A stretch of 36,245 bases of DNA, from IMG/VR virus record IMGVR_UViG_3300028743_000018, positions 1 to 36,245 of that record; one strand, 5' to 3'. The first letter of the stretch is position 1. The number at the start of each line of letters is the position of its first letter. Shown here piece after piece: positions 1-36,245 of this stretch. Source of the DNA: a virus. A program made the position numbers and the translations under genes. Under the pieces are notes generated by a model. The model was given only the letters and a program-made list of their open reading frames with translations. It did not search any database and was not told the origin of the DNA.

Positions 1-1303
1 TCTGCGGCTCAACCGTACAGGCCGGCAGGTCCTCAGCGGGGCGCTCCACCGGCGGGGCTGATGTGGCGTAACGGTCGGCATCGGTACGAGCGGGCAGCAC
101 CTCGGGATTGAGCAACATACCAGTCTGCGGCGCCGGGTCGGCTATGCGGTCCAGGCCGTCGAAGCGCTGCCCCGGCTCCTGATCACCGATAGACACACCA
201 CGGCGTATTCCTGGTGCGTCCTCGGCGGGCCTGACAGCCTGCGGCTCCGCCGGCCGTACCGTACTCATGTCCGTCGCGGCGGGGAGTGTCTCTGGGTTGT
301 GGGCGAGCGTGGTGCGCTCTACCTCTTTGAGATACTCCGCGTCGGACCAGTAGGGGTGCTCCTGTTTGAGTCGCGCCACTTCTATACTGATACCGGGTGA
401 TGGCCCGGTAGCGTCGTACGGCGAGATACGAGATGCATTTTCGGAATCCAGCACCGGCTGGGGTGTAGTGGTAGGACGTACCTCATTACCGGTGAGCGCT
501 ATCTGTTCGGAATTGAGTATCGCTGGGCGGGGCGGGACGTCCGCAGGCGAAACCTGATCCATACTCGTTGTGTCAATATTACCCATGCCAGCAGGCTGGG
601 TATCGGGATTGAAGCGCCCAGACAAGTCCGCCGCCATCTCCGGTGTCGCTCCCGCTTGTTGCAACCTGGAGCGAACTACGGACTGAGCGCCACCCCCAGA
701 CGGGGGCATAAGGAGCGCGCCAGTCGCAGCCGAGGACACAACATCCGGCAGTGAGCCACCTTCCGCCGCAGTCTGTGCGCCCATTGTGCCGGCCATCGCT
801 CCGGTGCGTTGGAGTGGTGTGAGGTTGGCAGCTCCGATACCGTGGAACACTTTCCCAATACCGGCCCGCTTCACGGCTTCCAGGCCGGCGCCGGTCACTG
901 CACCCCGCACGCCATCCTTACGGAATCCTTCAAGTCCGCCCTTGACGCCAGCATACGCAGGTCCGGCCACAAACTCGGCCACACCCACTGGGGCGGCGCC
1001 GAGTCCTTCATAGATCTGTGCGGGGATACCGGACGAGCCAGCGGCATCCGCCTTTTGCTTCCAGTACTCAGCTCCCTGCTTGTACGCCTCAGCGCCCTGG
1101 CCCGCGCCAAACGCAGAGAGCACCCCACCCAGGCTTGAGTTGATGCCCTGCGCGACACGGGCCAGGGGGCCGCGCACCACATTATCTACAAGACTTGGCT
1201 TTTTGGGGAATTGCTTGGCAAGAACGGATTGCATCTCCGCCGGAGGCGTACCATCGGGGAAATCCACAAAAGTGCCGTACTCTGGGACGTCTACGCGGGG
1301 CAT
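1..1303 (-). CDS. Large virion protein, C-terminus off left edge (partial)
   Basis: An open frame starts with ATG at 1303 and runs 434 codons to the window edge without a stop. The first 30 residues contain FVDFPDGTPPAEMQSVLAKQ, the 'FPDG...I...' opening seen in many large phage proteins thought to be packaged in the head or ejected with DNA. This is followed by a Gly/Ala-rich stretch (about residues 45-190) with amphipathic or weakly hydrophobic segments, then a Pro-rich linker-like region with recurring RPAE-type motifs. The start overlaps the upstream stop as TAATG, so translation is probably coupled. Its place at the end of the tail/internal-protein run suggests an internal virion or ejection protein, possibly a polyvalent one. 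No enzymatic domain is visible in the part present; the C-terminal part could hold one. Confidence 0.75.
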   Translation of the reverse strand, partial: MPRVDVPEYGTFVDFPDGTPPAEMQSVLAKQFPKKPSLVDNVVRGPLARVAQGINSSLGGVLSAFGAGQGAEAYKQGAEYWKQKADAAGSSGIPAQIYEGLGAAPVGVAEFVAGPAYAGVKGGLEGFRKDGVRGAVTGAGLEAVKRAGIGKVFHGIGAANLTPLQRTGAMAGTMGAQTAAEGGSLPDVVSSAATGALLMPPSGGGAQSVVRSRLQQAGATPEMAADLSGRFNPDTQPAGMGNIDTTSMDQVSPADVPPRPAILNSEQIALTGNEVRPTTTPQPVLDSENASRISPYDATGPSPGISIEVARLKQEHPYWSDAEYLKEVERTTLAHNPETLPAATDMSTVRPAEPQAVRPAEDAPGIRRGVSIGDQEPGQRFDGLDRIADPAPQTGMLLNPEVLPARTDADRYATSAPPVERPAEDLPACTVEPQ

Positions 1304-2529
1304 TAGTTAGCCACCAGCTTGCCGTTGACGTAGGTAAATCCTCCTGTTGCTTTGGCAGCTGGAGCGCCACCACCCGGACGATCACCCAGTATGGAGCGTT
1401 TGCCCTTCTCCGGTTTGATCAGCGTCTCAGTGCGGCCGGCTTTCTTGCCGTCCACGGTGCTGAGTTCCTTGACACCCTGGGCTTTAAGACTGGCTTTGAG
1501 CGTGGGTAAATCGCCGCGCCGGATGGTGGCGGACTGAGGCGCCCCGTCCGGTCCGTTCCACGCCACATCCACCATGCCGTCGCCGGTGCTGCTCGGTATC
1601 AGGCCCAACTCGCGATCAGACGGGTTGTTGGATGATACAACGCGGGTTGCAGCGACGGGCTCCCCAAACATATCCACTCTTACCTCGGAGCGCGTAGAGT
1701 TCGGGCCGTTTTTCACGAACTGCTGGAGCGGGGCGCCGACCGGTGATTGGTTGCGTGACTGCATGGCCGCCTGTTGCTCGGTCAGCAACTTGGCGGGGAG
1801 GTTCGGTATCTTGCGGGCCTTATCCCAGAATGCGTTCCACCCTTCAATAGTACGCGGCATCTCGTTGGTGGCGATAAACTGATTGAGATCCTGCTCGGCT
1901 TTGCTCTCCGCGGAGTCCTGGCCCATCTTCTGGTAATCCTTCTGTCCCGTAGCCACATCCTTAAAGGCGTTGGCCTCCTCTTTGCCGAGTCCTGCGCCAG
2001 CCCACCGGTCACCCTGCGCCGCCCGGAAGCGGTCGAGCTTGCCGAGATTGCCCGTCTGGAACTCCTGGAGTCCCTGCGCCACGTAGGGATTTCCGCCCGC
2101 TGCGGTGGTGGAGCCCTTGGTAGCACCAGGTGAGAAACCCGTGGCCGCCGGGGCGTTCTGACCAAATACCGCTTCCGCCGGATTTTTAACGATCTCGGCC
2201 ACACTCTCTGCATCCCTAAAGCGCGGGTCCGTCTGGAGGTCGCGTATCTGCGCCACCGGAGCAGCGGCGCCCTGGCGTAGCAGAGTGTCCAGCTTCTCGG
2301 CCCGAAATTTTTCCAATGCCTGGCGTGTGCTGGGTGACAGATAGCCGTCCGGCTGGAACGCTTGCGCCTCTTCCGGCGTGCGGAAGCGGTTGATGCTCTG
2401 CAAAGCGTCGGAGGCGTTGGCCTCATCCCGCATGGCATTGACATTCTTAAACAGGTCCATATAATTGTTGGCGACTTTAGGAGCTTCCAGTAACCCACCA
2501 GCCGCGAGTGCCCATCCTGGCATTGCCAT
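1303..2529 (-). CDS. Putative internal virion protein, 408 aa
   Basis: The ATG at 2529 directly follows the TAA of the upstream gene, and GGGAGG lies about 7 bases before it. The 408-aa product is mostly charged and Ala/Gln-rich, likely helical in the first 270 residues (EEAQAF, STRQALEKFRAEK, ESKAEQDLNQF), with a more beta-like C-terminal part (VRVDMFGEPVAATRVVSS). No signal peptide, clear membrane segment or catalytic motif is visible. It sits between a Gly/Ser-rich small protein and the large partial protein at the left edge, which in short-tailed phages is typical of internal core or ejection proteins. Function is inferred from position only; I do not recognise a named family. Confidence 0.7.
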   Translation of the reverse strand: MAMPGWALAAGGLLEAPKVANNYMDLFKNVNAMRDEANASDALQSINRFRTPEEAQAFQPDGYLSPSTRQALEKFRAEKLDTLLRQGAAAPVAQIRDLQTDPRFRDAESVAEIVKNPAEAVFGQNAPAATGFSPGATKGSTTAAGGNPYVAQGLQEFQTGNLGKLDRFRAAQGDRWAGAGLGKEEANAFKDVATGQKDYQKMGQDSAESKAEQDLNQFIATNEMPRTIEGWNAFWDKARKIPNLPAKLLTEQQAAMQSRNQSPVGAPLQQFVKNGPNSTRSEVRVDMFGEPVAATRVVSSNNPSDRELGLIPSSTGDGMVDVAWNGPDGAPQSATIRRGDLPTLKASLKAQGVKELSTVDGKKAGRTETLIKPEKGKRSILGDRPGGGAPAAKATGGFTYVNGKLVAN

Positions 2530-2970
2530 TTAGTACCTCCCCCGCTTCTGCGCCGCCGGTTGCTGATAGCTGATATTTGTGGTGATCGGCGCGGCGCTGG
2601 TGGGCTTACCAGAGCCGGCCATTTTATTGACGAGTCCGTACGCCGCGCCATAGGTTTCCGGATTGTTGCCAAAATTCTTGTATGTCTCTCCGAGTCCTTG
2701 GTTGCCACCTTTCTGGAAACGCTCCAGGCCATTGACGCCCTGCTGAAGGTATGACGGGTCGGTCGTGCCATACGTCTGCATGTTGCCGGCGTCTACGGTC
2801 GGGCCTTGCCCTGCGTTGGCGCCCTCAGATGGCATGGAGAATCCACTGGTAGGTTGCGCCGCGCCGCTGGCGCTACCGCCTGTATCAGCCATCGATCCGT
2901 AAAGGCTTGTGGCGGACGACCCGGACTCCCCCGCTTTGCCCGCACCTTCTGCTGCTTGGCCCCATGACAT
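2530..2970 (-). CDS. Gly/Ser-rich small virion-cluster protein, 146 aa
   Basis: ATG at 2970 is preceded by CGGAG at a normal distance and the gene ends exactly where the next ORF begins. The product is low-complexity: Gly, Ser, Ala, Thr and Gln dominate, with a basic end (KRGRY). A short more ordered stretch around residues 70-115 (LQQGVNGLERFQKGGNQGLGE, split by glycine) could be helical. There are no cysteines and no membrane segment. Together with the two genes upstream it forms a run of three small proteins of similar composition, as often seen for phage internal or accessory head proteins. Function unknown. Confidence 0.65.
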   Translation of the reverse strand: MSWGQAAEGAGKAGESGSSATSLYGSMADTGGSASGAAQPTSGFSMPSEGANAGQGPTVDAGNMQTYGTTDPSYLQQGVNGLERFQKGGNQGLGETYKNFGNNPETYGAAYGLVNKMAGSGKPTSAAPITTNISYQQPAAQKRGRY

Positions 2971-2972
2971 AA

Positions 2973-3386
2973 TTAACTCCGGTACTTCATGTAGTTGAGG
3001 TAGTCTTGCATCTTGGTGCTGAACGGTTGTTGGCTGCTGTCCACCTGGAGCTCGGGGGTAGCCACGCTAGCTGGCGCCACCTCCAGCGGTTTGGTATTGG
3101 CGGAGAGCATCTTTTCTGCTCCGGGCATCATCTGGCTGCCCATCGTATCCGCCACACCAAATGGGCTGGAGTGCTCGGCGTTGATGTCACCTTTGCCCTG
3201 CGTGACGATCTGCTGGTTATTTTCGTGCGACTTGTCGATGGCGCCACCAATATTCTGGGACGCTGCCCCAACGAGCAGGGAGGCGATGGCGGTGTACGGA
3301 TTGGAGTACACCAGCTTTGCAGTAGCAGCACTACCCTTGGCGTCACTGATACCGTACCCGCTTGTGCCATAGTTGTTGGCCGCCAT
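2973..3386 (-). CDS. Small Ala/Ser-rich virion-cluster protein, 137 aa
   Basis: I place the start at ATG 3386, which overlaps the upstream TGA by one base (TGATG), rather than at the longer open frame reaching 3473, because the extra N-terminus is only the shadow of the upstream gene. The protein opens MAANNYGTSGYGISDAKG and has a Gly/Ala-rich weakly hydrophobic stretch (YTAIASLLVGAASQNIGGAI) around residues 28-47 that could insert in or contact a membrane. It ends with QDYLNYMKYRS. Such small proteins with glycine-zipper-like segments occur among phage ejection proteins, but there is no firm family match. Confidence 0.6.
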   Translation of the reverse strand: MAANNYGTSGYGISDAKGSAATAKLVYSNPYTAIASLLVGAASQNIGGAIDKSHENNQQIVTQGKGDINAEHSSPFGVADTMGSQMMPGAEKMLSANTKPLEVAPASVATPELQVDSSQQPFSTKMQDYLNYMKYRS

Positions 3387-3883
3387 CAGATACTCCACCC
3401 ACCGGACGAGCCACTGGAGATTACGCCACCGGTGCCATTCCACAACCCAGCTTTGTAATCCGCTGGCCGCCACGACGCCTCATACTTTTGCTTGGCTGCG
3501 TCCTGCGCCGCGGCGTTGGCCCCCGCAATATCCTGCGCTTTCATCTGCATGACCGTGGCGTCGTTGGCGGCAAACCGGGGGGCGTATGTTTCGCGGGTGG
3601 TGTCGTTGGAGCGGAGGGCATTGAGGCTGGTGTAAATGCCCCGGTCGGCCATCGCCTGGTCATTGGCCTTGAGCGCGAGATCCTGCTGCCGTTGTGTGGT
3701 GGCATTCAGTCCTTCGCTCACCCGGCTGTAGTCACCATCACCGAGCCGTTCGTACGTGGGCGTCTGGTAATCCCCACCCATGGCGGAGTCTCCCCCGATT
3801 GCGGTCTGGCCAGCTTGGTATGTCTTGAGTCTATCCTCGGCACTGACCGGGGTTGACGTACTTTTACTTTCCTGTGATCCCAT
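3386..3883 (-). CDS. Hypothetical virion-cluster protein, 165 aa
   Basis: ATG at 3883 is preceded by AGGGGGCC. The start lies 20 bases inside the upstream gene. The N-terminal third is polar and probably disordered (SQESKSTSTPVS), the middle is helical and rich in Gln, Asp and Ala (TTQRQQDLALKANDQAMAD; AQDIAGANAAAQDAAKQKY), and the C-terminus is a Gly/Ser tail ending GGWSI. No cysteines, no transmembrane helix. Composition and position match the neighbouring small genes 2530-3386, so it is probably another internal or accessory virion protein. Not recognised by family. Confidence 0.6.
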   Translation of the reverse strand: MGSQESKSTSTPVSAEDRLKTYQAGQTAIGGDSAMGGDYQTPTYERLGDGDYSRVSEGLNATTQRQQDLALKANDQAMADRGIYTSLNALRSNDTTRETYAPRFAANDATVMQMKAQDIAGANAAAQDAAKQKYEASWRPADYKAGLWNGTGGVISSGSSGGWSI

Positions 3884-4265
3884 TCGTGGCCCCCTGTTGC
3901 GACGGGAAGTTATAAACCTTATCCTGCTTGGCGGGGCGGTGCCAGAATAGGCCCTTCATCCCCACCGCTTGTTTCCGTAGTCGTTTTACCACTTCCGCCA
4001 GCCCGACTTTACTTGCCGCTTCAGCCACATACATAACACTTCCGTGAGTTATGTCAAGCGGTTTAATGCGCTCCTGGACGCTCTCTACGTCCTCCGGCCG
4101 GACACGCCAATAGCAGGCGAAGTACTCACCAGGCTTCCACACGTAATGCCCTGTGCCGAGCGACCAGAAGATATTGTACACGACTTCCGCCTGGAGTTTT
4201 CCGTACATCTCTTCCATAAAGTCGCAGATCTCGTCGCCGAGGGCCTGTACCTCCTCCGGTGTCAT
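3864..4265 (-). CDS. Conserved phage protein, possibly GNAT-like, 133 aa
   Basis: The start is ATG 4265 (MTPEEVQALGDEI), which overlaps the stop of a 39-aa ORF as ATGA; the longer open frame to 4448 is a shadow. Residues 1-30 are an acidic helix. The core holds YFACYWRVRPEDVESV, a short strand HGSVMYVAEAAS, a helix VGLAEVVKRLRKQ and KGLFWHRPAKQDKVYNF. The order strand-helix-strand with 'FWHR' resembles the end of N-acyltransferase-like phage proteins that modify or assemble head/tail parts, but the acetyl-CoA loop (Q/RxxGxG/A) is not clear. Enzymatic function is therefore inference at low confidence; the gene itself is well supported by context. Confidence 0.6.
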   Translation of the reverse strand: MTPEEVQALGDEICDFMEEMYGKLQAEVVYNIFWSLGTGHYVWKPGEYFACYWRVRPEDVESVQERIKPLDITHGSVMYVAEAASKVGLAEVVKRLRKQAVGMKGLFWHRPAKQDKVYNFPSQQGATNGITGK

Positions 4266-4381
4266 GGGGGAGTCAACGCCTGAACGGCGGCGATTATCTC
4301 GTTGATGGCGCGCACCAACTCGGCTATTTGTTGGTCCAACGCCGGGTCTGTAAATTTTCCTATCTTCCGGGCGGGGGTCAT
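4262..4381 (-). CDS. Small helical protein, 39 aa
   Basis: A short frame from ATG 4381 to TGA 4262 fits exactly between its neighbours: its ATG overlaps the upstream stop by four bases and its TGA overlaps the downstream ATG by four bases. The product begins MTPARKIGKFTDPALDQQ and continues as one amphipathic helix with IAELVRAINEIIAAVQAL, ending TPP. A heptad-like spacing of Ile/Leu/Val suggests a coiled coil or oligomerising helix. The helix phrase NEIIAA also occurs in the upstream gene (residues about 35-40), hinting at a shared helical motif. No function is known to me. Confidence 0.6.
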   Translation of the reverse strand: MTPARKIGKFTDPALDQQIAELVRAINEIIAAVQALTPP

Positions 4382-4890
4382 CTGATCCGCATCCAGTTTG
4401 TGCCGGTAAGATCGAACTGCGCGAACTCCCCATACTGTGAAAGCACATACTCGTCGAGGCCCATCACCGTGTCGGTGCCATTCCCCACCAGGATAACCGA
4501 GTGGCCCGTCTCCCCGATGTTCTGAATGATTGGCATAACCGGCGTAGCGGAACTAGCGGGGAGTGTCACCGTAACATCCCCCGCTGTCGTGTCCACCTTG
4601 ACGAGTGAGTCCGTACTGAGGATTGTATATGCCTCGTCAACGGTGGTGCGCGTGCGCGTGTCGTACGTTCCGACCGGCAGAGCTCCGGGTTTTATCGTGC
4701 CGTCCGGGTTAAGCGACACGTTCAACCGGTCGTCGAGTGACGCTTGGCTTCCGTTCGCCGGGACGAGCGCCGCGATGATCTCATTGACCACCCCCGCCAA
4801 GACGGTAAAATTGGAGTTCACCTTAACGGCATCCGCCACTTCGGTGTTATTGGTGAAGCTGTACGGGATGATCACAATTCCGATGGTCAT
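4378..4890 (-). CDS. Putative tail fibre or tail-appendage protein, 170 aa
   Basis: ATG 4890 overlaps the stop of the propeller-like gene (ATGA). The N-terminus (IPYSFTNNTEVADAVKVNSNF) matches the 'YxFxxGTxAxAxxVNANF' opening seen in many phage tail-fibre or tail-appendage proteins. It is followed by a helix and then by beta-rich sequence with ITKPG-like linker, DTTAGDVTVTLPASS and a final strand TNWMRIR. The latter part resembles short beta-sandwich or trimerising fibre domains (for example 'GDITLTLP...G..I.I.N.G...V.I.G...I') common in phage fibres. At 170 aa it is short for a receptor-binding fibre, so it may be an adaptor or a small head/tail appendage. Confidence 0.65.
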   Translation of the reverse strand: MTIGIVIIPYSFTNNTEVADAVKVNSNFTVLAGVVNEIIAALVPANGSQASLDDRLNVSLNPDGTIKPGALPVGTYDTRTRTTVDEAYTILSTDSLVKVDTTAGDVTVTLPASSATPVMPIIQNIGETGHSVILVGNGTDTVMGLDEYVLSQYGEFAQFDLTGTNWMRIR

Positions 4891-6365
4891 ATCTGCGCCC
4901 CCACTATACGGTATCTGGTGGTAAATCCATTGAATCCTACACGGTTGTAGCAGACAGTCTCAAAACTGATCCGGTTGCCCCGTGCGTCGTGCATGAATAG
5001 CGGGTCGTTGAAGCGGCTGCCGTTACCCCATGTCGCCGTGCCCCACTCGTCTACACCCCAGGTAAGAAGATTCTGTTTGAATGAGTTGGTAAGCATCCCG
5101 CCGTACGTCTGGTAGTCAACGTCGTAACCGTGGTAGAAGCGGTACGTCGCCTCACTGTCCAGCACTTCAAGTTCCGGGATATAGCTATTCCACTCCTTGT
5201 TGCTCGTCTCATCGTGATCGATGTAGGCGGTCTTGACACGGCTGGTAATCGCCACTCCATCGTCGGTATTGCCGCCATACGCATAGACAATCCCGTTTGT
5301 GGCGTCACCGATCAGCAGCGCCCCGCTGTCGTCCGCATCGTCACATACGGAGAAGCATGCGGCATTGAGATCATACCAGCTGGTGATGGCTCCGTTACGT
5401 CGCTCGTCCACGCAGAGGCAGCGCTTATCGGAAGTGGGGAGCTGAAACAACGCCCTCCGTTCCTTTGGGTGCGGGATGGCAAAGATGGTGGCGCGTTGTG
5501 CCGGAGTCAGCGACGAGATGAGCGGGATGTGCGTCGGCTTGACCGGCGTAATACTGTTCAAGCCAAACCCGTACATATTGTCGGATCCCATGAAAACGCC
5601 CTCACTCAGCACCGCGTCCGGGCCTACAACCCCTGCGTGAACTGAGAATGGCTCGTCGATGGAGATGTTTCCGGTTCCGCCTGGATTGGTGCCGTAGAGC
5701 GTCTGGAGAGAATTTTTCTTCATTATCACCATGCCACCCGGCAGCGGGCAGAGCGCGGTGATCTTGTCACCGTCACCGTCCCGCACCTTGTAGCTCCCAG
5801 TGTCGGTCCAGTCGGTATAATCCTCCAGATTACTGTTCTCCAAAAATCCGGTTGCTTCATCCACACACCAGAGCCGGCCCGCGTAGAGGTACAGGGCCAT
5901 ACACTTGGGAATTGCCGCTACATCCGTACAGGTCGTGCCATCGAATGCAAACGCTTGGTCGGTGCCATTGGTGAGAATGAGCTTGTCCTTCCAGGTGAGA
6001 GAGCGGAGTTTCTTGCCAGCGGTAAGCCCGGTCTTTACGGCAGCGGGGAAAGCAGCGAACGGTGTGGAGCCATCCCACGACTTTGCATAGAGGGCCGTCC
6101 CGTGCTGCACAACCAGGTAGCGTGTCCCATCCTCTTTGGAATAGCGGTGCGCTGATATGATGGCACCCGCGCCCAGGCTGGTGGTGTTTACTTTCGTGCG
6201 GCCGAGCCGTGTCTCTAGTAGCCCCTCCGCTGTGATGACACAGTTAAACGCTTTCTGCACCTCGTTGGCAGCGATAGCTTCGGGAAGTACCTGAAGATTC
6301 TCTCCGCCGGTAAAATCCCGATAGCGGGATTTATTCCAGATCGGTTGTCCGGGTGCGCGGCTCAT
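4887..6365 (-). CDS. Putative tail nozzle/hub protein, propeller-like, 492 aa
   Basis: ATG 6365 overlaps the upstream adaptor stop by four bases. The protein opens with FTGGENLQVLPEAIAANEVQ and a region with EGLLETRLGRTKVN, a pattern I associate with phage structural proteins built of repeated beta-sheets. The body repeats units with short strands and W/Y at turns (RYLVVQHGTALYAKSWDG; DKLILTNGTDQAFAFDG; GRLWCVDEATGFLENSN), consistent with a beta-propeller. The last third (about residues 370-492) is a separate beta-rich domain. Placed directly after the head-tail adaptor, this is the position of the tubular/nozzle protein in short-tailed phages. The assignment is by architecture and order, not by a precise family. 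Confidence 0.65.
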   Translation of the reverse strand: MSRAPGQPIWNKSRYRDFTGGENLQVLPEAIAANEVQKAFNCVITAEGLLETRLGRTKVNTTSLGAGAIISAHRYSKEDGTRYLVVQHGTALYAKSWDGSTPFAAFPAAVKTGLTAGKKLRSLTWKDKLILTNGTDQAFAFDGTTCTDVAAIPKCMALYLYAGRLWCVDEATGFLENSNLEDYTDWTDTGSYKVRDGDGDKITALCPLPGGMVIMKKNSLQTLYGTNPGGTGNISIDEPFSVHAGVVGPDAVLSEGVFMGSDNMYGFGLNSITPVKPTHIPLISSLTPAQRATIFAIPHPKERRALFQLPTSDKRCLCVDERRNGAITSWYDLNAACFSVCDDADDSGALLIGDATNGIVYAYGGNTDDGVAITSRVKTAYIDHDETSNKEWNSYIPELEVLDSEATYRFYHGYDVDYQTYGGMLTNSFKQNLLTWGVDEWGTATWGNGSRFNDPLFMHDARGNRISFETVCYNRVGFNGFTTRYRIVGAQI

Positions 6366-6976
6366 TTCTCACGCACCAGGCCGCGGTTGTTGATCTGCGG
6401 AAGGGGCTTGCGGCTGTTGTCCAGTTTCTTGAGTTTCCGCAGATGCTCGGCGTCGAGTTGAATACCGGTAGGCAACCGGTCTGCGTCTACGTCGTACTCG
6501 TAGAACGCCACCAGAAGGGAACGCTCAAACAGCGGCAGGAACTCCATTGGAAATATGGTTTCCGTGGTGTCATCCGCATATCCGGCGTCCGGCATCTTGG
6601 CTACGTAGTAGAGAGTAACCGTTCCGTCGGTGGCCGGGTGGAGGGTGATAGCGGTATCGGATAGGGTGTAGCCCCACACATCACCGCCCCGCACGTCAGC
6701 TTTCAGAGCCTCGGTAGGTGTGAGTTTATCCCCGGTGGTGAAGGTGTACCGGCCATCCACATTGAGAAACGTCTCATCCCCAAAATCCGCTGGCAGGGTG
6801 ATGGCCCCATTGACCAGAGTGAGGGACACCGACTTCTCCAGGAAGATCCACGCCCGCTCACTCCAGGCGTCACGCATGGCGCTATCCAGCCACCCGAGCA
6901 TCTTCACCCGGAGTGTGCTGGAATTGTCCTTGATGCGGGTAAACACCCTATCGAGAACCGCCTTAGTGGTAAGCAT
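6362..6976 (-). CDS. Head-to-tail adaptor-like protein, 204 aa
   Basis: ATG 6976 overlaps the upstream TAA by one base (TAATG). The sequence begins with a helix (MLTTKAVLDRVFTRIKDNSS) and a second helix RVKMLGWLDSAMRDAW, followed by a beta region with SLTLVNGAITLPADF, YTLSDTAITLHP and TVTLYYVAKMPD, then helical FPMEFLPLFERSLLVAFYEYDVD and a basic C-terminus. Helix-beta-helix order and the 'LPADF ... G..L...P...G...L.YY..' pattern are typical of gp6/gp4-like head-tail connector proteins of short-tailed phages. Size (about 200 aa) also fits. It would sit under the portal and bind the tail nozzle, encoded by the next gene. Confidence 0.7.
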   Translation of the reverse strand: MLTTKAVLDRVFTRIKDNSSTLRVKMLGWLDSAMRDAWSERAWIFLEKSVSLTLVNGAITLPADFGDETFLNVDGRYTFTTGDKLTPTEALKADVRGGDVWGYTLSDTAITLHPATDGTVTLYYVAKMPDAGYADDTTETIFPMEFLPLFERSLLVAFYEYDVDADRLPTGIQLDAEHLRKLKKLDNSRKPLPQINNRGLVREK

Positions 6977-7326
6977 TACAGGTGCGCCGCTTTCATGTGA
7001 GTTTTGAGATCCTGCTCACGTTTGAAGGTTTTACCGCAGCCCTCCACCGCGCAGGCGAACTCCTCCGGCTTGTCCAGCGTAGCGAGCAGAGCGGTATCGT
7101 CCACGCCCGGCAGGAATGGCTCGGATACCGTGTACTTTCTGAATGCCGAATTGATGTAGTCGGCCTGGTGCGCGGGGACCTCGAAAAAATGGCGCTCCCC
7201 GCCGTCCGGTCCCATGTCTCTCTGCATCGGCTCGCCGCACAGAGTCGAGCGGTCTTCGCTTCCCGGCGCGGGCTTATACACCCGTACTCTCGCTCTCGAC
7301 GCCAGTTTGTCCATTACATTTGCCAC
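6976..7326 (-). CDS. Head-cluster protein with C-terminal C2H2 zinc finger, 116 aa
   Basis: Translation probably starts at GTG 7326 (MANVMDKLASRARVRV) with AGGAG upstream. Residues 1-90 contain basic and beta-like sequence (RVRVYKPAPG, HFFEVPAHQADYI, KYTVSEPFLPG) reminiscent of small phage head proteins that carry short capsid-binding segments. The last 25 residues form a textbook classical zinc finger: C92-X4-C97-X3-F101-X5-L107-X2-H110-X4-H115. All six consensus positions are present at exact spacing. Such fingers are rare in phages and would bind one zinc, giving a nucleic-acid or protein contact. It lies between capsid-side genes and the adaptor. Role unknown; the finger is directly visible. 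Confidence 0.75.
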   Translation of the reverse strand: MANVMDKLASRARVRVYKPAPGSEDRSTLCGEPMQRDMGPDGGERHFFEVPAHQADYINSAFRKYTVSEPFLPGVDDTALLATLDKPEEFACAVEGCGKTFKREQDLKTHMKAAHL

Positions 7327-7345
7327 GGTACACTCCTATTCCGGG

Positions 7346-7369
7346 TCAGACGACCCGCTTGGTGGTTGT
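7346..7369 (-). repeat. Imperfect repeat encoding a TTTKRVV tail, 24 bp
   Basis: Read on the minus strand this segment encodes T-T-T-K-R-V-V-stop. Positions 7750-7773 encode T-T-T-K-R-V-I-stop as the end of the gene at 7750-8070. The two copies share 18 of 24 bases and most differences fall at third codon positions. The copy at 7346 is in frame with, and 48 bases past, the stop of gene 7394-7711. It therefore looks like a leftover or optional read-through C-terminus. Confidence 0.6.
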
Positions 7370-7371
7370 GT

Positions 7372-7391
7372 CTCTGGCCAGCCAGCCAGAG
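7372..7391 (-). other. Perfect 7-bp stem hairpin after gene 7394-7711
   Basis: CTCTGGC, a six-base spacer and GCCAGAG form a perfect stem just after the stop of the preceding gene. No T-run follows in the minus direction, so it is not a standard intrinsic terminator. It may protect mRNA ends or modulate stop-codon read-through into the TTTKRVV extension. Confidence 0.45.
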
Positions 7392-7393
7392 GA

Positions 7394-7711
7394 TTAATAG
7401 ATACGTTCTATGGTTTTTCCGCTGTCATTGAGGATATACACGGTTGCGTCGGTGTATATCTCGTGTGGTTTACCGTTGAAATCGATGAACGAGACACACA
7501 AGCATGTCTCCGCGATAGCTGATATAAAATGCGTTTCTCGTACAATGCCGTCGTCGCCTTCAAATTGGAGGCCCATTTCCGATGTAATCTCAACATCGTT
7601 TATCTTCGGCATCCCCTTACTGAATATGACCGCGTAAGAAACCTCACGTGCCGAGTCGTGGAACCGCCAAGAAACTTGATCTTCTGCACCCTGCTTAATC
7701 TTGATAATCAT
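7394..7711 (-). CDS. Hypothetical small head-cluster protein, 105 aa
   Basis: ATG 7711 has AGGAG nine bases upstream. The product is beta-rich: MIIKIKQGAEDQVSWRF, VSYAVIFSKG, THFISAIAETCLCVSFIDFNG and TVYILNDSGKTIERIY. The alternation suggests an Ig-like or beta-sandwich small domain, as in head-decoration or neck proteins, but no specific family is recognised. It is flanked by two related 24-bp segments coding a TTTKRV tail, and the downstream one lies in frame beyond its stop, so the gene may have been inserted here or may have lost a C-terminal tail by gaining a stop. Confidence 0.65.
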   Translation of the reverse strand: MIIKIKQGAEDQVSWRFHDSAREVSYAVIFSKGMPKINDVEITSEMGLQFEGDDGIVRETHFISAIAETCLCVSFIDFNGKPHEIYTDATVYILNDSGKTIERIY

Positions 7712-7749
7712 TGTCTTTCTCCTGTCTGTCTATTTGTATGGCTGGCTGG

Positions 7750-8070
7750 CTAGATAACTCGTTTGGTGGTTGTAAAATAATTCTCCCCGGTCAGGGCCGC
7801 ATAATCTTGAAGGAACCGCGCCATATCAGGGAGGTTATCAGTTACGCCGGCTTGCTGCATCCGTAGCCACAATATCTTGGGGACGCTGGCGAATTGAAAG
7901 CCCATGTCCAGATCATAGCCAGTATAGCGCCCAGGCGTTTCCTCCCGGAGCGCCGCCGCTGAAGCAAGGACCGGAGCGACGTTCTGCACGTACGTTCCCA
8001 CCGCCCGGTCCTTAATGTAGCGGTAATCTGCCAGACGGCAGCTATGACTTACTCGCTGAGGTTGAGCCAT
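7750..8070 (-). CDS. Hypothetical head-cluster protein, 106 aa
   Basis: I choose ATG 8070 (MAQPQRVSHSCRL), which overlaps the end of the upstream exported protein by 22 bases. The longer frame to 8100 would lie deeper in that gene. The protein is mixed helical: a basic segment DYRYIKDRAVGTYVQNVAPVLASAAAL, then GYDLDMGFQFASVPKILWLRMQQAG and MARFLQDYAALTGENY. It ends FTTTKRVI, the copy of the shared tail motif. Position next to the capsid gene suggests a head or neck component, but no family is recognised. Confidence 0.6.
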   Translation of the reverse strand: MAQPQRVSHSCRLADYRYIKDRAVGTYVQNVAPVLASAAALREETPGRYTGYDLDMGFQFASVPKILWLRMQQAGVTDNLPDMARFLQDYAALTGENYFTTTKRVI

Positions 8071-8444
8071 GCTCTCATGCACCTCGCTGTATTGGTCCAC
8101 TTGATACGAACGTACGCAGTAACGTCAGACCACTGAAGGGGGGAGCCATTGGTGGTAGCGCTTATGGCTGTTCCATCCTCTTTAACGCAGGTTGACCACG
8201 GGCCATTGCTGGTAGGGCCGCATTGCACGAGCGCGGTCCCGGATAGCATTGAGGGGTTTGTAGACGCTTTAGTGCTATACCCCTGGAAGGTTACTGTCTT
8301 GTGTCGGAAATCTATTGCTTTGATGGCGCTACCCACGGTGGTTGCGCTGAACGTGGTGAACGCCAATTGTTTGACGTTGGGGCCGGCCATCGCGGCGCTG
8401 ACCAGGCAAAGAGTGACAAAAATTGTCAGTACAATATTACGCAT
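8049..8444 (-). CDS. Exported small protein next to the capsid gene, 131 aa
   Basis: ATG 8444 follows GAGGAGG. The first 20 residues form a classical Sec signal: MRN, hydrophobic IVLTIFVTLCLVSA, then a cleavage-type AMA before GPNV. The mature part (about 110 aa) is beta-rich and polar (LAFTTFSATTVG, KTVTFQGYST, ALVQCGPTSNGPWSTC, AYVRIKWTNTARCMRAWL) with three cysteines that could make a disulfide in the periplasm. Secreted proteins are unusual inside a capsid operon. It may coat the infected cell, act in superinfection exclusion, or be a moron. No family is recognised. Confidence 0.7.
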   Translation of the reverse strand: MRNIVLTIFVTLCLVSAAMAGPNVKQLAFTTFSATTVGSAIKAIDFRHKTVTFQGYSTKASTNPSMLSGTALVQCGPTSNGPWSTCVKEDGTAISATTNGSPLQWSDVTAYVRIKWTNTARCMRAWLNLSE

Positions 8445-8492
8445 CGGGTATCCTCCTCTATGGTGTGGGGCGCCGGAGCGCCCCGTTACGGT

Positions 8493-9440
8493 TTACAGCG
8501 TGCTCAGGTTGGTCAGACGGCCAGCACTCAACTCATTTTTGGCCTCCAGCGTGTGCTGGACGGTCATGTGGAACTTCCGATTGGAGCGTGAGCTACGGGC
8601 CAACTCCTGCACACCCACTGGAATGAGTGTGGCTTTCTTCCAGAAGGACGGGTCGAAGATAACAAACACGTCGGTCGGCATGGTGCGGTGGATCTCGGCC
8701 TTGATCGTACCCCACGATGTGACGTAAAGATCAACCTTGTCGTCCACCTGGTCCTTCTCGATGGCGCGGCGGTTGTTGCCGGTGGAGGCAAAGCCATCGA
8801 ACTTATCCTTCTGGACACTGCCACAGTAGGCGGTCATGGTCTTGTTCATCCCGCCACCGCCAGCGGCGTAGATGTTCTGCATGACGCCCTTGAGCAGTTC
8901 TTTGGTCAGCTCACGAGCCGAGCCGCCAGTTACGGTGCCGTCCGCGTGCAGCGTGGCGTCTGCTGCTTTGTCCAGGTTGGTGGTGATCCAGTTGAGCATC
9001 CCTTTCATGGATGGCTCTGTACCGGCTGCGCCGGCTGCGGCGACTTCACGGAGGAATGCCCACTCGATATCACCAACCAGGGCTTTCATCTTGAGGGCTT
9101 TCTGGTAGTCGTACCCACCGGAATTGCCCACGGTGTTTACGGCGGCAGCGGAGTCGGCGATGGAGAATGACTTCTCCTGGAGCTGAACGTAATTGAACAA
9201 CTTGGTGGGCTGCTCACTCGCTTCAATCGTCGGGTCCGAACCGATCAGCGCTTTGTTCTGGCCGGGGGTTTCAATGGCGTCGGTCATAAAGTCATGCTTC
9301 ATGGCGGTGACATTGGTCGTGCCGATAGAGTGATAGAACGGGCTGTCGATGGGAGTGATGATGGAAATCTCGTCCTGAATGTCCTCACGGTTGCCGGTCA
9401 AGTCAAAGGTGGTCATTGTGTTAGTCGGTACTGCGCCCAT
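8493..9440 (-). CDS. Major capsid protein, SU10-like (DUF5309), 315 aa
   Basis: ATG 9440 has AAGGAGG upstream. The sequence matches the SU10-type major head protein family: N-terminal MTTFDLTGNREDIQDEISIITPIDSPFYHSIG (split by the usual ITP), a loop with FNYVQLQEKSFSIADSAAAV, a long helix (YDYQKALKMKALVGDIEWAFLREVAA), a G-rich middle domain (TVTGGSARELTKELLKGVMQNIY), and a C-terminal beta part (AEIHRTMPTDVFVIFDP; RKFHMTVQHTLEAKNELS). Family members have the HK97 fold and build the icosahedral shell. Length is normal for the family. The scaffold gene lies immediately upstream, as expected. Confidence 0.9.
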   Translation of the reverse strand: MGAVPTNTMTTFDLTGNREDIQDEISIITPIDSPFYHSIGTTNVTAMKHDFMTDAIETPGQNKALIGSDPTIEASEQPTKLFNYVQLQEKSFSIADSAAAVNTVGNSGGYDYQKALKMKALVGDIEWAFLREVAAAGAAGTEPSMKGMLNWITTNLDKAADATLHADGTVTGGSARELTKELLKGVMQNIYAAGGGGMNKTMTAYCGSVQKDKFDGFASTGNNRRAIEKDQVDDKVDLYVTSWGTIKAEIHRTMPTDVFVIFDPSFWKKATLIPVGVQELARSSRSNRKFHMTVQHTLEAKNELSAGRLTNLSTL

Positions 9441-9452
9441 AGTGGGGCCTCC

Positions 9453-10355
9453 TTATGTGCGAGACTCGCGCAATGCTTTGCTGTACTCGGCAAGGTCAGA
9501 CGGGTTACCGCTCATGGCGGCGGTCTTGGCGGCGGCGAGTTTGTTGGCCTTGTCGTCCGTCATTACCCCGGTGCTGGTCTTGCCCTGCGGCAGCGTGGCT
9601 TTGGCTGCCTCCTTAGAGTTAATAAGATCCTGCTCTTTTTTGCCCATGTTCTGCTCGACGTAATCCTTGGCCCATAGCATCGCTGCGACGGGGCCTTGCA
9701 GCATGACCTTCTCCCGGTACTGTGCGTCGATGAGGGGCTTACTCTGGCGCTCCGCCAGAAAGAAATCCTCACCTTTCTTCCACACCTCAGCCGGGATGTT
9801 GTACTCTTTTGCTACCAGTGAAGATGCGCTGGATATCTGCTCGTTGATCGCAGCTATCTGTTGCTGGGATTGCTGGCGTTGGCCTTCCCGCTCCATGTGG
9901 CTGGCCTTGCGGGACTCGTTGGCCTTGATGGTTTCGCGGGTCTGGCGCAACTCCTCCTGAAGATCCAGCGCTTTCACAAAGTCGCCATCCAACTGCGCTT
10001 GCTCGATACTATCGAGCGTGGCCCGGATGTACTCATTGACTTTGCCAAAATCCAGATCCGGGATAAAGTCCAACGGGGCTTTCGTCTCGGTCTGTAATCT
10101 GGCGTTGATACGCGCCTCGGCCTCTGCAATCTTTTTGGAAGCGAGTTCTTCTACCCTCTCCTCCAAAGTTTTCTTCACCGGCTCGTCCGTCACCGTCGCT
10201 TCTTCGCCCTCAACCACCGCCGGTTGAGATTCAGGACTAACAGCGTCCGCGCTCTGCTCTGGTTCTGGTGTAGTCGTTGCGCCCTCAACCACCGCCGGTT
10301 GAGATTCCGGGCTATCAGCGCCCGCGTCCGTTGCTACCGTTACATCCTCATCCAT
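9453..10355 (-). CDS. Scaffolding protein, 300 aa
   Basis: Start at ATG 10355 with AAAGGA upstream; it ends 12 bases before the capsid start. Residues 1-60 are acidic and disordered and contain two copies of SPESQPAVVEG. Residues 60-220 are strongly helical and charged (KKTLEERVEELASKKIAEAEARIN; EQAQLDGDFVKALDLQEELRQTRETI), consistent with a coiled coil, and the C-terminus is a short basic helical region (NKLAAAKTAAM... LAEYSKALRESRT). Acidic N-terminus, coiled-coil centre, basic capsid-binding tail and position just before the major capsid gene are the usual scaffold signature. No protease domain is visible. Confidence 0.85.
   Translation of the reverse strand: MDEDVTVATDAGADSPESQPAVVEGATTTPEPEQSADAVSPESQPAVVEGEEATVTDEPVKKTLEERVEELASKKIAEAEARINARLQTETKAPLDFIPDLDFGKVNEYIRATLDSIEQAQLDGDFVKALDLQEELRQTRETIKANESRKASHMEREGQRQQSQQQIAAINEQISSASSLVAKEYNIPAEVWKKGEDFFLAERQSKPLIDAQYREKVMLQGPVAAMLWAKDYVEQNMGKKEQDLINSKEAAKATLPQGKTSTGVMTDDKANKLAAAKTAAMSGNPSDLAEYSKALRESRT
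10206..10326 (-). repeat. 46-bp direct repeat in the scaffold gene
   Basis: Segments 10206-10251 and 10281-10326 are near-identical, offset by 75 bases, and encode the duplicated SPESQPAVVEG segment of the scaffold protein. Each copy contains an internal inverted repeat (CAACC and GGTTG around ACCGCC). The offset is a multiple of three so the frame is kept. Confidence 0.8.
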
Positions 10356-10374
10356 CGCTAAGTCCTTTCAGGTA

Positions 10375-10980
10375 TTATTTAATTACGTAAGTAACCGGTA
10401 CTCCCGAATAAATAAGAAGGTAGTTGGTCAAATCACCGCCGACGTACATCTTGGTGTCCTGGTCCGCCTGGATTTCTATCGCCGTGGTTCCTGTTACAAA
10501 CGTATGGACTTTGGATTTTGTAAGGTGGTAATTAACTGGCCTCGGGATAACCATCCCCTGCATAACCACATTTCCGTCCTTGCCCATCGTACCCTTCATC
10601 ACCCCGATCCTGAGATTCGGTGTGGCTGTAATGGCCGATGACGCAATGCCGAAGGTTATGCTGGATACGTCAAATGCATCCGCCGAGCTGCACATCAGCG
10701 CCAGACACGCCACCGCCAGAATACTTCTGAGCCACCCCTTAAAAGTCCAGCGTACCTCCGGCTGGTCAACATTCATAATGCCCTCCATAATTCTTGGTAT
10801 CGTAACCCGTATGATCTCTCGGGTCAGGTGTGTCTGTAACACACGTTGCGGGTCGGTTACAACACAAATATTGTCATAGTCTTTTTGCAGCTCGTCGGCC
10901 ACATCCTGTAGGCGCTTCATAATGAGTTGAAAGCCTGGCGTAGCGGAGGCTTGGAGCATCTGTACTTGCTCGTTGGTCAT
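10375..10980 (-). CDS. Fused or dual-start protein with internal signal peptide, 201 aa
   Basis: The full frame starts at ATG 10980 (MTNEQVQMLQASATPGF), overlapping the 59-aa ORF by four bases. Residues 1-68 are helical and cytoplasmic-looking (GFQLIMKRLQDVADELQKD), of a type often seen as a stand-alone small phage protein. An internal ATG at 10776 (residue 69) has GGAGG five bases upstream and is followed by WLRSILAVACLALMCSSADA, a convincing Sec signal with an ADA cleavage site near residue 102. The mature 100 residues are beta-rich (SITFGIASSAITATPN; KVHTFVTGTTAIEIQAD). Either two genes fused, or one gene makes a cytoplasmic/membrane-anchored long form and a 133-aa secreted form. Function unknown. 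Confidence 0.65.
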   Translation of the reverse strand: MTNEQVQMLQASATPGFQLIMKRLQDVADELQKDYDNICVVTDPQRVLQTHLTREIIRVTIPRIMEGIMNVDQPEVRWTFKGWLRSILAVACLALMCSSADAFDVSSITFGIASSAITATPNLRIGVMKGTMGKDGNVVMQGMVIPRPVNYHLTKSKVHTFVTGTTAIEIQADQDTKMYVGGDLTNYLLIYSGVPVTYVIK

Positions 10981-11156
10981 GGTGTTCTCCGTTCGTAGAC
11001 TTCTTTCGCTATCTTTTGAATCTCCTCAACCGGGAGTCCTTTCCCTGGATTGAGCGCTTCGGATAACCAGGATAATGCACGGTACGTATTGTACGTGCCG
11101 TCCGGGTTCTTGGAGGCTTCGTCCAGCGTGGCTGCGTAGCGCGGGTCTGTGCTCAC
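10977..11156 (-). CDS. Small portal-linked protein, 59 aa, GTG start
   Basis: The frame from GTG 11156 to TGA 10977 overlaps the portal stop (GTGA) and the next ATG (ATGA), so it is tightly coupled on both sides. The protein begins MSTDPRYAATLDEASKNPDG and continues with a helix (ALSWLSEALNPGKGLP) and a charged helix VEEIQKIAKEVYERRTP. It has no cysteines or membrane segment. Small helical proteins right after the portal occur in many phages, but I do not recognise this one. Confidence 0.65.
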   Translation of the reverse strand: MSTDPRYAATLDEASKNPDGTYNTYRALSWLSEALNPGKGLPVEEIQKIAKEVYERRTP

Positions 11157-13177
11157 GCCTGACCCCCCTCGCTCATGGCCTGCGCCGCTGGGTCCGTTCC
11201 GTCCACCACTTGACCGGTCCGGTCCGGGAGCATCATACCCCCACCATTCTGGCGCGACTCAGCCAACCGGCCCGCCGTCTCGTCCTTAACTGACGCAGTG
11301 ACGGCGGTTGTTCCGGCGATAATGCCTTGCATAACCTGGTCCTTGACCGTAAGGCTGAGGGCGTCCCACGGGATAGCGAACGTGGCCTTGTGCTCCGCTG
11401 GGGGTGGCTGGGGTGGCTGGGGTGGCGTTTTGTCCAGCAAATCCTCCGGGCCGTAACCGGCCAGCACTGAGAGTTGCCGGTACGCGGCGACGGCGTCCAC
11501 GGGAATCTCGTGGGACTTACCCCAGTCCACCAACTGCATGGTGCTCTGCGCTTTCTGGTAGCGGGGGGCCGAGCCGAGACCGGCGTTGATCTGGATGTTT
11601 ACATCAATGTCGATAACGGATAGGTCAGGAATCTCCGTGCCGTCCATGCGCGTAGCTGTTGGCAGCGGTACGCCCGCTTTGCCGCTGGCAATGCGGAGGA
11701 TCGTCTCGTCCGTCTCAAAACAGATGGTGAGTTGCGCGATGAGGTAGAGAACCTTGTACATGAACGTCTGGTTGCGGGTGACGATCTGCACGCCCAACTT
11801 CTCGTCGCTCTCCATCTTGCCCATCTGGGTGGCGCCGAGAGTTTTGTTCGTGCCGCGCGGCACAACACCCCGTGCGCCGGATTGCAGACCCGCCGGGATC
11901 AATTCGTTGATCTCCTGGTTGATCATGTCGTCAGCGCGCAAACTGTTCACCACGTCGGCGTTGGTGTCGATGCTGCCAAAGTCAGCGCCGGCCTTTCCGT
12001 ACACGACCCGGCTGTTGAGGAGGTTATCGATGTTGGTGTCGCCACCTTCCTCCACCCACCACCGACCCTGTATGGCGATTTTGGCGGCGTCGGAGACGTT
12101 GTTCTTGTGGTTGACGTGTTCATCTTCCAGCGGTGATATGATCTCGGGGATGGCCCAGCCGACCTGCTCCAGCAGTTTGGGCTTGTTGTACCCCACGCTG
12201 ATGGGCAGGATATTCACATTCTTTCCGGCGAACCAGACATCCTTGACCTTTTTGCAATCACCCAGCGAGTCGGTGAAGTCGCCCAACGAGAACTGGACCT
12301 CCCAGCATCCGTGCTCCTTGTAGAACATGATGTTGAGATCCACGCCGTTGTGGTCCTTCAGGTCCACGTCCTTGCCGTTATCCACCGTCTTGTCGCCGTT
12401 GAGGTAATACTGGGTGGTGCTACCGGCGGTCTTCTGGTGTTTCTTCAGCACCTCGTCGGTGGCTTTGCTCTTGTCGATGACACCAGCGGCGGCCATAGCC
12501 TTGATCTGGTCGATGGTGCGGCTCAGTTTAACCCGGACAAACTGGCCGAGCTCCACATTGAGCAGCCCTACGGTGGGGTCCCAAATAATGTCGGAGCCCG
12601 GCTCAAGCTGATCGATCCACCACGTATCGCAGGTGACGGTACTCTTGGCGCCCTTCATTTTCTGGAAATCTTCCGGCATAACCTGGCGGTACTTGTCGTA
12701 AGTGGCCTTGTCCACCGGCTGCCCCAGATGCAGGTAAGTCGTCTCAGGCTCGTCGTACGCCTCATGACGCCACCACACCATACAGGCTTCCAATCCATCT
12801 ACCGCTCCGGCAAGACTGCTGGCCTGGTGCCAGGTGAAGAAAGGAAACATGCCATTTTGGCCGGAGGAACGATAGATAAAATCCTGCGTGAGCAGTTGGC
12901 CCCCCACATCTTTCGCGGGGTCGAACGCTGACTTGCTGGTAAACGCTATGGAGTCGGGGTCTTGGAACATCTCGATGGCGAGACGCTCCACGTATCTGTC
13001 AACGGCGGAGGTGCTCTTTGTGGAAGGGATAGTGGATAGACCGCGTGAGGAGCGTTCCTTCGCATCCTTGAGCTGCATGCGGTATCGGCGACGGGAGTCC
13101 GTAATGATGGTCTTTAACTTACCATCAAACCAAGCGGTGGCACCTGCAACTAACTCCTTTTGTCGTGTTAATTCCAT
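11153..13177 (-). CDS. Portal protein, 674 aa
   Basis: ATG 13177 starts MELTRQKELVAGATAWF. At 674 aa it is in the size range of P22-type portals of short-tailed phages. Features include an N-terminal basic helical part (RRRYRMQLKDAKERSS), an aromatic wing region (FPFFTWHQASSLAGAV; CMVWWRHEAYDEPETTYL), a stem/crown segment with PEIISPLEDEHVNHKNNVSD, and a C-terminal region with AGLQSGARGVVPRGTNKTLGA and helical repeats. Near residue 590 a Pro-Gln tract (PPQPPQPPP) is coded by a tandem GGGGTGGCT-type repeat at 11399-11427. It forms the dodecameric DNA channel at one capsid vertex, taking DNA from TerL. Order (TerL, HNH, portal, scaffold, capsid) supports the call. Confidence 0.85.
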   Translation of the reverse strand: MELTRQKELVAGATAWFDGKLKTIITDSRRRYRMQLKDAKERSSRGLSTIPSTKSTSAVDRYVERLAIEMFQDPDSIAFTSKSAFDPAKDVGGQLLTQDFIYRSSGQNGMFPFFTWHQASSLAGAVDGLEACMVWWRHEAYDEPETTYLHLGQPVDKATYDKYRQVMPEDFQKMKGAKSTVTCDTWWIDQLEPGSDIIWDPTVGLLNVELGQFVRVKLSRTIDQIKAMAAAGVIDKSKATDEVLKKHQKTAGSTTQYYLNGDKTVDNGKDVDLKDHNGVDLNIMFYKEHGCWEVQFSLGDFTDSLGDCKKVKDVWFAGKNVNILPISVGYNKPKLLEQVGWAIPEIISPLEDEHVNHKNNVSDAAKIAIQGRWWVEEGGDTNIDNLLNSRVVYGKAGADFGSIDTNADVVNSLRADDMINQEINELIPAGLQSGARGVVPRGTNKTLGATQMGKMESDEKLGVQIVTRNQTFMYKVLYLIAQLTICFETDETILRIASGKAGVPLPTATRMDGTEIPDLSVIDIDVNIQINAGLGSAPRYQKAQSTMQLVDWGKSHEIPVDAVAAYRQLSVLAGYGPEDLLDKTPPQPPQPPPAEHKATFAIPWDALSLTVKDQVMQGIIAGTTAVTASVKDETAGRLAESRQNGGGMMLPDRTGQVVDGTDPAAQAMSEGGQA

Positions 13178-13192
13178 GCCGCCCCTGTTGTG

Positions 13193-13672
13193 CTACGGAA
13201 AGTTTAATGCTGCGAACTCTCCGTGTAGTAGCTTTGCTGCTTTATCGTACGCTTCAGCTGCGTGTCGTATATCATTAAACGTTCCCAAAGTATACTGTTT
13301 TCCGTCCAAGGTAATCGCCGACCGCCAATGATCTTTTCTTTTTGCTCGGTACACACCCCTGTAAGGTGTAGTTGCGTTACTCTGCCGCTTTTGGTTACAC
13401 CCGTTCTGGCTGGATGTTGCGACCCGTAAGTTGTGTTTGCAGTTACACAGCGAGTCCCGGTTTCTGTGGTCTACTTTTCTTTTATCTGTAACGTTCATTA
13501 CTAGCCGATGTAAGAGTACCGGCCTGTATTTACCATCTATTTTTATGTCGGTGATGGCATACGTATTACCACCATTACCCACCATCGAACGCCACCTAAA
13601 TCCTGCTACACGGTCGTAATCTTCTGCGTCTACCGTCGTAATCCGCCCGCATACTAACTGTATTTCTCGCAT
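13193..13672 (-). CDS. HNH homing endonuclease with AP2 domain, 159 aa
   Basis: ATG 13672 follows GGAGG. Residues 1-50 are the usual beta lead-in (VDAEDYDRVAGFRW; YAITDIKIDGKYRPVLLHRLVM). The HNH core is visible as HR...VDHRNRD...NLRVAT with the paired Cys residues LCNCKHN. The last 55 residues form an AP2 DNA-binding domain (YRGVYRAKRKDHWRSAIT, then YTLGTFNDIRHAAEAYDKAA). This HNH-AP2 arrangement is a standard free-standing phage homing endonuclease, which cuts a target in phages lacking it and spreads by repair. It sits between terminase and portal, has its own promoter and structured leader, and looks more AT-rich than its neighbours, all signs of a mobile insertion. Confidence 0.88.
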   Translation of the reverse strand: MREIQLVCGRITTVDAEDYDRVAGFRWRSMVGNGGNTYAITDIKIDGKYRPVLLHRLVMNVTDKRKVDHRNRDSLCNCKHNLRVATSSQNGCNQKRQSNATTPYRGVYRAKRKDHWRSAITLDGKQYTLGTFNDIRHAAEAYDKAAKLLHGEFAALNFP

Positions 13673-13676
13673 CCAC

Positions 13677-13755
13677 CACCTCCGTAAGGTGCCCGTATGT
13701 TATTTAACGTCCAGGCGGTACGGTGCCGCTTTTCCCCTGCCGGGTAGGACGTTAA
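13677..13755 (-). promoter_or_regulatory. Structured 5' leader of the HNH gene
   Basis: Three nested structures are visible. TTAACGTCC at 13704-13712 and GGACGTTAA at 13747-13755 form a perfect 9-bp inverted repeat, and inside it a 4-bp stem GCGG/CCGC (13715-13718 with 13726-13729). Nearer the start codon, CACCT and AGGTG (13677-13691) form a 5-bp stem whose loop and stem contain the GGAGG ribosome binding site of the HNH gene. Hiding the ribosome binding site would limit endonuclease translation. No known riboswitch family is recognised. Confidence 0.5.
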
Positions 13756-13774
13756 TATTTTAAAATTGTGGGTG

Positions 13775-13802
13775 ATTTTACTCCTGTTTATGAGGATGTC
13801 AA
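13775..13802 (-). promoter_or_regulatory. Sigma-70 promoter downstream of terL
   Basis: Minus-strand TTGACA at 13797-13802, a 16-bp spacer and TAAAAT at 13775-13780 (5 of 6 to TATAAT). It begins only about nine bases beyond the TerL stop and would drive the HNH gene and then portal, scaffold and capsid. Confidence 0.65.
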
Positions 13803-13810
13803 GTTATATT

Positions 13811-15451
13811 TTAGCGGAGAAAAACGCCTTTGAAATCCACGCCTTTGCCGGCCTTGCCGCTGGATACCTTGCGGAACAGGTGGTCTGGCTTCCAGTACGT
13901 CATTAATAGCCAGTCGAAGTGGTCTGGGCTGAATCCTAGCAGACGCCGCAGTTCCTTCTTGCCGCCGAGTTGCATCTTGCCCCCCACGATCTCCATTTTC
14001 ATCGCTCCCAGCTCACGGAGCAGGCGCACCATGGGGTCGTTGGCGTCTCGTGGGTCGGCGGGCGGCTGGAGTGAGATAAGCCCCTCCTCAAATTGTGTCC
14101 GCAGTATCCACGCCACCTCGGCGCGGCGGTTGACGAAGCGCTCCGGGTCGTCCGGGGTGTTGCGTGAGTCAGCGGGGCGGGCCTTGTAGCCGGCGCGGCG
14201 TACCATATCGTAGACGCCACGCCCCAAACCGATGATGTCTATGAAGCACACACTCGCTGCGTCCTGATCCATGCCCTCCATCACCCAGTCCGCCACCTCG
14301 TCGGTCTTTTTGCTGTTGAACGTGCGCGGGGCAGGCACATTGCCCCCCTGTCTGCCGCCGGTAACGGACTTGTCACCGCCGCCGCCTACGTCCGCCGAGC
14401 TTATTATGGGGTCATTGGCGCAGTCGAAGTCCTCGCGCTCCAGAGCGGCCTGAATCCAGGGGTACGGGATGAGGCAATTTGCGTCACTGAGGGGCATGAG
14501 GCCCAGGACTCCGATGCGGTAGTCCGGGCTGTCCTTGCCGTACGCTGCCAGGTTGCGGATAGAGGCGCGGGTGACGTTGGGGGAGTCGAGCGCTGACCAC
14601 TGTTTGCAGATCCACTTGTCCCGGTCCGTTGTCTGGGTGCGGATAGCGTAACCGGTTGTTTGCGTGGGGTTGAAAATAACAAACATCACGTTGAGCTTCC
14701 CCGTAAGTGTGCGCTCCAGGGGTTTAAACACCGCTTCAGCCAGACCAGTCGCCTCGTCCAAAATGACGAGAAAATTATCCTCGTGCCGCCCGGAGAATGC
14801 CTCACCCATCTGGTCCGGGCCGCCCTTAGTATTGATCGTTATGGCGGAAGTAAACCAGCGCTTACCACGCAATTCCTTGTCCGGCAGGTTGGCAAATAAC
14901 GTCTCGGATTGCAGCGTGAAGTTCGCCTCCAGGTCACTCTTGCTGTCCTCGGTCATCCGTTTGGCCCAGCCGCGCACCTTCGCTAGCTCCGACCAGTACA
15001 CCTCATTCAACTGCTTGCCGGTGTTGGCGGTCACGAGTACCTTGGGGTACGAGAAATTGAACATGAAGTGCCAGTTTATAAGGGCTGCTGTGGTGTCTTT
15101 ACCCGTGCCCATGCCGGATTGGATACTCATGCCAACCTTGGCAGCCAACTCCTCGTCGTGTGGTAGCCCGGCCGCGGCGTCCAACTTGGCTCCGACCAGT
15201 CGGCCCCAGTCAGTAAGCACATCCTCCTGTTGATCGGACAGGCCACTCGCGTTGGCAGGCAGGCCCGTCTCGCGCCATAGCCCATCCGCGGTGATCACGC
15301 CACGATTCTGCTGTGCCTTGTAGATGTTATCGCCAAATATGGCGAGCGCCCAGGCCAACGGATCACGCTTCCACGCTCTCACGATGTCTACATGTTTTTG
15401 GGTGTAGCCCTTGCGGGCGGTATTAGGGCGGGTGGGGAGTCTGGCGCTCAT
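13811..15451 (-). CDS. terL: Terminase large subunit, 546 aa
   Basis: ATG 15451 overlaps the stop of the upstream ORF (ATGA). The ATPase domain has a Walker A-like loop SGMGTGKD at about residues 112-119 and a Walker B ILDEATGL near residue 230. The lysine is kept but the usual Ser/Thr after it is Asp, which is odd although variant loops occur in this superfamily. The RNase H-like nuclease domain follows with ISSADVGGGGDKSV near residue 350 and conserved acidic segments further on (FIDIIGLGRGVYD; DHFDWLLMTY). It cuts and pumps DNA into the prohead through the portal. A small subunit is not adjacent; the best candidate is the HTH protein at 16649-17116. Confidence 0.88.
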   Translation of the reverse strand: MSARLPTRPNTARKGYTQKHVDIVRAWKRDPLAWALAIFGDNIYKAQQNRGVITADGLWRETGLPANASGLSDQQEDVLTDWGRLVGAKLDAAAGLPHDEELAAKVGMSIQSGMGTGKDTTAALINWHFMFNFSYPKVLVTANTGKQLNEVYWSELAKVRGWAKRMTEDSKSDLEANFTLQSETLFANLPDKELRGKRWFTSAITINTKGGPDQMGEAFSGRHEDNFLVILDEATGLAEAVFKPLERTLTGKLNVMFVIFNPTQTTGYAIRTQTTDRDKWICKQWSALDSPNVTRASIRNLAAYGKDSPDYRIGVLGLMPLSDANCLIPYPWIQAALEREDFDCANDPIISSADVGGGGDKSVTGGRQGGNVPAPRTFNSKKTDEVADWVMEGMDQDAASVCFIDIIGLGRGVYDMVRRAGYKARPADSRNTPDDPERFVNRRAEVAWILRTQFEEGLISLQPPADPRDANDPMVRLLRELGAMKMEIVGGKMQLGGKKELRRLLGFSPDHFDWLLMTYWKPDHLFRKVSSGKAGKGVDFKGVFLR

Positions 15452-15780
15452 CCCTGCACCTTCTTGAGGGCTCCGCGGGCTATACCTCTAGCCACAACAA
15501 TCTCGGTACTATTGTCAGTTGGGTACAACTCACTAATTTCTTCCAGCGCCTCTCTATACCGGGCATTTCCAGCTTCAAGATAAACTATGTGATTGTAAGC
15601 CAATGATAATGGGCCGTTAAGCGTCTTGTTTGCGGCCTCTACCATGGCATTGTCATGGCCGTAAGTTCGGCCAGCGAGACTAGTTTTGAGTGTGGCGTTC
15701 TCGGCTTCGAGTGCAGCAACTTCGACGATAACCCACGGAGCGGCTTCAACGTCGGGCCTTATCCTTTCGCTTAAACTCAC
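15448..15780 (-). CDS. Hypothetical helical protein upstream of terL, 110 aa
   Basis: ATG 15780 starts MSLSERIRPDVEAAPW. The gene overlaps terL by four bases. Residues 20-40 read EVAALEAENATLKTSLAG, a heptad pattern typical of a short coiled coil, and further helices follow (NHIVYLEAGNARYREALEEI). The C-terminus is basic (GIARGALKKVQG). No cysteines, no membrane segment. It could be a terminase-associated helper, given coupling to terL, or an early small protein; no family is recognised. Confidence 0.6.
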   Translation of the reverse strand: MSLSERIRPDVEAAPWVIVEVAALEAENATLKTSLAGRTYGHDNAMVEAANKTLNGPLSLAYNHIVYLEAGNARYREALEEISELYPTDNSTEIVVARGIARGALKKVQG

Positions 15781-15792
15781 GTCTCTACCTCC

Positions 15793-16356
15793 TCATATAA
15801 AATTTGCGAAGATCCGAGCCGTCTCTGGCGCGGGCAAGGCTATGTATCGGTACGTGTCCCTCAACGAGGTGTGCCCCAACTCAGCGGACAGCGCCTCTAT
15901 TGGCGCACCAAACACTGTAAACTGAAGGTACGCCCAGGTTTTCCGTATGGTGCGGGCTCCGAAGTTACCCTTGATGCCGGCACGGGAACACCACAGTTTC
16001 ATCTTCCCATTCCAGGCGCTCATGGTGAGTGGGCCACCACTCTTGTTGCTGGGGAACAGCAATCCGTCCGTCGCCAGCGGGTACAGAACTTCCATTACTC
16101 TGGGACCGAGGGGGATGGTGCGTTTCTTCCCAGTCTTGCTTTCCCGGAGGGTGAGCGTCCCGGCCATCCAGTCTATCTGTTCCCCTCGCAGTGCCAGCAA
16201 GTCTGACGCCCTGAGGTTGGTATTCACACCCAAGACGAACAGCGCCAGGTCCTTCGGATTGGTCAGTACCGCTTTGACCCTGGCCACGTCCTCCAGGCTG
16301 CGGAGTGGTTCTATTGTTACGGTGCTTCCTTCTGCTGGATGCGGTACGGCTCTCAT
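15793..16356 (-). CDS. Short tyrosine recombinase (integrase-like), 187 aa
   Basis: ATG 16356 (MRAVPHPAEG) has GGGGGAG upstream and a matching promoter, so I prefer it to the longer frame at 16416. The catalytic domain is present: box I NTNLRASDLLAL (Arg49), the beta-turn Lys in ESKTGKKRT, box II RTIRKTW (Arg138; the usual His is replaced by Arg135), LGH (His162) and nucleophile Tyr171 in RYI. The N-terminal SAM-like core-binding domain is missing. Tyrosine recombinases integrate or resolve DNA; catalytic-domain-only versions exist in phages. A tRNA-3'-end-like sequence lies about 100 bases upstream (16457-16478). Whether it is still a working integrase is uncertain. Confidence 0.8.
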   Translation of the reverse strand: MRAVPHPAEGSTVTIEPLRSLEDVARVKAVLTNPKDLALFVLGVNTNLRASDLLALRGEQIDWMAGTLTLRESKTGKKRTIPLGPRVMEVLYPLATDGLLFPSNKSGGPLTMSAWNGKMKLWCSRAGIKGNFGARTIRKTWAYLQFTVFGAPIEALSAELGHTSLRDTYRYIALPAPETARIFANFI

Positions 16357-16387
16357 AATCTCCCCCTTGCGACGCCGGTATGAGTGC

Positions 16388-16416
16388 ATAATAGCTGGCT
16401 CCGGTGGGTATGTCAA
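16388..16416 (-). promoter_or_regulatory. Sigma-70 promoter of the recombinase
   Basis: Minus-strand TTGACA (16411-16416), a 17-bp spacer and TATTAT (16388-16393). The predicted start near 16381 leaves a leader of about 25 bases with GGGGGAG before ATG 16356. This is the best promoter match in the window. Confidence 0.75.
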
Positions 16417-16456
16417 GTATTTTTTATTTATTGGTATAGCCCTTCCGCGCCTTTAT

Positions 16457-16478
16457 GCTACGTGCGGTGGATTTGAAC
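16457..16478 (-). other. Candidate attachment site: tRNA 3'-end-like sequence
   Basis: On the minus strand the segment reads GTTCAAATCCACCGCACGTA, which has the T-loop signature GTTCAAATC followed by bases that could be the 3' half of a T-stem and acceptor stem. The upstream bases do not pair to complete the T-stem and no 5' half of a tRNA is present, so this is not an intact tRNA gene. A tRNA 3' end next to an integrase gene is the usual form of attP. The region 16417-16648 holds no supported gene. Confidence 0.35.
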
Positions 16479-16577
16479 AGATTGATACTCAGACACCTCG
16501 TCTCAAGCCACCCCCCGGCACTCGAAACATTGGCCGCCGCCGCATGATGATCGATGCCCCGCCCTGGTCGAAACGTA

Positions 16578-16603
16578 CTTGACATAACAACCATAATATC
16601 AAG
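16578..16603. promoter_or_regulatory. 26-bp imperfect palindrome, operator-like
   Basis: The arms CTTGACATAA and TTATATCAAG-type sequence around a short centre make an imperfect palindrome of 26 bp, with 8 of the first 10 positions matching. It carries a TTGACA hexamer but I see no good -10 for it on the plus strand. It could be a binding site for the neighbouring HTH protein (16649-17116) or another regulator. Confidence 0.35.
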
Positions 16604-16648
16604 TCATAGCATGAGTTGAGATTGTATAAGGGATGTAACTATGCGGAA

Positions 16649-17116
16649 TTACTCGGGGGATGGTGTAACGTCGATACAATCGGGGGTGTTTGCTTCGTCA
16701 CTATCCGCGACGACCTGAAAAAATATGCTCTGGTTCGAGGTGGATTGACCAGTCTGGAGCCGGTTTTTATCGTACGTAATGCCATAAACCATGGCCAAAT
16801 CCTTAGGACTCGTTTTGCTGAGGTCAACGGTAAGGAGCTCTGAACTGTACCGTTTCTTGATTGCGGCCTGTATATCCGCTTCCAGGTCCTTAAAACTGGC
16901 CAGCTCGTTACGATCTCCCAGGAGCGCTTCAAACTTGTTAATACGCTCCATTACGGCCTGTTTACTGGCCCCATACTTGTCTGCTATGGCCTGATAGCTC
17001 ATACGGTGGTGGTATCTATCCTTCAAACACTGGGATAGGTCCAGCTTGGCAGGTTGTCTGGTCGGTATGGTAGCAAGTCCTAAGGCCCGCGCTATGTCCT
17101 GCGGCATCTGTTCCAT
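16649..17116 (-). CDS. HTH protein, small-terminase or regulator candidate, 155 aa
   Basis: The start is ATG 17116, or TTG 17122 for two more residues. Residues 35-65 contain a helix-turn-helix (MSYQAIADKYGASKQAVMER). A helical middle part follows, then KTSPKDLAMVYGITYDKNRLQTGQ, a pattern (PxDLAxxxGIxxDKxxLxxG) common near the C-terminus of phage small terminase subunits and related DNA-binding proteins. The tail is acidic. It has no ribosome binding site and the -10 box sits six bases before the ATG, so its mRNA may be leaderless. Small terminase is favoured by family pattern; a transcription regulator is favoured by its place at the divergent control region. Confidence 0.65.
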   Translation of the reverse strand: MEQMPQDIARALGLATIPTRQPAKLDLSQCLKDRYHHRMSYQAIADKYGASKQAVMERINKFEALLGDRNELASFKDLEADIQAAIKKRYSSELLTVDLSKTSPKDLAMVYGITYDKNRLQTGQSTSNQSIFFQVVADSDEANTPDCIDVTPSPE

Positions 17117-17122
17117 GTGCAA

Positions 17123-17153
17123 AATATAACCACATGGAGCGGGCGCTTGTCAA
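17123..17153 (-). promoter_or_regulatory. Promoter giving a predicted leaderless mRNA for the HTH gene
   Basis: Minus-strand TTGACA at 17148-17153 and TATATT at 17123-17128, spacer 19 bp (longer than the optimum 17). The -10 ends six bases before ATG 17116, so transcription is expected to start at or within a base or two of the start codon. No GGAGG-like sequence lies between. Confidence 0.5.
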
Positions 17154-17573
17154 TAAATAACTATAACCGACCGTGTATTAACAATATCAGATAGTTACGC
17201 CTATAATGGGGTAAATCAACCAGGATTTCATATACTGGGTTGTATCGGGGTATGGTGTAAAGTGGTGTAATATATAACTTAACCAGAAATTTACCCCAAC
17301 ACCAGACCAAGTCAAGACCTACGGGGCCACGGGGGCTACGCACCCTATAGGGCTACGGTACTACAGCCATACATACACTATACTTTCTAATATATATATA
17401 GGGTTTAAAGGGGTAGAAAGAAATAATACCTAATAAAAACAACTACTTAATCCACAAACCCCAGACTAAACGCGGCAACACTGGCAACGGAGTAACGGCG
17501 GCAAATTATATATTTACGGCGCGGCAGTCACTGTGGTAATACTAGAGCACTAAATATTACGGGAGGTAATACC
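17154..17573. other. AT-rich divergent control region, candidate origin
   Basis: No gene is supported in these 420 bases, which separate minus-strand late genes from plus-strand early genes. It holds a perfect 10-bp inverted repeat, TGGGGTAAAT at 17207-17216 and ATTTACCCCA at 17289-17298. Between the arms are two tandem TGGTGTAA units at 17253-17260 and 17263-17270 and a related GGGGTATGG, giving iteron-like GGKGTAWR repeats. An AT-only tract lies at about 17382-17398, and TAATCCACA near 17451 is one mismatch from a DnaA box. These are the usual parts of a replication origin, but this is inference. A weak promoter (TTTACG, 18 bp, TAATAC) lies near 17515-17545. Confidence 0.45.
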
Positions 17574-18017
17574 ATGATTTCAAGATTATTCGCATTACAG
17601 CGCGGCCTCAGACAGTACGACAGCACGTGTAAAGATACGCGGCCGGATGATCCAACACACCGACACCGCTGGACAGGCTCAGGACTCTGTACTGATTGTC
17701 ACCCTAAATCACGCGGCACGTATGTCCAGGCTATGAAATCACTATGGGGAGAAATAAAGCCCCTATCTTTAGATGAGGCTCTAGCCCAGAAATTCCCGCT
17801 ATTCCGGGCAACCTGCAAACACGGTCACAATTCGTGGCGGTATGTTAAAACACCCCTCATATGCTTGGATTGCGTTAAACTGGCACGACGGCGGCAGCAT
17901 CCAGGGCCGCATAACAAGCATATGTCGATAGCCTTGCCGATTGACTCCAGCTTCCCACCGGGCATGACTCTGGAGATTGCCGAAGCGCTGGGATTGCCAC
18001 TCGATAAATTATATTGA
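17574..18017 (+). CDS. Cys/His-rich early protein, 147 aa
   Basis: ATG 17574 follows GGGAGGT. The sequence contains ordered Cys/His pairs: THRHRWTGSGLCTDCHPKS around residues 28-46, RATCKHGHNSWRY around 78-90 and PLICLDCVKLARR around 93-105. These look like two zinc-ribbon or treble-clef halves, suggesting zinc and nucleic acid or protein binding. The C-terminal 40 residues lack Cys and include MTLEIAEALGLPLD. It is the first gene after the control region, so it is probably expressed early. I do not recognise a family. Confidence 0.65.
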   Translation: MISRLFALQRGLRQYDSTCKDTRPDDPTHRHRWTGSGLCTDCHPKSRGTYVQAMKSLWGEIKPLSLDEALAQKFPLFRATCKHGHNSWRYVKTPLICLDCVKLARRRQHPGPHNKHMSIALPIDSSFPPGMTLEIAEALGLPLDKLY

Positions 18018-18037
18018 TACCAACTAAAAAATAATAC

Positions 18038-18066
18038 TTGACATTAGCTACACTCCCCGGTATATC
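18038..18066 (+). promoter_or_regulatory. Sigma-70 promoter of the early gene cluster
   Basis: TTGACA (18038-18043), a 17-bp spacer and TATATC (18061-18066). The predicted start near 18073 leaves about 27 bases of leader, with GGAGG before ATG 18100. It would drive the small-gene operon up to the terminator at 20032. Confidence 0.65.
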
Positions 18067-18099
18067 TTACATAACACTATTACAACAGGAGGCTACACC

Positions 18100-18324
18100 A
18101 TGAAAACAGCATATAAAATAGGAACTGTTTATAAGTCACGAGGCAAGTTCCCAAAAACATTTACAGTTGTTGATATCCACACCACATTAAACAATGCGAA
18201 TGAAATTGTTAAAATCAGCTACGTTTCAAGCCATATTTTTGCAGGCCAGGAAATAATTGAAAAAGATGTTTGCGAAACGACTATTAGCATGGGACTAATA
18301 GCAGGTGGCAACAATGAAATCTGA
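18100..18324 (+). CDS. Hypothetical early protein, 74 aa
   Basis: ATG 18100 has GGAGG nine bases upstream. The product begins MKTAYKIGTVYKSRGKFPK and is a small basic beta-type protein (TFTVVDIHTTLN; IVKISYVSSHIFAGQ; CETTISMGLI). The pattern suggests a compact SH3-like or KOW-like barrel of about 60 residues, common among small phage early proteins that travel between phages. The gene is more AT-rich than the structural genes. Its end overlaps the next gene by 11 bases. Function unknown. Confidence 0.6.
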   Translation: MKTAYKIGTVYKSRGKFPKTFTVVDIHTTLNNANEIVKISYVSSHIFAGQEIIEKDVCETTISMGLIAGGNNEI

Positions 18325-18511
18325 ATGCACTAAAAATTGTAGATTTTATTCATATATAGGGCATTCAAAATGCAAATTAATCAAATGCGTTGGTTTCAGC
18401 CCTAAATCGGTGGATGTAACTTGCCAAAGATGCGGAGAAACATACACCGTTGAACCGTACACACCGGGACAAAACTACATTTGTATTTGTGGTAACGAAG
18501 ATACAATCTAG
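18314..18511 (+). CDS. Zinc-ribbon-like early protein, 65 aa
   Basis: I choose ATG 18314 (MKSECTKNCRFYSY) with GCAGGTGG upstream; a start nine bases earlier is possible. Cysteines occur at ECTKNC, KCKLIKC and, near the end, TCQRCGETYTVEPYTPGQNY followed by CICG, a zinc-ribbon pattern (CxxC-X16-18-CxC). Such small ribbons in phage early regions often bind host polymerase or other proteins, but no partner can be named. It overlaps the previous gene and is probably co-translated. Confidence 0.6.
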   Translation: MKSECTKNCRFYSYIGHSKCKLIKCVGFSPKSVDVTCQRCGETYTVEPYTPGQNYICICGNEDTI

Positions 18512-18545
18512 CAGCCGGTGACCCAGCAAACAAGGAGGCAAGCAT

Positions 18546-18686
18546 ATGGGGCTTTACAAATCAATATGTATTTTTGAAGGCGAGAAAGTTAAACAATTTA
18601 CAGTAGCGGATACGAAAAAAGGCGCTGTAGCGTTATTAAGGCAGGCTGGTTTCAAGGTAAAAAGTACCCAAGAGGTCATAATGTAA
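18546..18686 (+). CDS. Small early protein, 46 aa
   Basis: ATG 18546 has AAGGAGG nine bases upstream, a near-perfect ribosome binding site. The product starts MGLYKSICIFEGEKVKQF and continues TVADTKKGAVALLRQAGFKV, ending in STQEVIM. The order strand-strand-helix-strand suggests a small alpha/beta domain. No family recognised. The strong ribosome binding site, position and intact frame support a real gene. Confidence 0.55.
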   Translation: MGLYKSICIFEGEKVKQFTVADTKKGAVALLRQAGFKVKSTQEVIM

Positions 18687-18698
18687 CAGACTACACAG

Positions 18699-18714
18699 GG
18701 CCGGGCAACCGGCC
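18699..18714 (+). other. GNRA-tetraloop hairpin between early genes
   Basis: GGCCGG, GCAA loop and CCGGCC make a perfect 6-bp stem capped by a GNRA tetraloop. It is followed by TTATAA and then the AGGAG of the next gene. It may stabilise the mRNA or act as a weak terminator; the short T content argues against strong termination. Confidence 0.55.
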
Positions 18715-18730
18715 TTATAAAGGAGACAAA

Positions 18731-18841
18731 ATGTATACAATTATCATCAAACAGAGACAGTACTCAGTATCGGCAAGGGAGCTGCGGCAATTGAGGCAGC
18801 GTGGCATTGTGTATCAATTCAGCATAGGGGGTGAGGTATGA
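18731..18841 (+). CDS. Very small early protein, 36 aa
   Basis: ATG 18731 follows AAAGGAGA. The product starts MYTIIIKQRQYSVSARE and ends LRQLRQRGIVYQFSIGGEV. It is basic, with a short central helix LRQLRQR between beta strands. Its TGA overlaps the ATG of the next gene (ATGA), which supports co-translation. Function unknown. Confidence 0.5.
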   Translation: MYTIIIKQRQYSVSARELRQLRQRGIVYQFSIGGEV

Positions 18842-19254
18842 GACAGCCGGAGGCTATAATGTGTGACTGCGGGCACATGGAATCAGAACACCCGGATTCT
18901 ACCAGGGGATACGGGCAGGGCGCCAACGGAAAAACAAAATGTTACGCGTGCCTCGCTGAAGATGACAAAAAGTATATGCGGGATCATGGAAAAATTACAC
19001 TGTATCTTACTTGTGAACCCGTAACCGCAAAGCGTAACGAATCCTATCAGCTCTATGTAGATAGTAAAATATCTAATTGGCCGGGCAGCTTGACAATCCC
19101 GTGCCGCGTTAGAAGAAATCGTAACGGCCATAACTGGGGTCTGACACGTTACGACGCATGGTTTAAATTTGAGGGCCGGGAATGGCACGGCGTTCTGTAT
19201 GGGGATAACACACAATTGATACACTGCAAACAACTCAAGGGGGTAACACAATGA
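18838..19254 (+). CDS. Conserved phage zinc-binding early protein, 138 aa
   Basis: ATG 18838 overlaps the preceding stop. The N-terminus holds MCDCGHMESEHPDSTRGYG and, after a short linker, TKCYACLAEDDKKYM, giving two CxC/CxxC knuckles with a His between, likely one zinc site. The second half is beta-rich: TLYLTCE, WPGSLTIPCRVRR, YDAWFKFEGREWHG and YGDNTQLIHC. I recognise the overall pattern (CGH...GYG...CYAC...DxxYM...LYL...WPGxL...WHG..YGDNTQ..HC) as a widespread phage hypothetical family. Its biochemical role is not known to me. The gene overlaps the next ORF by four bases. Confidence 0.7.
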   Translation: MRQPEAIMCDCGHMESEHPDSTRGYGQGANGKTKCYACLAEDDKKYMRDHGKITLYLTCEPVTAKRNESYQLYVDSKISNWPGSLTIPCRVRRNRNGHNWGLTRYDAWFKFEGREWHGVLYGDNTQLIHCKQLKGVTQ

Positions 19255-19616
19255 AAAAGACAATTAGCGAGTACGATTTTACGCAGGCATTTACAGACAT
19301 GAACCGCTCCAATAACTTCAGCTATGAGGGGCTTAAAGCGCTGTTCAATTACTTTGAGGAGCTGGGGGAGGAGATAGAGCTTGATGTGATTGCAATCTGC
19401 TGCGAGTACACGGAATACAGCGACGCGCACGAATTCGCAGGCGCTTACAGCGATGACTACCTGGTATGGGATATCGAGCCCGAGGAAGCCGACGAGGAGG
19501 AAGGAACCGAAGCAATTGAGGGTGAAATAGATTACGAGGCGACGCTTGACAAGATCCGGGACCATACACAAGTAATTGACATCGACGGCGAGAGTTTTAT
19601 TACCCAGGCATTTTAA
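19251..19616 (+). CDS. Conserved acidic phage protein, 121 aa
   Basis: ATG 19251 overlaps the previous stop by four bases. The sequence contains FSYEGLKALFNYFEELGEEIELDV followed by IAICCEYTEY (shown split), a pattern recurrent in phage early regions. The middle part (DIEPEEADEEEGTEAIEGE) is strongly acidic, and the end has strands VIDIDGESFIT. DNA-mimic or regulatory roles are possible for acidic phage proteins but nothing specific is visible here. Its repeated linkage to the WHG/YGDNTQ family protein upstream in other phages is, to my memory, common. Confidence 0.65.
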   Translation: MKKTISEYDFTQAFTDMNRSNNFSYEGLKALFNYFEELGEEIELDVIAICCEYTEYSDAHEFAGAYSDDYLVWDIEPEEADEEEGTEAIEGEIDYEATLDKIRDHTQVIDIDGESFITQAF

Positions 19617-19627
19617 GGGGGGCTATC

Positions 19628-19729
19628 ATGATAATCTTCGGCTACCTATTCCTAGCCTGCATGGCTGCCCTGCTGGTATGGGGATTAAGTGTGGAGGTAC
19701 GCGAGACATGGCGCGACATAAAAAAGTAG
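19628..19729 (+). CDS. Small single-pass membrane protein, 33 aa
   Basis: ATG 19628 is followed by IIFGYLFLACMAALLVWGL, a single hydrophobic helix, and a charged tail VEVRETWRDIKK. A GGGGGG-type ribosome binding site lies upstream. The predicted orientation is N-out with the basic tail inside. Tiny membrane proteins in phage early regions can act in host takeover or exclusion; no evidence for a particular role. Overlaps the next ORF by 22 bases. Confidence 0.5.
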   Translation: MIIFGYLFLACMAALLVWGLSVEVRETWRDIKK

Positions 19730-19854
19730 CACGGTATTGCGTGCTATCCGTCCGGGTGACGGACGAGGAGCGGGCCGCCTGTATTGAGGCGGCCGGCAAG
19801 GGAAGTGTGGATAGTTGGCTATATCACAAAATATTCGGGAGGAGTAAGGTATGA
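19708..19854 (+). CDS. Small ribbon-helix-helix-like protein, 48 aa
   Basis: I choose ATG 19708, preceded by GGAGG, not the longer frame from 19576. The product begins MARHKKVARYCVLSVRVTDEE and continues RAACIEAAGKGSVDSWL, a pattern of one strand (VLSVRVT) and two helices (DEERAACIEAA; SVDSWLYHKIF) that matches the Arc/MetJ ribbon-helix-helix fold, in which the strand pairs in a dimer and binds DNA. At 48 aa it is the size of Arc. A role as transcription repressor or autoregulator is therefore plausible. Confidence 0.55.
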   Translation: MARHKKVARYCVLSVRVTDEERAACIEAAGKGSVDSWLYHKIFGRSKV

Positions 19855-20015
19855 GCGACACAATAACCGGGCACCGACCACCAACACCGTGGGAAATAAA
19901 ATTTGGGGAGGGCGCGACGCATCACAGGGACTTCCCACTCGCCGAATGGCAACGGGCGGACGGGTCATTTAAAAAGTGGATCAAAGCGGATGACAGATTA
20001 AGATACTACAGATAG
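19851..20015 (+). CDS. Small basic protein, 54 aa
   Basis: ATG 19851 overlaps the previous stop by four bases (ATGA), with GGAGTAAGG upstream. The product starts MSDTITGHRPPTPWEIKFGE and continues with HHRDFPLAEWQRADGSFKKW, ending DRLRYYR. It is rich in Trp, Arg and His with no membrane segment. It is the last gene before the terminator at 20032. Not recognised. Confidence 0.5.
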   Translation: MSDTITGHRPPTPWEIKFGEGATHHRDFPLAEWQRADGSFKKWIKADDRLRYYR

Positions 20016-20031
20016 CATACCACACGACACG

Positions 20032-20058
20032 GGCGGCGCCATTACGGGCCGCCTTTTT
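20032..20058 (+). terminator. Intrinsic terminator of the early operon
   Basis: GGCGGC at 20032-20037 pairs with GCCGCC at 20048-20053, followed by five T. It ends the plus-strand operon 17850s-20015 exactly where the convergent minus-strand primase gene ends (20042), so the stem overlaps that gene's last codons. Confidence 0.8.
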
Positions 20059-22405
20059 CCATCCCAAAGATATCCGCAAGCGACGAACCCCCCAGTTGAC
20101 AATCCGTGTAATGCTTCACAATCTCATTGCAGGTCTGTAGGTTGCTGGCGAGATGCCCACGCTTGATGTAGAGCCGGGGCTTGCCCCCATCAATCGCGAC
20201 GGGGTTATTGGTACGCCCCCCGGCAAGGCCCGGATGCACAATATATCCCAGCCCTTCCAGGAGCGCCCCCCGCTTGTTACGTGGTAGCCGCCCATCCATC
20301 CGCTTGGCCCCCAGGAGTTTATCGAGCGCCAGACTGGACACCCATCCGCCCGCAAAACCCGACAGGCCCGTCTCAATCGCCTCCATGACTTCCTGCTCCA
20401 CCGATCCCAGGGACAGCCGGAGCGCTTCGGCCGTGCTGGACGTCCGGGGCGCTTCCTGGCACATACCGGCGGGGTTAAACTCTGCGGCAATGTCATACGA
20501 CCGCAGGAACTCATTGACTACGGCATAGCCGTGGCCCAGACCACAGCCAGCGTATTTTCCTTCGCCTCGGAACCAGTCGTAGAGGTCGGGGAAATACATA
20601 CCGCCCATGCCGTCGCGCTCCTTGTCCGCCTTGCTCTGCTGCGCGGTAAATAATATCGCATATCGGCGCGTATCCACGGTAGTCGGCACGCCGTCCTTAT
20701 GATTGGTGCAAAGGATACCATTGGCACGGTTGTCACCCATAATTTGATTGACGCCCTTGCCCTCAATCTGCACGCGCTCGTTGGTTACCGTGGTCTTGAA
20801 CGCCTCCAGGAAGTCGCGCCGATCCGGGACGTAGATCTCCTCAATCCCGATAAACAGCTTACCACTCACCCAGGCGTTAAACTTGAAGCCATTGCGGGCC
20901 ATATCGTCTACGTTGGGGATGTGGGTGTACCTATTCCCAACCGCAGCCGTTACGGCGCGGATAATGGCGCTCTTGCCGTTACCCTCCGTTCCCTGCAATA
21001 CGGGCCACCACTGGAATTTCTTACCGGGGTACTGCACGAGAGCCGCCAGATAGCTGGTCAGTATCTCCCGGTCCCGTGCGTCCGGCAGTAACTTGGTGAG
21101 TAGACCGGTGAAGGGAGTTGCGTCGCCCACCTTGCGGGGGGTGTTGACCGGCACGTAGGTATTGACCACATTCCAGCCCTCCTCCATCAGTATTCCGCCG
21201 GCCGGCGCCTCTGGCCGAAAGCAGGTAGTGTGGACTTTCGGCCAATCGTACGTCTGGGACTCGGCAAATGCCTCCCAGGCGCTCTTGGTCGTCTTGCCCG
21301 AGGCGTCGATGGCAAATTGATAGCCACCATAGACGGTGCGGAACTGATCAGGCTTGAGCAATCTCCCGTCCGGTACGAGTACGCGGTGCTGGTCCGTCAC
21401 ATACACACAACCCTTAAAATACTCCACCTGGAGCGTTGGGGTGAGAATCTGACTCCCTGAGCGCCACCTGTCGGCCTCCGCAGCGGGTGGGGGTGGCTCA
21501 GGTATGGCTGGTTTAGGAGCGTTAGAGTAAACTTGCTGGCAGAGTGACACGGCGTGGAGCACGGTATTACGTCTATAGTCTGGGCGGTACTCCCATTTAT
21601 CACGCACCGCGAGGCCCGACATACCGAACAAACGCTCCATGCGCTCACAATCCTTGCCCGTCCAAAATGCGAGGTGCTGCATCAATGCTGCGTCCTGCTC
21701 ATTGTGGTTGTCGAACCCGCCCTCCCACAACTCTTGTACGGTCATTCGCCCGCCAAACGCAGACGCCGCGCTCGGCTTGGATGCCAAAATTTTAGCCACG
21801 AGATCAAGATCGTCAGCAGGTCCGGACCATTCCGGCACGGGCCCGTCCGTCCATTCAGTATCCTCAGCAACCACCACAGATTTTGACCATCCAGGGATAG
21901 CAAGCAGGGGTGCGAGATCTTTTGTAACAGACGGATCACCAGTGGCGTGTTTTCCGGTGAGCGCGACAAAGCGTTTCTTCGTGTAGAGCTCCAGGTGCTG
22001 CAACTCATTGCGAGTCCCGTGCACCAGCGGAGGTGTGGAGCCGATAATATGTAGTCCCGTTCCGCTGTGACTCACTTCCACAAAGCATCCGGCAAATTGA
22101 GCACAGAGGTCCGTTGCTTGCTGCGACCAGCCATCCGGCCCGTAGGCAGAGTCTATGTCCAAAAAGAAGAATGGGTCCTCCTCGGTAAATACGAATCCAA
22201 CTCCATGGCCGACGCCGAGCGAAAACAGCGCACCCGCATCCGCAGCGGTCATCCGCACGGACGGGTCGCTATGCCCAGCAGCTTTACCAGATACGGGGTC
22301 AATCGGCATCTTGTCGGTCTTGCCGGGGCGAGTTTTGGACGGTACGGCAATCCAGAGAACGAATTGCGGGTGCTGGGCCAGTGCTGCGGGTATCCAGCCC
22401 GTCAC
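20042..22405 (-). CDS. Bifunctional primase-helicase (prim-pol plus D5/VapE-type), 787 aa
   Basis: The start is GTG 22405, overlapping the upstream TGA. The N-terminal 250 residues are a primase-polymerase domain with catalytic FLDIDSA (Asp83-x-Asp85) and the loop SHSGTGLH near 112-119. The C-terminal part from about residue 430 is an SF3/VapE-like helicase: Walker A QGTEGNGKS near 470, Walker B LFIGIEE about 50 residues later, and NRANGILCTNHKDG with sensor-like Asn and Arg-finger-like VDTRRYAILFT. Such proteins make primers and unwind the fork. It is encoded with VRR-NUC and SF2 helicase and opposite PolA, DUF2800 and DUF2815, a set of genes commonly found together in phages. Confidence 0.88.
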   Translation of the reverse strand: MTGWIPAALAQHPQFVLWIAVPSKTRPGKTDKMPIDPVSGKAAGHSDPSVRMTAADAGALFSLGVGHGVGFVFTEEDPFFFLDIDSAYGPDGWSQQATDLCAQFAGCFVEVSHSGTGLHIIGSTPPLVHGTRNELQHLELYTKKRFVALTGKHATGDPSVTKDLAPLLAIPGWSKSVVVAEDTEWTDGPVPEWSGPADDLDLVAKILASKPSAASAFGGRMTVQELWEGGFDNHNEQDAALMQHLAFWTGKDCERMERLFGMSGLAVRDKWEYRPDYRRNTVLHAVSLCQQVYSNAPKPAIPEPPPPAAEADRWRSGSQILTPTLQVEYFKGCVYVTDQHRVLVPDGRLLKPDQFRTVYGGYQFAIDASGKTTKSAWEAFAESQTYDWPKVHTTCFRPEAPAGGILMEEGWNVVNTYVPVNTPRKVGDATPFTGLLTKLLPDARDREILTSYLAALVQYPGKKFQWWPVLQGTEGNGKSAIIRAVTAAVGNRYTHIPNVDDMARNGFKFNAWVSGKLFIGIEEIYVPDRRDFLEAFKTTVTNERVQIEGKGVNQIMGDNRANGILCTNHKDGVPTTVDTRRYAILFTAQQSKADKERDGMGGMYFPDLYDWFRGEGKYAGCGLGHGYAVVNEFLRSYDIAAEFNPAGMCQEAPRTSSTAEALRLSLGSVEQEVMEAIETGLSGFAGGWVSSLALDKLLGAKRMDGRLPRNKRGALLEGLGYIVHPGLAGGRTNNPVAIDGGKPRLYIKRGHLASNLQTCNEIVKHYTDCQLGGSSLADIFGMEKGGP

Positions 22406-22710
22406 AGCCCACCCCCGATAAGCGACACGGCGGCGCGTGCCCGCAAGTCAGCGCACGCCCCCACCGCTATCGGCTCACCAGCCACCAGCCCCTCGGCCAC
22501 AATAGGCAGCACGCCACGCTCCACCGCAGCAGCCAGCACCTCCACGCGGAGCAGCTCGATAAACAAAAAATAAAAAGATACCAGCCCATTGCTGACACCC
22601 GCCTCCCGCGCCACGTCCTCACGCTTGAGAGTCCGGTATCCGGTGCGCTCAGCCACTCGCACCGCCGCGTCGAGGATCTGGTTGTATCTGTCGTCTGGTT
22701 TGAGTCTCAT
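22402..22710 (-). CDS. TetR-like helix-turn-helix protein without ligand domain, 102 aa
   Basis: ATG 22710 overlaps the VRR-NUC stop; GGAGG lies upstream. The N-terminal 50 residues match the TetR DNA-binding domain: ILDAAVRVAERTGYRTLKRE (helix 1 and turn), DVAREAGVSNGLVSFYF (helix-turn-helix) and FIELLRVEVLAAAVE. The remaining 50 residues (GVLPIVAEGLVAGEPIAVGA) are too few for a TetR ligand-binding domain. I recall similar short HTH proteins ending in LPxVAxGLAxGxP among phages next to replication genes. It may repress the replication operon or bind the origin; the position between two replication enzymes favours this. Confidence 0.72.
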   Translation of the reverse strand: MRLKPDDRYNQILDAAVRVAERTGYRTLKREDVAREAGVSNGLVSFYFLFIELLRVEVLAAAVERGVLPIVAEGLVAGEPIAVGACADLRARAAVSLIGGGL

Positions 22711-23048
22711 AATGGTATATCCTCCACGCAGGTTACGAAGGCCGCAACTCCGCCCTTGCTCCTGACTAAATTTAAAAATACCAACTGTGCCCGCCCGCGC
22801 TTGTCACCCGGTGTGAGATGCCATCCCGGAGCCTTCACCTCCAGAGCCCAAAACCTGCCATCCGGTCCGATTCCTATCAGGTCGGCGGACTTGCATACGG
22901 CGTTGGCCTGCTTCGAGTCGTTGCCGAGACCATACCGGACTGGCCTGCCCGTGTCGTCTGGTAGCACGCCACTATTGTTGCGCCACAGGAGGATGCCGCG
23001 CCTGGCGCACTCCAGCCGTACCTCCGCTTGCACCGCTGCCTCACTCAC
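22707..23048 (-). CDS. VRR-NUC domain nuclease, 113 aa
   Basis: The likely start is GTG 23048. The whole protein is one VRR-NUC domain of the PD-(D/E)XK type: N-terminal helix with EAAVQAEVRLECARRGILLWR, then SADLIGIGPDGRFWALEVKAPG, in which Asp, Glu and Lys (ADL...LEVK) are the catalytic acid-acid-lysine set. The C-terminal part VFLNLVRSKGGVAAFVTCVEDI completes the fold. Phage VRR-NUC proteins are stand-alone and thought to resolve branched DNA or recombination intermediates during replication. Length is standard. Confidence 0.85.
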   Translation of the reverse strand: MSEAAVQAEVRLECARRGILLWRNNSGVLPDDTGRPVRYGLGNDSKQANAVCKSADLIGIGPDGRFWALEVKAPGWHLTPGDKRGRAQLVFLNLVRSKGGVAAFVTCVEDIPL

Positions 23049-23175
23049 CCCGCACCTCCCGGCTGATACGGAGGATAGCGGCTTTGCGCCGGCGTATGCA
23101 GTCCGCTAGCTGCGTGGTGATCTGGTACAATTTCTTGAGGCAGGTGTACTCTCCGGGTGTTAATACATCATACAT
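23041..23175 (-). CDS. Small helical protein between HNH and VRR-NUC, 44 aa
   Basis: ATG 23175 has GGAGG six bases upstream. The product starts MYDVLTPGEYTCLKKLYQIT, then TQLADCIRRRKAAILRI and SREVRGE. It is helical and Arg-rich, like a small nucleic-acid-binding helix pair. Its end overlaps the VRR-NUC start by eight bases, and its start lies inside the 3' end of the HNH gene by 16 bases. Tight spacing supports a real gene. Function unknown. Confidence 0.55.
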   Translation of the reverse strand: MYDVLTPGEYTCLKKLYQITTQLADCIRRRKAAILRISREVRGE

Positions 23176-23798
23176 GCGCTACCTCCAGTCGGGGTGTAAT
23201 GTTTACTTACAGTATCTTTGGCACCTTTGCTACAGTTGCAACCTCGGTGTGCTGTTTGTACGTTTGACGGCTCGTGAGCCCCACCCGCTACAATCGGTAT
23301 GATGTGGTCGATAGTCGGGTACAGTGGGTGGAGTCTATGAACAAAAGGAAGTACCCCCGTACCACAGAGTTGGCAGGTGTAGTTATCTCGCTCAAATATT
23401 TGTTGTTTATTAACGGAGGCCTTGAACGCCCCGCGTCTACGAGCCCGGTAATCCGCCGCCCAATTCTGCACCGACTCTTTATTTTTCGCGTAGTATTCTG
23501 CGCTGTAGTCTCGTGCGTGGGCGTTAAATTTTTCCCGGTGTTTATTTCTGTATTTTCTGCGGCTATCCGCGTACCGCTCGGGATGTAGCAACTGGAGCGC
23601 TTTGTCTCGTTGCGTTGCCTCCGCTCGATGCTCCTTGTTATACTCCAGTATTTTATCTTTGTTATCAATTCTGTATTGTTTTTTGTACGCAGCCATCTTC
23701 TCTCTATTGGCGGCCCGGTACGCTTTATCTTTATCCCGGTGGGTTTGGCATTGTGTGAGCCCCGCTACAGCTTCATTACCACACTGACGACATTTCAT
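23160..23798 (-). CDS. HNH endonuclease with zinc-finger N-terminus, 212 aa
   Basis: ATG 23798 overlaps the helicase stop by four bases. Residues 1-20 hold a treble-clef-like CRQCGNEAVAGLTQCQTH. Residues 25-130 are charged helices with repeating NREKxxxYKKxYR / HREKFNAHARDYS units, a common linker in phage HNH enzymes that contacts DNA. The catalytic part is FERDNYTCQLCGTGV with Cys pair, TIDHIIPIVAGG (HH) and NVQTAHRGCNCSKG. This is a complete HNH motif with structural zinc. The gene is visibly richer in A and T than its neighbours, suggesting recent insertion of a homing-type endonuclease in the replication operon. Confidence 0.85.
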   Translation of the reverse strand: MKCRQCGNEAVAGLTQCQTHRDKDKAYRAANREKMAAYKKQYRIDNKDKILEYNKEHRAEATQRDKALQLLHPERYADSRRKYRNKHREKFNAHARDYSAEYYAKNKESVQNWAADYRARRRGAFKASVNKQQIFERDNYTCQLCGTGVLPFVHRLHPLYPTIDHIIPIVAGGAHEPSNVQTAHRGCNCSKGAKDTVSKHYTPTGGSACMMY

Positions 23799-25459
23799 CG
23801 TACCCCCCTTGATATGTCAGAATTTATACGCGCGGCCAGATCCTCAGCGTCTACCCGGCCAAGCGCTTGCGCGGAGAGAACGTCAACTCCAAATGTAAAG
23901 TAAAATCTTCGGTGCCCTTCCGGGTCCAGGCGGTTCTTTGCTCTCTGGTGCCCACCCCATAAGGCGATAGCGTCTCGCAGCACACTTTGCGCCCGTTGCT
24001 TATCGCCGTGTTTATTTGCAATTCCCTTAGCCACAACGTAGGGGTGCCCCATGTTCTGCATTGCGTGGAACACCTCCTCCGGGGTTCTATCGACTTTGGC
24101 TACCTCCCCGCGCATAGCAGCAAGTGTGGCCTCGTCCAGCTCGTACAGATCACCATCAACAAAAGAGGGGGACGTGCGGGCTTTTGGGACCGGAATCCAA
24201 CCGCAAAAGGGACATGAAGGAAGCACAGCCTCATAGGGTGACATACAAACCGGGTTAAGGCACACGCGGAGGGGGATCGCCCCTGATTTTGTAGAAGATT
24301 TTTTGTCTCTGCGGTCTAGTGAGTACTCTCGCGGGCTATCTGGTAGCCCATGCCGCAGGGTATTGCCACAATGGTCGATGATTATGGCACGGTCCTTGCC
24401 CTCCTTTTGGCGTAATGCCCTCATAAATTGCTGGTGGTACAGTCCATAGCTGTCGGTGGCCCGTGCCATACTGACCACTTCGATGGCCGGGAGGTCGAAA
24501 CCTTCCCCGAAGAGATCCACATTGACCACCTGGAGGATACGCCCAGTGGCAAATTGCCGCATGACCTCAACGCGCTGTTTGTCGGGGGTCTTGGCACTGA
24601 CAACTTCCGCCGGCACCCCGGCCCGGTTAAAACCCGCTGCCAGGTCTGTCGCGGTTTCCACGTCCGGGGCGAACGTCACACCCAGCCGGCCGTCAGCCAC
24701 CCGTTTGTAATGCGTGACCACATCGCCCATGATACTTGATGAGCGGGTAGCGGTGGCGAGTTGTTTGCGGATGTAATCACCATCTACGCCATGCCCCACC
24801 TCGTCCAACCGCAGGTCAGATGGGGGGCAGAATACACGATAATCGGTCAGATAGCCATTCTCTATAGCCCATCGGGAGCGCGCGCCCTCCACCATAACAT
24901 CAATTAGACCATCTGCATGACGCCCCAGCCCGCGACCGTCCGCCCGCTCCGCCGTAGCAGTCGGGGCGAGTCCACGTGCGTTGGGGAATAACTCTACTGC
25001 TTTGCCCCACTTGTTCTCCCGCAGGAGGTGATGCCCCTCGTCCACAACCCACAATTTCACCTGTTTACCCCAACGTGTAATGCTGTCATAATGTCGAGAC
25101 TCGGGTTTACTCCAGGATATGAGAGTGTCCACACCGGCAACGGCGCGGCGGGCGTTGGGGTCGTAAAAATCACGACCATAGGTTTGGGTGTGGAGCTGAA
25201 TGATCCATTTGATGACAGCAATGGGGCCGAGGATACGATGGGTAATACCGTAACGTGCGAGGGTGAGGGACCATTGTGACACTAGCTCCTGGCGGTGTGC
25301 TATCGCCACGCAAGAATCGGGGCACTCAGCCAGCTTGTAGCAGCATAGGGCCGTTTTCCCCAGCCCGCAGTCCATCGTGGGCATAATATTAACCGCCCCG
25401 AGCATCCAGGCGGCGTCAATACGGTCCGACATTTCTTTTTGATGTGGGTAAAGTTGCAT
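23795..25459 (-). CDS. SF2 DEAD/DEAH-type helicase with zinc ribbon, 554 aa
   Basis: ATG 25459 gives MQLYPHQKEM, in which LYPHQ is the Q motif, so this start must be right. Motif I is MDCGLGKTA (residues 29-37), motif II VVDEGHH near 140, motif III-like GLAPTATAER, and in the second RecA domain VVNVDLFGEGFDLPAI and QQFMRALRQKEGKDRAIIID (motifs V and VI). After residue 390 a four-Cys ribbon appears (CLNPVCMSPYEAVLPSCPFC). It is likely the replicative or repair SF2 helicase of the phage. The -10 box lies six bases before the ATG and no ribosome binding site is visible, so the mRNA should be leaderless. Confidence 0.88.
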   Translation of the reverse strand: MQLYPHQKEMSDRIDAAWMLGAVNIMPTMDCGLGKTALCCYKLAECPDSCVAIAHRQELVSQWSLTLARYGITHRILGPIAVIKWIIQLHTQTYGRDFYDPNARRAVAGVDTLISWSKPESRHYDSITRWGKQVKLWVVDEGHHLLRENKWGKAVELFPNARGLAPTATAERADGRGLGRHADGLIDVMVEGARSRWAIENGYLTDYRVFCPPSDLRLDEVGHGVDGDYIRKQLATATRSSSIMGDVVTHYKRVADGRLGVTFAPDVETATDLAAGFNRAGVPAEVVSAKTPDKQRVEVMRQFATGRILQVVNVDLFGEGFDLPAIEVVSMARATDSYGLYHQQFMRALRQKEGKDRAIIIDHCGNTLRHGLPDSPREYSLDRRDKKSSTKSGAIPLRVCLNPVCMSPYEAVLPSCPFCGWIPVPKARTSPSFVDGDLYELDEATLAAMRGEVAKVDRTPEEVFHAMQNMGHPYVVAKGIANKHGDKQRAQSVLRDAIALWGGHQRAKNRLDPEGHRRFYFTFGVDVLSAQALGRVDAEDLAARINSDISRGVR

Positions 25460-25465
25460 AAAAGA

Positions 25466-25494
25466 GGTATATTCGATATTAACTAATTTGTCAA
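25466..25494 (-). promoter_or_regulatory. Promoter giving a predicted leaderless helicase mRNA
   Basis: Minus-strand TTGACA at 25489-25494, a 17-bp spacer and TATACC at 25466-25471. Six bases (TCTTTT) separate the -10 from the ATG at 25459, so the expected +1 is the A of the start codon. It drives replication operon A. Confidence 0.65.
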
Positions 25495-25510
25495 TCCATA
25501 AAAATAATTA

Positions 25511-25539
25511 TTGACAAATAAAATAATAGCGGGTAAATA
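25511..25539 (+). promoter_or_regulatory. Plus-strand promoter of replication operon B
   Basis: TTGACA at 25511-25516, a 17-bp spacer and TAAATA at 25534-25539, a weak -10. It is back to back with the operon A promoter, with only 16 bases between the two -35 boxes, so the two operons may share a regulator. Confidence 0.5.
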
Positions 25540-25590
25540 TTGTCACAACACACCACACGGGGGGTACGTTAGCCCAAAGGGAGGTGCGCC

Positions 25591-25707
25591 ATGCTACCAG
25601 CCGGAAGAAAGCTCCGGCACCCACACAATACTCGGAGTAGTCGGACCGCTAATGTAGCGGCTATAAACCAGAAAGGAGTAACAAATGAGACTGACTGTAA
25701 CAATTGA
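25591..25707 (+). CDS. Small basic leader ORF, 38 aa
   Basis: ATG 25591 has GGGAGG upstream. The product starts MLPAGRKLRHPHNTRSSRTA and ends VAAINQKGVTNETDCNN. Its end overlaps the next gene by 23 bases, and the next gene's own ribosome binding site (AAAGGAG) lies inside it, so translation of this ORF could control the operon. The sequence before it (GTTAGCCCAAAGGGAGGTG) resembles that before the tiny ORF at 28381. It may be only a leader peptide. Confidence 0.45.
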   Translation: MLPAGRKLRHPHNTRSSRTANVAAINQKGVTNETDCNN

Positions 25708-26464
25708 TTGCGCGGACGAGACGGAGATAAGCCAATTGGCCCGTGTGTTGTCGGGTATGACGGAACAGAAGGGCATAGCACCGGGGCCGTATCAACCCGG
25801 TGAGATGCTGGTCGAGAAGGATTGTGAGGTACCATTTTTTACTTCCCCGCCCACCCCACCTGCTTTTATGGGCAACGAGGATCCTGTTGAGGACGCCCCA
25901 GTCCCGCCGACCCCCGTTATCGCACCGCCACCCGTTGCTTCCGTTACCCCGCCGCCCCCACCCGCGGACGATCCAGGCTGGCCCGATCCGCCGCAGCCGG
26001 AGCAAGCCGCGACCGACCACCTGGACGCCGACGATATCCCCTGGGATGAGCGTATCCACGCCGGTACCAAAACTCGCCTCAAAGCGAGCAATACCTGGAA
26101 ACTGAAGCCGGGTGTCGATAAAGCTCTGGTGGAGCAGGTCAAAGCGGAACTGAAGGGTATCCAGGCTGTACCAGCGCCGCCCGCCCCCACCCCGCCGGCC
26201 GATGCCGCAGCGGTAAGCGCCGCTCTCGGTGGTCCATCCAAACCAGCACCGCCCGCACCAGCACCCACTGGCCCCACCACTTTTGCCGAGTTGATCAAAG
26301 AGGTTACGGGACGTATCACCGCCGGGCAGATGACACCGGACCAGGTTAATGGCGCCGTGGCGCTCGTCACCAATGGTCAACTCACCATGTGCAACCAGCT
26401 CGCCGCACGTCAGGATCTTATTCCAGCGGTATGGGGTGTATTATGTCCGACCACAGTAGGTTAA
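25685..26464 (+). CDS. Pro-rich phage protein with WDERIH motif, 259 aa
   Basis: ATG 25685 follows AAAGGAG. The N-terminal 40 residues are an alpha/beta stretch (MRLTVTIDCADETEISQLARV shown split by context). Residues 55-110 are a Pro-rich linker (PPTPVIAPPPVASV; PPPPPADDPGW). The middle domain has LDADDIPWDERIHAGTKTRL and then WKLKPGVDKALVEQVKAEL, which I recognise as a very widespread phage motif (DxxGxPWDxRIHxxxK...WxxxRGVD), typically just upstream of or fused to replication proteins. The C-terminal third has another Pro-rich linker and a helical end (FAELIKEVTGRITAGQ). Its biochemical role is unknown to me. It overlaps the DUF2800 gene by 22 bases. Confidence 0.75.
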   Translation: MRLTVTIDCADETEISQLARVLSGMTEQKGIAPGPYQPGEMLVEKDCEVPFFTSPPTPPAFMGNEDPVEDAPVPPTPVIAPPPVASVTPPPPPADDPGWPDPPQPEQAATDHLDADDIPWDERIHAGTKTRLKASNTWKLKPGVDKALVEQVKAELKGIQAVPAPPAPTPPADAAAVSAALGGPSKPAPPAPAPTGPTTFAELIKEVTGRITAGQMTPDQVNGAVALVTNGQLTMCNQLAARQDLIPAVWGVLCPTTVG

Positions 26465-27537
26465 GCCCCTCCAGCGCCCATCGCTGGGTGCATTGCCCCG
26501 GCTCCATCCAGATGACTGAGCAGTTCTCCGATACGTCGGGGGCTGCCGCCCTGGAGGGTGAGGCCGCGCACTGGGTCGGCTCGGAGGTATTGTCCGGTCG
26601 TGGTGGTGACCCGTTTGCGGGCCGCACCGCACCGTGCGGTGTCATCGTAACCGAGGAGATGGTGGATGCTGCCAAGGTCTACGTGGCTGCGGTGCATTCC
26701 GTAACAGCGGCGGGTAAGCGGGCCGTGGAGCAGAGTATTACCATTTCCCGCGTCCATGCCGACTGCCACGGCACACCGGACTGTGCTCTGACCGATGACC
26801 GGGGTCAGCTGCACATTTTTGACCTCAAGTATGGCTACGGCGTCGTGGAGCCGTGGGACAACTGGCAGATGATCTGCTACGCCGCCGGTTTACTTCAGCC
26901 GTCCCACCAGTTTGTCAATATCCACATCGTCCAGCCCCGCCCGTTTCACTTTGACGGGCCGCACCGGACGTGGCGCGTCGAGGCACCTATACTGGAGCGC
27001 TACTTTGAACAACTCCGTATGGCGGCGGAAGCTGCGTACACAGCACACGCCCCCATCACCAGTGGTGACCATTGTAAATACTGTAGCGCGCGGCACGCCT
27101 GCCCTGCCGCCCGTAATGCGGCGATGTTTTCCATCGACTACACCAGCAGAATGCGGGTGGAGATCCTGAGCCCGGAAGCGTTGGCCACAGAACTGCGGAC
27201 GGTACAACGCGCCTCCGAAGCAATCAAGTTCCTGCTCACCGGTCTGGAGTCCCAGGCGCAGGGCATCTTTAACAATGGTGGGAACGTACCCGGTTGGATG
27301 TTGCAGGCCGGAACTGGTAGACAGCAGTGGAAAGTCCCGGTGGCGGAAATTATCGCGCTCAGTCAGGTGATGGGTATCGAGCTCTGTAAGAGCGTGGACA
27401 CTATTACGCCGGCACAGGCACGCAAAGCCGGGATGCCGGAGGATATTGTCAATATGTATTCGGAGCGGCAGAGCGGCGAGAAAAAGCTGGTCCCGTTCAA
27501 TGATGTAAAAATCTCAAGCATATTTAAAAAGGAGTAA
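26443..27537 (+). CDS. DUF2800 PD-(D/E)XK nuclease, Cas4-like, 364 aa
   Basis: I start at ATG 26443 (MSDHSRLSPSSAHRW) because the conserved 'LSPSSAHRWVHCPGSI' opening of the family begins here; the frame upstream is only overlap with the previous gene. Catalytic residues are visible: Asp113 in TPDCALTDDRG and Asp127-x-Lys129 in IFDLKYGYG, plus the following EPWDNWQMICYA. A Cys cluster, Cys18 near the N-terminus and CKYCSARHACPA near residue 210, is the pattern of the iron-sulfur cluster seen in Cas4/AddB-like exonucleases. It is expected to be a single-strand nuclease in recombination or replication. Next gene DUF2815 follows after four bases, the usual pairing. Confidence 0.88.
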   Translation: MSDHSRLSPSSAHRWVHCPGSIQMTEQFSDTSGAAALEGEAAHWVGSEVLSGRGGDPFAGRTAPCGVIVTEEMVDAAKVYVAAVHSVTAAGKRAVEQSITISRVHADCHGTPDCALTDDRGQLHIFDLKYGYGVVEPWDNWQMICYAAGLLQPSHQFVNIHIVQPRPFHFDGPHRTWRVEAPILERYFEQLRMAAEAAYTAHAPITSGDHCKYCSARHACPAARNAAMFSIDYTSRMRVEILSPEALATELRTVQRASEAIKFLLTGLESQAQGIFNNGGNVPGWMLQAGTGRQQWKVPVAEIIALSQVMGIELCKSVDTITPAQARKAGMPEDIVNMYSERQSGEKKLVPFNDVKISSIFKKE

Positions 27538-27541
27538 CACA

Positions 27542-28345
27542 ATGGACATTCTTTTCCCAGCAGGACGCATGATCGGCGGCAACCTCGATAAGACGTTCCC
27601 CCGCACCGAGTCGGACGGCAAGACCCCCAAGATTGGCCGCGATGGCCAGCCCGAGATGCAGTGCTCGTTTGGCTACGCCATCCCCAAAGGTGCCGAGACA
27701 CATTGGAATCAGACACCGTGGGGCGCGGAGATCTACAAGACCGGCGCCGCCGCACACCCCACACTCGTCGCCTCCCCCGCTTTCTCCTGGAAGATCACGG
27801 ACGGTGATTCAACGCTGCCCAATAAGCGTGGCAAGCGCCCCTGTGATCAGGCGGGTTACCCAGGCCATTGGGTAATCTGGTTCTCACAGGGCTGGCTGCC
27901 CAAACGTGTCAATGCCAACGGCACGGTGGAGCTCCCCGAGGGCGCTATTGTACCGGGCTATTTCATCCAGGTATTTGGCAGCGTGGCGGGTAACAAACTT
28001 GTCCCGAACGGAACACCCGGCGTCTATCTCAACCCCATCGCCGTCGCGCTGGTCGGAGAGGGTGACAAAATATCGGTGGACGTTGACACCACATCGATCG
28101 GCTTTGGTGGCGCGGCATTGCCTCCCGGTGCTCGTCCAGTGCAGGTCGCGGCTCCGGCATTTGCTGGGCAGGTCGCGCCACCCACTCCACCGGTGCCCAC
28201 TGGTGTCGTACCCGCTCCGGACTTCCTCAATCCACCGCCCGCCGGTCCGCAGATGACACCCGCCGCCGCCGGCACGAGAGAGCAGTACCATGCCGCCGGT
28301 TGGACTGACGCGCAACTGATAGCCGGTGGTTTGATGACACCGTAA
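27542..28345 (+). CDS. DUF2815, ssDNA-binding-type protein, 267 aa
   Basis: ATG 27542 follows AAAAAGGAG. Residues 1-190 fit the DUF2815 pattern: RTESDGKTPKIGRDGQPEMQ (shown in part), TPWGAEIYKTGAAAHP, FSWKITDGDSTLPNKRG, WVIWFSQGWLPK, GYFIQVFGSVAG and GVYLNPIAVALVG. The domain has an OB-like beta barrel and behaves as a single-strand DNA-binding protein in phages that carry DUF2800 and PolA. The last 75 residues form a Pro/Ala-rich tail (APPTPPVPTGVVPAPD) ending in a short acidic/hydrophobic patch, as in SSB tails that recruit partners. Confidence in family is high; detailed function is from family knowledge. Confidence 0.85.
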   Translation: MDILFPAGRMIGGNLDKTFPRTESDGKTPKIGRDGQPEMQCSFGYAIPKGAETHWNQTPWGAEIYKTGAAAHPTLVASPAFSWKITDGDSTLPNKRGKRPCDQAGYPGHWVIWFSQGWLPKRVNANGTVELPEGAIVPGYFIQVFGSVAGNKLVPNGTPGVYLNPIAVALVGEGDKISVDVDTTSIGFGGAALPPGARPVQVAAPAFAGQVAPPTPPVPTGVVPAPDFLNPPPAGPQMTPAAAGTREQYHAAGWTDAQLIAGGLMTP

Positions 28346-28349
28346 TAGT

Positions 28350-28477
28350 TTGGGGGTGTAGCCCAAGGACGGTGTGGACAATGGTCATGCAGAACGGGGA
28401 GTACAAAGTAGCCAGTCGAAACGGAAACCCTATTGCTGTTAACGCCAGCCCCACGTTGGTATAAGCTACACCCCCAA
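28350..28477. repeat. 128-bp unit bounded by perfect 13-bp inverted repeats
   Basis: TTGGGGGTGTAGC at 28350-28362 and GCTACACCCCCAA at 28465-28477 are perfectly complementary and enclose the mini-ORF 28381-28464. As RNA this would form a 13-bp stem closing a loop of about 100 bases. A target-site duplication is not apparent. Shorter competing stem: TTGGG and CCCAA at the left end. Confidence 0.7.
28381..28464 (+). CDS. Mini-ORF inside the inverted repeat, 27 aa
   Basis: A short frame from ATG 28381 (or 28387) to TAA 28464, with AAGGA twelve bases upstream. The product starts MVMQNGEYKVASRNGNPIAV and has a beta-hairpin look. The stop lies one base before the right arm of the inverted repeat. 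Weak ribosome binding site and length make coding uncertain. Confidence 0.35.
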   Translation: MVMQNGEYKVASRNGNPIAVNASPTLV

Positions 28478-28509
28478 TTCAATCTATCTGACAGATCGGA
28501 GAGTGCCAC

Positions 28510-28665
28510 GTGACCAAACGACAAGCGGCGGTAGAATGGATGATGGATAACGGGTGGTGGGGGCAGGGTATGTCCTTCACCTGCGACTCCTGCAAGATGG
28601 TGGACGGCTGCAAATGGGCCTACGATCCCTACAATACAAACGGCGACTGCCTGGGGGTGAAATAA
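28510..28665 (+). CDS. Small Cys-rich protein, 51 aa, GTG start
   Basis: GTG 28510 with GGAGAG upstream. The product starts with MTKRQAAVEWMMDNGWWGQG and continues MSFTCDSCKMVDGCKWAYDP, ending GDCLGVK. The Cys residues CDSCKMVDGC...C could hold one zinc. The segment before it is a helix with three Trp. No family recognised; many phages encode such zinc knuckles close to replication genes. Confidence 0.55.
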   Translation: MTKRQAAVEWMMDNGWWGQGMSFTCDSCKMVDGCKWAYDPYNTNGDCLGVK

Positions 28666-28666
28666 A

Positions 28667-28837
28667 ATGGTGTGTGACAGATGCGGGGCGCCGCGGGGGA
28701 TGTGCCCCCACGCAGTGGAGCCGGATTACGCGCTCCAGAGTGAAGAGACTTACCGGCGGGATTTGAGGATATCCCGGCTGGCATTACTACTCGCAGCGTG
28801 CGTAGCGGTCGTTGTGATATGGAGGATACTGGCATGA
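28667..28837 (+). CDS. Small zinc-knuckle membrane protein, 56 aa
   Basis: ATG 28667 starts MVCDRCGAPRGMCPHAVEP, a CxxC...C...H zinc-like knuckle at the N-terminus. Residues 36-56 form a hydrophobic helix (RLALLLAACVAVVVIWRILA) that would cross the membrane, leaving the zinc part inside. It begins one base after the previous stop and its TGA overlaps the next ATG. Function unknown; a membrane-bound zinc knuckle in a replication operon is unusual. Confidence 0.55.
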   Translation: MVCDRCGAPRGMCPHAVEPDYALQSEETYRRDLRISRLALLLAACVAVVVIWRILA

Positions 28838-29325
28838 GAACTTTTGACACCGGAGCGACACGCTCCCCGCTGGCCGACAAGCCCCAATACGAGGGGTATC
28901 TTCATCCACTCGTTATCAAGCGCTTCGGTGAGTACATGCTGAAGCACCAGACGCAGGCTGACGGGCAACGCCGCGCTGCCGACAACTGGCAGAAGGGAAT
29001 CCCCCCTGACAGCCTCATGGACTCAGCGTGGCGCCACCTGCTGGACGTGTGGCTGCATCATCGCGGCCACCCCGAAGAGGCAGCAGAGCCGTTGGAGGAG
29101 GCGTTGTGCGCGGTCATGTTCAACATGATGGCTCTGTTGCTACATAGCCTCACGGCGCAACGCACCCCGACCCTGGCGGAGCATGAGGAAGCAGCGGGGA
29201 TGGTGCTGGAGCCGCAGTTTATGAAGCATGTGGCGTGCTCGCGCGTACCCTGTAAATTCTATCAAACCAATCTCAACGAGCCGCCATGCCGGACTTGCCG
29301 AGATCACTCAAGATTTCAGGAGTAG
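28834..29325 (+). CDS. dATP/dGTP diphosphohydrolase-like protein (DUF5664), 163 aa
   Basis: I place the start at ATG 28834 (MRTFDTGATRSPLADK), overlapping the previous stop, because FDTGATR is the conserved opening of the family. Typical elements follow: KPQYEGYLHPLVIKRFGEYM, NWQKGIPPDSLMDSAWRHL and EEALCAVMFNMMALLLHSL. The helical RHL...D and acidic residues form an all-alpha NTP-pyrophosphatase-like fold related to MazG. The C-terminus (ACSRVPCKF; PPCRTCRDH) adds a four-Cys zinc site. Such enzymes hydrolyse dATP or dGTP and are known beside genes for 2-aminoadenine DNA, but no purZ-like gene is visible here. It precedes PolA by three bases. Confidence 0.75.
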   Translation: MRTFDTGATRSPLADKPQYEGYLHPLVIKRFGEYMLKHQTQADGQRRAADNWQKGIPPDSLMDSAWRHLLDVWLHHRGHPEEAAEPLEEALCAVMFNMMALLLHSLTAQRTPTLAEHEEAAGMVLEPQFMKHVACSRVPCKFYQTNLNEPPCRTCRDHSRFQE

Positions 29326-29328
29326 TAC

Positions 29329-31356
29329 ATGCCAGCTACAATTGATTTTGAGACGTTCTCGTCCGCTGGTTTTTACCAAGACGCCTCGGGCAAATGGCGG
29401 GGCATTACCAAGACCTCGCCCGGTCTGCCCGCAGTTGGAGCGCCGGCCTATGCCGAGCACCCATCCTGTCGTGTCCTGTCACTCGCCTGGGATCTGCATG
29501 ACGGCGCCGGCCCCCACATGTGGATACCGGGGATGCCCGCGCCGCTGGATCTCTTTGCGTACCTCGCCACCGGTGGCACAGTTGAGGCGCATAATGCGGG
29601 CTTTGAATACTGGATCTGGCACCACGTATGCCACGGACGGATGGGCTGGCCCGCTCTGCCGCTGGCGCAACTCTCCTGCTCCCTGGCGAAGTGCCGCGCT
29701 CACAGTCTGCCCGGTAAACTTGGCAAGGCCGCCGAGGTGCTGGGCGCCGCAGAACAGAAGGACAAAGCGGGCGATGCGCTTATCCGTAAGCTCTGCATTC
29801 CCAATAATTTAAAGAGCACCAAGAGCCCGCCCCGAAGGTCAGCGGCGCTGGAGGATTACAATGCACTCTACCAATATAACATCCAGGACATTCGAGCTGA
29901 GGCTGCAATATCTAGCCTATGCCCTGACCTTAGCGCGTCGGAACAAAAGCTGTGGCTTCTCGATCAATCCATTAACATTCGAGGAGTGGCTATCGACACA
30001 GACGCGCTCCGAGACTGCATCAGTGCCGTGCAACGCACCACTGATCGATTCACGGAGGAGCTGAGAGACTTAACGGGTGGCGCCGTCCAGTCCGTCGGTG
30101 AGCTAGCAAAGATCACCGCCTGGCTGGCGACGCAGGGTGTTCATACAGGTAGTCTGGAGTCTGACGCGGTGGACGAGTTACTGAAGGATGTGTGGATGCC
30201 CGACGGTGCGCACCGTGTCCTGACGATACGCTCCGCCCTCGGCTCTGCCTCAGTCAAAAAACTCTTCGCCATCGAGCGTCGGCTGACCAGTGATGGCCGG
30301 CTGCACGATCTGTTCGCGTTCTGCGGGGCGGACCGGACCGGGCGATGGGCGGGCCGCGGGCCGCAGCCACAGAACCTCCCTGGTGGCGCGACGCCGGAGC
30401 GGGTGGACGAGATACTGGCCGGTCTGTCCGAGCGTGAGCCGTCATTGGAGATTATCTCGGACGTGTCGAGCTGTCTGCGCGGCCTCTTTGTGGCGGCGCC
30501 AGGGCATGAGCTGCTCTGTTCCGACTTTTCGGCCATAGAGGCGGTGGTGCTGGCGGAGCTGGCCGGGGAGGAGTGGCGGCGGGAGGTCTTTAGGACACAC
30601 GGAAAGATATACGAGACTTCTGCGAGTCTGCTCACCGGCAAGACTCTGGAGTTCTACGCTCAGTATAAGCTGGAGAATGACGCCCACCACCCTGATCGAA
30701 AGAAGGGGAAAGTCGCGGAGCTGGCGAGTGGCTACGGTGGCGGACTCGGCGCATGGAAAGCGTTTGGCGCTGACGCCTTTATGACGGATGAGGAGATCCA
30801 GGAAGCGGTCCGGGCTTGGAGAGCAGCCAGCCCCGCCATTACTACGTTCTGGTGGGGCCTACAAGATGCCGCACTCGCTGCGATTACCAACCCCGGCTAC
30901 TGCTACTCGTACCGGGATATCTCATTCGGAGTGGCCGGAGATATCCTCTATTGCCGGCTGCCCAGCGGTCGGCGTCTCACCTACCACCAACCCGGCGTCT
31001 ACCAGAAGATGATGCCCTGGGGTAAGCAGACAACCTGCATCACCTACATGGGATGGAACTCAAATTATCTGAATGGTCCGGTCGGTTGGATGCGGTTGGA
31101 AACGTATGGTCCGAAGCTCACGGAGAATGTGGTGCAGGCGGTAGCACGGGACATCCTGGCGAGTAGCATGATGCAACTGGACGCTGCTGGGTACTCCATC
31201 GTCCTGCATGTCCACGACGAGATTGTGGCGGAAGTACCGCAAGGATGGGGCAGCGTGGAAGAGTTTGAGGTGATCATGGGCCGGATGCCGGAGTGGGCCG
31301 CTGGTTGGCCGGTACGTGCGGCGGGTGGTTGGCGCGGTCGGAGGTACCGGAAGTGA
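29329..31356 (+). CDS. polA: Family A DNA polymerase with 3'-5' exonuclease, 675 aa
   Basis: ATG 29329 follows AGGAG. The exonuclease has motif I IDFETFSSA (Asp6, Glu8), motif II EAHNAGFEYWI and motif III YNIQDIRAE, so proofreading looks intact. In the polymerase domain, motif A is CSDFSAIEAVVLAELAGE, motif B RKKGKVAELASGYGGG and motif C HVHDEIVAEV. The Arg after Glu in motif A (IEAR in relatives) is Val here. In motif B the residue at the Klenow Phe762 position is Leu by my alignment, a variant linked in viral-ecology studies to slower, often temperate phages. No 5'-3' exonuclease domain. It is the replicative polymerase of the DUF2800-DUF2815 module. Confidence 0.92.
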   Translation: MPATIDFETFSSAGFYQDASGKWRGITKTSPGLPAVGAPAYAEHPSCRVLSLAWDLHDGAGPHMWIPGMPAPLDLFAYLATGGTVEAHNAGFEYWIWHHVCHGRMGWPALPLAQLSCSLAKCRAHSLPGKLGKAAEVLGAAEQKDKAGDALIRKLCIPNNLKSTKSPPRRSAALEDYNALYQYNIQDIRAEAAISSLCPDLSASEQKLWLLDQSINIRGVAIDTDALRDCISAVQRTTDRFTEELRDLTGGAVQSVGELAKITAWLATQGVHTGSLESDAVDELLKDVWMPDGAHRVLTIRSALGSASVKKLFAIERRLTSDGRLHDLFAFCGADRTGRWAGRGPQPQNLPGGATPERVDEILAGLSEREPSLEIISDVSSCLRGLFVAAPGHELLCSDFSAIEAVVLAELAGEEWRREVFRTHGKIYETSASLLTGKTLEFYAQYKLENDAHHPDRKKGKVAELASGYGGGLGAWKAFGADAFMTDEEIQEAVRAWRAASPAITTFWWGLQDAALAAITNPGYCYSYRDISFGVAGDILYCRLPSGRRLTYHQPGVYQKMMPWGKQTTCITYMGWNSNYLNGPVGWMRLETYGPKLTENVVQAVARDILASSMMQLDAAGYSIVLHVHDEIVAEVPQGWGSVEEFEVIMGRMPEWAAGWPVRAAGGWRGRRYRK

Positions 31357-31357
31357 T

Positions 31358-31391
31358 AAAAAAAAACGGCGTTGCCGGAGAAAGCAACGCC
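31358..31391 (-). terminator. Intrinsic terminator of the lysis/tail block
   Basis: GGCGTTGC (31368-31375) pairs perfectly with GCAACGCC (31384-31391). On the minus strand the stem is followed by nine T (31358-31366). It ends minus-strand transcription from 31418 just where the plus-strand polA gene ends. Confidence 0.9.
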
Positions 31392-31417
31392 ATGCCAAAT
31401 AGGCTACGCGGTAACTG

Positions 31418-32059
31418 TCACCATCTATATTCTATATTCGCCCACGGGATTATTTCCGCCTTACGGTCTTTAGCATCGGGCCGAGCTATTGCGTCAAGCT
31501 GCCCCTGGATATACACGCCTTTGATCTGGGCCACGTCGCGCTTGTAATAGACCTTCCCAGCCGTCCCGTCGTTTGAGCTATACCCCACTCCCACCCCCGC
31601 CGTGTTGCCACGCTCAAAGGAAAACCAGGGGGCTTTTTTATACACAATGTCGGTTCTCGACTGCCCGGTGCTGGCATTCACAAACACAACAGCAGTCGCG
31701 CCGTAATGGTTGGCCGCTACAGCCGCCGCCGTCAGGAGTTCTTCTTTCGGGTTATGGGCTTCGGTGGCGGGTAGTTCCAGCTTAGCTACAGCATCGGCCT
31801 TTTCTTTGATAACAACCAGCTTTGGAACATAGACGATCTTGGTTTCCATCTGGGCGATCTGCGGGGCTTTTGGCACTGAAATTGTAACAGCGCCGGGGTC
31901 GGCAGGCTGCGGCCCCCATTTACACCATGCAAGATATAGGCACAACACGATATCAATCCCGGCGTACAGTTTCCATCGCCAGTCCGGGACTTTGGCCAGA
32001 TAGTCTTTTACGTTCTGCCAGCGGGTCTTAACTCCCTGTTGTAGTTGTGCCGCATCCAT
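31418..32059 (-). CDS. Single-pass membrane protein, spanin-like candidate, 213 aa
   Basis: I start at ATG 32059 (MDAAQLQQGVKTRW), since the longer frame lies in the holin gene. A basic N-terminus precedes one transmembrane helix (LYAGIDIVLCLYLAW, about residues 31-45). The rest is a periplasmic domain of about 165 residues with helical linker (VPKLVVIKEKADAVAKLEL) and a beta-rich end (GVGVGYSSND; VYYKRDVAQIKGVYIQGQ). Next to the holin and endolysin, an anchored periplasmic protein suggests an i-spanin or another lysis factor, but no lipoprotein partner is visible and the beta-rich end is atypical. Alternative: a phage-encoded envelope protein. Confidence 0.6.
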   Translation of the reverse strand: MDAAQLQQGVKTRWQNVKDYLAKVPDWRWKLYAGIDIVLCLYLAWCKWGPQPADPGAVTISVPKAPQIAQMETKIVYVPKLVVIKEKADAVAKLELPATEAHNPKEELLTAAAVAANHYGATAVVFVNASTGQSRTDIVYKKAPWFSFERGNTAGVGVGYSSNDGTAGKVYYKRDVAQIKGVYIQGQLDAIARPDAKDRKAEIIPWANIEYRW

Positions 32060-32303
32060 TATCTGCCGCCTTTCCCTTCTCGTACGCTGTCGCCCCTTTG
32101 CTGGCCGTGACTCCAAAAACAAGAGCGGTAAGTAGCCACTCGACAAAATCGCTCAGGGTGGGGGGGATAACGGGGAGGGCTTGCAATTTCCACCCGGCCA
32201 TCGACACCCACACGATCACAGTGACCACGAGGAGAAGCATACACACCCGCTGACAAGATGGTTGACCTTTTTCGTCACTCAGCATTTTTGTTGCAAAGCT
32301 CAT
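32028..32303 (-). CDS. Holin, two-helix type, 91 aa
   Basis: ATG 32303 (MSFATKMLSDEKGQPS) has GAAAGGAC upstream. Two hydrophobic helices are visible: VCMLLLVVTVIVWVSMAGW (about residues 19-37) and FVEWLLTALVFGVTASKGA (about 51-69), followed by a charged C-terminus (AYEKGKAADNG). Size, two helices, basic/charged tails and position between endolysin and the anchored protein are typical of a class II holin. A similar arrangement is seen in phages with 'helix-loop-helix' holins of this kind. Overlaps the next gene by 32 bases. Confidence 0.7.
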   Translation of the reverse strand: MSFATKMLSDEKGQPSCQRVCMLLLVVTVIVWVSMAGWKLQALPVIPPTLSDFVEWLLTALVFGVTASKGATAYEKGKAADNGCGTTTTGS

Positions 32304-32412
32304 TTTTTGTCCTTTCTTCCTGCCGTTTGCAATAACCACACACCTCACACTTTATTTCAGCCTCTTGAGCATCGCATGTCCTGACGCCTGTAACTTTACA
32401 AATGTGGCACAT
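32275..32412 (-). CDS. Small Cys-rich protein in the lysis cassette, 45 aa
   Basis: ATG 32412 with GGGAG nine bases upstream. The sequence has MCHICKVTGVRTCDAQEAEI and then KCEVCGYCKRQEER, so CxxC, C, CxxCxxC and a last C. This gives a likely zinc-binding knuckle. The ORF overlaps the holin start by 29 bases. A regulator of holin expression is possible but not shown. Not recognised. Confidence 0.5.
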   Translation of the reverse strand: MCHICKVTGVRTCDAQEAEIKCEVCGYCKRQEERTKNELCNKNAE

Positions 32413-32416
32413 AGCG

Positions 32417-32998
32417 TTATCTCCCGTTTTTCTCCACCACCTTCAAGATGTTTTCGTATCGACGCTTGCAATCTCCGGGGTGTTCCCGCCCGTATTTGGT
32501 GTGGTTAAGCTTGAAGTCCTGCACATCCTGCCCGGCTACCGGGCGCTTGGTGTCGATGGCGTTGAAGTAGGCTGCGATACCATCCCCCTCACTGCCGTAT
32601 TGGTTCACGTAATCGGCGACCGCCAGTAGAGCGGTGGTGTCCGCCATAATGATGCCGCGGGCAACGTTGAACTCCAGCGCCTGGTTGAGGCATCGGGAAA
32701 GTTGCGCCTCGTCGTACCGGGCCACCACATCCTTGTGCGCGACAAGTCTGGCCGCCAAGGGTCGCACGTCTATGGTCTGATCGACAACGCCATGGATCTC
32801 GTCCTGGGTAAAGCCACAGTCCACCAGACAGTCGATAGCTGCACCGTTGTGGCGGGTATCAAACTGGCAGAGGCCAAAGGACCAGCCGGAACGCCCGCTG
32901 GCCCCATCAGGATCGGAAAAACGCAGGGCCGCCGAAGTATCCCCACCCAGCTCGTTCAAAAGGATCACGTCATAAAAAAGTTCGTTTAGTGTTTTCAT
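32417..32998 (-). CDS. Endolysin, lysozyme-like, 193 aa
   Basis: ATG 32998 (MKTLNELFYDVILLNELGGD) is preceded by AGAGG and overlaps the small zinc ORF by four bases. The early LNELGG has Glu16, the likely catalytic acid of a lysozyme-like fold, followed by LRFSDPDG and WSFGLCQFD, matching the 'GWSFGxxQFD' core of phage muramidase-type enzymes. The rest is helical (TQDEIHGVVDQ; FNVARGIIMADTTALLAVADY). It has no signal peptide, so it should exit through the holin pore. Cleaves peptidoglycan in host lysis. Confidence 0.75.
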   Translation of the reverse strand: MKTLNELFYDVILLNELGGDTSAALRFSDPDGASGRSGWSFGLCQFDTRHNGAAIDCLVDCGFTQDEIHGVVDQTIDVRPLAARLVAHKDVVARYDEAQLSRCLNQALEFNVARGIIMADTTALLAVADYVNQYGSEGDGIAAYFNAIDTKRPVAGQDVQDFKLNHTKYGREHPGDCKRRYENILKVVEKNGR

Positions 32999-33111
32999 TT
33001 CCTTACCTCTTTCCATGGGCAGCCGTTACACTGCCATTTAGTCCCGTGGCCTTTACGCGCATTCCAATGTGGACATGTCATCTCCGGCGTTGTTTTGCCA
33101 ATGAAACGCAT
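32995..33111 (-). CDS. Small zinc-knuckle protein upstream of endolysin, 38 aa
   Basis: ATG 33111 has AGAGG seven bases upstream. The product starts MRFIGKTTPEMTCPHWNARK and continues GHGTKWQCNGCPWKEV, with C-P-H...C..C forming a short Cys/His knuckle. Its TGA overlaps the endolysin ATG (ATGA), which supports coupling. It overlaps the end of the tail-spike gene by 34 bases in another frame. Function unknown. Confidence 0.5.
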   Translation of the reverse strand: MRFIGKTTPEMTCPHWNARKGHGTKWQCNGCPWKEVRK

Positions 33112-35201
33112 TTGGTTGCCTCTCGGTTACTTGACGTGTCTGTGGAAGCAAAGCATGTCGTTTGGTGAGCTATGTTTTGAAGCATATAAAAAGGCGCTGA
33201 ATATGTCAAGGCCGGGGTGCATTCGGGGCCAAGGCAGTAAAGAGTTGTAGCACACGTCGCCGAACCATCAGTGCAAGTAAGTGTTACTTGCTGACTCGAT
33301 TGGTACCGACCCGACTTGTTGGCTGAGGTTGTTGGGGGGTACGGCGCAGCCCCGTCTATAACTATGCTTGGCCCGGAAGCGCACGCCAACATATTCCCTG
33401 TGGCCCTCCAACACTGAGATTCAAATCTTGCTTGGTCGCCAGTGCCATAGGTGTTGCTGAAAAAATTAAACGTTGCAGCAATAGAACTGCTGTTAATTTC
33501 AAACCCATAAAAAGGGTTGTCCACCGTCCCGGTCGTTTCAAATCTGTTTCCAGTAAAAACCACATTATCTGTGCCGGATTCACTGTAATCAATATACGCC
33601 CAGCGACGGTTTGTCCTAAAAGTATTGTTATTGATAAGGACTGTTGTGGGGCTGTTCATGTCTGCAAAACGCATTGTGGTAGCTCTTGCAGAACCGGAGG
33701 CAACGGCTGTGAAGGTATTGTCGTGAATGTTCATGCTTACGCCTGTTCCTGGGGCATCAGGATTTATACGTAAAGCGCTCCCTTCGCAATCCCCGGCATT
33801 TGCCGTTACCGTGTTGCCGTAGACCTCCGCATTGACGGCGGAATATTCCGCCTGCATGCCATACGCACCAGCTGTTTGGCACCCATTGTATTCCTGATTT
33901 CGTACTAACTCTTGCACCGTTATGGTGTTGTTGTGAACCTTGGTGTTGGCCCCGCTAACCACGATACCCCGGCAAGCATTACTACTAGTCCCACAATTTA
34001 CTGTATTTCCATAAACCTCTGCCCCGTTAGCTACTATTGCGAAATCGTTTGTATATCTACTTTGAAGAGTTATATTGTTGTTATAAACTTGGTTTGGAGT
34101 TTGCCCCAGGGTCTGTTGAAGAAATATTGCGGTTTGAACACCCGTGGCGAATATGTTGTGGTGTATCGTCGAATTGTACGATATTGAATTGTACGCTATA
34201 TAAATAGCCGCTCCGTCGTAATTATCCCTAGATTGTATTGTAGTGACATTGTGATTAATTGTATTGTAATTGATAGTCGAGCCGTTGAAATGATAACCGG
34301 CTATGGCCCTGGAATTAACCCCTTGAACTGTCAAAATAAGATGGTCTATGCTAAATCCTTCCCTACCCTGTTCGCCCATATTCACGGCATGGGAATTAAA
34401 TCCGTTGCCCTGGCCTTGTGTTATAGAGCCGTTGGTGATGATAAAGTTTTTTGAGTTAGCATTGTTGGGTGCCACGTCAACGCCATATGAGTTTGCGCGA
34501 AGTATTTTAACGTCGTCAACGTATATATAACCTATTGCCCCGCTCGGAACGCCTGATATGCTGATTCTTATTTTACCTGTCACAGGGTTCGCCCCGGTTG
34601 TAAACACTACATTACTGAACTGAAACCCTCGCCAAGTGACGCCTGGTTGTGGCGTAGTCGCACTATACGCCGTGCCGTCAATAGAAACGGTCATGACTAT
34701 AGGGTCGCGGAACCCTCCTACATAGTCGTTTTGCGTTGTTTCATTATTGCCGCTGTTCCGAAACATGGCGCTGAGGCTGTAGGTGGTGTTGGCCGCCAAC
34801 GTGACGGTGTTGGCCGAGAGGACGTATTGGTCAGATGCAGGAAGCGCGAACCGGAGAGCATATGATCCACTGTAGAGGGTCACAGGGTTGATAAAAGACC
34901 CTGCCGCTACGGAGGCGTTGGGTGCGTTTGCAAAATCCCATCCTGTAGAGTCGCCTGTTTCAAAACCTCCATTGGTCACGGTGATAGGCGTTGCGTTGTC
35001 ATAGGTGACGGTGTGGCCGTTGAGGTTGAGTTTCACCTTCTGGGCGGCAATGGTGAAGCATGTCCCGGTGCTGCTCACATCTGCGGTCAGACGGTACGAA
35101 GTGCTATAGGTGTTGAAAGTCTGGCAGGTAGAAACGTCTGTAATTGCAAAAGAACTGGTAGACAAACACAACACCAAGATAAAACTAAGGAGCAGACGCA
35201 T
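33078..35201 (-). CDS. Secreted beta-helix tail-spike-like protein, 707 aa
   Basis: ATG 35201 gives a Sec signal MRLLLSFILVLCLSTSSFA and a mature start ITDVSTC. Residues 25-65 match the start of right-handed beta-helices (YRLTADVSSTGTCFTI; LNLNGHTVTYDN). A carbohydrate-binding-like beta-sandwich is inserted at about 70-235 (GGFETGDSTGWDF to YIYVDDVKI). A long parallel beta-helix follows to about 590, with repeated YNNNI/YGNTV/IHDNTF turns. The last 90 residues resemble a chitobiase-type C-terminal domain (PPTTSANKSGRYQSSQQVTL; PFYMLQNIAHQTTCFA). This is a receptor-binding or depolymerase spike fold. A signal peptide is unexpected for a virion protein. Confidence 0.75.
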   Translation of the reverse strand: MRLLLSFILVLCLSTSSFAITDVSTCQTFNTYSTSYRLTADVSSTGTCFTIAAQKVKLNLNGHTVTYDNATPITVTNGGFETGDSTGWDFANAPNASVAAGSFINPVTLYSGSYALRFALPASDQYVLSANTVTLAANTTYSLSAMFRNSGNNETTQNDYVGGFRDPIVMTVSIDGTAYSATTPQPGVTWRGFQFSNVVFTTGANPVTGKIRISISGVPSGAIGYIYVDDVKILRANSYGVDVAPNNANSKNFIITNGSITQGQGNGFNSHAVNMGEQGREGFSIDHLILTVQGVNSRAIAGYHFNGSTINYNTINHNVTTIQSRDNYDGAAIYIAYNSISYNSTIHHNIFATGVQTAIFLQQTLGQTPNQVYNNNITLQSRYTNDFAIVANGAEVYGNTVNCGTSSNACRGIVVSGANTKVHNNTITVQELVRNQEYNGCQTAGAYGMQAEYSAVNAEVYGNTVTANAGDCEGSALRINPDAPGTGVSMNIHDNTFTAVASGSARATTMRFADMNSPTTVLINNNTFRTNRRWAYIDYSESGTDNVVFTGNRFETTGTVDNPFYGFEINSSSIAATFNFFSNTYGTGDQARFESQCWRATGNMLACASGPSIVIDGAAPYPPTTSANKSGRYQSSQQVTLTCTDGSATCATTLYCLGPECTPALTYSAPFYMLQNIAHQTTCFASTDTSSNREATKCVSLAKQRRR
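33181..33209 (-). promoter_or_regulatory. Sigma-70 promoter of the lysis cassette
   Basis: Minus-strand TTGACA (33204-33209), 17-bp spacer, TATGCT (33181-33186; 4 of 6 to TATAAT). It lies inside the 3' end of the tail-spike gene and would drive the zinc-knuckle ORF, endolysin, holin and membrane protein. Confidence 0.6.
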
Positions 35202-36147
35202 AATTGCCTCCAGCGAAGTTATCGAATATGCCGGTATACCAAACCATCAGCCCGATACTACCTGTAGAGTATGTAGTATCTGTGGCTGTAGCAACTACAG
35301 TACCGTTACGAGAAATTGTTATAGTAGATCCGTTAGCACACAGTCTCATAACATCTCCCACATTTTCTGCCGAATAATCGGTTGCTATCGAAGTAGGGGA
35401 ACCTGAATCTTCCCTAAATATTTGTTGCGCAGACTCTCTATAGGAGTAACCACTTAGCCCGTCGGAGCTAGTGCGAACCCACAGCTTATTGCTACCGTCG
35501 ATGTTAACTTGCGTAGCCTGCACGCATTGGTTAGACCCATAGGAATCTCCTGTGTATAGCGCCATACCTCTGCCAGCAGTGGACCCTCCTACTGTAAACT
35601 GACCCCCGGAAACAACTGGTATTAAAGCAGAATTGGCATTTATAGACACTGTCCATTTAGCACTTAAAGCCCCGTCGGTGCTAAAAGAGTCTGTGTACCA
35701 CCCCCCCGTTGCAATCCCTGCCCCACTCAAAGCAATTTGTTGCCTGGTAAAATTTGGAGCCGAATAATTCAAAAAACCCGTAAAACTTCCAGCGGCCGTA
35801 GGCGCAAAAGATACCGTTCCAGTGCAACTTGCCCCGCTTGCAAGGTCAAACGGATTCGTCCCACATGTCCGGGATGACTCACTAAATCCGGTGCCCGTAA
35901 CGGTCAGGATAGCCCGCTCCCATACGCCTAATCCGGTGGAAGTAAAGGTGAACGTTTTTGAGTGGACGACTCCCGTCGAGACGTTACCAAAAATCCAGGA
36001 CATAGGGAAGATAGAAACGTTGGTGGTCATATCAATGTACCGCGCACCGTGGTTGTGAACCCCCCATCTAAAAATTCCAGCCGCCCCACTGCAAACCTGA
36101 GCAGATCCGGCGCACAACAAAAACAACACAGTAAGTATTCTGGTCAT
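35185..36147 (-). CDS. Secreted beta-sandwich protein, 320 aa
   Basis: ATG 36147 starts with a Sec signal MTRILTVLFLLCAGSAQVCSG. Residues 35-150 resemble a choice-of-anchor D / ASH-type beta-sandwich: SWIFGNVSTGVVHSKTFTFT, AILTVTGTGFSESS and CTGTVSFAPTAAGSFTGFLN (shown in part). Residues 155-320 resemble a concanavalin-like lectin domain (SFSTDGALSAKWTVSIN; NKLWVRTSSDGLSGYSYRE; GTVVATATDTTYSTGSIGLM, IFDNFAGG). It overlaps the tail-spike gene by 17 bases. Two beta-sandwiches and a signal suggest an exported adhesion-like or decoration protein; a phage receptor-binding role is possible but untested. Confidence 0.7.
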   Translation of the reverse strand: MTRILTVLFLLCAGSAQVCSGAAGIFRWGVHNHGARYIDMTTNVSIFPMSWIFGNVSTGVVHSKTFTFTSTGLGVWERAILTVTGTGFSESSRTCGTNPFDLASGASCTGTVSFAPTAAGSFTGFLNYSAPNFTRQQIALSGAGIATGGWYTDSFSTDGALSAKWTVSINANSALIPVVSGGQFTVGGSTAGRGMALYTGDSYGSNQCVQATQVNIDGSNKLWVRTSSDGLSGYSYRESAQQIFREDSGSPTSIATDYSAENVGDVMRLCANGSTITISRNGTVVATATDTTYSTGSIGLMVWYTGIFDNFAGGNYASAP

Positions 36148-36155
36148 GCGGCCCC

Positions 36156-36245
36156 CTATGGTACGTCAGCGATATAATCCCACTGTGCCGAAATGGTGGG
36201 GTTGGTTAACGTAGTAAAAACCGGCGAGTACCATGCGTATGATAC
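36156..36245 (-). CDS. 3' end of a minus-strand gene entering from the right edge (partial)
   Basis: Thirty codons are open from the right edge to TAG at 36156-36158. The last residues read SPVFTTLTNPTISAQWDYIA then DVP. The 'YxP.FTTLTNPT..AQWxYIADVP' ending looks like a beta-rich tail protein. It stops eight bases before the next gene's start region. The rest lies beyond the window. Confidence 0.6.
   Translation of the reverse strand, partial: VSYAWYSPVFTTLTNPTISAQWDYIADVP

Follow-up and report, generated by a model that had tools for sequence, protein, structure and literature searches.

In the structural gene region of the virus analysed here, three genes encode proteins that begin with textbook N-terminal Sec signal peptides (SPs): the gene directly after that of the major capsid protein (MCP), at 8049-8444, and two genes in the tail-spike slot, at 33078-35201 and 35185-36147. 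These SPs are real, and relatives have retained that of the post-MCP gene, so there is good support for predicting export. Based on the observations reported here, we tentatively suggest that these genes encode genuine Sec preproteins that are exported late and still become parts of the virion, a reading to which we give a little less than an even chance. In this model, the three products would be made late in infection, exported by the Sec system and cut by the host signal peptidase. They would fold with disulfides in the periplasm and would attach to capsid and tail once lysis mixes the compartments, the post-MCP product as a small jelly-roll of cement type and the other two as occupants of the tail-spike/fibre slot. 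Alternatively, export and retention could be split, such that one gene feeds both virion parts and a surface-bound pool.

The window, i.e. the whole stretch of DNA that was analysed, is a 36,245-bp IMG/VR virus record (Table 1). The four ORFs that a preliminary description had singled out for their signal peptides are all present and all on the minus strand, and two of them do flank the capsid and scaffold genes, as that description had it. With its PF17236 MCP (3.9e-65) the window phage is an SU10-type podovirus, and in GenBank this MCP has its relatives, with identities of ~30%, mainly among LUZ24-like podoviruses of Pseudomonas. One further contig, G003, is 99.99% identical to the window over 17 kb, so it represents the same virus and is not independent evidence. 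It prolongs the phage past the left end of the window, where it encodes the full 1684-aa protein, a 114-aa product containing a hydrophobic segment, and the beginning of another SP-bearing spike-slot protein, which is related to SP-bearing spike-slot proteins of G005/G122 and G002. The part of this phage not seen separates the end of G003 from the right end of the window. Candidate HNH/AP2-like homing endonuclease genes were recognised by eye at 13193-13672 and 23160-23798 of the window, one of them beside the terminase gene.

Table 1. Features of the window that bear on the signal peptide-bearing proteins.
Feature	Position	Strand	Remarks
5' part of a 1684-aa protein, probable internal virion protein	2..1303	-	whole in contig G003
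SP protein encoded directly after the MCP; mature part jelly-roll/beta-sandwich with conserved Cys pair CGPTSNGPWSTC	8049..8444	-	
SP of 8049-8444: MRNIVLTIFVTLCLVSAAMA, predicted cut before GPN	8385..8444	-	score 5.9
MCP, SU10 type, without SP	8493..9440	-	Pfam PF17236 (SU10_MCP) 3.9e-65; PHROG 1328
Scaffold protein, without SP in the window	9453..10355	-	position (as in LUZ24 and Bjorn) and composition
Fusion: small protein of the portal-scaffold interval of relatives, SP-like segment and ~100-aa tail	10375..10980	-	
Internal SP-like segment of the fusion, residues 83-102: WLRSILAVACLALMCSSADA	10675..10734	-	
Portal protein	11153..13177	-	Pfam SU10_portal 3.9e-6, slightly under cut-off
Conserved 190-199-aa protein directly after the spike slot, probably endolysin	32417..33016	-	synteny, by eye
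707-aa SP protein in tail-spike slot, probably beta-helix; 14 Cys in mature part	33078..35201	-	
SP of 33078-35201: MRLLLSFILVLCLSTSSFA, predicted cut before ITD	35145..35201	-	SD-like GGAGG upstream
320-aa SP protein in tail-spike slot; choice-of-anchor D/ASH-like domain (47-144), then probable ConA-like lectin domain	35185..36147	-	
SP of 35185-36147: MTRILTVLFLLCAGSAQVCSG, predicted cut before A or at an earlier site	36085..36147	-	

SPs were scored with a home-made tripartite scorer calibrated on two annotated 49-kb stretches of E. coli K-12. All 22 Sec or lipoprotein precursors in these stretches scored at least 3.5 and none of the 45 cytoplasmic proteins did so; because 4 of 14 inner-membrane proteins also reached this value, the scorer separates SPs from membrane anchors incompletely. 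Applied to the four proteins of the preliminary description, it returned 5.9 for 8049-8444, 5.9 for 33078-35201 and 5.3 for 35185-36147, and all three have the form of signal peptidase I preproteins, with a basic n-region, a short h-region and small residues at -3/-1. The fourth, 10375-10980, contributes a segment without a start codon inside a fusion, so that the four genes with signal peptides become three genes and one fusion. Chance hydrophobic N-termini are ruled out by the calibration, by composition-preserving shuffles of the window proteins (~0.2% of trials reached 5.0) and by a scan of the 192 mechanical ORFs of the window, in which four scored at least 5.0, three of them being the genes discussed here. 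Ribosome-binding sites range from a strong Shine-Dalgarno sequence at 8049-8444 (AGAGGAGG) through GGAGG at 33078-35201 to only GGGGG at 35185-36147; the possibility that wrong or internal starts hide SP-less products is countered by the strong Shine-Dalgarno sequences at the SP starts of 8049-8444 and of the Mu-type MCPs inspected. The three SP proteins of the window are rich in cysteine; over all SP proteins, an excess of cysteine that could point to disulfides was not significant.

The post-MCP gene provides the comparative evidence. Homologues lie directly after the MCP gene in SU10-type phages (L003, L005, L017/L020/L045, L024, L025 and G105) and near the MCP gene in phages of other capsid types (L042 and L047). 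L042 is a Geobacter MAG contig in which one gene separates the MCP from the SP gene; its MCP is N4-like by eye and gives no match to the SU10 MCP profile, while the MCP of L047 is Mu-type by eye. With the window included, L017/L020/L045 counted once, and L025 and G122 taken as the same prophage type, the post-MCP gene carries an SP in every distinct lineage found, about 8-9. The SP scores of the homologues span 5.0-6.5 although the letters of the SPs are divergent, and the motif C[GA]P[TA][SA]xGPW[SA]xC of the mature part is kept in most of them, with one or both cysteines lost in the two most distant. No member of this family was found in GenBank phages. Among 141 Geobacterales genomes, three have convincing relatives and one a marginal one, and the 277 genomes of the class yielded no others. 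Because the relatives sit in Geobacterales genomes, we infer that the host of the window phage, for which the record itself has no label, is likely a member of the Geobacterales.

An AlphaFold2 model of the post-MCP protein (pLDDT 73) has a helix followed by a beta-sandwich. In VIA-align, the two top rows are YomS, with Z 12.5, and PBSX XepA, matched through its C-terminal domain with Z 12.4; the next row is at 9.7, so that the protein falls with the XepA/YomS family by fold. Phage capsid and cement proteins (BPP-1 3j4u_H, KHP40 and the Agrobacterium phages 7-7-1 and Milano) scored Z 7.6-8.7, which is in the range of unrelated jelly-rolls, and past the top few the Foldseek and VIA-align matches are generic jelly-rolls. 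The gene lies beside the MCP gene, and cement genes often adjoin the MCP gene. The fold, which is close to XepA/YomS and resembles cement proteins more weakly, therefore decides neither for a cement nor for an envelope role.

In 10375-10980, the SP-like segment is preceded by 82 residues and has no ATG, GTG or TTG at the right place (CTC AGA AGT ATT), i.e. no start from which it could be translated as an N-terminus. The first part of this protein is the orthologue of a 91-aa protein of L003 that ends in WLRHVLGER, and since the L003 protein stops there, 10375-10980 is a fusion; it is also present in the near-identical contig G003. The fusion protein would be anchored in the membrane with its C-terminal domain outside. 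L003 (contig 3300045918_000334) also has, at 14-2362, a terminase large subunit gene that seems to contain an intein-like insert, HINT-like and LAGLIDADG-like by eye.

The two remaining SP proteins lie past the end of the structural operon, between the probable internal virion protein and the probable endolysin, for which no HMM match was obtained, and this is the position of tail fibres or spikes. They matched no fibre PHROG or Pfam family; a syntenic G122 protein does match fibre families. 35185-36147 matches NF012200 (choice-of-anchor D, 1.8e-9) and Pfam Cep192_D4 (2.5e-5), both below the curated cut-off, and its lectin part was recognised by eye; 33078-35201 has weak matches to NTTRR-F1 and OmpL47-type domains, which are surface-protein-like. 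Thus, the labels "beta-helix" and "lectin-like" that these proteins had been given are best kept as provisional. Neither protein has relatives among GenBank phages or in IMG/VR, and the conservation argument for the SPs therefore does not extend to these two. No SP-free fibre candidate was found in the window phage, including the G003 extension, as far as it has been seen. At 4378-4890 the window encodes a protein without SP whose N-terminus is similar by eye to that of G006 41078-42547, which has an SP score of 4.3; the pair may reflect gain or loss of an SP within one tail-protein family. G006 (3300025000_000167) is a 47-kb contig with near-identical MCP regions at both ends (L023/L024 and L043/L044), which may be two related strains joined together or may have a terminal repeat.

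SPs on fibre-type genes recur in relatives. In a survey of related genomes they were found in G001, G002, G004, G005 and G006, with four such genes standing consecutively in G002, one of them with a lipobox-like SP; lipobox-like SPs on fibre-slot proteins are those of G002 23103 and G004 5148. In G004, the lipobox-like SP is followed by a tailspike N-terminal domain, recognised by a match of residues 55-126 to a putative tailspike from Pseudoalteromonas phage H6/1; the matched region belongs to the N-terminal part of that protein and lies ~17 residues from its annotated start. In the Geobacter contig L042/G008, an Mtd_N domain (residues 28-66, 6.6e-15) directly follows the SP, and among the GenBank matches listed the alignments start at residue 28; in two GenBank records checked, Mtd_N is at residue 5-7 of the annotated fibre or minor tail CDS. 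A second Geobacterales genome, G062, combines an SP with Mtd_N, while a third, G116, has Mtd_N without an SP. In G122, a Geobacterales genome with a prophage inside a 207-kb contig, the spike slot holds two SP proteins of 399 and 562 aa. The former matches PHROG tail-fibre families (5.8e-17), the sole such match among the genes tested, and no SP-free tail-fibre candidate was found among the genes tested in the whole prophage. The SP of the 399-aa protein is a single case and less secure: there is no clear Shine-Dalgarno sequence at the SP start and an upstream in-frame start has one. SP-bearing fibre-slot genes are not confined to Geobacterales: in some other members of the phylum they occur downstream of the Mu-type MCP gene (L132, L137-L139).

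A further group of SPs lies on capsid proteins themselves. Among Geobacterales, Mu-type MCP matches (PF10124) carry an SP in 4 of 7 genomes, one of the seven (G138) being a weak partial match whose ORF may not be an MCP. Elsewhere in the phylum-wide sample none of the 28 readable loci does so (two loci were unreadable), a difference with a Fisher p of ~7e-4 if shared ancestry is ignored. The SP-bearing MCPs, from Geobacterales prophages (L087, rc 907; L088, rc 189; L089, 655-1710; L090, 524-1558), have strong ribosome-binding sites and, in at least two, no usable canonical start. Their SPs precede a common LP[LVF]IG[IVF][GA]G[LM]I[VI]N, and relatives elsewhere begin with MIVN or MIIN. SPs are not a feature of every Geobacterales capsid type, since HK97-type MCPs have none (0 of 14). 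In the Mu-type MCPs of G015:C4, G023:C62, G044:C3 and G065:C61, PF10124 is matched in the order 1-151, ~220-288 and ~152-218, which suggests a circularly permuted or swapped domain. SP-like leaders also occur on the scaffolds of G002 and G005 and on one SU10-type MCP (L045). A leader of the form MK..KK..LFPxxxxMG was seen at three distinct loci only, on the scaffolds at L005 ~3712 and L057 1422-2468 (minus strand) and on the MCP at L045 5782-6780; L017, a relative of L045, is without it. By comparison, in five control phages (Mu, BPP-1, LUZ24, Bjorn and MW202462) no virion gene starts with an SP, the matches of the scorer there being lysis, membrane, internal-start or antisense ORFs.

From their sequences, the SPs look functional: the letters diverge while the n-, h- and c-regions are kept, signal peptidase I and lipobox-like forms both occur, and the ribosome-binding sites are mostly real. 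The preliminary description had offered export to the cell surface or an unusual route into virions; export is predicted, and the evidence contains points in favor of each option. Virion membership is favored by the SPs in front of Mtd_N or a tailspike N-terminal domain together with the lack of any SP-free fibre among those seen, and the neighboring docking domains speak for a place in the virion for the fibre-type proteins at least. The close rival, which we regard as a serious possibility and nearly as likely as virion assembly after export, is that the products are late secreted or surface proteins that never join virions and owe their place in the structural operon just to late timing; receptor masking, a block to superinfection and the loosening of matrix or envelope for release are the roles proposed. 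Domains of the choice-of-anchor D and OmpL47 types are characteristic of secreted proteins, and their occurrence in 35185-36147 and 33078-35201, like the lipobox-like SPs of certain fibre-slot proteins and the XepA-like fold of the post-MCP protein, favors such an envelope role. XepA, the second-best fold match, is reported in PMC6834076 to be exported in the course of phage development and not to occur in virions. It is difficult, however, to accommodate under an envelope-only role the docking domains right behind the SPs in relatives, the lack of a remaining SP-free receptor-binding fibre in G122 or the seen part of the window phage, and the SPs on Mu-type MCPs.

These last MCPs also reconcile poorly with attachment after lysis. 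Together with the SP-like leaders on the scaffolds and on the L045 MCP, i.e. on proteins that must stay cytoplasmic for DNA packaging, they would fit a membrane tether, in which structural proteins are kept by their hydrophobic N-termini at the inner membrane, where assembly would take place, or are delayed in folding by them, and lose these N-termini at maturation. We consider this improbable: in most of the SPs the c-region is complete, with AxA or a lipobox, and the h-region is short, a design by which the domain behind the SP is exported, and tethering would bring fibres no obvious gain. The least probable of the readings is that secreted host proteins were captured and recruited as fibres, with the SPs as functionless leftovers. 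The host-like secreted domains of 35185-36147 and 33078-35201, which are both orphans, speak for it; the post-MCP family and the Mu-type MCPs, however, are phage families with divergent and intact SPs, and leftovers should decay. Returning to virion assembly after export, its widest form is that unrelated Geobacterales phage types make cement, fibres, spikes and even a Mu-like MCP as Sec or lipoprotein preproteins that mature in the envelope and join at lysis, and in this generality we consider it rather unlikely.

Assembly of tailed phages is taught as a cytoplasmic process, and Sec signals as confined to proteins for lysis and lysogenic conversion. If virion parts do mature in the envelope, this would be a second assembly compartment for tailed phages. 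Clade-wide SPs on capsid-adjacent and receptor-binding proteins would imply envelope-stage assembly or surface-displayed receptor-binding proteins, and they bear on superinfection, on adsorption to debris and on annotation, in which SP-bearing phage genes could pass for host surface proteins. In the open-access literature, to which the search was confined (subscription papers and preprints were outside its scope), there was no report of a pattern in which capsid proteins, cement proteins or tail fibres bear SPs.

Known systems share parts of this arrangement. For instance, SAR endolysins and other Sec-using phage lysis proteins are late and have Sec signals (PMC3765740); however, they are lysis enzymes and not products of capsid or fibre genes. 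XepA (PBSX) and YomS (SPbeta) of Bacillus prophages are the best fold matches of the post-MCP protein, at ~10% identity, but XepA has its place in the lysis cassette, whereas the window gene follows the MCP gene with the probable lysis genes elsewhere, and the account of XepA in PMC6834076, as far as it deals with export, describes no SP, in contrast to 8049-8444. The small cement jelly-rolls of BPP-1 and KHP40 are similar to the model at Z 7.6, a value also reached by unrelated jelly-rolls, while in 8049-8444 an SP precedes the fold. The known cement proteins are, to our knowledge, cytoplasmic. SU10/LUZ24-type podoviruses (Bruynoghevirus, Bjornvirus) have, like the window, an MCP of family PF17236 and the order portal, small gene, scaffold, MCP, small gene and tail genes, but their small post-MCP genes (LUZ24 gp61 and Bjorn gp64) are without an SP at the annotated start. 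Finally, Mtd-type and podovirus tailspike receptor-binding proteins have the same Mtd_N or tailspike N-terminal domain as the relatives of the window; in the annotated GenBank proteins checked this domain is at or near the N-terminus, whereas in the relatives of the window an SP precedes it.
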